Source of the DNA: Phaeobacter sp. HF9A
GTDB lineage: Bacteria; Pseudomonadota; Alphaproteobacteria; Rhodobacterales; Rhodobacteraceae
Length of the DNA stretch: 52,266 nt
Assembly: GCF_011806385.1 (NCBI RefSeq)
Contig: NZ_JAATOX010000016.1
Location: 1 to 52,266 of the forward strand
Reading direction: 5' to 3'
The notes under the pieces are model-generated. The model had not been told where the DNA came from and ran no database searches. It was given only the letters and a program-made list of their open reading frames with translations. The position numbers and the translations under genes were made by a program. Of this stretch, positions 1 through 52,266 are shown in pieces (position 1 is the first letter of the stretch; each line of letters starts with the position of its first letter).

Positions 1-81
1 CTTCATCGGAATCTCCTCGTTCATCCTGCCGAGAAAATTCTACTTCCGCATCCCCTTAAGATCGGGGGGGATTACCCGCCA
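1..81 (-). mobile_element. End of a second IS3-like element, cut by the window edge
   Basis: Read on the minus strand, this stretch starts with TG, runs through a C-rich tip (GGCGGGTAATCCCCCC), then a leader, a purine-rich ribosome site (GAGGAG) and an ATG AAG at 6-1. That is how the left ends of many IS3-family elements lead into orfA. Only two codons are inside the window, so the element cannot be typed. The TG...CA style end is placed at position 81 by inspection. Confidence 0.35.
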
Positions 82-210
82 TAGAGTGGCACCTCTCCGA
101 TCTGAATTCTGTGGGCGTCAATTTCGATTGCACAGACTAGGGCGCTGATTTGCTTGATCGTGCGGCGGTCGGGGTTCGCATCACCGTATTGTCCTGTGCC
201 AAACTCCTGT

Positions 211-1228
211 TCACAGCCCCAGCACAGCGGTGGGCGGTCTTGGTGCTGTGGAGACTGCCAGCGCGCAGGTCGTGCCTTTCTGCAGATAGCGCACCTGAAG
301 GGTTCGGGTTTGTCGGGGTAGATAGGTCCGCCGCCGGATAGGCTCTCGTTTCAGAAGCTGGAAGACGCTCTCGGCCGCGGCGTTCTCATGGCAATTGCCG
401 CGTCGGCTCATGCTGGACTCCAGATTGTGCGGGCTGAGGAACCTCTGCCATTCCCGGCGGGAGAACAGGTCGATGACGACACAGAGGTCCGTCCATGTGG
501 CCGCCATCGGTCCGATGCCCATGCCGGACGCGAGCCCTGATGGGGCTTGATGAAGGTGATAGCGGTGAGCCAAACCTGATCGGGGGCGGATGCCTCGAAC
601 CGCTGCTCCGGCCTGGTCTCGGCCTGGATGGTTGGCTTGCCACCGGACCGGCCCGGACGACGCTTGTCGCCAACCTGCGCGCAGATGCCAGCAAGGGATG
701 CCAAGCGGGCCACTCGGTTCTCAGAGATGCTCTCGCCCTGATCGCGCAAATCGTCCGTCCGTTTGCGAGAACCGTAGACCTTGCCGCTGTCAGCCCAGGC
801 CTGCCGGATCAACTCGGTTTGCCGTTCATCCTCCTGCGCAGGGTGGCTTCACGGCTCCTTAAGCCATGCATAGAAGCCCGAGAAATGGACCCGCAGCACC
901 CAGCACATGGCCCGAACGCCGAACTCGCCCTGATGCGCGGGGATAAAGACGTACTCCATTGGGACCCTCGCGCGAAGTACACCGTTGCCTTTCTTAGTAT
1001 ATCGCGCTCCTCGGTCACTCTGGCCAGCTCGCGCTTGAGACGCTGGTTCTCATCCTCATGGTCAACGCCCCGATTAGGGACCGGCGCCCCGAACAGCTTC
1101 ATCCACTTGTAAAGGGCATGCGTCCTGACACCCAACCGGCGGGAAACCTCCCGAACCGGATACCTCCGCACCTTGATCTGATGCACTGCATCGCGCTTGA
1201 ACGCGTCGCTGTAATTGCTTGTCCCCAT
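211..1228 (-). pseudogene. Decayed IS3-family transposase (orfA plus broken orfB)
   Basis: The orfA part starts at ATG 1228 after a GGAGG site. It encodes a helix-turn-helix and coiled coil typical of IS3 OrfA (YSDAFKRDAVHQI, RRLGVRTHALYKW, ERDILRKATVYFA). The orfB part is spread over different frames below about 812 (IRQAWADSGKVYGSRK, then CVVIDLFSRREWQRFL, SRRGNCHENAAAESVF). Two defects are visible. The first catalytic Asp of the DDE core is replaced (VWLTAITF where VWVTDITY is expected). The segment between the DLFSRR and WQRFL motifs, which holds the second Asp (HSDQGSQ), is missing. The glutamate region survives (AAAESVF). Both the substitution and the deletion should abolish activity. 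The upstream part of this element was split off by the IS1595-type insertion and continues at 4417. Confidence 0.8.
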
Positions 1229-1252
1229 GTTGGCCTCCTTGCCTCAAAGTTA

Positions 1253-1286
1253 CGGCATTATGGAGCAAGCTCACCAAGTATGGTTA
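1253..1286 (+). repeat. Left terminal inverted repeat of the IS1595-type element
   Basis: 34 bp, 32/34 identical to the inverted right end. The inner part (on the minus strand TAACCATACTTGGTGAG) resembles the operator-like site at 1592-1611. The stop codon of the DUF6471 gene lies just inside this repeat. Confidence 0.9.
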
Positions 1287-1291
1287 GGTTG

Positions 1292-1573
1292 CTATTCCAC
1301 CTTTATTTCAAGGTCCATCGCAGCAAGGCATTGAAGTAGAAAGGCCGAACTAAAGCCGCCACGGCTTATCTTGTTCGCCACGCCCCCCGAACTCATATCG
1401 ACACCTATTGCAGACAGGCGGGCCGTAAGCTGGTCTACGGTCACGCCCTTGGACCGCATGGCCTCTCTGACCATTTCTCGCGCCTTGTCTTCATATTCGA
1501 CATTCACCGGACTTGACTTACGTGCAACCGGTTTGGGCGGCGCAGGCCTCTGCGCTCTATCAATCGTGTTCAT
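1292..1573 (-). CDS. DUF6471-like small protein of the IS1595-type element
   Basis: 93 residues. The C-terminal 65 or so residues (AREMVREAMRSKGVTVDQL, then GGVANKISRGGFSSAFLLQ) match the DUF6471 pattern as I know it: a short helical, probably DNA-binding domain with the NKISRG...F..FLLQ signature. The first 25 residues are proline- and arginine-rich and probably disordered. It is transcribed divergently from the transposase across a 97-bp gap that contains a perfect palindrome (1597-1611), so a role as repressor of the element is plausible but unproven. The gene ends six bases inside the terminal repeat. Family call by eye; function inferred. Confidence 0.7.
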   Translation of the reverse strand: MNTIDRAQRPAPPKPVARKSSPVNVEYEDKAREMVREAMRSKGVTVDQLTARLSAIGVDMSSGGVANKISRGGFSSAFLLQCLAAMDLEIKVE

Positions 1574-1596
1574 GGGTCACCTTTTTTGGAATAACC

Positions 1597-1611
1597 ATAT
1601 TCAGTGAATAT
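1597..1611. promoter_or_regulatory. Palindromic operator candidate between DUF6471 gene and transposase
   Basis: ATATTCA-G-TGAATAT is a perfect 15-bp palindrome. It lies just upstream of a TTGACG box (1617-1622) with a CATATA box about 17 bp downstream, a plausible promoter for the transposase. The extended site TAACCATATTCAGTGAAT (1592-1609) matches the inner right terminal repeat at 15 of 18 positions, so one protein could bind both. Confidence 0.5.
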
Positions 1612-1648
1612 ATGTGTTGACGCGGTTCCTGTCTACTGTCATATATGG

Positions 1649-1666
1649 CTAACCAAATAAGGTTAG
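1649..1666 (+). promoter_or_regulatory. Hairpin over the transposase ribosome-binding region
   Basis: CTAACC-AAATAA-GGTTAG ends four bases before the transposase ATG (1671). The only Shine-Dalgarno-like bases (AAGG) are partly inside the 3' arm, so the hairpin could hold translation low, as is common in transposons. Short stem, so modest confidence. Confidence 0.4.
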
Positions 1667-1670
1667 TCTC

Positions 1671-2633
1671 ATGTCACAACACTTCCTCCTCTCCCCAGCC
1701 GCCAAAACGCTTTCACTTGTGAAGGTAATGCGTATGTCTGAGGATGAAGCCCGCACCGCGTTTCGTCAAATCCGCTGGACAGAAACCGAAGGGGAGCCGA
1801 TCTGCCCAGAGTGTGGTTGTGTTGATCACTATGACCTCAAAACGCGTCAGGTGTTCAAGTGCAAGGGCTGCGCAAAGCAGTACAGCATCACGTCCGGCAC
1901 GGTCTTTCATGGCCGCAAGCTGCAAGTGCGGGACATTCTGGCGGCAATCGCGATTTTCATAAATGGCGCGAAAGGCTACAGCGCGTTGCAGTTGTCTCGC
2001 GATCTGGGTGTTGACTACAAAACCGCCTTCGTTTTGCTACACAAGGTACGCGAAAGCATAGAGACCGCGCGTAACGCAGGCGCGTTGTCTGGCGATGTTG
2101 AGGTCGATGGTGCCTACTTCGGTGGGTATGTGAAGCCCGCCAACGAAAAGAAGGATCGCAAGGACCGCCGCAAGAAGGTCCACCAGTCAGGCAAGCGCCA
2201 GAGCGTTATCGTTATGCGTGAGCGTGGCGGTCGCACACTTACCTATGTGACCAGTACCGAAGCCGAAGGCGCGGCTCTGGTGGCCGCTAACGTAGAGCGC
2301 GGCTCCACAGTACATGCAGACGAAGCATCGCACTGGGACAAGTTGGCGGGATACTTCCCAATAAAACGCATCAACCACCAAGAGGCGTATTCAAAGGAAG
2401 GTGCCTGCACCAACCAAGCGGAAAGCTTCTTTAGCCGCCTGCGTCGTGCCGAAGTTGGCACCCACCACCACATCGCAGGCAAGTACCTGCACGCCTACGC
2501 CGCTGAAATGGCATGGCGTGAGGATACCAACCGTCATGCCAACGGCACTCAGTTCACAATGGCCATCGGTGCGGTTACTGCCGCTCCTGTGTCTCGCCAG
2601 TGGGCTGGATATTGGCAGCGCCACACTGCGTAA
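1671..2633 (+). CDS. IS1595-family transposase (ISXO2-like)
   Basis: 320 residues, full length for the family. An N-terminal zinc ribbon is clear (CPECGC at about residue 45, CKGC at about 65), followed by a helical linker and the ISXO2-like DDE domain. Likely catalytic acids are Asp in VEVDGAYFGG (about 145), Asp in VHADEASHWD (about 216) and the N/E of NQAESFFSRLRR (about 250). It catalyses cut-and-paste movement at the 34-bp ends. No frameshift or stop is seen, so the element may still be active. Upstream lie a promoter-like pair and a hairpin over the weak ribosome site. Transcription runs toward the passenger genes. Confidence 0.93.
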   Translation: MSQHFLLSPAAKTLSLVKVMRMSEDEARTAFRQIRWTETEGEPICPECGCVDHYDLKTRQVFKCKGCAKQYSITSGTVFHGRKLQVRDILAAIAIFINGAKGYSALQLSRDLGVDYKTAFVLLHKVRESIETARNAGALSGDVEVDGAYFGGYVKPANEKKDRKDRRKKVHQSGKRQSVIVMRERGGRTLTYVTSTEAEGAALVAANVERGSTVHADEASHWDKLAGYFPIKRINHQEAYSKEGACTNQAESFFSRLRRAEVGTHHHIAGKYLHAYAAEMAWREDTNRHANGTQFTMAIGAVTAAPVSRQWAGYWQRHTA

Positions 2634-2776
2634 AGGCGAGAGAAAAGCGCAGTGATTGGAGCAAGCGCAACACGCCGCAAGAGACTGGCAAATCACAAGC
2701 GTGCAAAGTGCGAGTGGTGAAAATGATGTTTCTGCAGCGTCACGACTTGCCGCATGTGTCTACATAGGGTAGAAAC

Positions 2777-2807
2777 GAAAAAACCCACCGCCAATTATGG
2801 GGTGGGT
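2777..2807 (-). terminator. Rho-independent terminator pointing left inside the IS element
   Basis: On the minus strand ACCCACC pairs with GGTGGGT and is followed by six T. It therefore stops leftward transcription before it runs antisense into the transposase. No leftward gene is recognised between here and 3884, so it either insulates the transposase or ends an unannotated small RNA. Confidence 0.6.
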
Positions 2808-2862
2808 GATTCGGAACCTAGGCTGTGCAGGCCTATGATGGTTCATAGGTTGTGAGGAATAA

Positions 2863-3402
2863 ATGTCAGAATTCGTAGAAAACGTCAAGACGGCTTTAGC
2901 TGATTTACGCGCTTGGGCGCAGAAAAATCGCGATGCGGGACGCAGTGAATCCGCTGACAAGGTAGAGTCCCTCGCTGATCTTCTGGAGGGGGTACCGCAG
3001 GAGCTGATCAGGCTCTACGGACTCACTTCATCCCTTCCGGCTGAGCTTGGGAACATCCACGATCTGCCGCCAGAATTACAGGCTGAACTGTCGGTAGCCA
3101 AGACTGATGAGCTTGAGGACCAGTTGGTAACTGTTATCAAGGCTTACGGCGATCAAGCTTCCCTAGACCAAATCCTGGTCGGGCTTTTCCGAAAATTTCA
3201 GGTCACACAAAAGCGCCGGTTTCTGCAAAACAAGCTTTATCGAATGGAAACCATTTGGGGCGTCCCGGGCAAAAAGGGCGTTTATACCTCCACAGAGCCA
3301 ACAACTCTTGCGGAAGAATTTGGTAAAGTCAGGGAGACCTTTGCAAACCCAAAGGGCGTGAAGCCGCCCCCAGACGACGAAGATTCAGAGATTCCCTTCT
3401 AG
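2863..3402 (+). CDS. Passenger protein with an SSB-like acidic C-terminal tip
   Basis: 179 residues, preceded by a good ribosome site (GTGAGGAAT). I do not recognise a family. The N-terminal half is helical with regularly spaced leucines and a possible coiled coil (about residues 5-60). A middle segment (about 100-145, ending KFQVTQKRRFLQNKLYRM) looks like a helical DNA-binding region. The last residues are PPPDDEDSEIPF: a proline linker, an acidic run and a terminal I-P-F. This is the hallmark tip (DDDIPF) by which bacterial single-strand DNA-binding protein recruits repair and replication enzymes. There is no OB-fold here, so this is not SSB itself. A passenger that mimics the SSB tip could hijack or block SSB partners during transposition; that is inference. 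Confidence 0.75.
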   Translation: MSEFVENVKTALADLRAWAQKNRDAGRSESADKVESLADLLEGVPQELIRLYGLTSSLPAELGNIHDLPPELQAELSVAKTDELEDQLVTVIKAYGDQASLDQILVGLFRKFQVTQKRRFLQNKLYRMETIWGVPGKKGVYTSTEPTTLAEEFGKVRETFANPKGVKPPPDDEDSEIPF

Positions 3403-3484
3403 GGAGTTGAGCGGTTTTGCCGCTTACAATCGATTGCAACAAAGGAGGTTCGAGCAGTGGAACCCATATGACGACCACCCTGAT

Positions 3485-3511
3485 CTAATCAGAACTGGTA
3501 CTTCTGATTAG
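3485..3511. promoter_or_regulatory. Perfect 10-bp inverted repeat between two passenger genes
   Basis: CTAATCAGAA-CTGGTAC-TTCTGATTAG with no T run after it, so more likely an operator or RNA hairpin than a terminator. Just upstream a strong AAAGGAGG (3441-3448) precedes two tiny overlapping frames (GTG 3457-3471; ATG 3468-3488), which end at this hairpin. The arrangement resembles a short leader peptide ahead of a regulatory stem. Confidence 0.4.
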
Positions 3512-3668
3512 GTGAGCAGCCGCCATGAGGGCGTGCAGGGGGCGGAGTTTGCGCTTCGCCTCCATCCCTGAAACTGACCGGATTAGGACAGCATACACAT
3601 GACAGATGATTCATTTGGGTCATTTAGTCAAGTCTGACGTCCGGTCGCAGCATCTCGAAAGGCAAAAG

Positions 3669-3866
3669 ATGCACGACTGCAAGGTGACGCCCGCTATGGC
3701 GTCCGTAATCAAACTGGCACGCTCCCAACGCATCCCGTACTCGTGGATCACCGGGTATTATGTCGGCCTGAATTTTGGCCGCATTGCTGACGTGATGAAG
3801 GGGCGCTTACACCCCAAAGTCCCGCCAGCAGCGACACTCCCGCCAGACTTCCCCAAGTCGGTCTGA
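3669..3866 (+). CDS. Small HTH-like passenger protein
   Basis: 65 residues from the ATG at 3669, chosen because GAAAGG lies about seven bases upstream; an in-frame ATG at 3606 has no ribosome site. The sequence HDCKVTPAMASVIKLARSQ followed by GLNFGRIADVMKGRLHP resembles the compact helix-turn-helix of small phage and mobile-element regulators, in which the second helix reads N.GR...V..G. The proline-rich tail is probably flexible. It is the last rightward gene of the IS1595-type element and shares a bidirectional terminator with the converging gene. Probable DNA-binding accessory protein; target unknown. Confidence 0.6.
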   Translation: MHDCKVTPAMASVIKLARSQRIPYSWITGYYVGLNFGRIADVMKGRLHPKVPPAATLPPDFPKSV

Positions 3867-3873
3867 ATACGGC

Positions 3874-3903
3874 AGAGGGCGGCTCACAGGCCGCCCTCTT
3901 TCA
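3874..3903. terminator. Bidirectional terminator between converging passenger genes
   Basis: AGAGGGCGGC-TCACAG-GCCGCCCTCT followed by TTTC on the plus strand. It sits between the stop of the plus-strand gene (3866) and overlaps the stop of the minus-strand gene (3884). Confidence 0.8.
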
Positions 3904-4339
3904 GTTCCCACAGCTTACACACCCCATCCATCCCCGCCTCAACGACCAGCCCATCTTTCTTGATGGTATTTATGGAAATCCCGATACGCTTGCGCAGCAC
4001 GCGCAAGGTATCCGCATCGCCCTCTATCATTTGATCTATGACCCAAGCGTCCGCGATCTGCCGGGCCGACAGAGGGTCAGAGGCTTCCCTAAGCTGTGTT
4101 ACGATAAATCGCTTCAAGTGGCCCTTGGGCGCTGTGTGGCGAGGTATGAACCCGTCATGGTAAGTAGTCGGTGGTTTGGCGTTTGGATTGAAAAGCGCAA
4201 CGCAGGCATCAATGTGCTTGATGTTGATGCGCACCCGCTCTGCCTCTGCCGTGATTTTACCAAGCAGCTTCACTAGTTCTTTTCTTTTGGCTTTCAGCCC
4301 TGACACAGTGTTCGGACGTTCATATTCTGAGTTTTCCAT
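3884..4339 (-). CDS. Passenger protein: coiled coil plus C-terminal winged-helix-like domain
   Basis: 151 residues from Met at 4339 (MENSEYERPNTVSGL); an in-frame ATG at 4360 is an alternative, and neither has a clear ribosome site. The N-terminal 50 residues form a lysine- and glutamate-rich coiled coil (GLKAKRKELVKLLGKI). After a short linker a block from about residue 75 (GHLKRFIVTQLREA, PLSARQIADAW) to the end (ISINTIKKDGLVVEAG) has the look of a winged helix. I recall similar uncharacterised proteins in alphaproteobacterial mobile DNA but know no function. It converges on the other passengers and starts about 35 bp from the right terminal repeat. Confidence 0.65.
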   Translation of the reverse strand: MENSEYERPNTVSGLKAKRKELVKLLGKITAEAERVRINIKHIDACVALFNPNAKPPTTYHDGFIPRHTAPKGHLKRFIVTQLREASDPLSARQIADAWVIDQMIEGDADTLRVLRKRIGISINTIKKDGLVVEAGMDGVCKLWELKEGGL

Positions 4340-4374
4340 ACGGGCAGTATGGCTAACCATTTATGATTATGCAA

Positions 4375-4408
4375 TAACCATATTTGGTGAGTTTGCTCCA
4401 TAATGCCG
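4375..4408 (-). repeat. Right terminal inverted repeat of the IS1595-type element
   Basis: Inverted copy of 1253-1286 with two mismatches. It is followed directly by the second copy of the 8-bp target duplication CAAAGTTA at 4409-4416. Confidence 0.9.
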
Positions 4409-4416
4409 CAAAGTTA

Positions 4417-4650
4417 AGGCGCAAAGCGTCTACAAATCTAGGGGCACCTACGGGGGCGGCTGATCCAGCTACCTCGCCTGAGAACGCAAATTGCGCAACA
4501 GAGTCTCTCATCGTGTGGAGCGCAGGCTAACTTCAAGACGTGGATACTTCAGGTGAATACGTCAGCAGTGAAATTTTCTTCAAAATCCCTCTGGACACTT
4601 CGATTCACAGCGCATAGAAGGCCTTCACCCAAGGCGGCAAGCCTTCCCGT
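4417..4650. other. IS3 leader fragment and tRNA upstream region
   Basis: The first 40-50 bases continue the leader of the broken IS3 element that was split by the IS1595-type insertion (joining 1252 to 4417 restores an uninterrupted leader). The remainder, up to the tRNA, holds no gene that I can support; it presumably contains the tRNA promoter. Confidence 0.5.
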
Positions 4651-4725
4651 GCCCGGGTAGCTCAGGGGTAGAGCAGTGGATTGAAAATCCTCGTGTCGGT
4701 GGTTCGATTCCGCCCCCGGGCACCA
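4651..4725 (+). tRNA. tRNA-Phe (anticodon GAA)
   Basis: Complete cloverleaf with an encoded CCA. The acceptor stem is GCCCGGG (4651-4657) with CCCGGGC (4715-4721), discriminator A, CCA at 4723-4725. D-loop motif AGCTCAGGGGTAGAGC, anticodon GAA at 4683-4685 in the loop TTGAAAA, T-arm GGTGG-TTCGATT-CCGCC. The remnant integrase begins 40 bases downstream and faces it, so the 3' end of this tRNA is the likely attachment site of the adjacent phage remnant. Confidence 0.97.
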
Positions 4726-4764
4726 TTTAAATACCTGAAAAATAAGCTACTTTTTATCATGCGA

Positions 4765-5780
4765 TTAGGTCCTCTCGTCAGGGTTTGCCAGTTTCTTCTG
4801 CGGGTTTGACACTTTCGCCTTCATGGCGCGTCGTTTGTACTCCTCTTCCCAGACCTGCATCGTCTTCCGGTTCTTGCGGGCCAACGCGGCATTCTTGGAA
4901 TAATGCAGCCCCATGACCTTCGAGTCCTGAGCCAGCAGATCAGAAATTTCACGTTCGTCCTGCCCTGCCTCCCTAAGCCATGTCGCCATCGTGTGCCGCA
5001 ACCCTTTCGGAGTTAGGCCTGGCGCGGCCCTTCCATCCTGTTCGAGCTTTGTACGAAGCCGCTGCCAGGCGCTGGCGAAACCATCGTAGGTCCAAGGCGT
5101 ACCTTTCGAGCTGGCGAGAAGTGTGGGCGCATCATGCGCAGGCACCCTCGCCAGTTCTGATATGAGGACGTTGCTGATCGGGATTGCCGGGCCAGTGCAA
5201 GCCGCGCCTGGGTCCCCACCGGATGGACTTTCTCGAACCGGGCGATTTCGTCCAACGTCCAGGAATGGAATCCGTCCGGGTTGCCCTTGAGGTATTCGAC
5301 CTTTTCCGCCGGGTTGTCTTCGTGCAGATCATAGCGCAGGGCAAAACGGTAAAGCTGGCGCACGGCCTTCACCATTCCGTTGGCGGCCTCGGGACGGTCT
5401 GACATTTCGTCCCGGCGAATGCGGACATGCCTAGGCAAAAGAAGCGCGAAAGGTTTGTCCCCGTCGCCCTTGTGCTGGCAAAACCGCTCGAGGATCGCGC
5501 GACGGACCTTCTGGGTCCTGGGGTCCAATTCCTTGAACATCGCGCTCTTGTAATACTGGACGCAAAGCCAGCGAATGCTGCGCGGGACAACCTGCCCCGC
5601 CCCTTGCTCTTTCTTGGGGGCCTCGAGAGTCCAGGCGGCGGCTTTCTTGTAGTCCGCCAGGAACTCGGGCGATCCGGCCGGGCCGCGTAGCCTGACCTTC
5701 CGGCCGTGTCGCCGATAATACAGGCGGACATTGCCGTGTCTGTCGGTGTCCTCCACCACATATTTCAATCTGAATTTCAT
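4765..5780 (-). pseudogene. Tyrosine-type phage integrase with internal deletion
   Basis: The N-terminal part from Met 5780 (after GAGGAG) contains the arm-binding and core-binding regions of an alphaproteobacterial phage integrase, up to GTQARLALA at about 5190. The frame then changes. The C-terminal part resumes in another frame (SELARVPAHDAPTLLASSKG, TPWTYDGF, TPKGLRHTMATWLREAG, then the tyrosine in SKVMGLHYSKNA). About 40 residues that should lie between, including the TGQR.SD motif with the first catalytic arginine, are missing. The second arginine (GLRH) and the tyrosine are present. The loss of the first arginine and the frame change should make the enzyme inactive. It adjoins tRNA-Phe, its presumed attachment site. 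Confidence 0.85.
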
Positions 5781-5795
5781 GGACTCCTCGTTCAT

Positions 5796-6047
5796 CTACT
5801 CATCCCAAGGATTGTAGTCCGAGTCGTCACCACCTGGTAAAGCATCAAATAAACGGTCCAGGGACCTAACGTCCCACACGCGCCGCCCATCAATCTTTTT
5901 GGGCTTGGGCATACGCCCATCCGCCACCATGGCGTCGAACTTAGAGGCACCCACTCCGATGTAACCGGCCGCTTCGACACGCGACAGACCGCGCCGGGTG
6001 GGGAACGGCAGGGCACTTGTGTCATGTTTTGCGGCGGTTTGAAGCAT
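5796..6047 (-). CDS. AlpA/excisionase-like helix-turn-helix protein
   Basis: 83 residues. The core GLSRVEAAGYIGVGASKFDA...DGRMPKPKKIDGRRVWD is the MerR-like winged helix-turn-helix of AlpA and excisionase proteins: a helix-turn-helix followed by a basic wing with the G.R.W motif, and then SLDRLFDAL. Such proteins switch on integrase or act as excision factors. The stop codon abuts the next gene, the integrase, so the two were probably co-transcribed. It looks intact although the integrase is broken. Confidence 0.8.
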   Translation of the reverse strand: MLQTAAKHDTSALPFPTRRGLSRVEAAGYIGVGASKFDAMVADGRMPKPKKIDGRRVWDVRSLDRLFDALPGGDDSDYNPWDE

Positions 6048-6153
6048 GGGACCTCAGACGCGAAAGGTTGGAGGGATAGCCCGCCCCGGATCAGGCGTTG
6101 AAGGGGCGGGCTGCGCCGCTGCGGCGTGGTGCAGTCTTATGGCGTCTTAGCTT

Positions 6154-8031
6154 TTAGGTGGTCTGGGCATCCTGGATCGCCGCGAAGGAATCCGCGTGGC
6201 GGGTGGCAATGTCCCATTCGGAATGGGCCACCAGGCGGACGTTGCCCTTTGCGGCTTCCGTCACATCGTCCACGATCAGGTCGATTCCGCCCCACTGGCC
6301 GATCAGAAGATCAGTCCAGGCCCCGAAGATCATAGCCGACAGGTCGGTCCCGGTCCCCTTGGTGAGGTTGGACGGCACATTCCCCGAGAACCGGGCCTTG
6401 TAGCCGGCCAGGCGCAGGTCCTCGGCCAGGGCGGCCGCGTCCGGGTCCAGCATCATGGTATCGGTCGCGGAAATGCGCGGCGTGGACATGAGGTGGCCCT
6501 TGACTTTGAGGTTGGACAGAAAGCCCAGGGACATGGGATCGACGTTGGCCGACTCCACGGTGCTGACCAGCTCCATGAGCTTGGCCCAGGTGACGAAATC
6601 TCCATTCGTTCCCATCGCTACGTCACCGATACCGGCGAGGTTCAGAATGCCGGTGGGCTGGGGACCAACGCCGGTCCCGGCAATCGCTGCCTTGTCCAAG
6701 GCAACCGCGATCTGGGCGCGCAGGTCATTGGTGAGGATCTGGTCCACGGCGGGCAGGCTTTGCTTGAGCTGGCGGCGCGAAATCCGCGTATGCGCCGAAA
6801 GCTGGTGCATGGTCAGCGTCACCGCGTCGAAACCTGGCGACGATTCCGCCGCTTCGCCGTTTTCCGCGATCCACTCGGCGGAACACCCGGCCGTCTGGCG
6901 CGGGATCGACACGTTTTCGACCAGGCCCGGCAGAACCGTTGCGCCCAGCTCCATCACGCTAACTTGGTGTTTCAGAACCTCCACAAAGGCGTCGTGCATT
7001 TGCTGGGTGCCGATCAGCGACGGCGCGGTCCCGGTCGTGACCAGGGCGCGCCCGGCCAGGGCGGCGGTGGGAACGTATCTCCCCGACGCGCTACGGCCAA
7101 GCTGGCCTTGCAGCTCCTGGGAAACTTCCCGCTCGAAACCGGCCTGGGACCAGTCATTTGTGACCTGGGCGTGGGCGACACGGGACAGCGAATAGGACCG
7201 CTCGGCCGCCGGGATTGCAGGCAAGCCCATGCGGCCGCGCGTGACAGGTTGCGGGCTGTTGCTCGAGGACATGCCGTCCAGAATCGACCGCTGGAATGCG
7301 TCCACGGACAGACCGTCCGCAATCGCACTTTCCACGTCCTCGGCGGGCATGTTGAAGCTGCGGCCAAGGGCGGAGATTTCGGACGCGCGGCGGCGTTCGG
7401 TATTGACGGAGCTGGCCGCCGGGGCGGGCTGGTGCTGCGGCGTGTTGGGGGTGGGAGTCGTCATGTTTGAACCTTTCGGAATGTGAGGAATGGATGCGGA
7501 AGAACCGCCCGACAGCGACCGACCGACCCCGACCGTGGGGTCCGCCGGGACCGCGACGAGTGACACCTCGACCGCTTCCCATTTTGTGGCGCGCAGGACG
7601 GGATAGCCGTTCTGTTCGCCCGCTGGTTTCAACTCATGGACGGCGTAACCCACCGATACCGACTGCACTTCACCCGCCTTCACGCGGGTTAGCATTGAGT
7701 TGCCTTCTTTCGTGTCCGCAAGCCGCACAACCGCGCGGCCCCGGCGTCCCTCGATCCGGGCGGAAACAACCGTCCCGACCATCGAGTCCACGTCGCGCCG
7801 GTGATCCTTGAGGACCGGGGCCGATCCGCTGTTGAGCCGTGACAGGTCAACCTCGCCTGGATCATGCCCCAGAACCTCAAAGGCCGGTCCCATAGGGGTA
7901 TCCCGAAGGACCGGAATTTCGCTCGAGAAGGACAGAAGGACCGTCCGGTCCCCGTCCTCCACTTTCACCTCGGCCGCAACCTGGGGGCCAAAGGCGGGAT
8001 TGTTCAAATCTGCAAACCGCTGGTGTTTCAT
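6154..8031 (-). CDS. HK97-type prohead protease / major capsid protein fusion
   Basis: 625 residues. The first 190 or so are an HK97 prohead protease (PVLKDHRRDVDSMVGTVV, with the His, and VQSVSVGYAV, with the Ser). A linker of low complexity (TPTPNTPQHQPAPAASS) and a helical scaffold-like delta segment follow. From about residue 320 there is an HK97-fold capsid protein (GTAPSLIGTQQMHDAFVEVL, AEWIAENGEAAESSPGFDAV, GVGPQPTGILN, ending HSEWDIATRHADSFA). Protease-capsid fusions occur in alphaproteobacterial prophages. The protease normally frees the capsid domain during head maturation. It appears intact. It follows the hypothetical gene by 3 bp and so belongs to one operon. Confidence 0.9.
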   Translation of the reverse strand: MKHQRFADLNNPAFGPQVAAEVKVEDGDRTVLLSFSSEIPVLRDTPMGPAFEVLGHDPGEVDLSRLNSGSAPVLKDHRRDVDSMVGTVVSARIEGRRGRAVVRLADTKEGNSMLTRVKAGEVQSVSVGYAVHELKPAGEQNGYPVLRATKWEAVEVSLVAVPADPTVGVGRSLSGGSSASIPHIPKGSNMTTPTPNTPQHQPAPAASSVNTERRRASEISALGRSFNMPAEDVESAIADGLSVDAFQRSILDGMSSSNSPQPVTRGRMGLPAIPAAERSYSLSRVAHAQVTNDWSQAGFEREVSQELQGQLGRSASGRYVPTAALAGRALVTTGTAPSLIGTQQMHDAFVEVLKHQVSVMELGATVLPGLVENVSIPRQTAGCSAEWIAENGEAAESSPGFDAVTLTMHQLSAHTRISRRQLKQSLPAVDQILTNDLRAQIAVALDKAAIAGTGVGPQPTGILNLAGIGDVAMGTNGDFVTWAKLMELVSTVESANVDPMSLGFLSNLKVKGHLMSTPRISATDTMMLDPDAAALAEDLRLAGYKARFSGNVPSNLTKGTGTDLSAMIFGAWTDLLIGQWGGIDLIVDDVTEAAKGNVRLVAHSEWDIATRHADSFAAIQDAQTT

Positions 8032-8034
8032 GGA

Positions 8035-8415
8035 TCAGGCGTCCTTTTTGAGGGACGCCGCGCCCGCTTCGATATGGGCGGCCAGCTCGGCAATCGCGCC
8101 CGGACAGAACCCGAACAACGGCGCGCCCTCTTGTTCGGCGGCGGCCGTAAAATGCCCCAGCCGGGATTCGCTGTCACTGACCACGCCCCGCGCCCCGCGA
8201 CGGTCAAGGCGGTAAACCACCAGCGCCCCTGGGCCGCGCGTCAGAGCAGCGTCAACCTTGTCCGGCGCGTCCCGCAACAGGTCCAGGGCGGCGTGTTTCT
8301 CGAGGCCCGCGCCGTGGATTTCACGCGTCAGCACGGCAAGGCAGGCGGCCACGACATGCGCGCGGCCGAGCTGGGCGGTAGCGATCGGGTTTTCGGTGGC
8401 GGTTTTGGCGTTCAT
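8035..8415 (-). CDS. Hypothetical phage-remnant protein
   Basis: 126 residues, preceded by an AAAGGAA ribosome site. It is alanine-rich and mostly helical. Readable segments are HVVAACLAVLTREIHGAGLE, GALVVYRLDRRGARGVVSDS and GAIAELAAHIEAGAASLKKD. No recognised family, no signal peptide, no membrane segment. It sits between the primase remnant and the capsid fusion with a 3-bp gap to the latter, so a role with replication or head assembly is suggested only by position. Confidence 0.6.
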   Translation of the reverse strand: MNAKTATENPIATAQLGRAHVVAACLAVLTREIHGAGLEKHAALDLLRDAPDKVDAALTRGPGALVVYRLDRRGARGVVSDSESRLGHFTAAAEQEGAPLFGFCPGAIAELAAHIEAGAASLKKDA

Positions 8416-8474
8416 GGAAAGGGTTCCTTTGGGGTTCGGGATCGGCGGGGAAGGGAGACGGCGCAGCCGTCAAT

Positions 8475-8918
8475 TCAATTCCAACAAACCTGTGAGGAAG
8501 GCTTGGGCGGCTGGTGTTTTGCTCCACCGAATGCCATGTTGCCGTTGGATTTGACTTTGCGGACACCACATGCCGCCAGTGCATTGGCCAAGTTTACCGC
8601 GTTGCTGTTTGCATCCCCTTGGTGGTGTGGGCGCGCCGCCGCCTGCCAATCGGAAAGCCAAGCGTGAAAGACGCGCTGAAACTCGAGGCTGGACATGCGC
8701 GCAGAAGGATCGCGGATTGTGAATTCGGCCAGAAACGCAGGAACGGGATCGGTTATCGCGGATGATGCGTCACCAGTCGCGGCGTAACCCGCGCCCGGGT
8801 GCTGGACGGCCGCAACCGGATCGGCCTCCAAGCCGTCCCGCATTTGCTGGATCAGCTCGGAGAGGTTCACCAGGCAGAGAGGCGCGCATCCACTTTCGTG
8901 AAAGTCCAGCCACTCCAT
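8475..8918 (-). pseudogene. C-terminal remnant of a phage/satellite primase-helicase
   Basis: The final 80 residues (ITDPVPAFLAEFTIRDPSAR, SLEFQRVFHAWLSDWQ, NAVNLANALAACGVRKVKSN) resemble the C-terminal DNA-binding end of D5/P4-type primase-helicases. That part normally follows a primase and an ATPase domain of several hundred residues, and none of it is present. The frame stays open upstream to a TAG near 9010 (ALVDAQDAIAFVPGCDLTAL) without any Walker motif, so the gene is a truncated 3' end. It heads the minus-strand phage operon. Confidence 0.55.
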
Positions 8919-9136
8919 GATCTGAAGCGCTGTCAGGTCGCACCCAGGAACGAACGCGATAGCGTCCTGTGCATCTACGAGGGCGGTAACGCGGCGCTTA
9001 CTCCCGACGTACTAAACATATGAACGTCGGCTTTATCGGAGTTCGGGCCGTCGATCCGGGGCTGTATAAGCAGGCTCCTCGCAAAGGCAAGCGCGCAACC
9101 GCACTGTGCAAAGTTCGCGAGCACTGGGTCCTGCGC
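8919..9136. other. Boundary between phage remnant and matrix locus; no gene seen
   Basis: About the right half of this stretch holds nothing I can assign; the left half is the open upstream part of the primase frame. The outer attachment site of the remnant should lie near here, but no copy of the tRNA-Phe 3' end is visible. Confidence 0.5.
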
Positions 9137-9637
9137 CTAGGTGGGGAAATCGTAGTCGATCACGATTTTCCATATAGCACGATTGACGTCCTGGAGCGCG
9201 TCTATGGCATTTTCGATGCTGGTGATGGCTTGCTCGTCGACCTCTTCGGTCTGGCCGATCTTGAGCTTGTCCTTGCGATCCGCGATCCGCATCAGGATTG
9301 TGCGGGCGGTTCCTGCATCCTTGTCGAAGGAATAGATGCAGTGGCTGTAGCGATTGCGCAGCGCCGATTGGCGCATCATGTCGCGCGTCGCTGTGAGGAC
9401 CCGTTCCCGCAGGGCCGGGTCCACCCGCTCCAGCTTGACCAGACGCTCCACCAGTTCGACCCGCGCACGCGTGGTGTTGAGCGTCAGGAAAATTACCAGC
9501 GCGGCCTCTGTATCGGTGCCGCCGAGGCCTGCAATGAGATGGATAAGCAGGCTCTCGGTGTTGGTCCAAGTATAGTTCAGCCGCCCCACCAGCATCAAAA
9601 GCTGGGAAAAATGCGGGTCGCCCTCGCCGGGGGTCAC
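9137..9637 (-). CDS. HEPN-motif protein coupled to the LuxR regulator
   Basis: 166 residues, GTG start at 9637 that overlaps the stop of the LuxR gene (GTGA), so the two are translationally coupled. The protein is all-helical. It carries ALRNRYSHCIYSF at about residues 91-103, which matches the R-[ND]-x3-H signature of HEPN domains (catalytic in many toxin or RNA-cleaving HEPN proteins, but also found in non-catalytic ones). No membrane segment or signal peptide. Tight coupling to the regulator suggests that it modulates the same pathway, perhaps by RNA cleavage or by binding the regulator; neither is shown by sequence. I do not recognise a named family. Confidence 0.65.
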   Translation of the reverse strand: MTPGEGDPHFSQLLMLVGRLNYTWTNTESLLIHLIAGLGGTDTEAALVIFLTLNTTRARVELVERLVKLERVDPALRERVLTATRDMMRQSALRNRYSHCIYSFDKDAGTARTILMRIADRKDKLKIGQTEEVDEQAITSIENAIDALQDVNRAIWKIVIDYDFPT

Positions 9638-10293
9638 GCCAGACTTTGTCCCCGGCCCAGAAATACCCCTGCGGCTTCGGTCCGGTTACGCACTCCGAGT
9701 TTCTTGATGATATGATGCATGTGCAGCTTCACCGTATGTTCCGAGAGCTGGAGATCCACCGCGATCAGCTTGTTCTGCTTGCCGCTGGCGACCAATTCCA
9801 GAACCTCGCGTTCGCGGGGGGTCAATTGCGTGGTGGTCATGTTTGCGTGACTTTTGCGTTGGGCCGCGACGACGCTGCCTTGCCGTGTGAGAAACACCTG
9901 AGGCACGCAACATTGCCCGAGAAACAGCAGCCGGAGCATGTAGGTCCAGCAGTCATATTGCAGGTTCATTGGCAGGATCCCAAAGCGGTCTGGATCATTG
10001 TGGGAGGTGATCTGCTCAAGAAAGCGCAGCGCCAGGGTGTCATCGAGATAGGCCAGGGCGATATGATCCGCCGGGCATTGTTTCAGACTCTCCAAGCCTT
10101 CGCTGTCGGCATCGCTGAAGGCTTCCTGTTCGATGAGGGCCAGTTTGATCGGCCTCGGCGCGCAGGAGGTCAACGCTTCGACCGTCTCGACCCGGATGAT
10201 ATCAGTTCCTGGAAATTCTAGTTTAATCAACTCTTCGCATTTTGTTGAAACGGTCAAACCGTTTCCGATAATCGCAATACTAACAGTGGTCAT
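9634..10293 (-). CDS. LuxR/CsgD-like transcription regulator with degenerate receiver
   Basis: 219 residues from ATG 10293 (MTTVSIAIIGNG); a TTG 36 bases upstream is less likely. The N-terminal 130 residues look like a receiver fold, but at the usual phospho-Asp strand the sequence is IKLALIEQEAF, with Glu where Asp is expected. The C-terminus is a clear LuxR/NarL helix-turn-helix (TPREREVLELVASGKQNKLI, SEHTVKLHMHHIIKKLGV, RNRTEAAG). CsgD and VpsT, the matrix regulators of other bacteria, are also LuxR proteins with unusual receivers. It lies divergent to the secreted-protein / type I secretion operon and is the obvious candidate regulator. A perfect inverted repeat within its own 5' coding region may allow self-control. 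Confidence 0.88.
   Translation of the reverse strand: MTTVSIAIIGNGLTVSTKCEELIKLEFPGTDIIRVETVEALTSCAPRPIKLALIEQEAFSDADSEGLESLKQCPADHIALAYLDDTLALRFLEQITSHNDPDRFGILPMNLQYDCWTYMLRLLFLGQCCVPQVFLTRQGSVVAAQRKSHANMTTTQLTPREREVLELVASGKQNKLIAVDLQLSEHTVKLHMHHIIKKLGVRNRTEAAGVFLGRGQSLA
10247..10265. promoter_or_regulatory. Inverted repeat inside the 5' end of the LuxR gene
   Basis: GAAACGGT-CAA-ACCGTTTC is a perfect 8-bp inverted repeat with a 3-bp centre, 28 bp into the coding region. The symmetry and spacing fit a dimeric helix-turn-helix protein, so it is a candidate autoregulatory operator. It could also be chance. Confidence 0.35.
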
Positions 10294-10451
10294 TTGGAAG
10301 CCCCCAACTCGCACAAAAATCCTGGTCAACCTTTGACCGGCGCCCGGATGACAATCTTCCGGGCGATCACAAATTAAGCTATTCAGGCTATTCCCCTCGC
10401 TGAAATATTAACACTTTATTAAGCATTTCAGCAAGTTTGGATGTTGGAATT

Positions 10452-10476
10452 ATTAATTTCTAAAATTGAAATTAAT
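10452..10476. promoter_or_regulatory. AT-rich inverted repeat in the divergent promoter region
   Basis: ATTAATTTC-TAAAATT-GAAATTAAT, a perfect 9-bp inverted repeat inside the AT-rich block upstream of both the LuxR gene and the secretion operon. Candidate operator or silencer nucleation site. Confidence 0.4.
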
Positions 10477-10824
10477 GCTAAGAATTTGTTATTGTTTATA
10501 ATATCCGGCGTGTGAGTGTTTTTCAGCTTTGACATCTGTTCAACTGTCTGCGTTGCTCCCGCTTGATTGACATCACCCCGTGGTTGTGACAGCGCGGATG
10601 TAGGAAGAGGTGTATAGAATCACCTTTCGAATCAGGAAAAGATTTAGTCCCTCTGACCGTACCAGCAGGAATTTGATGAAGAATCAGCCCCTTGCTGGAA
10701 ACAGGATTGGTTGATCCATCTGCTAGCTGGCTCGGTTCCTGTCCCTGCTTCAGTCTGAGAGTGCGCCCCACAGGGTGCCCGGATCGAACCCCTCATTATT
10801 TTTCAGGTCGATCCGGCAAGATGA

Positions 10825-10841
10825 CGAGACCGAGGGTCTCG
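10825..10841. promoter_or_regulatory. Inverted repeat CGAGACC-GAG-GGTCTCG upstream of the secretion operon
   Basis: Perfect 7-bp arms with a 3-bp centre, 85 bp before the start codon at 10926. It could be an operator or a small leader hairpin. It is not followed by a T run. Confidence 0.35.
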
Positions 10842-10925
10842 CCAGAACCATCAAACGCCCGAATTTTAGTCGCTTTATAGATGACACGCGGCAGATCGGG
10901 CCTTCAGACAGAAGGAATTTGTATC

Positions 10926-12341
10926 ATGTCAGGTGGAAGAAATCCTCTTAACTTCTTTGCGCAGCTTCAGGGGCAGGGTCAGGACCAGCTCCAGGGGCAA
11001 GCCGAAGCTCAGGGTCAGGGACAAGGCCAGGACCAAGGTCAGGGTCAGGGTCAGGAACAATCGCAATCCAGCGAGAACCTGAACATGAATGGCAACGGGA
11101 ACCTGAACGGGAACCTGAGCATGAACGGCAACGGGAACGCCAACGGCAATTGGAACACCAATAGCGACAGCGACACCAACGCGAACAGCAATGCCAACAG
11201 CAACACGGATCGCAACTCCAACAGCAACAGCAATACTGACACCAACACCAATACCTCCAACAGCACGCATACCACCGATACGACGGTGGATGTGAAGGTG
11301 GACATCGGGCTTGAGGGCTATATGCCCGACGATGGTGATTTTGCCGATGTCGACATCTCTGGCGGTGCCAGCGTGGGCGATGTGCTGATGGCGCAGGGCG
11401 ATCTGCACTATGATATCGGCGATGATCTCAACGTTGAGAATGTGCTCAACAATGCGCTCAACGGCGAGGGTAACGACGTGGCAACCATCAATGTGATGGG
11501 CAACCACCTCAATGACAATGACACCCTGCACGACCCGGATGTGACCAACTCCGGCGGCACGTTCCAGAACAGCGGGAATGCATCCGGCGGGTCGGCGACC
11601 TCCGATGATGGGATCAACTCCGATGGCGGTTCGGGTTCTGCCGGTGGCGGTGCGACCTCGGCCGGTGGCGAAGGTCTTGGCGCGGCCTTTGGTGGCTGGG
11701 CTGACGGCGGCGAAACCGATGGCGGCGCTGGTGGCAACAACAGCGGCACGACCACTGCAGGTGACGGCGGCGATGCCGGGTCTCTGGCGGCCAATATCGG
11801 TGCAGGTGTCGGCCTTGCGGGCAGCGGCGCTGCTGCGGGGGCTGCTGCTGCGGAAGGCGGGCTTGACCTCGGTCTGCTCGATTTCCTCGAAGGCGGTGAT
11901 GCGGCCACTGCGATCGCGGCTGCCGGGTCTGCGGCCCAGGCTGGCGGCATTGGTATCGCGGGCGGCGCTTATTCCGGTGCGATGGCTGGCGATGGCGGTC
12001 ACGCCGGGACCTCTGGCATGGGCGGCTTTGGTGGCAGTGCCTTTAACGGCGGCACATCCGTTGGCCCAGCCAGCGCCTTCTCCACGGGTGGTGCTTCGGG
12101 CGACGCCTATGGCGGTGACGGCGGCGAAGGCGGCAGCGGTGGCGTCTGGGGTTCGCACAATGGCGATGACGGTTTCGTCAATGGGGCTTCCTCTGCCTCG
12201 GCCGATGCGATCCTCGACACCACGGCGTTCAACCAGTCCATCACCATGGGCGCCAACGTGCTGGGCAACACGGTCGATATGACCACTGTCGGCAACGACC
12301 TGACCTCCTCCTACGCACTGATCGGCGAAGACGACGCCTAA
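10926..12341 (+). CDS. Q/N/G-rich repetitive protein, probable type I secretion substrate
   Basis: 471 residues from ATG 10926 (site AGAAGG). After MSGGRNPLNFFAQ there is a low-complexity block: GQ/DQ repeats (about residues 14-48), then N-G/N-S/N-T repeats to about 115. A short acidic region with D and V follows, then a glycine- and alanine-rich half (about 200-440) and a more ordinary end (TAFNQSITMGANVLGN) finishing in acidic EDDA. No N-terminal signal peptide is visible, which fits export by the type I transporter encoded two genes downstream. Composition is prion- or amyloid-like and recalls surface matrix proteins; that function is inference. No RTX calcium nonapeptides are seen. The high glycine content could alternatively make an elastic or antifreeze-like polymer. 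Confidence 0.8.
   Translation: MSGGRNPLNFFAQLQGQGQDQLQGQAEAQGQGQGQDQGQGQGQEQSQSSENLNMNGNGNLNGNLSMNGNGNANGNWNTNSDSDTNANSNANSNTDRNSNSNSNTDTNTNTSNSTHTTDTTVDVKVDIGLEGYMPDDGDFADVDISGGASVGDVLMAQGDLHYDIGDDLNVENVLNNALNGEGNDVATINVMGNHLNDNDTLHDPDVTNSGGTFQNSGNASGGSATSDDGINSDGGSGSAGGGATSAGGEGLGAAFGGWADGGETDGGAGGNNSGTTTAGDGGDAGSLAANIGAGVGLAGSGAAAGAAAAEGGLDLGLLDFLEGGDAATAIAAAGSAAQAGGIGIAGGAYSGAMAGDGGHAGTSGMGGFGGSAFNGGTSVGPASAFSTGGASGDAYGGDGGEGGSGGVWGSHNGDDGFVNGASSASADAILDTTAFNQSITMGANVLGNTVDMTTVGNDLTSSYALIGEDDA
10970..11280 (+). repeat. Short-period coding repeats in the Q/N-rich region
   Basis: Two runs of degenerate 6-bp repeats: CAGGGT/CAGGAC-type (about 10970-11065, coding Q-G/Q-D) and AACGGC/AACAGC-type (about 11085-11270, coding N-G/N-S/N-T). 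Such tracts are prone to length change by slippage, which would vary protein length between strains without breaking the frame. Confidence 0.7.
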
Positions 12342-12351
12342 ACGATCAACA

Positions 12352-12403
12352 CTGCGGTAATCCCACCGCAGAGAAACCTGACATGCGCGGCTCCCGCGCA
12401 TGT
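12352..12403 (+). promoter_or_regulatory. Two tandem hairpins between the two secreted-protein genes
   Basis: Hairpin 1 is CTGCGGT-AATCCC-ACCGCAG (12352-12371); hairpin 2 is ACATGCGCGG-CTC-CCGCGCATGT (12381-12403), a perfect 10-bp stem. Neither has a T run. They lie just after the first gene and before the second, as expected of RNA processing or partial termination that makes the upstream matrix protein more abundant than the downstream genes. Confidence 0.55.
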
Positions 12404-12447
12404 CTCTTATCTCGCCAGATTTGGTGGCAGAGAGTGGTATTGTTCCA

Positions 12448-14562
12448 ATGTTACTCGATAAAACAACAGAAACGATTTCATATTTTATCGGTCTTTTTCA
12501 GCTTGTTACGGAAACAGCGCGCGGACGACTGGAGTACGATAGTTTCAAATCCTTTCAGCAGGCGTCAAAGCTTGATCCCCTGCTGTTGCCGGGCTCCCAC
12601 CGTACGGTCAGCTTTGGCCCGGAGGGGCATGATCCGGCGGTAAGCGACCCGCAATCCTTTGTGCAAAAGGCGGCGATGGCCCCGCTGGTGGCGCCCAATA
12701 TGCCGCCGCATTTGGCGCAACAGATCCTGCCTCCTGCGGTTGCGGAGCCTGCGCCGCAGGCGGTGGTCTGGGCGGCCGCACAGGACGCGCCACCGGTGCA
12801 TATTCGGGAGCTGCCGCCACCCGGTGGCACCATGCATGTCACCTGGCAGGAAAACCGGCTGTCAGATTGCGACACGCTGCATCTCGACCCGGAGATCAGC
12901 GCCGCCTGGGGGGCGATGCAGGCTGAGGGAATGCTGGCGCTCAAGGCGGCAGTTGCGGGGCTTCAGATCCTGGACCTACAGAATGGCGCCGCATTTCTGG
13001 ACATGACCGCCGCCGAGACCAAGCTGCTGACACAGGATCTTGCCGAGCGCTTTGACGGAACGGCGGACGCGAGGCCGGGGGCCAGCGTCTATCTGGCGAC
13101 AGGCACGGCGACGCAGCAGATCACGGTGAACGGGGTCGCGGTGGAGGAAATGCCCGATTGGACCGAGGTGCTGCCGGATGTGCCGCAGCTTTCTGATTGG
13201 CAGGTGCAAGGCGTCACCACGCAGGGTATCGCGCATCCCGGCACCTCTCATGCGGGAGGCGCTGTCGTGGGCGTGGCTGACCACGAGGGGGCGTCTCCCG
13301 ACGAGGCGGGCACCGACGCAGAGGCCGCGGACATCGGGGCGGCGCATGTGCTGATCACCGGCGGCAATCTGGCGATCAATTCCATGGCGGAAGGCACAGG
13401 AGGTGTCGACGCGCCGGTGATCGGCGTGGCGGGCGACGTGGTCAGCCTTGATGTCATCAGTCAGATCAACGTGTTGGGTGGGACCGCTGCCGGCACAGCG
13501 GGCAGTAGCCTGCTCCAGAACAGCGCCGCCTTTTCGGGGCTGCCTTTGCTGGCGGGGCAGGAGGGCGCGGATCAGACCTCTGGCCCGAGCAGCGCTGGCG
13601 CGGGGCCGCTGCCCGGTCTCTTGGCGCTGTCCACCCTAGACGGGGATCTGGTCAACTTCAGCTGGACCCGGCAAATCAACGCCGGTGTCGATGACGACGC
13701 GGTGCAGATCACCACCTCCGCGACACAGAGCTGGATCGACCTTGGCGGCAATACGCTTCTGAATGTGGACTCCCTGTTTGGTCAGGCGATGGGCTTCGAC
13801 CTCATCCTTGTCGGCGGCAATATGATCTCGCAATATATTGTCGAGCAGATCAATGTGCTGATGGACTGGGATAGTATCCTGGAGGGCAGCCCGGATGGGC
13901 TGAACGCAGATCTGTTCTCGGCACAGGACATGGTCAGCGGAGCGGGAGAGACCTCTGATAGCACCGCTGGCAATGCGCTGATCAACTCGGCCTCGATCAC
14001 CCATACGGCGCTTGATCACTTCCACACGCTGACGGCGGAGTTCCAATCGGTGCTTGGCAGCTTTGCGGAGGGCGCCCCCGATGTGTTGCCCCTGATCGGC
14101 AGCGGCGCGCTGCAATCGCAGCCCGTGCTCAGCATTCTCTATATCACCGGCGATCTGATTGATGTGCATCTGTTGAGCCAGGTCAACAGCCTGTCCGACA
14201 GCGATCTTGTGCTCGGCGCGACGGAAGACGCGCCCGCGACAGAGATCCACAGCGGGCTGAACGCGTTGGTGAACGACGCGCAGATGATCGACATCGGCAT
14301 GGCCTCGAATGTGTTTGCAGGCGGCGAGGTCTACTCCGACGCCGTGCTCCACCAGGCCAATCTGATCAGCGAGGACGCGCCGCCCTGGGATGTGTTTCTG
14401 GCACCCGGCGGGATCGACGGTTTGGCCAGCGAGGCGGTGGCCTTCCTGGCTGACGACATGATGTCACCCGCCAGCAGTGCAGCGGATCTGGCAACCGGGG
14501 ACAACTCAATAGCACAGGACGGGCCCATCCACGTGGATGTGATGCAAACCATGCTCGCCTGA
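12448..14562 (+). CDS. Large repeat protein of the matrix locus
   Basis: 704 residues from the ATG at 12448 (GAGAG upstream); an in-frame ATG at 12400 lies inside a strong hairpin and is less likely. The first 200 residues are proline- and alanine-rich with no signal peptide. The C-terminal half contains five copies of a motif G-[DNE]-x9-Q-x-N, exactly spaced: GDVVSLDVISQIN, GDLVNFSWTRQIN, GNMISQYIVEQIN, GDLIDVHLLSQVN and GEVYSDAVLHQAN (near 13433, 13641, 13816, 14151 and 14323). Between them recur short NxLxNxA-type strings (AGNALINSASI, GLNALVNDAQMI). This suggests a repetitive beta fold. The protein ends hydrophobically (VDVMQTMLA), as many type I substrates do. No known family recognised. 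Probably exported by the downstream transporter, as adhesin or matrix partner. Confidence 0.75.
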   Translation: MLLDKTTETISYFIGLFQLVTETARGRLEYDSFKSFQQASKLDPLLLPGSHRTVSFGPEGHDPAVSDPQSFVQKAAMAPLVAPNMPPHLAQQILPPAVAEPAPQAVVWAAAQDAPPVHIRELPPPGGTMHVTWQENRLSDCDTLHLDPEISAAWGAMQAEGMLALKAAVAGLQILDLQNGAAFLDMTAAETKLLTQDLAERFDGTADARPGASVYLATGTATQQITVNGVAVEEMPDWTEVLPDVPQLSDWQVQGVTTQGIAHPGTSHAGGAVVGVADHEGASPDEAGTDAEAADIGAAHVLITGGNLAINSMAEGTGGVDAPVIGVAGDVVSLDVISQINVLGGTAAGTAGSSLLQNSAAFSGLPLLAGQEGADQTSGPSSAGAGPLPGLLALSTLDGDLVNFSWTRQINAGVDDDAVQITTSATQSWIDLGGNTLLNVDSLFGQAMGFDLILVGGNMISQYIVEQINVLMDWDSILEGSPDGLNADLFSAQDMVSGAGETSDSTAGNALINSASITHTALDHFHTLTAEFQSVLGSFAEGAPDVLPLIGSGALQSQPVLSILYITGDLIDVHLLSQVNSLSDSDLVLGATEDAPATEIHSGLNALVNDAQMIDIGMASNVFAGGEVYSDAVLHQANLISEDAPPWDVFLAPGGIDGLASEAVAFLADDMMSPASSAADLATGDNSIAQDGPIHVDVMQTMLA

Positions 14563-14590
14563 GAACAACAGGGGACGAACGGGGGGAAAC

Positions 14591-16927
14591 GTGAAAGTAT
14601 TCAGAAACAGCGGCGCAGCCGAAGCCAAGGTCTGCGCGTCATTGCCCGAAATGCAAGAGTGGCAGGCCAAGGCCATGTCCTCGTTGAGCAAGTCGAGGGA
14701 AACCGGGCCACTTCAGCCTGAGGAAGAGACCCCATCCCCGGATGATATTCCGATGCCGCTGAAACTGCGTGCGTCATGGAAGCTCAAGGAAGAGGCCAGG
14801 GCCAGGGCGCAGGATGCGGCCGCAAGGCAAGCCTCGGATGAAGGCGCCAACCTTGCCGGTACCAAACACGCCGCAGCGCGCGTGGACCCATCCGCCCCGT
14901 CACAGCAGGATACGCCCGAGACACCGCTGTCGCAGGAGCCGCCCAAGACCGAGCTGCCCAAGACTGAGCCGCCCAAGACTGAGGCCCGCAAGACAGAGGA
15001 GAGCCGCACATCAGAGGAGGCGCGGATGGACCCGATGGTCAAAGGGCTCGGCACCCCTCCCATCGAGGCGCGCAACACCGCGACCAGCCCCACCACCCGC
15101 AGCGGGGGACCGCAACCGCCAAGCGGCGGTGGCACCGGGAACGGCGGAGGCGGCAATGGCAATGGCAATACCCGTTTCCACCGGCGGCTCGGGCCGCAGA
15201 ATTTCGAAAAAAGCCTGCGCGAGGGGGTGGCCGCGGTCCGTCGCAATATGGGTTTCGTGATGCTGATGACCTGCGCCACCAATATTCTGGTTTTGGCGAT
15301 CCCGATCTACCTGTTTCAGATTTCCGACCGGGTGCTGACGAGCCGGTCCGTGGATACGCTGATCATGCTGACCATGGTGATCGCCGGCGCGGTGATCCTG
15401 CAATCGCTCTTTGACGCTGTGCGCCGCTTCATGTTGATGCGCACCGCAGTCGAGGTGGCCGCCCGCCTTGGCGCGCCGATCCTGAGCGCCGCGGCGCATG
15501 CTTCGCTGCATAGCAATGGGCGCGAATATCAGGCGTTGGGGGATCTGCAACAGGTGCGCAGTTTCCTGACCTCCGGCACGTTGATGGCCTTTCTCGACGT
15601 GCCCTTTGCGCCCATCTTCTTGCTGGCTATCTTTCTCGTACATCCCCACCTGGGGTTTATCGTCGTGACAACCGCAATTGTTCTGTTGGTGATTGCCCTG
15701 GTCAATCAACGGTTTACGGCGAAGCCCTTCGCGCAGGCCAATCAGGCCCAGTCCCGGGCCAACCTGCATCTCGACTCCATGACCCGCAACAGCCAGATCA
15801 TCAACGCCTTGGCGATGATCCCCGAAGCGGTGACCATCTGGGGGCGGGATACCGCAGCCTCACTCACGGCTCAGGTCTGCGCGCAGGATCGCAATGTTAT
15901 TTCCGCGACATTTTCGCGCGGCGTGCGGTTGCTGACCCAGGTGGGGATGCTCGGTTGGGGGGCCTATCTGGCCATCGAGGGCGAGATCACCGGCGGTATG
16001 GTGATTGCCGCCTCGATCATCGCAGGCCGGGCCCTGGCACCGGTCGAGGGGGCGATCGAGGGCTGGAATGCCTTTTTGCTGTCCCGCGCCGCCTACGGGC
16101 GGATCGCGCATCTCCTGACCCGATCCGGGTTTCAGTTCGAGCGGCTGTGGCTGCCGCAGCCCGAAGGCCGGCTGGATGTGGAGCGGCTGCTCTATGTGCC
16201 GGGCGGCACCAAGCAGGTTGTGCTCAATGCGCTCAGCTTCTCGCTGGATCCGGGCGACACGCTGGCGGTTATCGGCAATTCCGGTGCGGGGAAAACCACG
16301 CTGGGCAAGATGCTGGTGGGGTCGATCATGCCGACTTCGGGCAATGTGCGGCTGGATCTGATGGATCTGCGCAACTGGGATCCGCGCCAGCTGGGCGAGA
16401 ACATCGGCTATCTGCCGCAGGACGTGCAGCTGTTTCCCGGCTCAATCAAGGACAACATCGCCCGGATGCGCATGGACGCCACCGACGAGCAAATCCACCG
16501 CGCCGCGATGCTGGCGGATGTGCACGATATGATCGCCTCGCTGCCGCAGGGCTATGAAACCATGGTTTCCGCCGATGGCTCGCCGTTGTCAGGCGGCCAG
16601 AAACAGCGTGTCGCCCTGGCGCGGGCCTTCTTTGGTGATCCGCGCCTCTTGGTGCTGGACGAGCCGAACTCCAACCTCGATGTGGCGGGCGACAAGGCGC
16701 TGGCGCGGGCGATCGACCACGCCCGGCGCAACAAAATCACGGTGGTGGTGATCACCCAGAAACCCACTCTGCTAAGCGCGGTGGACAAGATCATGCTGCT
16801 GGCCGGTGGTAATGTCGCAATGATCGGTGCACGCGATACCATATTGAAACAACTTGCAAATCATCAGCAAGGCCAGGCGCCGGGAGCCACTGGCGGCCCG
16901 ACACCCAACGGGGGGACGCTGACATGA
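14591..16927 (+). CDS. Type I secretion ABC transporter with long disordered N-terminus
   Basis: 778 residues, GTG start. Residues 1 to about 210 are a hydrophilic Pro/Lys/Glu/Thr-rich extension with PKTELPKTEPPKTE-like repeats and a glycine-rich stretch. This is absent from the usual 560-600-residue PrtD/HlyB-like transporters. The membrane domain follows (about 220-480), then the ATPase: Walker A GNSGAGKTTLG (about 561), signature LSGGQKQRVALARA (about 665), Walker B LLVLDEPNSNLD (about 687). LDEPNSNLD is typical of the PrtD/RzcB branch, which exports proteases, surface-layer and matrix proteins. No peptidase C39 domain. It overlaps the adaptor gene by 4 bp. Probable cargo: the two proteins encoded directly upstream. 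Confidence 0.93.
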   Translation: MKVFRNSGAAEAKVCASLPEMQEWQAKAMSSLSKSRETGPLQPEEETPSPDDIPMPLKLRASWKLKEEARARAQDAAARQASDEGANLAGTKHAAARVDPSAPSQQDTPETPLSQEPPKTELPKTEPPKTEARKTEESRTSEEARMDPMVKGLGTPPIEARNTATSPTTRSGGPQPPSGGGTGNGGGGNGNGNTRFHRRLGPQNFEKSLREGVAAVRRNMGFVMLMTCATNILVLAIPIYLFQISDRVLTSRSVDTLIMLTMVIAGAVILQSLFDAVRRFMLMRTAVEVAARLGAPILSAAAHASLHSNGREYQALGDLQQVRSFLTSGTLMAFLDVPFAPIFLLAIFLVHPHLGFIVVTTAIVLLVIALVNQRFTAKPFAQANQAQSRANLHLDSMTRNSQIINALAMIPEAVTIWGRDTAASLTAQVCAQDRNVISATFSRGVRLLTQVGMLGWGAYLAIEGEITGGMVIAASIIAGRALAPVEGAIEGWNAFLLSRAAYGRIAHLLTRSGFQFERLWLPQPEGRLDVERLLYVPGGTKQVVLNALSFSLDPGDTLAVIGNSGAGKTTLGKMLVGSIMPTSGNVRLDLMDLRNWDPRQLGENIGYLPQDVQLFPGSIKDNIARMRMDATDEQIHRAAMLADVHDMIASLPQGYETMVSADGSPLSGGQKQRVALARAFFGDPRLLVLDEPNSNLDVAGDKALARAIDHARRNKITVVVITQKPTLLSAVDKIMLLAGGNVAMIGARDTILKQLANHQQGQAPGATGGPTPNGGTLT

Positions 16928-18258
16928 CCGACGGTGTGAATATCCAGGACTGGCATCACGCGGTGCCGCGCTCGATCCGCAAACAGGCGATCTTTGGTAT
17001 TTCGCTGATGATCATCGCCTTTGGCGGCTTCGGAGCCTGGGCGTTTCGCGCGCCCCTGGCCGCAGCGGTGATCTCGCAAGGCTCGTTTGTGGCCACCGGG
17101 CGCAACAAGATCGTGCAGCATCTGGAGGGCGGTATCATCGCCAAGATCCTGATTTCCGAAGGCGATCACGTCGAGGAGGGCGACGAGCTGCTGCTGTTGA
17201 ATCACACGGCAGCGCAGGCCGATCTGCGAGAGCTGGAGCTGCGTCGCGCCCGCCTGGAGGCCGCCGAGGCGCGGGTGCGGGCCGAGTTCAACGCCGACAA
17301 TGAGGTCCACTTCCTGCCAAGCCTGATACGGATGGCGCAGGAAAATGATGAAGTGGCCGACCTTCTTACGGATCAGCGATTGACCTTTGCCTCGGCGCGT
17401 CACTTGCAGGAGAGCGAGCTGGCGATCCTGATCAACGGCAAGGAGTCGCTTGAGATCCGCAGCGGCGGCTATGAGGCGCAGCTGGAGGCCTATCTGGAGC
17501 GGGCCGTCAGCCTCGACGAGGAGCTGGCCGACAAGCAAAAGCTGCTGGAGGATGGCCTGATCCGGCGGCCCGAGTATAACTCGGTGCACCGGGCGGTGTT
17601 GGAAACCAAAGGCCATGTCGCCCGGATCAAAGCGGAAATAGCCGAGATTGAGCGTGCCCGGCAGAAGTTCGAGCTGGAAATTGACAAGCTGCGTTCGGAT
17701 CAGCGCCAGGACGCGCTGGACGAGTTGCAGGCGATCCAGGCCGAGCTTGACTCGATCCGGGAGCAATCCCGCAAGGCGCAGGACGTGTTGTCCCGCTCCA
17801 GCGTCGTGGCTCCGGTCAGCGGCACCGTGGTGCGGCTCCATTATCACAGCGCCGGTGGCGTGATCGAGAGCGGCAAACCCATCGCAGAGATCCTGCCCGC
17901 CGATGCGCCCCTGCTGGTCGAAACACTGGTGCCGCGCACCGATATCGACAGTATTTCCGTGGGTCAGGACACGATTATCCGGCTCTCGGCGCTCAACCAG
18001 CGGACCACCCCGGTGTTGATCGGACAGGTGCGCTATGTCTCGGCGGATGCGATCACCGACACGTCAAATGGCGTCCCGCGCGAGGTCTATGTGGCCCATA
18101 TCGCGCTATCACCAGAAGAGTACCACCGCGCCACCGATTTTGTACCGGTGCCGGGCATGCCTGCCGAGGTGATGATCCAAACCCAGGAACGGACGTTCTT
18201 TCAATATCTGATCAAACCGGTGCGCGACAGCATGTCCCGGGCCTTCCGCGAGCAATAA
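16924..18258 (+). CDS. HlyD-family type I secretion membrane fusion protein
   Basis: 444 residues, ATGA overlap with the ABC transporter gene. A short cytoplasmic N-terminus is followed by one membrane helix (IFGISLMIIAFGGFGAWAF, residues 20-42), the first lipoyl half (GGIIAKILISEGDHVEEGD), a long periplasmic coiled coil (about 95-290), the second lipoyl half (VVAPVSGTVVRLHYHSAGGV) and the beta-barrel region ending SMSRAFREQ. It links the inner-membrane ABC transporter to an outer-membrane TolC-type channel. No such channel gene is in this window, so a general TolC encoded elsewhere is presumably used. Confidence 0.94.
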   Translation: MTDGVNIQDWHHAVPRSIRKQAIFGISLMIIAFGGFGAWAFRAPLAAAVISQGSFVATGRNKIVQHLEGGIIAKILISEGDHVEEGDELLLLNHTAAQADLRELELRRARLEAAEARVRAEFNADNEVHFLPSLIRMAQENDEVADLLTDQRLTFASARHLQESELAILINGKESLEIRSGGYEAQLEAYLERAVSLDEELADKQKLLEDGLIRRPEYNSVHRAVLETKGHVARIKAEIAEIERARQKFELEIDKLRSDQRQDALDELQAIQAELDSIREQSRKAQDVLSRSSVVAPVSGTVVRLHYHSAGGVIESGKPIAEILPADAPLLVETLVPRTDIDSISVGQDTIIRLSALNQRTTPVLIGQVRYVSADAITDTSNGVPREVYVAHIALSPEEYHRATDFVPVPGMPAEVMIQTQERTFFQYLIKPVRDSMSRAFREQ

Positions 18259-18294
18259 AAAAAGGGGGGGAGGGGGCGCAACCCCTCTCCCCCC
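18258..18294. terminator. Terminator between the secretion operon and the DUF995 gene
   Basis: A run of seven A, then GGGGGGGAGGGGG paired through a short loop (CGCAAC) with CCCTCTCCCCCC. The A run becomes a T run on the minus strand, so it is a classical terminator for the leftward DUF995 gene; the stem may also stop the rightward operon. Confidence 0.7.
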
Positions 18295-18320
18295 GGTGAT
18301 CGCGGACCCGGGCGGCGGCG

Positions 18321-18830
18321 TCACTGGCGCAATGGCAGACCCATCCTGGAATACATCGCGCTATAGATCGGCGCGACGCTATTGCCGAGGGTCAAATTGT
18401 CGGTGGTGAAGGGAAACCACGGTCCGGTCTGGTTGCCGGTGGTCGACCACATTTCGCCACCTGGATCCATGCGAAAGCGGGTGCAGGTCTTTACCGCCTT
18501 TTGTTCGACGCCAAAATCCTGACGCCAGACCCAGTCGGCCTCGTAGCACATGCGCCCGCTGCTGGTGGCATACCACTTGCCATAGCCAAGGCTTTGCTCG
18601 GCGGTATTGACGGAATAGAACACGCCATCGGGCGCCCAGAATGCATAGGAGCCGCCGCCCCAATCGGCGCTATGGCCGGCAAACACTCTGTAGACAAATT
18701 CGGGCGAGAGCGGCTGAGACCCGCCCGTTACCAACATGCCTGCGCGGGCCTTGGTGACCATTGCGGACGGGTTGGCAATGCCGACAATCGCCACAAGCGA
18801 GACAGCCATAATCTGACTTGAAATACTCAT
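18321..18830 (-). CDS. DUF995-family exported protein
   Basis: 169 residues from ATG 18830, chosen because GGAGGAA lies seven bases upstream; a longer frame to 18878 has no such site. A signal peptide is evident (SQIMAVSLVAIVGIANPSAM). The mature part, with YRVFAGHSADWGGGSYAFWA, GYGKWYATSSGRMCYEADWV and a second cysteine in KTCTRFRMDP, matches DUF995 as I know it: a periplasmic, disulfide-containing domain of unknown activity found in Rhizobiales and Rhodobacteraceae, often near polysaccharide genes. Position between the secretion operon and glycoside hydrolases supports a role in the envelope or matrix. Confidence 0.75.
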   Translation of the reverse strand: MSISSQIMAVSLVAIVGIANPSAMVTKARAGMLVTGGSQPLSPEFVYRVFAGHSADWGGGSYAFWAPDGVFYSVNTAEQSLGYGKWYATSSGRMCYEADWVWRQDFGVEQKAVKTCTRFRMDPGGEMWSTTGNQTGPWFPFTTDNLTLGNSVAPIYSAMYSRMGLPLRQ

Positions 18831-19038
18831 TAACATTCCTCCAAACCTGCGCCTGTATAGGTGAGTGTTGGAACGCACTATTGATGGCTGCGCGGCGGCA
18901 CCCCCATGCCATTGCCGCGGCAGAACCTGCTCCGTTCTGCATCAATTTTCCCTGGGCCCGCCCATGGGACATCCGGCCGGAAAAAGGGCCAGTTTGTCAG
19001 CCTGTGCTGTCTAGAAAGACTGCCATAAATACACAATC

Positions 19039-19088
19039 AAGGCAACTCTAACAGTTTGAAAACACTGTAATTGCCTCGATTAATATCG
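19039..19088 (-). promoter_or_regulatory. Imperfect inverted repeat plus TAATATCGG box upstream of DUF995
   Basis: AAGGCAACTCTAACAGT faces ACTGTAATTGCCTC across a short AT-rich centre, followed by GATTAATATCGGGG. The same combination (a GCCTCGA-containing inverted repeat next to TAATATCGG) recurs at 20420-20460. Read on the minus strand both begin CCGATATTA, so they look like shared promoter elements of two leftward transcripts. Confidence 0.45.
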
Positions 19089-19094
19089 GGGTGA

Positions 19095-20084
19095 TCAACG
19101 TAGGGCCGACAGCCGTGGTCCGCGTTCGGACAGCGCCTTGAGATAGGCCGCACCGATTGGCGTGGGGGTCAGGCGATCATCGACCAGATTGATCTGCGGC
19201 ACCCGGCCCTGCCAGCTGTAGGGATTGGCGGCAAACCAGGCGTAGCGCTCCACGAAGGGCAGGCGGTCCAGCATGCGAATGGCGTCTTTCGCAAAGCGTG
19301 CATTGGCCGCATAGCGGGCCTGCTGCGGTCGGCGCCAGTCGATATAGGCGAATTCGGTGACCCAGATCGGACGGCGGTAGGTCTGATGGCCCTCGGTCAG
19401 CCAGCGGCGAAAGGCGTCGATGTCGCCATCGCTGGAGTAATAATGCACCGCCATAAAATCCACCCGCAGGCCGCGCGCCTCGGCCTGTGTCATGAAACGA
19501 TGCTGCCAGGATTTTGGCCCCAGCGTTTGCGCCTGGGTGGTGGCCGGACTGCCAAGCCGCAACCCGCGCGCCTCCAGCCTGGGCCAGAGTTTTATGGCGC
19601 GTTCAACACTAAGGGCGGATTGATGGCTGCCGCTCTGGCCGTCCGGTTCGTTGAACCCCAGCAAGGCCCGCGCCCGACCGTCCATATTGATCGGGTCATT
19701 CACATTTTCTGCGCCATGGATCATCGGCACAAATTCAACGGCCCGTTTTTGCCGGGTCGGAGTCCAGAGCTGATCCATGCGCCAGTTATAGTACCAACCG
19801 AGCCCGGGCTGTGACTCTATCCAGCCGAGCATGGAATAATCCGCGTTTTCCCAGGCCCCGACGCCAGCGTGCTGCGCATGCAGCGGCCGGCTGCTTAGGA
19901 GGAGGGCGAGACCAAGACAGAGCAGCCAAAGCCCTTGGGTCAGGAGTTCCTTCCCCCAAGCCACAGACGCCACCCGGCATTCATCGACACTGCGCAAATT
20001 TCTCACGTCCCGTTCCGACGGCAACCGATCTGGGCTCAGTTGGCGTGACAGCGCGAGCGCTGTCCAAAACCAGCCGCCGAGCAA
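19095..20084 (-). CDS. GH128-like glycoside hydrolase, exported
   Basis: Up to 329 residues. The start is uncertain: the longest frame begins at a TTG inside the upstream gene, and GTG codons near 19970 are alternatives that would place the hydrophobic segment LWLLCLGLALLLSSRPLHA as a normal signal peptide. The mature domain contains ALLGFNEPDGQSGS, with the probable acid/base Glu (146), and IWVTEFAYIDW, with the probable nucleophile (244). These are hallmarks of the Glyco_hydro_cc / GH128 fold, known as beta-1,3-glucanases. Other conserved pieces are GWYYNW, FVPMIHG and VHYYSSDGDID. Likely trims or remodels a glucan made by the glycosyltransferase of this locus. Confidence 0.83.
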   Translation of the reverse strand: MLGGWFWTALALSRQLSPDRLPSERDVRNLRSVDECRVASVAWGKELLTQGLWLLCLGLALLLSSRPLHAQHAGVGAWENADYSMLGWIESQPGLGWYYNWRMDQLWTPTRQKRAVEFVPMIHGAENVNDPINMDGRARALLGFNEPDGQSGSHQSALSVERAIKLWPRLEARGLRLGSPATTQAQTLGPKSWQHRFMTQAEARGLRVDFMAVHYYSSDGDIDAFRRWLTEGHQTYRRPIWVTEFAYIDWRRPQQARYAANARFAKDAIRMLDRLPFVERYAWFAANPYSWQGRVPQINLVDDRLTPTPIGAAYLKALSERGPRLSALR

Positions 20085-20335
20085 ACATAGCTGCCGGATC
20101 CGATGCGGCGGGCGCTGCGGATGGTCTGGTTGGTCTTGACTGTCGGTTTGCGCAGCAGGTTCAGATCGCCCTTGGGCAGGCGAATTTGTTGCTGTGATCG
20201 GGTGGGTTGATCCCCAGATCCGGCCTGCGCCGGAACCGGCGCGGTTGCGACAAAAAGGGAAAGGAGAAGAGCCGCCAGCGGCAAAAAGGTCGCCGTCAGG
20301 CGCGGTCCGGCGAAGAACCTCGCGATAATCGTCAT
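20036..20335 (-). CDS. Small exported cysteine-containing protein
   Basis: 99 residues from ATG 20335 (site AGAGGCAG). A clear signal peptide (LPLAALLLSLFVATAPVPAQ, cut near residue 38) leads to a 60-residue basic mature chain. This ends in SGSYVCSAAGFGQRSRCHAN, two cysteines ten residues apart, probably a disulfide. I have seen this C-terminal pattern in small hypothetical proteins of Rhodobacteraceae but know no function. It overlaps the 5' end of the GH128-like gene as drawn, so the two are probably co-transcribed. Confidence 0.7.
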   Translation of the reverse strand: MTIIARFFAGPRLTATFLPLAALLLSLFVATAPVPAQAGSGDQPTRSQQQIRLPKGDLNLLRKPTVKTNQTIRSARRIGSGSYVCSAAGFGQRSRCHAN

Positions 20336-20419
20336 GTCACTGCCTCTTGCGCCCCGTTTGGGGGCTGTTTTACTGCGTTCAAGGATCGAGCCCTGCGCGG
20401 AAGCTAACAAAACAGGCAA

Positions 20420-20460
20420 GCCTCGACAAAACCATTGTCGAGGCGACCGCCTAATATCGG
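20420..20460 (-). promoter_or_regulatory. Perfect inverted repeat plus TAATATCGG box
   Basis: GCCTCGACAA-AACCA-TTGTCGAGGC is a perfect 10-bp inverted repeat, followed by GACCGCCTAATATCGG. It lies 85 bp upstream of the small exported protein gene and resembles the element at 19039-19088. Confidence 0.5.
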
Positions 20461-20540
20461 ATTAATTGAATTTTCGAGCCAACCGGGCCCCGCCCGCCGT
20501 TGCCCCGCGCGCCTGGTCATACGTTCGCTAAAGATCTGAA

Positions 20541-20570
20541 ACAAAACGACCCGCGAGGAGGCGGGCCGCT
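20541..20570 (-). terminator. Terminator of the leftward polysaccharide operon
   Basis: On the minus strand GGCCCGC-CTCCTC-GCGGGTC is followed by GTTTTGTTT. It lies 65 bp after the stop of the GH26-like gene and separates the operon from the small exported protein gene. Confidence 0.8.
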
Positions 20571-20634
20571 ACAGGTTCAGGCGGGCGAGGGGATCTGCGG
20601 ATTCTTGCCGATACCCCTCGGAAATAGGCCGGAA

Positions 20635-21567
20635 TCAGTCCTGCAACAGGGCTTGGCGCGGCTCCAGCGTGTTCTGCGGGAACTGCCAATCCGGCAGACC
20701 AAAGCCGTCAGGCCAGGGGTAGACCTCTTTTTGGTTGAAGTAGACAACCGCCTGCAAGGCCTCATAGGCGTCGAGGTTCTGACGCACCGCCGCGTTCCAG
20801 CTGGCGACATAATCGGCATCGCCGATATAGCCGAGCTCCGCCACCACGATGGGCAGGCCAAACGCCCGCACGCGGTCATAGCGCGGCTCAAAGATATCCA
20901 GAAACCCCTGCGCCTCGCCCAGGATCTGTTCTTCCCAGGCTTGCAGGCCAAAGACGGATATGCCGATCACATCCACATAATCCTCGCCCGGGAAGTAATC
21001 GGCCAGCGTCTCATAGCCGAGCGGAGACCACATATAGTCGATGTCGTCGGCGACCGTGCGGCAGGTCTCTACCACCCTGCGATAGGCGGCGATATAGGTT
21101 TCGGGCTGCCAGTCGGCCCAGATGAACTGCCCGGAGGCATCCTCCATTTCCTGCGCCCAGCGGATGGTGACTGGCGAGGAAAACTCCGAGAGAATGGAGC
21201 AGATTTCGCGTATGTTGGCATCATATTCTCCGCCAAAGATCCCCTCGATCAGCGCCGCCGGGGTGTTGCGCTGATCGCGGCTCCAGGTCCAGGGTTCGAT
21301 GGTCACAAGGATCGACCGGCCCCGTTCCAGCGCATAGTCATCTGCGGCGGTCAGCGAAGGCAGGTAGACATCCTCCCAGGGGAGGAAAAGATGTTCGATC
21401 TGCACATCCGGGTCATCGGTGAAGCCGCCATTGGGATCATAGACGCCAAAGGGCATGGTGCCGGGCGGGGCCGCCTGCACCGCCGGGGATGCCAGCACGA
21501 ACAAGGGCATAACGGCCATTGCCAGCAAGCAAAGGCGCCGGGAAATACTGTGCAATAGCAGTGTCAT
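20635..21567 (-). CDS. GH26-like glycoside hydrolase, exported
   Basis: 310 residues from ATG 21567 (GGAGGA site); the stop codon of the glycosyltransferase lies 2 bp upstream. N-terminal signal peptide (LCLLAMAVMPLFVLASPAVQ, cleaved near AAPPG). The catalytic barrel shows PFGVYDPNGGF, ILVTIEPWTW, VTIRWAQEME (probable acid/base Glu 140) and LPIVVAELGY (probable nucleophile Glu 244), the layout of GH26 beta-mannanase/lichenase-like enzymes often paired with polysaccharide synthases. Similar periplasmic hydrolases clear mis-secreted chains or set chain length. Exact substrate is unknown; GH26 itself is a by-eye call. Confidence 0.82.
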   Translation of the reverse strand: MTLLLHSISRRLCLLAMAVMPLFVLASPAVQAAPPGTMPFGVYDPNGGFTDDPDVQIEHLFLPWEDVYLPSLTAADDYALERGRSILVTIEPWTWSRDQRNTPAALIEGIFGGEYDANIREICSILSEFSSPVTIRWAQEMEDASGQFIWADWQPETYIAAYRRVVETCRTVADDIDYMWSPLGYETLADYFPGEDYVDVIGISVFGLQAWEEQILGEAQGFLDIFEPRYDRVRAFGLPIVVAELGYIGDADYVASWNAAVRQNLDAYEALQAVVYFNQKEVYPWPDGFGLPDWQFPQNTLEPRQALLQD

Positions 21568-21568
21568 A

Positions 21569-23410
21569 TCAGTCCTCCAGAGGTCTCGATGATTGTTGTT
21601 CGTTCCAATGCGGATCAAACAACAGAATGGTTTTTCCGGCGCCGCCCATGCCCGCGCCCGCAACGGCATATTGCTCTTTGAAGAGGGCATAGGGGTCCAG
21701 GCCGAGCGACAGGGCATAGCTGCTCTCAAGGCCGCGATGGCCGATGGCGAACAGCAGGATACAGGCAAGAAGGCCGGGTAGCGCCAGCTTGCCCGCATCG
21801 CTCAGGGTGAGGCTGGCCGCCGCGGGCGCAGTGTGACGATAGTGATCGACCACCGTGACTGCGACGACGATAGCATAAAGCAGCCCGTTTATCGCGCAGA
21901 GAATGTAAAAACCCTGGGCATTTTGCAGGTCATCGACCAGCAGGACAGGCAGCAGGCAGCCAAGCGCAAGCGCGCCATAGACCGCAAGGATCCGTCCCGG
22001 CAGGCTGGCCTTGGCGGCTTCGCCCTTGGGGGTGATACGGAAGTCCACAAACCCGCCCGCCAGCCTGTCGCGCACGGCCATCAGGCAGCCCCAGAGCACC
22101 CAGGGCCATTGCAGCACCAGAAACAGCGCCTTTTCCCAGGCTATCACGCGCGCCTCCGCCGGGCGCATATAGCCGTCGGATCTGATCATATAAATCAAGG
22201 CGGTCAGCGCGATCCCCTGCGGCAGAAGATGCCCGATAAAGGCGGGGAAGGTGACATTGGCATAGCGGATGTCAAACAGCAGCGCCGCAATCGGCATCAG
22301 GTAAAAGAGCAGCATAAAACCCGCGATGAGCGGATAGAGCATCTGGCAAAACAGGAACAGGAATTTCAGCCTGAGCGGCAATCGGGCCAGATAGGCGGGC
22401 GTATATTGCAGCAAGAGCGTCACCAGGCTGCGCGACCATTGAAACTCCTGGGTGCAGAGGTCGGCGATATTGGCAGGCCCGTCGCCATAGGCAATGGCGT
22501 TGAAGGCGTGCACCCCGCGCCAGCCGCCCGCATTCATCAAGAGCGTGGTGGAGTGATCCTCGGCCAGTTCCGGGCCAAGCCCGCCCACCGAACGCAGGGC
22601 GCGGGTGCGCACCGCGTAATGGGAGCCGATGCACATTGGCGTCAGCGTCGCCGCGTATCCCGCCTGAAAAACACCGTGAAACACCGCTTCGGTATAGAGG
22701 CGGCTGCGCGCGGCCCAGCTTTGCCCGGCATTTCTGGCGCAGATGCTGGGGGCGCTGACATAGCCGACCTTCGGGTCGGCAAAGCCACGCATGATCTCTT
22801 GCAGATAGTCGGGCCCGGGCACGTGATCGGCGTCGAGCTGGGACACCACGTCATAGTGATCATAGCCAAAATGGTCGTAGAAAAACGCCAGGTTGCCCTC
22901 CTTGCAGCGGGTGCGGCGGGGCCAGCTCTTGCGGTGGTACTCGGGCTGGTTCTGGCGGGTGGAGATCTGTACCCCATGGGCGGCGCACCATTTGCGGGTC
23001 GCCTCATCCGGGGCCTCATCGGCGAGCCATGTGTCATGCGGGTAGCTCTGGCGCAGCATCGCCTGCAAGGTCGGGATTAGCACCGACAGGGGTTCGGATG
23101 GCGTCTTGGTCACGATCATGGCCACCCGCATGTGCTGCGGGTCCGGCGGCGCGGCGGCGGGAATGCGGGCGCGCGGGAAGATCACCATAAAGAAGGCCTG
23201 CAAGAACAGCAGCCATGCCAGCGCGAGGCTCGCAACCCAATATTGCGCACCGGCCTCCGCATGTGCGGGCCGCAGCCACCAGGCCCAGAAATAGACCACG
23301 CTGAGCAGCCACAGGAGGCTCAAGGCCCGGTTGCGCCAGCGTTGGGCGGGCGACCAGAGCGGACGCAGCGTATCGCCGGGCACTGGCATATGGGGCTCAG
23401 GCCGCGGCAT
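21569..23410 (-). CDS. Membrane family-2 glycosyltransferase, cellulose-synthase-like
   Basis: 613 residues, overlaps galE by 14 bp. Two N-terminal membrane helices (about 30-47 and 57-78) precede a cytosolic GT-A domain with SQLDADHVPGP (DxD at 193-195) and GPELAEDHSTT (the ED base, about 284). In place of the usual Q-x-x-R-W motif it has QEFQW (321-325), where Gln stands at the Arg position. Several C-terminal helices follow (about 340-600). The architecture is that of BcsA and of mixed-linkage or beta-1,3-glucan synthases, which polymerise and extrude the chain through the inner membrane. No PilZ domain is seen, unlike BcsA. The product is therefore probably a beta-glucan or related hexose polymer, not necessarily cellulose. 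Confidence 0.87.
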   Translation of the reverse strand: MPRPEPHMPVPGDTLRPLWSPAQRWRNRALSLLWLLSVVYFWAWWLRPAHAEAGAQYWVASLALAWLLFLQAFFMVIFPRARIPAAAPPDPQHMRVAMIVTKTPSEPLSVLIPTLQAMLRQSYPHDTWLADEAPDEATRKWCAAHGVQISTRQNQPEYHRKSWPRRTRCKEGNLAFFYDHFGYDHYDVVSQLDADHVPGPDYLQEIMRGFADPKVGYVSAPSICARNAGQSWAARSRLYTEAVFHGVFQAGYAATLTPMCIGSHYAVRTRALRSVGGLGPELAEDHSTTLLMNAGGWRGVHAFNAIAYGDGPANIADLCTQEFQWSRSLVTLLLQYTPAYLARLPLRLKFLFLFCQMLYPLIAGFMLLFYLMPIAALLFDIRYANVTFPAFIGHLLPQGIALTALIYMIRSDGYMRPAEARVIAWEKALFLVLQWPWVLWGCLMAVRDRLAGGFVDFRITPKGEAAKASLPGRILAVYGALALGCLLPVLLVDDLQNAQGFYILCAINGLLYAIVVAVTVVDHYRHTAPAAASLTLSDAGKLALPGLLACILLFAIGHRGLESSYALSLGLDPYALFKEQYAVAGAGMGGAGKTILLFDPHWNEQQSSRPLED

Positions 23411-24392
23411 GTTCGATGACCTTCAGTCCGAATGTGGGCGCGGCATGGCGTAGGATTGTCTTGAGTTCGGAATGGCGCGGTTGAAACCCAAGCAAGCGCT
23501 GGGCCCGGCTGGTATCGGCCACCAGCATCGGCGGATCGCCAGCACGTCGCGCGGCGGGGCTCCAGGCCGGGGTGCGGCCTGTCACCTCGGGAATGGCGCT
23601 TAGGATCTCCAGGATCGAATAGCCGATCCCGGTGCCGAGGTTCACGGTCAGATTCTCATGCCCCGCCATCAGCCATTGCACCGCCTGCACATGCGCCTCG
23701 GCCAGATCGCTGACATGGATATAGTCGCGCACGCAGGTGCCATCCGGCGTGTCATAATCGGTGCCAAAAACCCGCAAGGGGTTGCCGCGCCCGGTGGCCG
23801 CCAGTAGTGCCAGCGGGATCAGATGGGTCTCGGGGCGGTGGCGTTCGCTCAGCTCGCCCTCCGGGTCGGCGCCACAGGCGTTGAAATAGCGCAGCATCGC
23901 AAAACGCAGGCCAGTGGCCCGGGCGATGTCCTGGATCATTTGCTCGCAGATCAGTTTGGTGCGGCCATAGGGGTTGATCGGCTGTTGCGGCGTTGTCTCC
24001 CGGATCGGCTGGAGCGCCGGAATGCCATAGGTTGCACAGCTGGAGGAAAAGACGATCCGGTGAACCCCGGCGAGCCTCATCGCGGTCAGCAGCGACAGGG
24101 TGCCGGCGACGTTGTTGTCATAGTAAAAGCCGGGTTTTTGCACCGACTCGCCGACATAGGCGGCGGCGGCAAAATGCATCACCATCTCCACCTGGTGCCG
24201 CTTCAGGATCGCGGCGACAGCGGCGCGGTTGCGAATGTCTGCGGTCTCCAGCGGTCCCCATTTGACCGCATCGCGGTGGCCGGTGGTCAGATTGTCCAGG
24301 GTCACCGGCAGATATCCCGCCGCCGCCAGCGCTTTGCAGGCATGGCTGCCGATAAAGCCGGCGCCGCCGGTGACAAGGACGACGGGTCTCAT
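23397..24392 (-). CDS. galE: UDP-glucose 4-epimerase
   Basis: 331 residues, extended SDR fold. NAD-binding [17 protein letters not shown] at the start, the FSSSCATYG serine region, the catalytic YGRTK (Tyr-x3-Lys), [13 protein letters not shown] and the GalE-specific [11 protein letters not shown]. It interconverts UDP-glucose and UDP-galactose. The gene overlaps the decarboxylase gene by 4 bp upstream and the glycosyltransferase gene by 14 bp downstream, so it is part of one operon and probably supplies UDP-galactose to the polymer. Some members of this family also act on UDP-xylose/arabinose; with a UDP-xylose synthase next door that activity should be considered. Confidence 0.93.
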
Positions 24393-25432
24393 ACCACCAC
24401 CTTCGCGTCTTGGGGCGCATTGCGGCGCAGTTCGGAGGCGAAATAGGAAATCGTTTGCCGCAGCCCATCGGCCAGTTTGACCTTGGGGCGCCAGCCGAGT
24501 TCGCGCATGGCAACCGAAATATCGGGGCGCCGTTGTTGCGGATCATCCTGCGGCAGCGGCCGGTAGCATAGAGGAGACCGCGAGCCGGTCAGCGCCAGCA
24601 CCTGCGTGGCGAGCTCAGCAATGGTGAATTCGCCGGGGTTGCCGATATTGACCGGCGCGGCCAGGTCCTTCTTGCAGTGCATCAGCGCCAGTAACCCCTC
24701 GACCAGATCGTCGCGATAGCAGAACGAGCGGGTTTGCGCTCCGCGTCCGTAAATGGTGATCGGCACTCCTTTGAGCGCCTGGGTGACGAAATTCGACACC
24801 ACTCGCCCGTCCAGCGGATCCATGCCCGGACCATAGGTGTTGAAGATACGTGCGATGCGGATATCGACCCCGCGCGCGAGGTGGTAATCGTGGAACAGCG
24901 TTTCCGCCGCGCGTTTGCCCTCGTCATAGCAAGAGCGTGGACCAACGGTATTGACGTTGCCCAGGTAGCTTTCGCATTGCGGGCTGACGCTGGGATCGCC
25001 GTAGACCTCCGAAGTCGAGGCCTGAAGGATCCGGGCCTTATGCTGGCCGGCGAGATCCAGCAGGTTGATGGCCCCGGTGACGCAGGTCAGCATGGTGTGG
25101 ATCGGATCAATCTGATAGCGCGGCGGCGAGGCCGGGCAGGCCATATTGTAGATCAGCGACACCGGCCCGGGCAGGGTGATCGGCAGGACCACGTCATGGC
25201 GAAAAAAGCGGAATTGCGGCAGATCCAGAAGATGAGAAATATTGGACAGCCGCCCGGTGGACAGATTGTCCAGGCAATAAACGCAATAACCCTTTTCAAT
25301 ATAACGCTCGCAAATCCGAGCCCCGAGAAACCCTGCGCCACCGGCGACCAGGACGGTATTGCGGCGATGATAAACAGGCGTGTCTTTTTGTCCTAAGTGA
25401 CGACCTTCTGACACAGATAGAAATTGATTCAC
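24389..25432 (-). CDS. UDP-glucuronate decarboxylase (UDP-xylose synthase)
   Basis: 347 residues as drawn from a GTG at 25432 without a ribosome site; a second GTG near 25414 is possible. NAD motif [18 protein letters not shown], the UXS signature [28 protein letters not shown] and the catalytic [11 protein letters not shown], then [20 protein letters not shown]. It converts UDP-glucuronate to UDP-xylose. As first gene of the operon it indicates that the polymer or a decoration contains a pentose such as xylose, or arabinose if epimerised. Overlaps galE by 4 bp. Confidence 0.9.
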
Positions 25433-26140
25433 GACGGTAGCTCCCCACAGCTAGGGCGCGGTGCGTCATGCGCTACTCGTTCGTCTGCCGCAGACAGGAA
25501 TGCTTCTGCGACAGACCGCATGGCGGGGGATAAAGGCCCCTTTTTACTCGTTAATTGCCCATTCGTTACATAGCGGGAAGGTGGCAAACCTGAACGCCGC
25601 TCCCCGGATACACAGCTTCCCAGTCCGGCAAAGTTTAAGTCAAGTTATTGTCACTTTTTCCCGAAATTTTGCGACCGGCAGGAGAATGGACAAAGCCCGC
25701 CGCAGCCATGGCTTGTTTTTTCGAGGGTAAAAGGGGAAGAAATGGCGGGAAGGGTTAAAAGCGGTGTGCGAATCGCTAAGATATATATCCCTAATCCTTG
25801 GAGCTACATATATCAGTTTAGCCCCCTGAATTAAAGCCGGTTTATATCCGAAAGCGCCGCGCGTTTTTTTCGGGCGGAGGGAAACAACGGCGTCAGCGCC
25901 AAAAGGCAGCCCAATAGCAGCATATGCCGTCGCGTCTGCGTTTTCAGCACAGGATCATGCCTATTGCGAAGCAACACCGCAGAAGCTTTGGCCAAAGCGA
26001 GCCTAGAGTGAAGCCCAGCCGGGGCGGCAAGGGTGGGGCAGAGGGACTGCTGGCACTGTGCCTCGGGGCGCGGGGATCGGCGGCAACGTCTGCCCGCGCG
26101 CGCAACCTTTTGCATCGGCCAAGCAGGCTTGGGGGTAATT
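25433..26140. other. Divergent intergenic region upstream of the polysaccharide operon
   Basis: 708 bp, partly AT-rich. I see a 7-bp inverted repeat GATATAT ... ATATATC (25780-25814) and a possible 39-codon leftward frame from GTG 25950 to 25831 with a basic, then hydrophobic N-terminus (TRRHMLLLGCLLALTP), too short to support well. Otherwise nothing; presumably holds the promoters of the leftward polysaccharide operon and the rightward aminotransferase. Confidence 0.5.
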
Positions 26141-27529
26141 ATGACCAACTTCAGCAATTCTCTGATCGAACTGGATCGCGCCCATCTGGTGCATCCTGTC
26201 GCCTCCTGGCGCGGGCATGAACAGGCCGGGGTGCGCTGTCTGCGGTCGGCGCGCGGGGCCACGGTTACCGATGCCGAAGGGCGCGAGCTGCTCGATGGTT
26301 TTGCCGGGCTCTGGTGCGTCAATGCGGGCTACGGGCACGAGAGCGTGGTTGAGGCAGCGGCGCAGCAAATGCGCGATCTGCCCTATGCGACCGGCTATTT
26401 CGGACTGGGCAGCGAGGCGCCGATCCGTCTCGCGGCGGCACTGGCCGAGCGCGCGCCGGGCGATCTGGATCATGTTTACTTCACCCTTGGTGGCTCGGAC
26501 GCGGTGGATTCCTCGGTGCGGTTCGTGCGCTATTTCCACCACGCCAAGGGCCAGCCGCAACGTGATCAATTTATCTCGCTGGAGCAGGGCTATCACGGCT
26601 CGTCCAGCGTTGGCGCGGGTTTGACCGCGCTGCCGCTCTTTCATCACGGATTTGGCCTGCCGTTTGACTGGCAGCATAAAATCCCGTCGCCCTATCCCTA
26701 TCGCAACCCCAAGGGCGAGGATGCAGAGACCATCATCGCCGCCTCCTGCAAAGCGCTGCGCGACAAGGTGCAGGAGATCGGCGCGGATCGGGTGGCAGCC
26801 TTCTATGTCGAGCCGATCCAAGGGTCCGGTGGCGTCATCGTGCCGCCCAAGGGTTGGCTGAAAGCGATGCGCGAGTTGTGCCGGGAGCTTGATATCCTGT
26901 TCATTGCCGATGAGGTGATCACCGGTTTTGGCCGCACCGGGCCGCTCTTTGCCTGCGCGGACGAGGGCGTGGTGCCGGATCTGATGACCGTCGCCAAGGG
27001 GCTGACCTCGGGCTATGCGCCGATGGGGGCGGTGTTCCTGTCGGATCACGTCTATCAGGTCATCGCCGAGGGCGCCGGGGCGGCGGCGGTGGGGCATGGG
27101 TTTACCTATTCGGGCCATCCGGTCAGCGCCGCCGTGGGGCTGGAGGTGCTGCGCCTCTATGAGGAGGGCGGATTGCTGGAAAATGGCCGCGCCATGGGCG
27201 AACGGTTGATGAATGGGCTTCGCGGGCTCGCCGACCATCCGCTGGTGGGCGAAGTGCGCGGGCGCGGCATGCTCGCGGCGCTGGAATTGGTCACCGACAA
27301 GTCAAAAAAGACTCCCTTGCCTGCGGCGGCGGATTTCGGGCATCGCGGATTTGACCGGGCTTGGGAAAACGGTCTTGTGGTGCGTGCCTTCAACCATGGT
27401 GTCATCGGCTTTGCGCCGCCGCTCTGCTGCACGGACGAAGAGATCGACAGCATCGTTGCGCGCACCCGCCGCGTTCTGGATCTGACATTGGATGACGCGG
27501 ACATCCGGGCGGCAATGAAGGGGGCCTGA
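26141..27529 (+). CDS. Class III (omega) aminotransferase
   Basis: 462 residues from ATG 26141 (GGGGG upstream). PLP fold type I, class III: GFAGLWCVNAGYGHE near the N-terminus, YFTLGGSDAVDSSVRFVRY, the YHGSS segment, the PLP-phosphate and Asp motif IADEVITGFGRTG (about residue 255) and the Schiff-base lysine in MTVAKGLTSGYAPMG (about 286). The pattern fits the aspartate-aminotransferase-like omega-amino acid:pyruvate transaminases that are abundant in roseobacters (beta-alanine, taurine, putrescine and similar amines). The exact amine cannot be told from sequence. It stands alone between the polysaccharide operon and the patatin gene. Confidence 0.9.
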   Translation: MTNFSNSLIELDRAHLVHPVASWRGHEQAGVRCLRSARGATVTDAEGRELLDGFAGLWCVNAGYGHESVVEAAAQQMRDLPYATGYFGLGSEAPIRLAAALAERAPGDLDHVYFTLGGSDAVDSSVRFVRYFHHAKGQPQRDQFISLEQGYHGSSSVGAGLTALPLFHHGFGLPFDWQHKIPSPYPYRNPKGEDAETIIAASCKALRDKVQEIGADRVAAFYVEPIQGSGGVIVPPKGWLKAMRELCRELDILFIADEVITGFGRTGPLFACADEGVVPDLMTVAKGLTSGYAPMGAVFLSDHVYQVIAEGAGAAAVGHGFTYSGHPVSAAVGLEVLRLYEEGGLLENGRAMGERLMNGLRGLADHPLVGEVRGRGMLAALELVTDKSKKTPLPAAADFGHRGFDRAWENGLVVRAFNHGVIGFAPPLCCTDEEIDSIVARTRRVLDLTLDDADIRAAMKGA

Positions 27530-27664
27530 CCTCTCCGCGCCGCGATCTTGCGTTTTCATACAAAGAAGTAAGGTTCGGACAAGCTCCGTGATCCCTTGCG
27601 TTCCCATATTCCCTGCAACGGACTGCTGCATCGGGATGCGGCGATACACCGAGGATCTGTTGCG

Positions 27665-28801
27665 ATGTCGAACATGGGTGAAACAAACGTACTTGTGCTA
27701 CAGGGCGGCGGGGCGCTTGGGGCCTATCAGGCGGGCGCGTATACCGCGCTTGCCGAGGCGGGGCTGGACGCCAATTGGGTGGCGGGGATTTCGATCGGCG
27801 CGATCAATGCCGCGCTGATCTGTGGCAATCCGCCCGAGGATCGGCGCGCCGCCTTGACCGGCTTTTGGGAGCGGGTGACCGCACGGCTTGCAACCGCACC
27901 GATCACGGTGCCGTTCTGGCGTTCGCTCTATGGCGAGGCAGCGGCGGCGAATGTGCTGGCCACTGGTGTGCCGGGGTTTTTCACCCCGCGCTGGCCGGCC
28001 AGCTTTTTGCCCTTTGTCCCGCATCCGGCGATCAGCGTCTATGACACATCTCCCCTGCGCAAGACGCTTCTCGACTTTGTCGATTTTGACTATCTGAACA
28101 CAAAGGGTCCCCGGCTGAGTATCGGTGCGGTTGATGTCGAAACCGCCAATTTCGCCTATTTCGACAGTGCCGCCATGGAGATCACGCCAGACCATATCAT
28201 GGCCAGCGGCGCCCTGCCGCCGGGGTTTGCCCCGGTCGAGATCGACGGGCGGTTCTACTGGGACGGCGGGCTGGTCTCCAACACGCCCTTGCAATTCGTG
28301 ATGGACAACCTCGGCGCAGAGCCAACGCTGATTTTCCAGATTGATCTCTTCAGCGCTCGTGGAAACGCGCCAGAGAGCCTGGCGGATGTTGGCCAGCGCG
28401 AAAAGGACATTCGCTTTTCCAGCCGAACCCGGCTGACCACCGACCGCTACCGCGACTTGCATCGCTTGCGTGCATCGGCAAATCGGCTGGCCGCCAAGCT
28501 GCCGGACGCGCTGAAACAGGATCCAGACCTTCTGGCCCTTCAGGCCGCCGGTCCGGCCTGTCCGATCACCCTGGTGGAGCTCATTCACCGCAAACAGAGC
28601 TTTGAGGGCGGCACCAAGGATTATGAATTCTCGCGGCTGTCCATGACCCAGCATTGGGCAGAGGGGCGCGAGGACGTGGCGCGCACGCTGAACCACGAGG
28701 CATGGCAGGGCCGCACCATCGGCCAGGAGGGCTTGCAGGTCTTTGACCTCAGCGCCACCGACACCAGCGCCAGCACCAGAACATCCACGACATCCGGCTG
28801 A
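27665..28801 (+). CDS. Patatin-like phospholipase
   Basis: 378 residues from ATG 27665. N-terminal patatin domain with the oxyanion loop LQGGGALGAYQAG, the nucleophile elbow GISIGAINAAL (Ser in GxSxG) and the catalytic Asp in DGGLVSNTPL (about residue 200). The C-terminal 100 residues (ITLVELIHRKQSFEGGTKDY, LSMTQHWAEGREDVARTLNH) correspond to the DUF3734 extension common in this branch. No signal peptide, so a cytosolic or membrane-associated acyl hydrolase. It precedes the DUF1269 gene by about 70 bp; no known pathway links them. Confidence 0.9.
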   Translation: MSNMGETNVLVLQGGGALGAYQAGAYTALAEAGLDANWVAGISIGAINAALICGNPPEDRRAALTGFWERVTARLATAPITVPFWRSLYGEAAAANVLATGVPGFFTPRWPASFLPFVPHPAISVYDTSPLRKTLLDFVDFDYLNTKGPRLSIGAVDVETANFAYFDSAAMEITPDHIMASGALPPGFAPVEIDGRFYWDGGLVSNTPLQFVMDNLGAEPTLIFQIDLFSARGNAPESLADVGQREKDIRFSSRTRLTTDRYRDLHRLRASANRLAAKLPDALKQDPDLLALQAAGPACPITLVELIHRKQSFEGGTKDYEFSRLSMTQHWAEGREDVARTLNHEAWQGRTIGQEGLQVFDLSATDTSASTRTSTTSG

Positions 28802-28870
28802 GCCGCCGCAGGGCCATGTCCCGCGCAAGCGAAGGGCCGCGACCCCAGCCACAACCAAAGGAGCAAGACA

Positions 28871-29398
28871 ATGAATGAACTTATCGTAATCGGATATGAC
28901 ACCCCGAAACAGGCCGAAGCCGCGCGAACAGAGCTGTTCGGCATGGCAAAGGAATATCTCGTGGATGTGGCGGACGCCGTTGTTGCCACCGCCGACGAGG
29001 AGGGCAAAATCAAGCTCGACCAGATGGTCAACCTCTGGTCGGTCGGGGCCGCAAGCGGTGCCATGTGGGGGGTGCTGGCGGGGCTGCTGTTCTTCAACCC
29101 GTTCCTGGGGGCTGCCGTCGGTGCCGGTGCTGGCGCCTTGTCGGGCGCATTGAGCGATTACGGCATCAATGACAATTTCATGAAAGACGTGTCCAACGTG
29201 CTCCAGCCCGGACAGGCGGCGCTTTTCATGATGGTGCGCACCGAGGCGACAGACCGCGTGATCAAGCGGCTTGGCATCAAGGGGGGCCACATCATCCGCA
29301 CAAATCTCGATCGCAGCAAGGAAGAGCACTTGCGCCGGACCTTCAACGAAATGCATGCCGGAATTGATGGCGGGCAGGCAACGCAGGCGCCAGCCTGA
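28871..29398 (+). CDS. DUF1269-family membrane protein
   Basis: 175 residues after a strong AAAGGAG site. Starts MNELIVIGYDTPKQAEAA, then AKEYLVDVADAVVATADEEG, a glycine/alanine-rich double membrane hairpin (VGAASGAMWGVLAGLLFFNP, LGAAVGAGAGALSGALSDYG) and a C-terminal soluble part (LQPGQAALFMMVRTEATDRV). This matches DUF1269, small inner-membrane proteins of unknown function, often near stress or efflux genes. Downstream lie a hairpin and an efflux pair. Confidence 0.88.
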   Translation: MNELIVIGYDTPKQAEAARTELFGMAKEYLVDVADAVVATADEEGKIKLDQMVNLWSVGAASGAMWGVLAGLLFFNPFLGAAVGAGAGALSGALSDYGINDNFMKDVSNVLQPGQAALFMMVRTEATDRVIKRLGIKGGHIIRTNLDRSKEEHLRRTFNEMHAGIDGGQATQAPA

Positions 29399-29407
29399 AG
29401 TGGTAAG

Positions 29408-29432
29408 CCAGAACCGGATCGACCGGTTCTGG
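29408..29432. terminator. Hairpin between DUF1269 gene and efflux operon
   Basis: CCAGAACCGG-ATCGA-CCGGTTCTGG is a perfect 10-bp stem right after the stop codon but without a T run. It may be a weak terminator, an mRNA 3' stabiliser or an operator of the efflux genes that start 32 bp downstream. Confidence 0.5.
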
Positions 29433-29463
29433 CCCGCGTGCTGATTTGACGGTGGAATGATAG

Positions 29464-30465
29464 ATGAAAAAATTTAAGCTGATCGGCGTTGCAGTCGCCG
29501 CGGTACTTGCCGGGTGTGGCATGCTCTGGTGGTATCAACACGGGCTGATTTATCCCAAGACGGATGACGCCTATCTGCAAGCCAATATCCTCTCGGTCGC
29601 ACCGCAGGTCTCTGGCCGCGTCACCGAGGTTCCGGTGTCGGAAAACAGCTATGTGAAAGCCGGAGATCTGCTCTTCAAGATCGACAGCGCCCAGCTGGAA
29701 GCCGCGGTCGAAACCGCGCAGGCCAACTACGAGCTGGCACAGCAAAACGCCGGCTCCTCCCGTGCTGCCGTTTCTGCGGCGCAGGCGCGGGTGACCGCCG
29801 CACAGGCGGCACGCCAGGAAGCCCAGACCGATTATGACCGCAAGAAAATGCTGTTTGACAGCGGCGATGTGGCGCAGGCCGCGCTGGATCAGTCCAGCAC
29901 CGCGCTGGACCAGGCGGTCAGCGCCCTGAATGAGGCCGAATCGCAATTGGAGGCCGCGCAGAACCAAGCAGGGCAAGCCGGTGACAGCAATGCGACCGTG
30001 CGGGCCGCGCAGGGGCAGCTGAGACAGGCGCAGATCGCACTGGATCACGCCAAGGTCATCGCCCCGGTGGATGGCTGGGTGAGCAATATCTCCCTGCGCC
30101 CCGGTCAGGTGGTTGACAGCGGACAACCCCTGTTTTCCATCGTCGAAGACGGGCGCTGGTGGGTGGACGGCAATTTCAAGGAAACCGACCTTTCGCGCAT
30201 CGCCCCCGGACAGCCGGTTTCGATCACCGTTGACATGTATCCCGGCACCGTGCTGACGGGGCAGGTTGACAGTATCGGCGCGGGATCCGGCGCGGCCTTT
30301 TCGCTGTTGCCGCCCGAGAATGCCACCGGCAACTGGGTCAAGGTCACCCAGCGTTTCCCGGTCCGTATTGATCTCAAGGACATCCCCAAGGACGCGGCAT
30401 TGCAGCTGCGGGTCGGCGCCAGCGTCACCGCCACGGTGGATACCTCTCAGGCGGATACCAAGTAG
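29464..30465 (+). CDS. EmrA-type membrane fusion protein
   Basis: 333 residues. An N-terminal membrane anchor (LIGVAVAAVLAGCGMLWWYQ) contains LAGC, which resembles a lipobox, so a lipid anchor is possible. Then come the first lipoyl half (LSVAPQVSGRVTEVPVSENS, GDLLFKIDSAQ), an alanine- and glutamine-rich coiled coil, the second lipoyl half (VIAPVDGWVSNISLRPGQVV) and a beta-barrel domain. The next gene, an MFS exporter, starts directly after the stop codon. Together they form an EmrAB-like drug or metabolite exporter reaching toward an outer-membrane channel. Confidence 0.9.
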   Translation: MKKFKLIGVAVAAVLAGCGMLWWYQHGLIYPKTDDAYLQANILSVAPQVSGRVTEVPVSENSYVKAGDLLFKIDSAQLEAAVETAQANYELAQQNAGSSRAAVSAAQARVTAAQAARQEAQTDYDRKKMLFDSGDVAQAALDQSSTALDQAVSALNEAESQLEAAQNQAGQAGDSNATVRAAQGQLRQAQIALDHAKVIAPVDGWVSNISLRPGQVVDSGQPLFSIVEDGRWWVDGNFKETDLSRIAPGQPVSITVDMYPGTVLTGQVDSIGAGSGAAFSLLPPENATGNWVKVTQRFPVRIDLKDIPKDAALQLRVGASVTATVDTSQADTK

Positions 30466-31998
30466 ATGACCGCCGCCGAGCTTGCCCCGTCCGCCCCAAA
30501 AGCGCGCTGGCCGATCATCCTGGCCGTGGTTCTGACCGCGGTGCTGGAGGTGCTGGACAGTACGATTGTGAACGTGGCCCTGCCGCATATGAAGGCCGCA
30601 TTCGGCATCACCAACGAGCAGACGATCTGGATCCTGACCAGCTATATCGTGGCCTCCGTCGTGGTGATGCCGCTGACCGGGTTCTTTGTGCGCATGTTTG
30701 GGCGCAGACGGCTGATCACCACGGCGATCCTGGGCTTCATGCTGTTTTCCGCCCTCTGCGGGTTGTCGCAAAGCGTCGAGATGATCGTGTTTTGCCGCCT
30801 GGGTCAGGGGCTGTTCGGCGCCTTCCTGATCCCCCTGTCGCAGTCCATTCTGTTTGACAGCTTCCCGCGTGAAAAACGTGGCCAGGCGATGGCGCTGTTT
30901 GGTCTTGGTGTCGTGGTCGCCCCGGTTCTGGGGCCCACCCTCGGCGCGATCCTGACCGAGACGTTTTCTTGGCGCGCGGTCTTCTATGTAAACCTGCCGA
31001 TCGCCGGTTTTGCGCTGCTGATGATCTCGGGCGAGCTGAAAAAGGAAGACAGCAAGAAGGTTTATATTGATTGGGTCGGGCTGGGACTCATGGTGTTTAT
31101 GATCGGAGCCTTGCAGCTGATGCTGGATCAGGGCCAGTCGCACGACTGGTTTGCCTCGCCGCTCATTCAGATCAGCGGTTTTATTGCCGTGGTTTCGGGC
31201 CTGTTCTTTGTGGTCCGGGGCTGGGGGCTGAAGCGCAACATCGTCGATTTCAGCCTGCTGACCGATCGCAGCTTTGCCGGGGCGAATGTCGCGATGATGG
31301 GCTTTGGGGTGGCGATGTTCGGCACATTGGCGGTGCTGCCGTTGTTTGTGCAGGGCTTGCTTGGCTATCCGGTGCTGGAGGCGGGCTATCTGTTCATGCC
31401 GCGCGGCATCGCGGCGGGGTTTTCCATGGTGGTCACCGGCGCGGTGCTGGTCAACCGGGTCGATCCGCGCCTGTTGGTGGCCATTGGCCTTGGTCTGACT
31501 GGCTATGGCAACCTGATGCTGGCGTCGCTGAACCTCAATGCCGGTTTCTGGGATCTGGCGCTGCCGGGTGTCGTTGCCGGGTTTGGCATGGGGCTGTTCT
31601 TCGTGCCGATGTCCACGCTGGCGTTTCAGAACATCGGGCCGGACAAACAGGACGAGGCCTCGGGCATCTATGGCGTGACCCGTTCGCTGGGCTCCTCGAT
31701 CGGGATTGCCATCATCGGCTGGCAGGTGGCGGCACGCACCCAGTTTCACTGGGCCACGCTGAGCGCCAGCCTGACGGCCTACAACCCGGCGGTTCACGCC
31801 TATCTGGCACCGCTGGGCCTGACGGCGCAGTCGGCTCCCGGCGCGGCGCAGCTCTCCGCGCAGGTGGCGGCGCAGGCCAGCATGCTGGCCTTTCAGGATG
31901 CCTTTTGGCTGACCGGCTGGGCGGCCTTTGCGATGTTGCCGGTGGTCTTGATCTTGCAGCGCCCCAAAACAGGCAGCAAGGCCGCGCCTGTCCACTGA
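30466..31998 (+). CDS. DHA2-family MFS exporter (EmrB/QacA type)
   Basis: 510 residues with 14 predicted membrane segments. Signature motifs are LDSTIVNVALPHMKAAFGI (motif D1), RMFGRRRLITTAILGFMLFS (motif A), FCRLGQGLFGAFLIPLSQ, and GVVVAPVLGPTLGAILTE (motif C, typical of proton-drug antiporters). The start codon follows the stop of the EmrA-like gene without a gap. It probably exports hydrophobic toxicants in exchange for protons. A two-component system on the opposite strand ends close by and could control it, though there is no direct evidence. Confidence 0.92.
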   Translation: MTAAELAPSAPKARWPIILAVVLTAVLEVLDSTIVNVALPHMKAAFGITNEQTIWILTSYIVASVVVMPLTGFFVRMFGRRRLITTAILGFMLFSALCGLSQSVEMIVFCRLGQGLFGAFLIPLSQSILFDSFPREKRGQAMALFGLGVVVAPVLGPTLGAILTETFSWRAVFYVNLPIAGFALLMISGELKKEDSKKVYIDWVGLGLMVFMIGALQLMLDQGQSHDWFASPLIQISGFIAVVSGLFFVVRGWGLKRNIVDFSLLTDRSFAGANVAMMGFGVAMFGTLAVLPLFVQGLLGYPVLEAGYLFMPRGIAAGFSMVVTGAVLVNRVDPRLLVAIGLGLTGYGNLMLASLNLNAGFWDLALPGVVAGFGMGLFFVPMSTLAFQNIGPDKQDEASGIYGVTRSLGSSIGIAIIGWQVAARTQFHWATLSASLTAYNPAVHAYLAPLGLTAQSAPGAAQLSAQVAAQASMLAFQDAFWLTGWAAFAMLPVVLILQRPKTGSKAAPVH

Positions 31999-32015
31999 CA
32001 GAGGCGGCCTTGTTC
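31978..32015. terminator. Bidirectional terminator between MFS gene and sensor kinase gene
   Basis: AAGGCCGC (31978-31985) pairs with GCGGCCTT (32004-32011), with a further CCTGT/ACAG pairing inside, followed by GTT. The stem spans the end of the exporter gene and the gap before the converging kinase gene. Confidence 0.6.
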
Positions 32016-32034
32016 CAGAGCGGGTCTTGTGTGC

Positions 32035-33396
32035 TCAGGGTTTGGGAAAGCGGATGCACACCCGCAGCCCCGGCGCGTTGTCCGCAAGGCGGATCCGCGC
32101 GCCATGGCGGTCGGCCACGCTTTTGACCAGGGTCAGGCCCAGACCATTGCCCGGGGTGCTGCGCGCCGCTTCGGCACGGTAGAACGCATCGAAAATCCGC
32201 GCCCGGTCTGCTTCGGGAATACCGGGGCCGGTGTCGCTGATCTCCAGCACCGGCCCGCTGGCCGCGTCATCCACCCGGATCTCTATCCGGTTGCCAGAGG
32301 CACCGTGGTTGACCGCATTCTGCAACAGATTGGCCAGCATCTGGGCCAGCATGCCCGCGTCGCCGCGCACCGGCACTTGGCGGTGATCCGGCAGGGACAG
32401 GGTCAGCGACTGGTCGCTTTCCTCGGCCACCACCTGATAGGTCTCGGCCAGATCCTCTGCGAGGGTGGCAAGATCCACGTCATCGCGCAGCTTTGCCTCA
32501 TGGCCGGCATCAATGCGGGAAATCCGCAGGATCGCCTCGAAGATCGCATTGAGGTTGGAAAGCTCCGCCAGAACATCCTCCAGGGCCTCCTGCGGCAGCT
32601 CGCCCTTTTCCGTTGCATCCAGGGCACGTTCGACACCCAGCGTGGCACGACCGAGCGGGCGCTTCAGGTCATGCGCGATGGAGGCGGCATTTGTCTTGGT
32701 TTCCGCCATCAGGCGCGATAGCCGATCCAGCTGCGCATTCATCGAGCGCGCCACCCGGTCCACCTGATCGTTTGACCGGGAGGTGGGCAGACGGACCGCC
32801 ATTGCCCCGGCGGCAAAACGTTGCAGCGCGTCGCCCATTTGCTCCAGCTTGGATTGAATGCCCTTGCTGGTCAGATACCCGAGCGCCACAAAAGACAGTG
32901 ACAAGAACGCGCCGATGACCATCAGAGTGCGAACAAAGATCGCTTCGATCCTGCGCAGCGGGGCCAGATCCTCGCCGACGACAAAGGTATAGGAGCCGAT
33001 CTTGACCGAGGTCAGGTAGTATTCTCTTGGGTGCGTGGGATCGGTGGCATTGGCAATGGATCTGACATGCCAGCCCTGCGGCGGCAGCTGGATCGCGAAT
33101 GTACCGCCAAGCGATTCGCCTGAGCTGCTGTAAATACTGAGCAGCCGGCTTGTGGGACCAACCCAGTCCGAGATGGTCTTGGCCGTCGCAGCGATGGCCT
33201 GATCGCCGCCTTCGGCGTGGATCTTCCTGAAGCTTTCGATCACCGGCGCGCCGCGATCCTGCGCATGTTCAAACTGCGCCCGTTGCAGGAAACGGTAGCC
33301 CAGGATGCCGGTCAGCATGAACACGATCAACAGTGTCAGCGTGGCATAGACGGTGACCCGAAATGCCCCGCCGGACAGGATGTTACCGCGGTCCAT
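32035..33396 (-). CDS. Sensor histidine kinase
   Basis: 453 residues. Membrane helix 1 (about 13-33), a periplasmic sensor of about 130 residues, membrane helix 2 (about 165-190) and HAMP. The HisKA domain follows with SIAHDLKRPLGRATLG (phospho-His about 251), then the ATPase with N box (NLLQNAVNHGASGN), G1 (DTGPGIPEADRARIFDAFYR) and G2 (GNGLGLTLV). It overlaps the response regulator gene by 14 bp and is translated after it. The signal is unknown; neighbours (efflux pair, HdeD-like, MprF) suggest envelope stress or cationic antimicrobials. Confidence 0.93.
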   Translation of the reverse strand: MDRGNILSGGAFRVTVYATLTLLIVFMLTGILGYRFLQRAQFEHAQDRGAPVIESFRKIHAEGGDQAIAATAKTISDWVGPTSRLLSIYSSSGESLGGTFAIQLPPQGWHVRSIANATDPTHPREYYLTSVKIGSYTFVVGEDLAPLRRIEAIFVRTLMVIGAFLSLSFVALGYLTSKGIQSKLEQMGDALQRFAAGAMAVRLPTSRSNDQVDRVARSMNAQLDRLSRLMAETKTNAASIAHDLKRPLGRATLGVERALDATEKGELPQEALEDVLAELSNLNAIFEAILRISRIDAGHEAKLRDDVDLATLAEDLAETYQVVAEESDQSLTLSLPDHRQVPVRGDAGMLAQMLANLLQNAVNHGASGNRIEIRVDDAASGPVLEISDTGPGIPEADRARIFDAFYRAEAARSTPGNGLGLTLVKSVADRHGARIRLADNAPGLRVCIRFPKP

Positions 33397-34060
33397 GCAT
33401 CGAATACCCGGTGTTGCGAATGGTGTGGATCAGCTGCGTGTCAAAGGGTTTGTCCACCTTGGAGCGCAGGCGGCTGATATGGGTTTCGATCACGCTGGTG
33501 TTGGGATCAAAGTTGAAATTCCAGACTTTTTCCAGCAGCATCGTGCGTGTCACCACCCGCCCGGCATTGCGCATCAGGATCTCCAGCAGGGCGAATTCCT
33601 TTGTTTGCAGCTCGATGTTCTGGTCTTGCCGATGCGCGGTGCGGGCCAGCAAATTCAGCGTCAGATCATGCACCACCAGCTCGGTCTGGGCGACGTGATC
33701 GGTGCGGCGTCGTGTCAGCGACAGCACACGCGCCATCAGTTCGGAAAAGTGGAACGGCTTGGCCAGGTAGTCATCGGCCCCCGATTGCAGCCCCTCGACC
33801 CGGCTTTCCACATCGCCAAGCGCGGTCAGCATCAGCACGGGCATGTTCTTGCCCGCCGCGCGCAGCGCCTTGAGCGCGGAGAGACCATCCATCCCAGGCA
33901 TCATCCGGTCCATCACGGCAACATCGCAGTCGTTATACATGCAATAGCTCAACGCATCACGGCCATCGCTGACGTGATCCACGCTATGCCCGTTTTCCTC
34001 AAACCCGGAGATCACGAATTTCGCGACCTCCAGATCATCTTCTGCCAGCAAAATCTTCAT
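33383..34060 (-). CDS. OmpR/PhoB-family response regulator
   Basis: 225 residues from ATG 34060 (AAGGGG upstream); the frame stays open further upstream without plausible starts. Receiver domain with acidic pocket MKILLAEDDLEVAKF, phospho-acceptor Asp 51 in VAVMDRMMPGMDG, Thr in PVLMLTALG and Lys in DDYLAKPFHFSEL. The C-terminal winged helix contains LQTKEFALLEILMRN and ETHISRLRSKVDKPFD. It forms a pair with the overlapping kinase gene. Its promoter faces the HdeD/MprF operon across about 200 bp, making that operon the most likely target. Confidence 0.94.
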   Translation of the reverse strand: MKILLAEDDLEVAKFVISGFEENGHSVDHVSDGRDALSYCMYNDCDVAVMDRMMPGMDGLSALKALRAAGKNMPVLMLTALGDVESRVEGLQSGADDYLAKPFHFSELMARVLSLTRRRTDHVAQTELVVHDLTLNLLARTAHRQDQNIELQTKEFALLEILMRNAGRVVTRTMLLEKVWNFNFDPNTSVIETHISRLRSKVDKPFDTQLIHTIRNTGYSMHGPR

Positions 34061-34262
34061 GGCGCCCCTTTGTGCCGTCGCATCAAAATGCGGTCGGCCA
34101 ACGTTTTTCTTGGGTCTGATCTTCGGCAAGATCGCCTGAAGAGACAAGACACCCCGCGGTTTCTGACAAAAAAGTAAGCTTCGCACAAAGCTGGCGTCGC
34201 CCGTGTTGCTTATCCCGTATTGACGAACACATGCCAACCGGCACGAACAAAGGACATTCACG

Positions 34263-34826
34263 ATGACACCCGACATCCCCGACCGCCGCGCGCTGCCCGT
34301 TGCGAAAATCGGCAAAAGCCTCAGAACGGTGGGCATCATCTTCGCCACTCTCGGCGTCCTGGCCATGCTGGTGCCCGCAGTCGCAACGCTGCTGGTGGAA
34401 CAGCTGGTGGCCTGGCTGCTGGTGCTCTGGGGGGGGGCTGGCCTGTTTTATGCCAGATCTTTCAAAGATTTCTCGGAATGGAGGATCGTTGCCATCGGTT
34501 TCGGCGTGATCGCGGCTGTTGGGCTCGGCTTCTTGTTTTTCCCAAGTCTGGGCGCCGCCTTCATGACCGCCATCCTGGTTGCGGTCTTTATGCTTGAGGG
34601 GGTGCTGTCGGTGTTGCTGGGCCTCAGGATGAGCGGCCAGATCGCCAATTGGCAGTGGATTGTGGCAAGCGGGGCCTGTTCCTTTGTGCTGGGGGTTGTT
34701 GTTCTGATGCAATGGCCCGAGACCGCCAAATGGCTGCTGGGCTTTCTGGCCGGGCTGAACTTCCTCTCGACTGGTGTTTCCCTGATATTGGTGTCACGAG
34801 CCATGCAGCGCAGAAGCGCGCAATAA
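34263..34826 (+). CDS. HdeD-family membrane protein
   Basis: 187 residues, six hydrophobic segments in three hairpins (for example VGIIFATLGVLAMLVPAVAT, LVAWLLVLWGGAGLFYA, MTAILVAVFMLEGVLSVLLG, WIVASGACSFVLGVVVLMQ). This matches the DUF308/HdeD family, first known from the E. coli acid-resistance island. Its job in roseobacters is unclear. It lies just upstream of mprF and is divergent from the two-component system, suggesting a membrane-stress role. Confidence 0.88.
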   Translation: MTPDIPDRRALPVAKIGKSLRTVGIIFATLGVLAMLVPAVATLLVEQLVAWLLVLWGGAGLFYARSFKDFSEWRIVAIGFGVIAAVGLGFLFFPSLGAAFMTAILVAVFMLEGVLSVLLGLRMSGQIANWQWIVASGACSFVLGVVVLMQWPETAKWLLGFLAGLNFLSTGVSLILVSRAMQRRSAQ

Positions 34827-34878
34827 TACCACATCCATGACCCTGTCCCGGCGCCCTGCCTCAGCAAAGAGTAGCCCT

Positions 34879-37500
34879 ATGATTTCCGATATCTCTCCTT
34901 CTGAGAAGGTCACCCTTGCGAGCCGGCTTGTACGTGTGCTGGAACATCCCGCCGTCAGCGTCGCGGTGCCGCTGGTGATCGTGACGATCACCTTCTTTGT
35001 GCTGCACACGCTCTCGGTCAAAGTCAGCTGGAGCGCGGTTCGGGGCGATGTCGCCGCCAGCAGCCTCGGCACAATCGCGCTGGCGCTGACGGCAACGGCG
35101 GTCAGCTTTCTGGCGCTGTCCTGCTACGATCTGCTTTCGGTGCGCAGCCTTGCCAAAGACCAGGTTCCCCCGCATGTGGCAGCCTTTGCCGGCGGCGCTG
35201 GCACCGCGATTTCCAATCTGCTTGGGTTTTCCTATCTGACCGGCACAGCCGTGCGCTATCGCATCTATACGTCGCTGGGGGTCGAGCCGGTGCGTGTGGC
35301 CGGGATCATGGCGACCTCCTGGAGCGCTTTCTGGCTGGGGTTGAGCGTCATTCTGGGCGTCTTGCTGGTGGCGCATCCCAAGGGTTTGGCCGCCGTGCTG
35401 CCGGTGGACGGTGCGCTAGAGGTGGCCCTCGGCGCTTTGATCCTGCTGTGCCTTTCTGGCCTGTGTATCTGGCTTGCGCGCGGTGCGCGCAGCGTGACCC
35501 TGGCGGGCGTCAGGACACCCTTGCCGAGCGGCCAGCTGGCGCTGTCCCTGATGGCGGTTGCCGTGCTCGACCTTCTGGGCGCGGCGATGACGCTCTATGT
35601 GCTCGCGCCGCCGGACCTCACCCAGAATTTCGTCTATTTCTTCGTCATCTTTGTCAGCGCCATCGTGTTGGGCATCCTGAGCCACTCTCCCGGCGGGCTC
35701 GGCGTCTTTGAGGCGACACTGATCGCGGGTCTGGGGGCGGGGGGGCGCTCTGACATGCTGGCGGCGCTGCTGCTTTATCGCGTGATCTATTCGGTGCTGC
35801 CCTTCGTGGTCGCGGTTGTTGCCCTGGCTGTGGCATGGCTGATCACGCAGCGCAGCGCCATCGCCCGCACCAGTGGGCTGCTCTATCGCCTGATCCGCCC
35901 GCTGGTGCCGGTGGCGGCGGCCGGTGTGGCACTGCTGGCGGGGTCTATCCTGCTGATTTCGGGCAACCTTCCCGGCAACGCGGAGCGGTTCGATCTTTTG
36001 CGCGACATCATCCCGCTGTCCTTTATCGAGGCCTCGCATCTGGCGGGCAGCGTCGCCGGGCTCTTGCTGATCGTGGTGGCGCGGGGGCTATATCGCAAGC
36101 TCTACCGTGCCTGGGTGATCGCCATGGGGCTGATGGTGGTGGGGCTCACCGCCTCGCTCATCAAGGGGCTGGACTGGGAAGAGGCGCTGGGCATGCTGTT
36201 TACCCTGGTCCTGCTCGGCAGTTTTCGCTCCGCCTTTTATCGGGTGGAGGCCACATCGGTGTTTCGGCTCAATACCGCCTGGATCGTCAGCGTTCTTGCC
36301 CTGATGGCGGCGATCTTCTGGATCGGGCTGTTTGCCTATAGCCATGTGGAATATCGCGATGCCCTCTGGTGGAAATTCGCCATGCATGCCGATGCCTCGC
36401 GGTTCCTGCGCGCCAGTCTGGTGGTGGCGCTGATCCTTCTGGGCATTACGCTGAATTCGATCCTCTACCGCAAAACCCCGCGCCGGGCGGCAAGGGAGAT
36501 CCCCGAGGTGGTCCGCCAATTGATCGCCGAAAGTGGCGAGAGCGAAGCGCAGATTGACCTGCTGGGCGACAAGGATTTCCTGATCTCACCGGACAATCGC
36601 GCCTATCTTGCCTATTGCGACACCGGCGGATCGCTGATCGCAAAGGGCGAGCCGGTGGGCGACGAGACCGCAGGCAAGGCCCTGATTTGGCAGCTGCGCG
36701 AAAAAGCCGACAAGGCCGGCAAGCGCTGCGCCTTCTATGCGGTGTCGCCGAAATATCTGGCGAGCTTTCTCGACCTTGGCCTGTCGATCCTCAAGATCGG
36801 CGAGGTCGCGCGGGTCAAGCTGGACGGCTTTACCATGGATGGGCCGAACAAGAAAAAACTGCGGGCCGCCCGCAGCCGCGCAACCCGCGATGGCTATGAT
36901 CTGGTCATTGTGCCCAAGGCGGAACTTGCGCAGGTGATCGACCAGCTGCGCGACGTCTCTGATCGCTGGATGGAGAGCAAACAAGGCGAGGAAAAGGGCT
37001 TCTCCCTTGGCAATTTCAACGAGGAATACCTGTCGAACTTCGACCATGCGGTGCTGCGGCATCGCGAAACCGGCCAGATCGCGGCCTTTGCCAATCTGCT
37101 TCAGGGCGCAAACCGGCATGAAATCTCGGTCGATCTGATGCGCTATGACCCCACGGGGCCCAAGATCGCCATGGATGCGCTTTTTGTAGAGCTCATGGTC
37201 TGGGCGGCGGATCAGGGGTTTCACTGGTTCTGCCTCGGCGCAGCGCCGTTCTCGGGTATTGAGAACCGCCAGCTGTCGTCCCTGTGGAACCGGATCGGCG
37301 GCTTCATCTATGACTATGGCGACCATTTCTATCACTTCGAGGGGTTGCGATCCTTCAAGGAAAAATTCGATCCGGTCTGGACGCCGAATTACCTGGCCAG
37401 CCCCAGGGGCTTGGCGGCGCCGCGCATCCTATACGAGGTCAACCTGCTGGTTTCGGGCGGCTTCAAGGGGTTGATCCGCACAAAGGATCACCATGATTGA
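34879..37500 (+). CDS. mprF: MprF-like lysylphosphatidylglycerol synthetase/flippase
   Basis: 873 residues from ATG 34879 (weak AAAGAG upstream; another ATG at 34837 would add 14 residues). N-terminal flippase with about 14 membrane helices (for example LSHSPGGLGVFEATLIAGLG, a conserved flippase motif), then the soluble DUF2156 synthase domain from about residue 560 (SPDNRAYLAYCDTGGS, GEPVGDE, LDGFTMDGPNKKKLRAARSR, YHFEGLRSFKEKFDPVW). It attaches an amino acid from charged tRNA to phosphatidylglycerol and flips the product outward, lowering surface negative charge and giving resistance to cationic peptides. Both halves look intact. Confidence 0.93.
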   Translation: MISDISPSEKVTLASRLVRVLEHPAVSVAVPLVIVTITFFVLHTLSVKVSWSAVRGDVAASSLGTIALALTATAVSFLALSCYDLLSVRSLAKDQVPPHVAAFAGGAGTAISNLLGFSYLTGTAVRYRIYTSLGVEPVRVAGIMATSWSAFWLGLSVILGVLLVAHPKGLAAVLPVDGALEVALGALILLCLSGLCIWLARGARSVTLAGVRTPLPSGQLALSLMAVAVLDLLGAAMTLYVLAPPDLTQNFVYFFVIFVSAIVLGILSHSPGGLGVFEATLIAGLGAGGRSDMLAALLLYRVIYSVLPFVVAVVALAVAWLITQRSAIARTSGLLYRLIRPLVPVAAAGVALLAGSILLISGNLPGNAERFDLLRDIIPLSFIEASHLAGSVAGLLLIVVARGLYRKLYRAWVIAMGLMVVGLTASLIKGLDWEEALGMLFTLVLLGSFRSAFYRVEATSVFRLNTAWIVSVLALMAAIFWIGLFAYSHVEYRDALWWKFAMHADASRFLRASLVVALILLGITLNSILYRKTPRRAAREIPEVVRQLIAESGESEAQIDLLGDKDFLISPDNRAYLAYCDTGGSLIAKGEPVGDETAGKALIWQLREKADKAGKRCAFYAVSPKYLASFLDLGLSILKIGEVARVKLDGFTMDGPNKKKLRAARSRATRDGYDLVIVPKAELAQVIDQLRDVSDRWMESKQGEEKGFSLGNFNEEYLSNFDHAVLRHRETGQIAAFANLLQGANRHEISVDLMRYDPTGPKIAMDALFVELMVWAADQGFHWFCLGAAPFSGIENRQLSSLWNRIGGFIYDYGDHFYHFEGLRSFKEKFDPVWTPNYLASPRGLAAPRILYEVNLLVSGGFKGLIRTKDHHD

Positions 37501-37509
37501 ATCGATAGA

Positions 37510-37532
37510 CCCGCCTGCTGCTTTCGGGCGGG
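37510..37532 (+). terminator. Possible terminator after mprF
   Basis: CCCGCC and GGCGGG separated by an 11-base loop, 10 bp after the stop codon. No T run directly after the stem, so weak evidence. Confidence 0.4.
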
Positions 37533-37671
37533 CTGCGATCAGCAGAAACATTTGTTTTGAATTCACGGTCATGGCAGAGAACACCCAGATCATAGTCTGG
37601 CGCTCTGGCGTTGCCGCCGGGGGGAGCCACCCCTGCATTCTAACCTGTCCCGTCGGAAAGGAGAGACAGCC

Positions 37672-38655
37672 ATGAAATATGGATGGCTCTGGCTGTTGGC
37701 CTTATTTGTTACCGCAGCAGCGGTGTTTAGCCCGGGGGCGAGTTTCGCCTGGCCCGAAAGTTCCTCGTTCTTTACGCCGCAGGGGCCGATCGCCCAGGCG
37801 GAGAAGGACCATTTCCTGCAAACCGCGGCGATCACGATGATCGCGGTGTTGCCGGTCTTGCTGCTGGTGCCGCTGATCCTGTGGCGCTACCGCTATGGCA
37901 ATCGCAAGGCAAGCTATCGCCCGAAATGGGAATTCTCCGGCCCGCTTGATCTGTTGATGTGGGGCGTGCCGATTGCGATCGTGGCCATCCTGTCGGTCGA
38001 GCTCTGGCAAGAGACGGTCAGCCTTGATCCCTACCGCCCGCTGCCCTCCGAGAAGGCTCCGCTGGAGATTCAGGTGGTCGGCCTGGACTGGAAATGGCTG
38101 TTTATCTACCCGGAACAAGGCATTGCGAGCGTGGGCGAGATGGGCTTTCCGGCGGATCGCCCGGTCAAGCTCTCGCTGACCAGCGACACCGTCATGCAGT
38201 CCTTCATGATCGGCGCCCTTGCGGGGCAGATCTACGTGATGCCGGGCATGCAGACCCAGCTGCAACTGATGGCCGATGCGCCGGGCCTGTTTGAAGGCGA
38301 AAACACCCAGTTCAACGGCGCAGGCTTTCCGATGCAGCGTTTCCGCGCGGTGGCACAAACCGATGAGGGTTTTGCCAACTGGGTGGCCGAGGTAAAGGCA
38401 CAGGGCGTGCCGCTTGATCCGCAAACCTACGGAAAACTGGCGGTCAGTTCGACACCGGCCGAGGTGCATCGTACGCTGGCCTCGCCGCAGATGCCGGCAG
38501 ATGCGGTCTGGTTCAGCCCGGTCGCGCCCGATCTGTTTGAACGCGTGCTGCGCCGCTATCATCAGGGCAGCGCGCTGGAACCCGGCGGCCAACCCGGCAG
38601 TTTCCTGCACGATCCCGATACTCTTTCTCAATCCCTGCCGGAGACCACGCAATGA
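37672..38655 (+). CDS. cyoA: Cytochrome o (bo3-type) ubiquinol oxidase subunit II
   Basis: 327 residues after an AAAGGAGAG site. A signal-like N-terminus without a clear lipobox cysteine (VTAAAVFSPGASFAW), two membrane helices (about 50-75 and 90-110), then the cupredoxin domain (VVGLDWKWLFIYPEQGIASV, TSDTVMQSFMIGALAGQIY). The Cu-A ligands of cytochrome c oxidases (HxxxC..C..H) are absent, which identifies it as a quinol oxidase. It anchors the subunit next to CyoB. The gene overlaps cyoB by 4 bp. Confidence 0.93.
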   Translation: MKYGWLWLLALFVTAAAVFSPGASFAWPESSSFFTPQGPIAQAEKDHFLQTAAITMIAVLPVLLLVPLILWRYRYGNRKASYRPKWEFSGPLDLLMWGVPIAIVAILSVELWQETVSLDPYRPLPSEKAPLEIQVVGLDWKWLFIYPEQGIASVGEMGFPADRPVKLSLTSDTVMQSFMIGALAGQIYVMPGMQTQLQLMADAPGLFEGENTQFNGAGFPMQRFRAVAQTDEGFANWVAEVKAQGVPLDPQTYGKLAVSSTPAEVHRTLASPQMPADAVWFSPVAPDLFERVLRRYHQGSALEPGGQPGSFLHDPDTLSQSLPETTQ

Positions 38656-40751
38656 GCGGCACCTCTTCCCTTCATTGGCTGATCGGTCGGCTTGACCTGT
38701 CCAGCCTGCCCATCCTGCCCGCCCTCGCGAACCCGACCCCCAGTGAAATCGTCGCGGCGGTGGCGGCGCTGATGGTGATCCTCGGCGGGCTTGGGGTCGC
38801 AGTGTTGATCACCTGGCGCGGCTGGTGGACATCGCTCTGGCGCGATTGGCTGACCAGCACGGATCACAAGCGCATCGGCATCATGTATATCGTGCTGGCG
38901 CTGGTGATGATGGTCCGGGGCGTGCTGGAGGGCGTGGTGATGCGCGCTCAGCAAGCCGCCGGACTGGACGGCGGTTTCCTGAGCGACGGTCACTTCGCGG
39001 AGCTTTTCAGCACCCATGGCACGATCATGATTTTCTTCGTGGCCATGCCCTTTATTGCGGGGCTCATCAACTATGTGATGCCCTTGCAGATCGGCGCGCG
39101 GGATGTGTCCTTTCCGATGCTCAACCAGGTCAGCCTGGCGCTGACCGCCATCGGTGCGGCGCTGGTGATGATCAGCCTTGTGCTGGGCAAGTTCTCCACC
39201 GGCGGCTGGCCCGCTTACCCGCCCTATACCGGCATTGCCTTCAACCCCGGCGAGGGGCCGGACTACTGGATCTGGTCGGTGGCGATTGCGGGCTTGGGAT
39301 CGACCCTCTCGGGGCTTAACTTCGTGGTGACGATCTTCAAGGAACGCGCCCCGGGCATGAAGCTTTTTGACATGCCGCTGTTCACCTGGACGGTGCTTTG
39401 TACGGCGATCATCATGGTCTTTGCGATGCCGCCGCTGACCGTCGCAACCCTGACCTTGGCGCTGGATCGCTATCTGGATTTCCACTTTTACACCAATGAC
39501 CTGGGCGGGAACATGATGAACTATGTCAACCTGTTCTGGCTCTTTGGTCACCCGGAGGTCTATCTGCTGATCCTGCCCGCATTCGGCATCTTCTCCGAGG
39601 TCATCTCGACCTTTTCCGGCAAATGTCTCTATGGCTATAAATCGCTGGTCTACGCGACGATGGTGATTTCGGTGCTGAGCTTCACGGTCTGGCTGCACCA
39701 TTTCTTCACCATGGGGCAGAGCGCCCATGTCAACGCGGCCTTCGGCGTGGCCTCGATGTTCATTGCGGTGCCGACGGGGGTGAAGGTCTATGACTGGATG
39801 GCCACCATGTTCCGCGGGCGCATCCGGCTGACGGTGCCGATGATCTATGCCACGGGATTCCTGACCCTCTTTGTGATCGGCGGTTTGACGGGCGTCATGC
39901 TGGCCAATCCCACAATCAGCTATCAGGTCCACAACACATTGTTTCTGGTGGCGCATTTCCACAATGTGATCATCCCCGGCGTGCTGTTTGGGCTCTTGGC
40001 TGGCTATCACTATTGGTTCCCCAAAGCCTTTGGCTTCCGTCTCAACGAACGCTGGGGCGCGATCTCGGCGCTGTTCTGGATCACGGGCTTCGCCTTCACC
40101 TTCTTTCCGCTCTATGTGCTTGGCCTTATGGGCATGCCGCGTCGCTCGGCGAGCTACGTTGACCCCTCCTTTGAACCCCTGACCTGGGTGGCGATGTTTG
40201 GCGCGGCGCTCATCTTCTGTGCGCTGGCGACGCTGCTGATCCAGCTGCGGGTCAGCATTCGCGACCGGGCGCAGACCCAGGTGCCGCTGGGCGATCCCTG
40301 GGACGGGCGCACGCTGGAATGGTCGATCCCGTCACCGCCGCCGGAATACAACTTTGCCATCGTGCCGCGGGTTGTGGGCCGCGATGCCTTTGCCGAGGCA
40401 AAAGAGCGGGGGCAGGGCTATCCCAAACCCGCCGGCTATGAGGATATCGAGATGCCCCGCAACACGATGCTTGGCATGGTGGTGCTGATTGGCGGCACCG
40501 CGCTGGGGCTGGCGCTGGTCTGGTACATCTGGTGGCTGGCGGTGCTGTCGCTGGTGGTCATGATCGGCGCCTTCATCGCCAAGAGCTTTGTGCCTGAACC
40601 CCATCGCATCATTCCCGCGACCGAGGTTGCAGCCGCGCATGAGGCTTGGCTTGCCGCGATCGCCAAGGCCAGCCCCGTGACACGCGCCCAAGAGACAAGC
40701 GCAGAAAACCGTGGCCTGGCCGCGCTGGAAATGCCGGAGGGGGCAGCATGA
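38652..40751 (+). CDS. cyoB: Cytochrome o ubiquinol oxidase subunit I
   Basis: 699 residues, heme-copper oxidase fold with about 15 membrane helices. Low-spin heme ligand His in LFSTHGTIMIFFVAMPF, Cu-B His and its cross-linked Tyr in FGHPEVYLLILPAFG, the HH pair in FTVWLHHFFTMGQ, the K-channel lysine region YGYKSLVYATM, and the paired heme ligands in TLFLVAHFHNVIIPG. It reduces oxygen to water with electrons from quinol and pumps protons. The first 35 residues contain the extra helix found in bo3 oxidases. In an operon with 4-bp overlaps on both sides. Confidence 0.96.
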   Translation: MSGTSSLHWLIGRLDLSSLPILPALANPTPSEIVAAVAALMVILGGLGVAVLITWRGWWTSLWRDWLTSTDHKRIGIMYIVLALVMMVRGVLEGVVMRAQQAAGLDGGFLSDGHFAELFSTHGTIMIFFVAMPFIAGLINYVMPLQIGARDVSFPMLNQVSLALTAIGAALVMISLVLGKFSTGGWPAYPPYTGIAFNPGEGPDYWIWSVAIAGLGSTLSGLNFVVTIFKERAPGMKLFDMPLFTWTVLCTAIIMVFAMPPLTVATLTLALDRYLDFHFYTNDLGGNMMNYVNLFWLFGHPEVYLLILPAFGIFSEVISTFSGKCLYGYKSLVYATMVISVLSFTVWLHHFFTMGQSAHVNAAFGVASMFIAVPTGVKVYDWMATMFRGRIRLTVPMIYATGFLTLFVIGGLTGVMLANPTISYQVHNTLFLVAHFHNVIIPGVLFGLLAGYHYWFPKAFGFRLNERWGAISALFWITGFAFTFFPLYVLGLMGMPRRSASYVDPSFEPLTWVAMFGAALIFCALATLLIQLRVSIRDRAQTQVPLGDPWDGRTLEWSIPSPPPEYNFAIVPRVVGRDAFAEAKERGQGYPKPAGYEDIEMPRNTMLGMVVLIGGTALGLALVWYIWWLAVLSLVVMIGAFIAKSFVPEPHRIIPATEVAAAHEAWLAAIAKASPVTRAQETSAENRGLAALEMPEGAA

Positions 40752-41377
40752 GCAAACACGACACCATCCATCCCGGCCTGAACCTTGGCGAACACCACGG
40801 GGCGGCGCATGACAAGGCAGAGATCGGCGCCTTCGGGTTCTGGATCTTCCTGATGAGCGATCTGATAATCTTCGGGCTGATGTTTGCCCTCTATGTCACC
40901 ATGCAGAACCCGATGGGGCAGGCGGGGGGGCCGGGCCCGAAGGAACTCTTCGACCTCACAAGCGCCCTGATCCAGACGATGCTCTTGCTGGTCAGCAGCC
41001 TGAGCTTTGGTCTGGCCTCGCTGGCGTTGCGCCACCATCGCAGCCGCGCAGAGCTGACCTTCTGGCTGGCTTTGACCCTGTTGCTCGGCCTTGCCTTTCT
41101 CAGCTTCGAGGCGCGCGATTTTGCGGCGATGTTCGCGGCAGATGCGGGCCCCTCGCGCAGCGGTTTTCTCTCGGCTTTTTTCGGATTGGTGCCGCTTCAT
41201 GGGCTGCACGTGGCCAGCGGCTGCCTGTGGTTGCTGATCATGCTGATTCAGATCCGCACCCTTGGGTTGTCGGATCTGGTGAAATCCCGCCTGCTCAAGC
41301 TCGGGCTGTTCTGGCATTTTCTCGATATCGTCTGGATCGGGATTTTCTCGATCGTCTACCTGGGAGGCCTCGCATGA
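40748..41377 (+). CDS. cyoC: Cytochrome o ubiquinol oxidase subunit III
   Basis: 209 residues, five membrane helices. Conserved EIGAFGFWIFLMSDLIIFGL near the N-terminus and PLHGLHVASGCLWLLIMLI, with the GxHVxxG-type motif of subunit III. No redox centre; it stabilises subunit I and proton uptake. ATGA overlaps with cyoB upstream and cyoD downstream. Confidence 0.95.
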   Translation: MSKHDTIHPGLNLGEHHGAAHDKAEIGAFGFWIFLMSDLIIFGLMFALYVTMQNPMGQAGGPGPKELFDLTSALIQTMLLLVSSLSFGLASLALRHHRSRAELTFWLALTLLLGLAFLSFEARDFAAMFAADAGPSRSGFLSAFFGLVPLHGLHVASGCLWLLIMLIQIRTLGLSDLVKSRLLKLGLFWHFLDIVWIGIFSIVYLGGLA

Positions 41378-41685
41378 CGCCCTATAGCTCAGATCACCGG
41401 GCCGAGGTCCGGCACTATCTTGTCGGTTTCGCGCTGGCGCTGACCTTGACGGCGCTGCCCTTTGGGCTGGTTGCCTGGGGGGGAGTGGCGCGCATCTGGG
41501 TGCTGGCCATTGTCGCGGGCTGCGCGATCATCCAGACCGTCGTGCACCTGCGCTATTTCCTGCATCTGGATCTGTCGCGGCAGAAACGAGAGGACGTGCT
41601 GCTGATCCTGTTCTCGACGCTGATCCTGTCGATCATGGCGGGTGGGACGATCTGGATCGTCTTCAATCTGGCCGGGCGGATGTAG
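41374..41685 (+). CDS. cyoD: Cytochrome o ubiquinol oxidase subunit IV
   Basis: 103 residues from the ATG that overlaps cyoC. Three membrane helices: VGFALALTLTALPFGLVAW, IWVLAIVAGCAIIQTVVHLR and DVLLILFSTLILSIMAGGTI. HLRYFLHLD is typical of CyoD. It assists assembly of the Cu-B centre. It is the last gene before a strong terminator; the heme O synthase gene cyoE that closes the operon in many bacteria is not here. Confidence 0.94.
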   Translation: MTPYSSDHRAEVRHYLVGFALALTLTALPFGLVAWGGVARIWVLAIVAGCAIIQTVVHLRYFLHLDLSRQKREDVLLILFSTLILSIMAGGTIWIVFNLAGRM

Positions 41686-41734
41686 GCTGGGACCATCTGA
41701 AGCCGAGGTTCACATCCGCCTTGCACATAAAACG

Positions 41735-41766
41735 AATGGCCCGCCGATTGGCGGGCCATTTTGTTT
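41735..41766. terminator. Bidirectional terminator between cyoD and leuB
   Basis: AATGGCCCGCC-GATT-GGCGGGCCATT, a perfect 11-bp stem, followed by TTGTTT on the plus strand and by GCGTTTTAT-like sequence on the other. It ends both converging operons. Confidence 0.9.
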
Positions 41767-41781
41767 CACAGACTGGTTGAT

Positions 41782-42885
41782 TTACAGGCTGGCGTCGAGC
41801 GCGGCAACGATGGCGTCGCCCATTTCCGAGGTGGTGACCGGTGTCACGCCCTCTTCGCCCAGAAGGTCAGCGGTGCGGACACCATCGGCCAGCACTTTTT
41901 CAACCGCCTGTTCCAGACGGTCGGCTTCGGCACCCAGATCAAAGCTGTAGCGCAGCGCCATGGCAAAGCTCAGGATACAGGCGATCGGGTTTGCCTTGCC
42001 CTGACCGGCGATGTCCGGTGCGGAGCCATGTACGGGCTCATAGAGCGCCTTCGGACGGCCGTTTTCCATCGGCGCACCGAGCGAGGCGGAAGGCAGCATG
42101 CCCAGCGAGCCGGTCAGCATGGCGGCGGCGTCGGACAGCAGGTCGCCAAACAGGTTGTCGGTGACGATGACGTCGAACTGCTTGGGCCAGCGGCAAAGCT
42201 GCATCGCGCCTGCGTCAGCATACATGTGGGAGAGTTCCACCTCGGGGTAATCCTGGCCCACCTCGGTGACAACTTCGCGCCACAGGATGCCACTCTCCAT
42301 CACGTTGGCTTTTTCCATCGAGCAGAGCTTCTTGCCACGACGCATCGCCAGCTCAAACGCCGAGCGCGCAACACGGTCGATCTCGCTCTCGGTGTAGCGC
42401 TGGGTGTTGATGCCGACGCGTTCGTTGCCTTCCTCGATGATGCCACGCGGCTCGCCGAAGTAGATGCCGGAGGTCAGCTCGCGCACGATCATGATGTCGA
42501 GGCCGGCGACCACGTCTTTTTTCAGCGAGGAGAAATCCGCAAGCGCGTCAAAGCACTGGGCCGGGCGCAGGTTGGAAAACAGATCCATTTCCTTGCGCAG
42601 GCGCAGAAGGCCGCGTTCCGGTTTGACCGAGAAATCGAGCGTGTCATATTTCGGACCACCGACCGCGCCGAGCAAGACGGCGTCGACCTCTTGCGCCTTG
42701 GCCATCGTGTCATCATGCAGCGGGGTGCCATGGGCGTCATAGGCGGCGCCACCGACCAGATCTTCGCTGACATCAAACTGCTGGTCGCGCTTGCTGCCGA
42801 ACCAGGAAATGACCTTTTTGACTTCGGCCATCACTTCGGGGCCGATGCCGTCACCAGGCAAGATCAGAATCGATGGGTTGGACAT
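41782..42885 (-). CDS. leuB: 3-isopropylmalate dehydrogenase
   Basis: 367 residues from ATG 42885 (AAAGGAG site); nine further in-frame codons upstream lack a ribosome site. N-terminal [34 protein letters not shown], the catalytic Tyr/Lys region and the metal/NAD block [19 protein letters not shown], then [20 protein letters not shown]. It oxidises and decarboxylates 3-isopropylmalate to 2-ketoisocaproate in leucine synthesis, in the cytosol. Separated from leuCD by two unrelated genes on the same strand. Confidence 0.97.
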
Positions 42886-42978
42886 CACAAAACTCCTTTG
42901 ACGTGTTGGCAAAGGGGGTAGCGGGCTGCTGTCGTGGGGTCAATAATCGCTGGGCATTTATAGCGGTGTTCCCGCCTT

Positions 42979-43989
42979 TCAGCGTTGAATATCGACCCAA
43001 ACGACGCCGTGGCGGCTGCCCGCGCCGTGTTGGATACCCGAAGCCACGACAGTGAGGTCCGCCGAGGGCAGCACATAATCCACGCGCATCGGGCCGGTGC
43101 TGTCCCAGAGAACCGTATCGCTCGCACCGTTTGCGTCCCTTGGGGCAGGATCCTGAAGGCGCGCATCCCCGAGCAAACGGGTGATCGCATCCTTGTGGCC
43201 TTCGCCGCGCAGGGGATCACTATTGGCATCGCCAAGCAGCACAAAAGGCGGCTGCGGCGCCGGGCCGAGCGCGCCATCCAGCAGATGCAGCCAGAGCAGG
43301 ATCTCGTCGGCATTGCGGCGGCCATTGCGGTCCTCGGGGCCGTCAAAGACCGGCGGCGCGGCGTGAAAGCTAAGCACCCAGAGGTCAGAACCATCGGCCA
43401 GGCGTGCAGGAACCGCCCAGTGGTTGGTCGAGGAGAGGCGCAGTTCGGCGGCGATATCAGCGTTGGGAAAGGGCCGCCTGTCGGGCTGTTGCGGCATGCG
43501 GTGATCCGGCAGAACCCGCCACTTCAGCGCTGTCAGATCCATGGCGCGGCTGCTGTCCAGCGGCAGTTTTGACAGCAGCGCAATGCCGCCCTGACCGGTG
43601 AAGCGGCCCCAGCCCCAGGCGTCTTCGGGTTCGTTCAGCCGCCCGTCGCCGTCGAGATCCAGACCGGAGGCGACACCGGCATTGGGTTTCAGCGCAAAAC
43701 GATAGGGGTAGGCATGTCCCGCCTCGCTGAGCTGCGCCTGCAAGGCCATCAGCGCGGCTTGGTCATAGTCCCAATCCAGCCCTTGCAGGGCCAGAATATC
43801 CGCCTCGGTCGCAAGGATCATGTCCAGCACGGCGCGGATCTGATCCTGCCCCCGCGTGATGTCGCGCAGCAAGAGCCCCGGGCCCTTGCGGCTCAGTTCG
43901 GTGTTGAAGGTGGCCAGGCGCAGGGTTTCGGCATGGAGGGCAAAGGGCACGGTCAGACACAGCAGCAAGAGGGCCGCGCGCCAGCTCAT
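42979..43989 (-). CDS. Exported endonuclease/exonuclease/phosphatase-family protein
   Basis: 336 residues with a signal peptide (ALLLLCLTVPFALHA). EEP fold: LRLATFNTELSRKGPG, ILATEADILALQGLDWDYDQ, the segment DLDGDGRLNEPEDAWGWGRF (a calcium-loop-like DxDGDG insert), WVLSFHAAPPVFDGPEDRNG, LLGDANSDPLRGEGH and MRVDYVLPSADL near the end. It acts in the periplasm or outside the cell, as a nuclease, phosphodiesterase or phosphatase; the substrate cannot be told. Overlaps the upstream membrane protein gene by 4 bp. Confidence 0.88.
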   Translation of the reverse strand: MSWRAALLLLCLTVPFALHAETLRLATFNTELSRKGPGLLLRDITRGQDQIRAVLDMILATEADILALQGLDWDYDQAALMALQAQLSEAGHAYPYRFALKPNAGVASGLDLDGDGRLNEPEDAWGWGRFTGQGGIALLSKLPLDSSRAMDLTALKWRVLPDHRMPQQPDRRPFPNADIAAELRLSSTNHWAVPARLADGSDLWVLSFHAAPPVFDGPEDRNGRRNADEILLWLHLLDGALGPAPQPPFVLLGDANSDPLRGEGHKDAITRLLGDARLQDPAPRDANGASDTVLWDSTGPMRVDYVLPSADLTVVASGIQHGAGSRHGVVWVDIQR

Positions 43990-44816
43990 ACCGTTTGCAG
44001 GTCCTGATCGTGGTCAAAGGCGCGGCGTTTCTGCTCGATCAGGTCGGCGACGCGCAGGCGCGCCATGCCACGGGTGATCATGCTGGCGGGCACCATGGCC
44101 CATCCGGTCACACACCAGATCAGCAGCTGCGGATTGCCCAGCAGCGCCGGATCAAAGGTGCTGGCGGTCATCTGCACCAGCGCGGGCAGCAAAAACGGCA
44201 GCAGCACACCGGCCACGATATGCATCTTTGCATCCCGTTGCAGCCGGGTGACCACATCGCCGCCGGTGGTCGGGTCAAACAGCGGCAGGTTTACCCAGAC
44301 ATTGAAGGCCCCATTGCCAAGCGGCCAATTCCGCAACCGGATCACAAAGGCGAAATAGGCAATGGAAATCAGCGAGATGAGATAGGCAAGCCCCGCCGCC
44401 GCACGCACCAGATCGACGGTGTATTGCGGCACATAGGTGGGCATCATCAAGCGGGTCAGCTGCACCGGGGAATAGGCGAAATCCAATGTCTCGCCGATGA
44501 GAAACGCCAGCTTGTGGACCAGCGCCGTAAGCCCCGTGGGCTGAAATCCATGGCTCGCCAGCAGGCTGATCAGCACCATGCAGAGCGAGGCAAAGAAAAA
44601 ACGGCTGCGGTTCAGCGGCGGCGCGTCCCGGAACTCAAGAAAGCTGGGAAAATGGGCGTAATATTCCGCAAAGATCAAGGCCCCCGCCAGCAGCGCGGTA
44701 AAGACGACGATCTCCGGGGATTGTGTCGCGGAGACCGGCAACAACAAGGATGGCAGCACCACGAGCAGCGCCACCAATAGCCCGCGAATTGCCGCGCTTG
44801 TCATGCGTGCAAGCAC
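43986..44816 (-). CDS. Uncharacterised multi-pass membrane protein
   Basis: 276 residues, about six to seven membrane helices, for example IRGLLVALLVVLPSLLLPVS, IVVFTALLAGALIFAEYYAH, RFFFASLCMVLISLLASHGF, LVRAAAGLAYLISLISIAYF and MHIVAGVLLPFLLPALVQMT. The C-terminus is charged and cytosolic (IEQKRRAFDHDQDLQTV). I recognise the arrangement leuD / membrane protein / EEP protein / leuB from roseobacter genomes, but know no function for this protein. The 4-bp overlap with the EEP gene implies a joint role. Confidence 0.8.
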   Translation of the reverse strand: MLARMTSAAIRGLLVALLVVLPSLLLPVSATQSPEIVVFTALLAGALIFAEYYAHFPSFLEFRDAPPLNRSRFFFASLCMVLISLLASHGFQPTGLTALVHKLAFLIGETLDFAYSPVQLTRLMMPTYVPQYTVDLVRAAAGLAYLISLISIAYFAFVIRLRNWPLGNGAFNVWVNLPLFDPTTGGDVVTRLQRDAKMHIVAGVLLPFLLPALVQMTASTFDPALLGNPQLLIWCVTGWAMVPASMITRGMARLRVADLIEQKRRAFDHDQDLQTV

Positions 44817-45121
44817 TTTCCGTTCCCTTCATGCTCGGGCCTTCCTGGTTTTTGTGGAATGGCCCGCTATGAAACGCTCTGAACATTGCCAGACCGCTCT
44901 GCCTCATTTTTGCCCCAATCCTGCACGTCGCGGCGCGGTTTCTCAAGTATCGGGTTAAGGAAATGTCTCAAATTTGAATGAGTGGCAGCCAAGTGGTGCC
45001 GGTCTGCATCAATCTTCGCCCAGAAAATCATTGGTTTAGGGGCTGTCGTGCCGAACGATACGCGCCCGCCGGGTCGTGCCAACGATTGCGGCAAAAATGT
45101 GCCGGAGTTGGGCGTTTGGCA
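44817..45121. other. Intergenic region between leuD and the membrane protein gene
   Basis: About 300 bp with no gene that I can support. A leftward frame (44867-45124) is open but has low-complexity, unfamiliar content and runs into the terminator, so I do not call it. It probably contains the promoter of the membrane protein/EEP pair. Confidence 0.5.
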
Positions 45122-45154
45122 CAAAACAAAAGGGCCGCCCGGTTTGGGCGGCCC
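45122..45154 (-). terminator. Terminator of leuCD
   Basis: On the minus strand GGGCCGCCC-AAACC-GGGCGGCCC is followed by TTTTGTTTTGT, 25 bp after the leuD stop. Strong rho-independent terminator, so leuB is not part of the leuCD transcript. Confidence 0.92.
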
Positions 45155-45179
45155 TCATGGCTGTCAAAGATATGTCGGC

Positions 45180-45785
45180 TCAGACCCAGGGGCGGGCCTG
45201 CGCGGCTTTGTCTTCAAACGCCTTGATCGCATCGGCTTTTTCAAGCGTCAGGCCGATATCATCGAGCCCGTTTTGCAGGCAATGCTTGCGGAAGGGGTCG
45301 ACGTCGAACTTGATCACTTCGCCATCGGAGGTGGTGATCTCCTGCGCGTCCAGATCGACCGTCACGCGGGCGTTTTCGCCCTTTTCCGAATCGGACATCA
45401 GCAGATCGACCTGCTCTTGCGGCAGTACGATGGGCAGCATGCCATTCTTGAAGCAGTTGTTGAAGAAGATATCGGCAAAGGAGGTGGAGATCACAACCTT
45501 GATGCCGAAATCCGCCAGCGCCCAGGGGGCGTGTTCGCGCGAAGAACCGCAGCCGAAGTTGTCGCCCGCCACGAGAATCGAGGTCTCGCGATATTTCGGC
45601 TGGTTCAGCACGAAATCGGGGTTCTCGTTGCCCTGACGGTCATAGCGCATCTCGTCAAAGGCATGCACGCCAAGGCCGGAGCGTTTGATGGTCTTCAGGA
45701 ACTGCTTGGGGATGATCATATCGGTGTCGATGTTGACCAGCGGCATCGGCGCCGCAATCCCGGTGAAGGTTTCGAACTTTTTCAT
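45180..45785 (-). CDS. leuD: 3-isopropylmalate dehydratase, small subunit
   Basis: 201 residues. Starts [20 protein letters not shown], with [15 protein letters not shown] and the active-site loop [17 protein letters not shown]. It forms the swivelling domain that pairs with LeuC to isomerise 2- and 3-isopropylmalate. The gene follows leuC by 12 bp on the same strand. Confidence 0.97.
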
Positions 45786-45797
45786 GGCTTTGCTTCC

Positions 45798-47201
45798 TTA
45801 CAGCTCGCGAACGTCGGTCAGCTTGCCGGTGACGGCAGCGGCGGCGGCCATGGCAGGGGACACAAGGTGGGTGCGGCCCTTATAGCCCTGACGGCCTTCG
45901 AAGTTGCGGTTGGAGGTGGAGGCGCAGCGCTCGCCTTCAGACAGCTGATCCGGGTTCATCGCCAGACACATGGAACATCCCGCCAGACGCCATTCAAAAC
46001 CGGCCTCCTTGAAGATATCTGCGAGGCCCTCTTCTTCGGCCTGCGCACGGACGAGGCCGGAACCGGGAACCACCATGGCACGCATGCCGTCCTTGATCTT
46101 CTTGCCCTTCACGATGTCCGCGGCAGCGCGCAGATCTTCGATACGGCCGTTGGTGCAGGAGCCGATGAACACGGTGTCGATCTCGATATCCGTCAGCTTC
46201 ATGCCGGGGGTGAGGCCCATGTAATCAAGCGAGCGACGCACCGCTTCGACCTTGCCGCCTTCGAAATCCTCGGGGGAGGGGACGGTCGCCGTGATCGGCA
46301 GAGCATCCTCGGGCGAGGTGCCCCAGGTCACGGTCGGCGCGATGTCTTCGGCGCGGATGGTCACGACCTTGTCCCAATGGGCGTCGTCGTCGGAATAGAG
46401 GGTCTTCCACCAGGTCAGCGCAGCTTCCCACTGGGCGCCCTTCGGCGCGTGGGGGCGGCCCTTGACGTAGTCAAAGGTGGTCTCGTCCGGTGCAATCAGG
46501 CCGGCGCGGGCGCCGCCCTCGATCGCCATGTTGCAGATGGTCATGCGACCTTCCATCGACAGCTCGCGGATCGCATCACCACAATATTCGATGACATAGC
46601 CGGTGCCGCCACCGGTGCCTGTCTCGCCGATGATGGTCAGAACGATGTCCTTGGCGGTGACACCCGGGCGCAGCTTGCCGGTGATCTCCACCTTCATGTT
46701 CTTGGATTTCTTCTGGATCAGCGTCTGGGTGGCCAGCACGTGTTCCACCTCGGAGGTGCCGATGCCATGCGCGAGCGAGCCAAAGGCGCCATGGGTGGCG
46801 GTGTGGCTGTCGCCGCAGACCACGGTCATGCCGGGCAGGGTCCAGCCCTGTTCCGGGCCGACGATATGCACGATACCCTGACGCACGTCGCTCACCGGAT
46901 AATAATGCACGCCGAATTCACGGGCGTTGGTATCCAGCGCGGCCACCTGAATGCGGCTGTCTTCTGGCATCTGGTCGGGGTTGTCGCGACCGGCGGTGGT
47001 GGGGACGTTGTGATCCGGCACCGCGATGGTCTTTTCGGGCGAATGCACCTTGCGGCCCGCCATGCGCAGCCCTTCGAACGCCTGCGGGCTGGTTACTTCG
47101 TGCACCAGGTGGCGGTCGATATAAAGCAGGCAGGTGCCGTCTTCGGCTTCATGCGCGAGATGCGCATCCCAGATCTTGTCGTAGAGTGTTTTGGGGGACA
47201 T
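45798..47201 (-). CDS. leuC: 3-isopropylmalate dehydratase, large subunit
   Basis: 467 residues, aconitase family. [20 protein letters not shown] at the N-terminus, [20 protein letters not shown], and the 4Fe-4S cysteine ligands in [20 protein letters not shown] and [11 protein letters not shown]. With LeuD it carries out the second step of leucine synthesis. A GAGGA ribosome site precedes ATG 47201. First gene of leuCD; no obvious leader peptide with leucine codons is seen upstream. Confidence 0.97.
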
Positions 47202-47487
47202 GTGGTCCTCTCCCGTATGTTCGGTAAATATGCTGGCGTAAGTGGTCTGGCACCGCAGGCCCTATAGGCGTGCGAGAACCGTGCGGGCGGCACCGAAGAA
47301 CCGTTCGCGCAGCCGCGCGCGGTCCTGAAGAGCAATCGTCTGAGCCAATACGTGAGTCATGCCCTGTGGAATATAGCGGCATCAGGCGACAATCAAGGTT
47401 CGTCGCACAGGACACCGCCCGGATCTCGATGGTTGCGGCTTGCCTCGGCAGGGGCATGGCGGCAGACTGGCAAAAACAGGAGGCATG

Positions 47488-48879
47488 ATGGAGCCGGATA
47501 AGCTGTCCGAGGCCGTGGGCGACACGGTGCAGGATCTGACAGGGCTGGTACAGCACTACTGGGGGCTGGTGATGACACCGGGCTGGCGCCAGTATCAGGT
47601 GGTGATCGTGCTGGGCCTGATCCTGCTGGCGGTGGTGCTGCGGCGCCTGACTCGCCCCCGTTGGGAGGCCTGGGCGCGCACGCGGGAGGGCTGGCCGAAA
47701 TGGCGGCTGCGGATCCTGGTGCAGCTCTTGCGGCGCCTGCCGCTGATCTATTTCACGGTGATGTCCTGGGGCGTCTATGTGGTGATGCGAGAGGTCACCT
47801 GGCCCTCGCGCAGCTATCTGATCGGCGCGGCGGCCAAGCTGGCGGCGGCCTGGCTGGCGATCGCCTTCCTGGCGCGGCTGATTTCCAATCCAAGCCTGCG
47901 CAAGCTCGCGACCTGGTTTCTCTGGATCTATGCCACATTGGCGGTGTTCAACCGGGTTGACGATGTGGCGGATGTCCTCGATTCGGTGGCGCTGGACTTT
48001 GGCGCGCTGCATCTGTCGCTGCTGGTGGTGCTCAAGGCGGTGGTGCTGGCGACGGCGCTTCTGACCCTGGCGCGGATGGGCTCCGGCCTGGCAGAGCGGG
48101 GTCTGCGGCGCAACGAGGATCTGTCGCCCTCGATGCAGGTTCTGGCTGGCAAGGCGGTGCAGGTGGCGCTCTATGGGGTTGCCTTTGTGCTGGTGATCCG
48201 CTCCGTCGGCTTTGATCTTACCGGGCTTGCGGTGCTCTCGGGCGCGATCGGTGTCGGCATCGGGTTTGGCTTGCAAAAGGTGGTCTCCAACCTGGTGTCG
48301 GGCATCATCATCCTGATGGACCGCTCGATCAAACCGGGCGATGTGATCTCGCTGGGCGAGACCTTCGGCTGGATCAATGCGCTGGGCGCGCGCTACGTGT
48401 CGGTGGTGACGCGGGACGGCAAGGAATACCTGATCCCGAACGAGGATCTGATTACCTCGCAGGTGGTGAACTGGTCCCATTCCAACCGCTATGTGCGGCT
48501 CGATATCAATTTCGGCACCAGCTACGACGATGATCCGCATCTGGTGCGGCAAGTGGCCGTGGACGCGACCATGGGCGTCGCCCGGGTGCTGAACAGGGCC
48601 GACATGAAACCGGTCTGCCATGTGGTGGGCTTTGGCGACAGCAGCGTCGATTACGTGCTGCGCTTCTGGATCAGCGACCCCACGGGCGGGTTGACCAATA
48701 TCCGGGGGCAGGTGTTTCTGGCGCTTTGGGATGCGTTCAAGGCAGAAGGCATTTCGATCCCCTTCCCGCAGCGCGAACTGCGTTTGTTGAACGACAAGCT
48801 GACGGTTTCGTCGGACGGGCCCTCTGCCGACGAGGCTGCGACAACGGGGTCACGCGGCACTGCGGCGAAGCTCGATTGA
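47488..48879 (+). CDS. MscS-family mechanosensitive channel protein
   Basis: 463 residues; ATG 47488 or 47485 (AGGAGG immediately upstream; the later one has the better spacing). N-terminal membrane helices (about 27-47, 85-110, 115-135, 150-210), then the MscS core: the pore helix GAIGVGIGFGLQKVVSNLVS with GIIILMDRSIKPGD, the beta domain (ISLGETFGWINALGARYVSV, IPNEDLITSQVVNWSHSNRY) and a C-terminal alpha/beta domain (VLRFWISDPTGGLTN). It is larger than E. coli MscS because of extra N-terminal helices. Probably releases solutes on hypo-osmotic shock. Confidence 0.92.
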   Translation: MEPDKLSEAVGDTVQDLTGLVQHYWGLVMTPGWRQYQVVIVLGLILLAVVLRRLTRPRWEAWARTREGWPKWRLRILVQLLRRLPLIYFTVMSWGVYVVMREVTWPSRSYLIGAAAKLAAAWLAIAFLARLISNPSLRKLATWFLWIYATLAVFNRVDDVADVLDSVALDFGALHLSLLVVLKAVVLATALLTLARMGSGLAERGLRRNEDLSPSMQVLAGKAVQVALYGVAFVLVIRSVGFDLTGLAVLSGAIGVGIGFGLQKVVSNLVSGIIILMDRSIKPGDVISLGETFGWINALGARYVSVVTRDGKEYLIPNEDLITSQVVNWSHSNRYVRLDINFGTSYDDDPHLVRQVAVDATMGVARVLNRADMKPVCHVVGFGDSSVDYVLRFWISDPTGGLTNIRGQVFLALWDAFKAEGISIPFPQRELRLLNDKLTVSSDGPSADEAATTGSRGTAAKLD

Positions 48880-48909
48880 ACTGGCGCCCTGCATTTGCTA
48901 TATTTAAGG

Positions 48910-48930
48910 GGACCCCAGCGCCGGGGGTCC
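48910..48930 (+). promoter_or_regulatory. Hairpin in the leader before rsfS
   Basis: GGACCCC-AGCGCCG-GGGGTCC, a perfect 7-bp stem without a T run, between the channel gene and rsfS and 11 bp before the AAGGAGG site. It may be part of the rsfS leader structure. Confidence 0.4.
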
Positions 48931-48953
48931 GTCGGCGCGCAGCAAGGAGGACA

Positions 48954-49010
48954 ATGTCCTGGCACCCCAACCTCAGGCGGCCGTTGCCGCCCCGTCCGGA
49001 GCAGCCGTAA
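48954..49010 (+). other. 18-codon upstream frame overlapping the rsfS start
   Basis: ATG at 48954, three bases after AAGGAGG (48944-48950), opens an 18-codon frame whose TAA overlaps the rsfS ATG (TAATGG). That would allow translational coupling. The three-base spacing is unusually tight. An alternative is a non-ATG start (CTG 48959) in the rsfS frame, eight bases from the same site. Confidence 0.4.
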
Positions 49011-49369
49011 TGGCCGCGTCCGTACAACCGTACACCAGCGAAGAGTTGCTGGCGCGCATCCTGACTTCTCTCGATGATGACAAGGCCGAAGATGTCACGC
49101 AGATCGACCTGCGCGGCAAGACGTCGATTGGCGACTACATGGTTGTGGCCTCGGGCCGTTCAACCCGTCAGGTCGCCGCCATGGCCGAGAAGCTGATCGA
49201 GAAGCTCAAGCATGAGTTCGGCATCATCAGCAAGGTCGAGGGCAAGGATGCAGGTGACTGGGTTCTGATTGATACCGGCGATGTGATCGTGCATCTCTTC
49301 CGCCCCGAAGTGCGCGAGTTCTACCAGATCGAAAAGATGTGGCTGCCAGCCGGAACCGCCGCCAGCTAA
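49010..49369 (+). CDS. rsfS: Ribosomal silencing factor RsfS
   Basis: 119 residues from ATG 49010. Domain DUF143/Iojap: EELLARILTSLDDDKAEDVT, RGKTSIGDYMVVASGRSTRQ, EGKDAGDWVLIDTGDVIVHL and FRPEVREFYQIEKMW. It binds ribosomal protein L14 and blocks subunit joining during starvation. No ribosome site lies directly before this ATG; the strong AAGGAGG is 60 bp upstream. The frame is open back to there with Ala/Pro-rich sequence (APQPQAAVAAPSGAAV), so an N-terminal extension is possible. Followed by rlmH, its usual partner. Confidence 0.95.
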   Translation: MAASVQPYTSEELLARILTSLDDDKAEDVTQIDLRGKTSIGDYMVVASGRSTRQVAAMAEKLIEKLKHEFGIISKVEGKDAGDWVLIDTGDVIVHLFRPEVREFYQIEKMWLPAGTAAS

Positions 49370-49498
49370 GACGATCAATGCCAAGCCCCGTGGGTCGGGC
49401 CCTGCCTGACCCGGATTGGCCCTCTTGCCTTTGCGCCTGTGTCGGGGTTTCCCCGCTGGGCGCGTCTCCTCATCCTCAGCGATATCAGGAACGACGTT

Positions 49499-49969
49499 AT
49501 GCGCGTGCATATCTGTGCGGTCGGGCGTTTGCGCGCCGGGCCGGAGAAAACGCTGATTGACGATTACCTCCAGCGGTTTGACCGCACCGGCCGGGCGCTG
49601 GGCCTCGGGCCTGCAAAGGTGCTGGAGGTCGAGGACAAGAAAAATGCCGGCATGGGGGCCGAGGCAGAGCTGCTGCGCAAGGCGCTGCCGAAGGGCGCGC
49701 TGATCTGTACCTTGGATGAGCGCGGCAAGGTGATCTCCTCGCCGGATTTCGCCGACAAGATGGCCGGTTGGCGCGATGCGGGACGTCAGGATCTGGCGCT
49801 GATCATTGGCGGCGCAGACGGCATTGATCCCAGCCTGCGCGCCGAGGCGGATTTTTCCCTGTCCTTTGGCAAAATGGTCTGGCCGCATATGCTGGTGCGC
49901 CTGATGCTGGCAGAGCAGATCTACCGCGCCGCAACCATCCTCTCGGGCAGCCCCTATCACCGGGTCTGA
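49499..49969 (+). CDS. rlmH: 23S rRNA pseudouridine-1915 N3-methyltransferase
   Basis: 156 residues from ATG 49499. SPOUT fold: MRVHICAVGRLRAGPEKTLI at the N-terminus, LALIIGGADGIDPSLRAEAD (S-adenosylmethionine loop) and the C-terminal MLVRLMLAEQIYRAATILSG followed by SPYHRV. It methylates pseudouridine 1915 in helix 69 of 23S rRNA. The rsfS-rlmH order is widely conserved. Confidence 0.97.
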   Translation: MRVHICAVGRLRAGPEKTLIDDYLQRFDRTGRALGLGPAKVLEVEDKKNAGMGAEAELLRKALPKGALICTLDERGKVISSPDFADKMAGWRDAGRQDLALIIGGADGIDPSLRAEADFSLSFGKMVWPHMLVRLMLAEQIYRAATILSGSPYHRV

Positions 49970-50011
49970 GCTGCGGCCCGGTCTGGCCTCGCCGGCGCTG
50001 CTCCGATAAAT

Positions 50012-50734
50012 CTATGGCTTTTCCGCCGCTTGTGGCGCCGCATCCGGTTGCATCAGAATGCGACGGGAGCGGGAGGCAAATTCGCGGCGATAGAGCACCC
50101 CCAGGGTGATGATCGTGGCCAGGATCAGCACTTCGGCACCGGCCAGCCAGGCAAGGCCCGCCAGCGAAAAATAGGTGGACCGCAGCCCCCGGTTAAAGCT
50201 GCGCGCGGCGGTGATGTTGATTTCTGCCGCCTGCCGGGCACGCGGATAGGCGCGGGAATCGCTGACGTCGTTCGGGACCGCTGCCATCAGAACCGAGCAA
50301 TAGCCAAACAGCCGATGCGACCAGACAAAGGCGAGAAAGGCATTGGTCAGGAAAATCAGCACCAGCAGGATCTTGATCTCCCAGACAAATTGCGGCGTTT
50401 TCTCCAGCGCCAGATCCTGCGCCACCCCGGCCAGCTGATCGGTATTGCCCACCAGCGCCACCCCGGCCCCCAGCGCCAGCATGGTGGCGGAGGCAAAAAA
50501 CGCGGTGGCCTGCCGCAGGGAGGAGATCACCTGCGAATCGAACATGCGCGGCACCCGGGTGACCATCTCGATCATCCAGTCGCGCCGGAAATTCCCCATC
50601 AGCGAGGAGACCGAGGGGCGTTTCGGGTTTGGATTTTCAATGCGCCACCCGATCCAGAGCCAGCCCAGCACGAAACAGGCCAGGGCTATGAAATCCCAGG
50701 TGGAAAACAGGTTGAGACGCTCTATCCATATCAT
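50012..50734 (-). CDS. DUF599-family membrane protein
   Basis: 240 residues, four membrane helices: FIALACFVLGWLWIGWRI, ATAFFASATMLALGAGVALV, IKILLVLIFLTNAFLAFVWS and YFSLAGLAWLAGAEVLILAT. Conserved pieces NFRRDWMIEMVTRVPRMFDS, HRLFGYCSVLMAAVP and RSFNRGLRSTYFSLAGLAW are typical of DUF599, whose function is unknown. Divergent from glcD. Confidence 0.9.
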   Translation of the reverse strand: MIWIERLNLFSTWDFIALACFVLGWLWIGWRIENPNPKRPSVSSLMGNFRRDWMIEMVTRVPRMFDSQVISSLRQATAFFASATMLALGAGVALVGNTDQLAGVAQDLALEKTPQFVWEIKILLVLIFLTNAFLAFVWSHRLFGYCSVLMAAVPNDVSDSRAYPRARQAAEINITAARSFNRGLRSTYFSLAGLAWLAGAEVLILATIITLGVLYRREFASRSRRILMQPDAAPQAAEKP

Positions 50735-50780
50735 GGGGGGACCCTAGCCGAGACAGTTCGCCCTTGCCAGTATGTAAAAA

Positions 50781-50801
50781 TTGGTAATATTACTTTACCA
50801 A
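50781..50801 (+). promoter_or_regulatory. GntR/FadR-like operator at the glcD start
   Basis: TTGGTAA-TATTACT-TTACCAA, perfect 7-bp arms, ending just before the ribosome site (AGAGGAG) of glcD. FadR-subfamily regulators such as GlcC, PdhR and LldR bind TTGGT...ACCAA-type sites, so a GntR repressor probably controls glcD in response to glycolate or lactate. Its position over the leader favours repression. Confidence 0.6.
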
Positions 50802-50814
50802 AGAGGAGAGCCCC

Positions 50815-52263
50815 ATGGAGATGCCATCCCCAAATGCCGCCATACTGAGCCGGAAGGCGGAGCTGATCGCGCAATTGTCCCGGGTGCTGCCGGCGGATGC
50901 CATCATCTCGGATGTGGTCGAAACCCGGGCCTATGAATGCGACGCGCTGACGGCCTATAAATGCCCGCCGATGTTGGCGGTTCTGCCGCGCAGCACGCAG
51001 GAGGTCTCCGAGGTTTTGCGCCTCTGTCATGCCATGGGCGTGCCGGTGGTGCCGCGCGGGGCAGGGACCTCGCTGGCGGGGGGGGCCTTGCCCACCGCGG
51101 ATTGCGTGATCCTCGGCGTGGCGCGGATGAACGAGGTGCTGGAAACCGATTACGACAACCGCTTTATCCGGGTGCAGACCGGGCGCACCAACCTGTCGGT
51201 CTCTGGCGCGGTGGCGGAGGCGGATTTCTTCTATGCGCCGGATCCCTCGTCGCAGCTGGCCTGTGCGATTGCGGGCAATATTGCGATGAACTCCGGCGGG
51301 GCGCATTGCCTGAAATACGGGGTGACCACCAATAACCTGCTGGGCGTCACCATGGTGATGATGGATGGCACCGCGGTCGAGCTCGGCGGCGCGCATCTGG
51401 ATGCGGGCGGGCTGGATTTGCTGGGCGTGATCTGCGGCAGCGAGGGCCAGCTTGCGGTGGTGACCGAGGCAACCCTGCGGATCCTGCGCAAACCGGAGGG
51501 CGCGCGCCCGGTGTTGATCGGCTTTGACAGCAACGAGGTTGCCGGCGCCTGCGTGTCCGATATCATCAAGGCGGGGGTGTTGCCGGTGGCGATCGAATTT
51601 ATGGACCGCCCCTGTATCGAGGCCTGCGAAGCCTTCGCCAAGGCGGGCTATCCGATGTGCGAGGCGCTCCTGATCATCGAGGTCGAGGGATCTGACGCCG
51701 AAATCGCCCATCAACTCGGTTTGATCACCGAGATCGCGCGCCGTCACGACCCGGTGGAGCTGCGCGAGGCCGGGGATGCGGAGGAGGCCGCCCGGATCTG
51801 GCTGGGACGCAAATCCGCCTTTGGCGCCATGGGGCAGATCAACGACTATATGTGCCTGGATGGCACGATCCCGGTGTCTGCGTTGCCTTTGGTGCTGCGC
51901 CGGATCGGCGAGATGAGCAAGGATTTCGGCCTGGGCGTCGCCAATGTGTTTCACGCAGGAGACGGCAATATGCATCCGCTGATCCTGTTTGATGCCAATA
52001 AGCCCGGTGATCTTGAGCGATGCGAGGAATTTGGCGCCGAGGTGCTGAAGCTCTGCGTTGAGGTGGGCGGCTGTCTCACGGGCGAACACGGCGTCGGGGT
52101 CGAGAAACGCGATCTGATGCTGCATCAATATGGGGCAGCGGATATCGAAGCGCAGCTCTGGGTCAAAGATGTGTTTGATCCCAAATGGTTGCTCAATCCG
52201 GCCAAGGTCTTTCCCCTGGCGACCACCGAGAGCCGCCGCAGCGTTGCGCTGGCGGCAGAGTGA
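50815..52263 (+). CDS. glcD: Glycolate oxidase subunit GlcD
   Basis: 482 residues after AGAGGAG. FAD-binding type 4 domain: VETRAYECDALTAYKCPP, VLPRSTQEVSEVLRL, VPVVPRGAGTSLAGGALP and the flavin-contacting GAHCLKYGVTTNNLLGVTMV. The C-terminal FAD-oxidase domain contains NVFHAGDGNMHPLILFD and TGEHGVGVEKRDL. With GlcE and GlcF (expected just beyond the right edge) it oxidises glycolate to glyoxylate, or D-lactate-like substrates in some relatives. The gene ends 3 bp before the window edge and is complete. Confidence 0.95.
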   Translation: MEMPSPNAAILSRKAELIAQLSRVLPADAIISDVVETRAYECDALTAYKCPPMLAVLPRSTQEVSEVLRLCHAMGVPVVPRGAGTSLAGGALPTADCVILGVARMNEVLETDYDNRFIRVQTGRTNLSVSGAVAEADFFYAPDPSSQLACAIAGNIAMNSGGAHCLKYGVTTNNLLGVTMVMMDGTAVELGGAHLDAGGLDLLGVICGSEGQLAVVTEATLRILRKPEGARPVLIGFDSNEVAGACVSDIIKAGVLPVAIEFMDRPCIEACEAFAKAGYPMCEALLIIEVEGSDAEIAHQLGLITEIARRHDPVELREAGDAEEAARIWLGRKSAFGAMGQINDYMCLDGTIPVSALPLVLRRIGEMSKDFGLGVANVFHAGDGNMHPLILFDANKPGDLERCEEFGAEVLKLCVEVGGCLTGEHGVGVEKRDLMLHQYGAADIEAQLWVKDVFDPKWLLNPAKVFPLATTESRRSVALAAE

Positions 52264-52266
52264 CAG

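Follow-up and report, generated by a model that had tools for sequence, protein, structure and literature searches.

The 52,266 nucleotides analysed here (the window) contain a 16-kb block, positions 9137-25432, in which genes for repetitive proteins and a type I exporter adjoin genes for a polysaccharide. This arrangement raises the question whether a single locus builds a mixed protein-polysaccharide matrix, as had been proposed in a sequence-only reading, or whether two units lie next to each other. The gene content of that reading stood, as an ORF check found all thirteen ORFs of the block at the coordinates given earlier (Table 1), whereas the single block did not: two separate conserved modules, A and B, are located side by side. 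Module A (9137-18258) contains the HEPN-like and LuxR genes, which are divergent from the genes for Rep1, Rep2, a PrtD-type ABC exporter and HlyD. Module B (18321-25432) is a polysaccharide operon on the minus strand. The modules are convergent in the window and a terminator-like hairpin lies between them (fold of -35.5 kcal/mol, z -2.65), although this hairpin was absent from the list of the consensus hairpin scan. Module A is widely conserved and apparently undescribed; no description of it or of its leader hairpin was found in the open-access literature searched. Overall, the block is best read, with a probability of roughly 0.6, as a self-contained regulated secretion module beside an operon for an APS-type polysaccharide (see below), the two being adjacent and not visibly co-regulated in this genome.

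Table 1. Features of the two modules, ordered by window position
Feature	Position	Strand	Evidence or remark
HEPN-like protein, 166 aa, R94-N95-x3-H99	9137..9637	-	constant module A partner
LuxR/NarL-type regulator	9634..10329	-	GerE E 4.5e-21
Candidate regulator-binding site, imperfect palindrome	10710..10729	+	16.7 bits
RNA leader hairpin, 6-bp stem, 13-14-nt loop, AUGA-type core	10866..10897	+	covariation, covariance model
Second small hairpin in Rep1 leader, holding AGAAGG Shine-Dalgarno-like stretch	10901..10915	+	hairpin scan; minimum-energy fold of 10846-10935
Rep1, low-complexity G/A/N/D-rich, presumed secreted	10926..12341	+	C-terminal domain of ~60 aa conserved
Perfect 11-bp-stem hairpin, Rep1-Rep2 gap	12380..12404	+	hairpin scan
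Rep2, repetitive beta protein, presumed secreted	12400..14562	+	alignment A3, AlphaFold
PrtD-type type I secretion ABC exporter with N-terminal extension	14591..16927	+	TIGR01842 694 bits, cut-off 510
HlyD-type membrane fusion protein	16924..18258	+	TIGR01843 368 bits, cut-off 208.65
Terminator-like hairpin and U-run, for minus-strand operon	18256..18296	-	read from sequence; separates modules
DUF995 protein (ApsH-like)	18321..18878	-	PF06191 E 5.9e-12; 28.6% over 63 aa to ApsH2
GH128-type hydrolase, probably exported	19095..20084	-	PF11790 E 4.2e-48; absent from S. meliloti operon
Small protein, probably exported	20036..20419	-	no Pfam match; similar ORFs beside several aps operons
GH26-type hydrolase (ApsE-like)	20635..21567	-	PF02156 E 8.9e-6; 48.7% identity over 265 aa to ApsE
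GT2 polysaccharide synthase (ApsS-like)	21569..23410	-	55% identity over 572 aa to ApsS
UDP-sugar 4-epimerase (Uxe-like, usually annotated galE)	23397..24392	-	60% identity over 323 aa to S. meliloti Uxe
UDP-glucuronate decarboxylase / UDP-xylose synthase (Uxs1-like; UXS)	24389..25432	-	63% identity over 320 aa to S. meliloti Uxs1

Two repetitive proteins and their presumed exporter

Rep1 contains low-complexity tandem repeats and Rep2 is predicted to adopt a repetitive beta structure, which agrees with the earlier description of both as repetitive proteins. Translation of Rep1 probably starts at 10926, as judged from its sequence, and that of Rep2 probably at about 12448, as read off ortholog ends and overlaps. 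Neither Pfam nor NCBIfam contained a match for Rep1, and no Pfam family was matched by more than one of 62 Rep2 members. The C-terminal domain of Rep1 shows a mean column identity of 65% in alignment A4 (41 of 76 available sequences). The AlphaFold model of Rep2 (mean pLDDT 74.9) contains long repeated strands between residues 316 and 657, where ten-residue pLDDT means are mostly above 80 and fall to 51-64 around 361-400 and 501-520. These repeats, which were read from the strand tables of the model and not from its coordinates, probably form a beta-solenoid. The Rep1 C-terminus appears to resemble one Rep2 repeat (profile match between the two proteins, probability 61.5), suggesting that Rep1 and Rep2 probably assemble together outside the cell. 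Both proteins are acidic.

Both subunits of the exporter exceed their curated cut-offs, as in known PrtD/HlyD type I systems, and the PrtD-type ABC/HlyD pair of the sequence-only reading is thereby confirmed. Judging from gene linkage, Rep1 and Rep2 are most likely exported by this pair. It differs from these systems in its linked presumed substrates, which do not carry RTX repeats: the pattern GGxGxDxUx is absent from Rep1 and Rep2 of the window and from all 77 Rep2 orthologs, and a single match each was detected in 7 of 78 Rep1 orthologs, so RTX substrates were dismissed. Solenoid functional amyloids (CsgA/CsgB of curli, FapC) share with Rep1/Rep2 the organization as a repeat-protein pair and the predicted repetitive beta structure. 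The Foldseek list for the Rep2 model, in which nothing was significant, is headed by FapC (E 0.095, probability 0.04) and includes CsgA (E 7). In contrast to these amyloids, the exporter linked here is of type I, and no protein of the Rep1 or Rep2 set contains the curlin repeat SxxxxxQxGxxNxAxxxQ. A curlin Pfam match for Rep2 was not obtained either, and the idea of curlin repeats was dropped.

Module B resembles an operon for an arabinose-containing polysaccharide

The minus-strand genes had been read as a glucan-synthase operon. By sequence, module B instead matches the Sinorhizobium meliloti operon for an arabinose-containing polysaccharide (APS) with 49-63% identity, which makes a glucan synthase unlikely. 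Both operons contain uxs, uxe, apsS and apsE in this order on one strand (63, 60, 55 and 49% identity), together with a DUF995 (ApsH) partner that is represented by one gene in the window and by two in S. meliloti. The window differs in its additional GH128-type hydrolase and small protein. A further difference is the AraC-type gene (CuxR activator) adjacent to the S. meliloti operon, as none was present among the scanned window neighbours; the next genes beyond UXS encode a class III aminotransferase and a patatin. Pfam matches bear out the calls of DUF995, GH128-like and GH26-like proteins, and that of a UDP-glucuronate decarboxylase agrees with the similarity to Uxs1. The gene first labelled galE corresponds to uxe, the second gene of the APS operon, and the Uxe-like and Uxs1-like proteins both belong to the epimerase family. 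The supposed BcsA-like glycosyltransferase is indeed a GT2 enzyme, but its similarity to cellulose synthase is below the cut-off and homology assigns it to the APS type. AEDHS and QEFQW are present in all 31 aligned matches. The GH26 reading frame probably starts at 21567, after the GT2 stop, as judged from ortholog ends and overlaps. The S. meliloti polymer is described as arabinose-containing and as able to bind Congo red (PMC7902896). By homology to this operon, module B would produce an APS-type, pentose-containing polysaccharide.

A conserved RNA hairpin in the Rep1 leader

The leader hairpin of Rep1 is a new cis-acting RNA element that is conserved and covarying. In a set of 38 sequences, which were picked regardless of the 3' arm, 41 cells changed on both sides of the stem versus 14.0 in shuffled alignments, and none of 500 shuffles reached this value. 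For two weaker covariation measures, 67 and 7 of 500 shuffles scored at least as high, and in 22 of the 38 sequences the outermost bases of the stem do not pair. A second covariation count uses an alignment fitted to the model; sites of an earlier hairpin survey had been selected by pairing and were hence left out of the counts. A covariance model searched over 1.9 Mb yielded 54 matches with E < 1, all of which were placed at the Rep1 leader by position and 23 of which came from loci outside the model. Of 20 genomes searched, 19 gave the leader as their sole match at E < 0.1 (in each genome, 150 out of 832-2088 first-look candidates were scored); 18 of the 20 had contributed sequences to the model. 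In the window's own genome, the leader scored E 0.026 and the next match 1.45 (150 first-look candidates scored). Rfam 15 produced four matches over window positions 8000-27000, all below the gathering score and none at the leader hairpin. Fifteen of 80 loci had no leader match at E < 1 with either covariance model, and two of these lack Rep1. The hairpin would most likely control Rep1 translation or mRNA stability. A role of the hairpin as joint control of both modules was considered and rejected: matches at E < 1 were absent from the 13 aps loci L077-L089, from L181 and L182, and from L187-L190, L192 and L193.

The LuxR regulator and its candidate binding site

The regulator had been described as a CsgD-like switch. 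Its LuxR type is well supported by the GerE match, while the assignment to CsgD is not: the protein reached 52.8 bits against a CsgD cut-off of 250 and scored higher with the NarL model (62.7 bits), yet below the NarL cut-off as well. CsgD/VpsT-type matrix regulators resemble it in their LuxR-type HTH, weakly conserved N-terminal half and adjacent presumed matrix genes. Among 99 LuxR sequences, the HTH is strongly conserved and the N-terminal half weakly.

A candidate binding motif was learned from 84 non-redundant LuxR-Rep1 intergenic regions, which include that of the window and share ancestry. Its log-likelihood of 368 compares with 72-119 in random controls. These controls were Markov-sampled and run for fewer iterations on three of the eight seeds, for which the real data reached 359, 178 and 174. 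The occupancy of 98% is the ceiling of the method. LuxR would bind the palindrome-like site at 10710-10729. The over-represented word CTTTCGG partly overlaps the motif.

In one arrangement of the two modules (HEPN-UXS), all nine scored loci carry the Rep1-promoter motif at the module B promoter too. Stretches drawn at random from the same locus score as high as these nine sites in 2-7% of cases, and a separate search pattern had been derived from the HEPN-UXS sites themselves. The random draws possibly landed on the Rep1 promoter site of that locus. Among the 26 others, three scored at p 0.04 and one at 0.02 (7.4-9.5 bits). The motif was not detected upstream of UXS in the window, where the best site has 8.3 bits and is matched by 7% of random window stretches, nor in the two same-strand linked loci L185 and L186.

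Conservation of module A and its linkage to module B

The gene order of module A is conserved beyond chance. All 25 loci of a first set show it, 16 from the family (one of them truncated by a contig end) and 9 from the genus. A second set of 80 loci, which overlaps the first by apparently seven, retains the order in 63 cases and all six genes in 66; fourteen loci lack a module A gene, many of them at contig ends or at the ends of the sequence retrieved.

Linkage to module B is more variable. Module B is present in 21 of 79 genomes with the HEPN-like gene and absent from 58. The modules are adjacent in 10 of the 21, in arrangements other than that of the window, apart in another 10 and not assignable in one. 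No B gene was detected within the 13-20 kb read around module A in the 16 family loci. The four other family genomes with both modules carry them either on separate contigs or at a distance of about 745 kb, and in the two nearest relatives (G159 and G160) they are on different contigs. Halves at unlinked sites in related genomes, the finding that was to refute a single locus, thus occur in some relatives and linked halves in others. Within the genus (18 genomes), both modules occur in nine genomes, only A in one, only B in none and neither in eight (Fisher p 2e-4, kinship ignored). Coupling of A and B is real in some relatives.

As most genomes with the HEPN-like gene do not contain module B, Rep1 and Rep2 might be other secreted surface proteins (adhesin, surface layer, ice- or host-binding) with an incidental link to the polysaccharide. 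The lack of a match to any matrix-protein family fits this idea, as do the insignificant Foldseek neighbours of Rep2, an adhesin (SRRP) and an ice-binding protein among them; the repeated linkage and common motif with an extracellular polysaccharide operon oppose it, and it is regarded as rather unlikely. That one 16-kb locus under a LuxR switch builds a mixed matrix in this organism is doubtful. Adjacency in several arrangements and various genera, the co-occurrence in the genus and the promoter motif common to A and B in all nine scored HEPN-UXS loci speak for it and make protein-polysaccharide coupling plausible for the group. In the window, the UXS promoter is without the motif and a terminator-like hairpin separates the convergent halves, the nearest relatives carry the halves on different contigs and the aps operons examined gave no match to the RNA hairpin; shared control of A and B in this genome is unsupported. 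Equally doubtful is a chance rearrangement in the window, with the linked relatives going back to one old event spread by descent and replicon transfer. A quick ABC tree places the 11 rows of other linked arrangements in one clade and the window in another, and some copies lie on plasmids, but the arrangements differ and one has the motif at both promoters. The filaments in a study on Tritonibacter (PMC12082827) were dropped as a related case, since they are made by the alga.

The HEPN-like protein and a possible mode of action

HEPN-superfamily proteins are defined by an Rx4-6H motif. R94, N95 and H99 of the HEPN-like protein are invariant in alignments A1 (26 sequences) and A2 (46 sequences), in agreement with this motif, and the RNxxxH resembles that of HEPN RNases. 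The AlphaFold model (mean pLDDT 85) is mostly confident and, like HEPN-domain RNases, mostly helical. Unlike these, the protein has no significant Pfam, PADLOC, PDB (none at E < 0.001) or Foldseek match (best E 0.044), and among the HEPN Pfam models just Cas_Csm6_HEPN touched one of 46 members (E 0.14). The HEPN motif of the sequence-only reading holds, while a HEPN identity gained no support from profiles or fold comparison. One genome collection contained 442 HEPN-like coding stretches among 492 candidates. The gene was also present in 9 of 9 further Rep2 loci of a plasmid collection, in four of which it follows HlyD and closes the secretion operon. A defence or toxin-antitoxin unit merely beside the exporter, which the RNase-like motif, the 4-bp overlap of the LuxR and HEPN-like ORFs and the matches of LuxR to two CARF-labelled PADLOC models (E 3e-9 and 7e-9, best stretches over the HTH end) might suggest, is very improbable given that the HEPN-like gene travels with the exporter and that its product lacks PADLOC and significant HEPN profile matches.

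For the preferred reading of a self-contained secretion module, the following sequence of events can be envisaged. LuxR would bind its site in the divergent region and switch on one transcript, which would encode Rep1, Rep2 and the exporter that most likely secretes them. The flexible, low-complexity Rep1 and the beta-solenoid-like Rep2 would probably form a surface fibre or matrix protein outside the cell. With its RNase-type RNxxxH and its constant company of module A in the loci examined, the HEPN-like protein is the best candidate to act on the leader hairpin. The hairpin was not seen by eye in two S. meliloti-type and two Paracoccus leaders with a HEPN-like gene, which weakens a strict pairing of the two. 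Several Rhodobacterales genera keep A and B together, in one arrangement under promoters that have a motif in common, and this suggests a shared protein-polysaccharide matrix. Tentatively, a dedicated HEPN-like protein might read or cut this mRNA hairpin, which apparently has no other strong copy in the genome, and thereby determine how much of a type I-secreted two-protein solenoid fibre is produced across Rhodobacterales and Hyphomicrobiales, acting as an RNA switch for matrix protein secretion with one target; in some lineages, the cognate LuxR site would also front an APS-type operon, so that fibre and polysaccharide would be made together.

Rhodobacterales are major colonisers of marine surfaces and Hyphomicrobiales include the rhizobia; to our knowledge, little is known about the matrix proteins of either order. 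What emerges is a common secretion module whose presumed substrates are uncharacterised, together with a candidate binding motif for its regulator, a new RNA element and a candidate protein partner for this element. The analysis further extends APS-type operons to Rhodobacterales and offers a link, open to testing, between the two halves of a biofilm matrix, protein and polysaccharide.

Layout of the locus

All thirteen genes named in the sequence-only reading of contig C65 of the 4.27-Mb draft genome were recovered as open frames at the coordinates it gave, most of its gene names were backed by family searches, and its observation as a whole was largely right. The frames form two convergent groups, module A (HEPN-like and LuxR genes, divergent from genes for Rep1, Rep2, a PrtD-type ABC exporter and HlyD) and module B (a minus-strand polysaccharide operon). 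Between them sits a minus-strand hairpin with a U-run (-35.5 kcal/mol, z -2.65), which is absent from the list given by the consensus hairpin scan. The tRNA, integrase and capsid features left of module A indicate a prophage remnant or integrated element.

Coordinates of features in the window and in related loci (L numbers)
Feature	Position	Remark
Transposase-like ORFs	211-2633	contig left end; by eye
tRNA-Phe	within 4651-8031	
Tyrosine integrase-like ORFs	within 4651-8031	by eye
Phage capsid and prohead protease gene	within 4651-8031	family search
Module A	9137-18258	
LuxR protein	9634-10329	
Candidate regulator site	10710-10729	16.7 bits
Rep1 leader hairpin	10866-10897	
Inverted repeat between Rep1 and Rep2	12380-12404	perfect, 11 bp
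Extra repetitive N-terminal stretch, ABC exporter	14591-15170	15-bp tandem repeats
Module B	18321-25432	
ApsS-type synthase	21569-23410	
Motif copy behind HEPN-like gene, Litoreibacter ascidiaceicola	L123:10518	
Single-strand row, Pseudorhodobacter antarcticus	L112:1575-16800	
LuxR homolog, Ensifer sp. LC11	L194:3890-4540	32%
HEPN-like gene at secretion operon end, some Rhizobiaceae	L178, L195, L197, L199	

Conservation of module A

Rep2 was present in 17 of 149 family genomes, the window's own counted, and the order HEPN-like, LuxR, divergent Rep1, Rep2, ABC, HlyD was kept in all 16 other family loci, one of which (L026) ends with its contig before ABC and HlyD. Across the 13-20 kb examined in each of these 16 loci, all seven module B genes went undetected. 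Within the genus, Rep2 occurred in 10 of 18 genomes and all six module A genes in 9/9 loci read. A genome-collection scan with the HEPN-like alignment yielded 442 relatives among 492 candidates, and the best 80 were kept; by title, they belong to Rhodobacterales and Hyphomicrobiales, plus one Geminicoccaceae bin. Among these best 80 of 442, the six genes were complete in 66 loci and the standard order and strands were kept in 63; the 14 incomplete loci include contig and fetch ends, and two of them (L137, L153) yielded no LuxR match. LuxR and the HEPN-like gene are placed behind HlyD on one strand in L112, the best LuxR match of L138 is located elsewhere, and the departure of L104 is an ORF-calling difference, its locus map showing the standard order. 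Seven family or genus loci apparently recur among the 80, so that the sets overlap.

A Rep2 match was also obtained in 32 plasmid records. The HEPN-like gene was found in all nine plasmid-collection Rep2 loci read, four of which (S. meliloti Ak57, Shinella, Ciceribacter and Sinorhizobium K101) have it after HlyD and not after LuxR; its affiliation therefore appears to be with the secretion module and not with LuxR. Against PADLOC, the window's LuxR protein hits two models labelled CARF (E 3e-9 and 7e-9). Ensifer sp. LC11 has a LuxR homolog directly upstream of an unlinked UXS gene, and gave no LuxR match next to its module A.

A hairpin in the Rep1 leader

LuxR-Rep1 intergenic regions were gathered from 93 loci (84 non-redundant). 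About 50 nt ahead of the Rep1 start lies a conserved RNA hairpin with a 6-bp stem and a 13-14-nt loop. Covariation was assessed on 38 sequences chosen solely by the letters of the 5' arm and loop (40/93 matched; two near-duplicates were removed and one evident false match was retained). Stem pairing reached 86.8% of cells vs 76.7% in shuffles, and 41 cells had both sides changed vs 14.0, values reached by 0/500 shuffles in either case; slid controls gave at most 64.5% pairing and 15 two-sided changes.

A covariance model built from 36 sequences gave 54 matches at E <1 over 100 loci (1.9 Mb), all 54 by position in the Rep1 leader, counting one that falls some 310 nt into an ORF called too long (L104) and one in a locus without a called Rep1 (L149). 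Loci outside the model supplied 23 of the 54, two being near-copies of model members. A second model, run on 76 other sources, several of which duplicate earlier ones, gave 34 matches at E <1; 33 lie at or near the leader (in L157, some 400 nt away from the called start), and a single match, in L074, lies elsewhere. With both models combined, 65 of the best 80 of 442 loci carry a leader match at E <1; neither model gave one in the other 15, two of which have no Rep1. The leader is the top match in the window's own genome (E 0.026; next 1.45) and the sole match at E <0.1 in 19 of 20 further genomes; in Mesorhizobium amorphae no genome match reaches E <0.1. By eye, leaders of Shinella, Ciceribacter, Ensifer and Neorhizobium have a similar loop and different stems, and the hairpin was not seen in those of two S. 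meliloti-type and two Paracoccus loci. Nothing in Rfam matches at the leader hairpin.

The presumed secreted pair and its exporter

Rep1 (471 aa counted from 10926) is composed of low-complexity stretches and is acidic, with 57 D/E vs 3 K/R and no cysteine. Called ORFs of uncut orthologs, whose starts are uncertain, range from 440 to 1632 aa, with L127, which is cut, and the miscalled L111 and L149 left out. The last ~60 residues are conserved (mean column identity 65%; 41/76 available sequences aligned), and one Rep2 repeat aligns with this C-terminus (probability 61.5). Every Pfam family was matched by at most 1/62 Rep2 members (best E 0.013). Two motifs recur in Rep2, Q-x-[NF]-x3-D-x-D (2.37 per protein vs 0.02 shuffled) and G-x-N-x3-N (3.23 vs 0.13). 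Its AlphaFold model has long repeated strands at residues 316 to 657, probably a beta-solenoid as read from the strand table of this prediction; no significant PDB match was obtained, the first being the functional amyloid FapC (E 0.095, probability 0.04). RTX repeats are absent from Rep1 and Rep2, which are presumed to be a secreted pair. The inverted repeat between their genes could limit Rep2 translation or read-through. ABC orthologs measure 657-740 aa in 21/24 called, and L039, L063 and L066 exceed the window's, which has an extra N-terminal stretch.

Module B and its linkage to module A

The window's UXS, GalE, GT2 and GH26 share 63, 60, 55 and 49% identity with proteins of S. meliloti pSymB whose genes are ordered alike; the GalE is Uxe-like, Uxe being presumably UDP-xylose 4-epimerase. 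AEDHS, QEFQW and LDADH or a close variant of the last occur in 31/31 aligned matches of the ApsS-type synthase (GT2); QEFQW stands where the usual synthase motif, QxxRW, is expected. Judged by gene content, the pSymB genes appear to be the operon uxs1-uxe-apsS-apsH1-apsE-apsH2, for which a paper (PMC7902896) describes a polysaccharide product that contains arabinose, binds Congo red and is enhanced by c-di-GMP.

ApsS (E up to 1e-60) was present in 21 of 79 genomes drawn from the best 80 of 442 loci. Module B adjoins module A behind the HEPN-like gene in eight (L112, L119, L121, L126, L157, L159, L162, L163) and behind HlyD on the same strand in two (L135, L147); the modules lie apart, on another contig or far off, in ten, and L127, with short contigs, was placed in neither class. 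The window differs from both as a third arrangement, module B being convergent behind HlyD. In an ABC tree without L157, a single supported clade unites nine rows of the first arrangement, two of the second and nine others, and the window groups with relatives having module B elsewhere or not found. The proposal of a single 16-kb matrix locus fits some relatives and is unsupported in the window's genome. Pseudorhodobacter antarcticus carries Rep1, Rep2, ABC, HlyD, LuxR, HEPN-like, UXS, GalE, GT2 and GH26 in one row. Uncorrected for kinship, co-occurrence gave Fisher p 2e-4 in the genus (18 genomes: both 9, A alone 1, B alone 0, neither 8) and p 0.011 in the family sample (149 genomes: A in 17, B in 14, both in 5), the latter rising to 0.036 once the genome of the window is excluded.

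A candidate regulator site

A motif resembling CTARNCC-N-TTTG-NN-YAGCT (15.8 bits of information; log-likelihood 368 vs 72-119 in random controls) is common to the LuxR-Rep1 intergenic regions and marks a candidate site that we infer to be bound by LuxR. Among 35 UXS-upstream regions, none used in learning the motif, it scored at least 13.2 bits in all nine LuxR-HEPN-UXS-GalE-GT2 loci, between the HEPN-like stop and UXS, and never above 9.5 bits in the other 26; the window's best was 8.3, and the two loci with module B behind HlyD gave 3.5 and 2.4. A narrower pattern, written from the HEPN-UXS sites themselves, found 11 sites in 17 genomes, nine of which had none, and its backward control found one. 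Seven sites lie in the HEPN-UXS gap, two in the Rep1 promoter, one elsewhere and one in Litoreibacter ascidiaceicola, behind its HEPN-like gene; ApsS was not found in that genome, and this last copy looks like the scar of a lost operon.

The mechanism proposed for module A, its hairpin and the HEPN-like protein is one that we infer from conservation and anatomy. Among these results, the apparently undescribed secretion module stands out, together with its leader hairpin and the HEPN-like protein, as the most rewarding to pursue.
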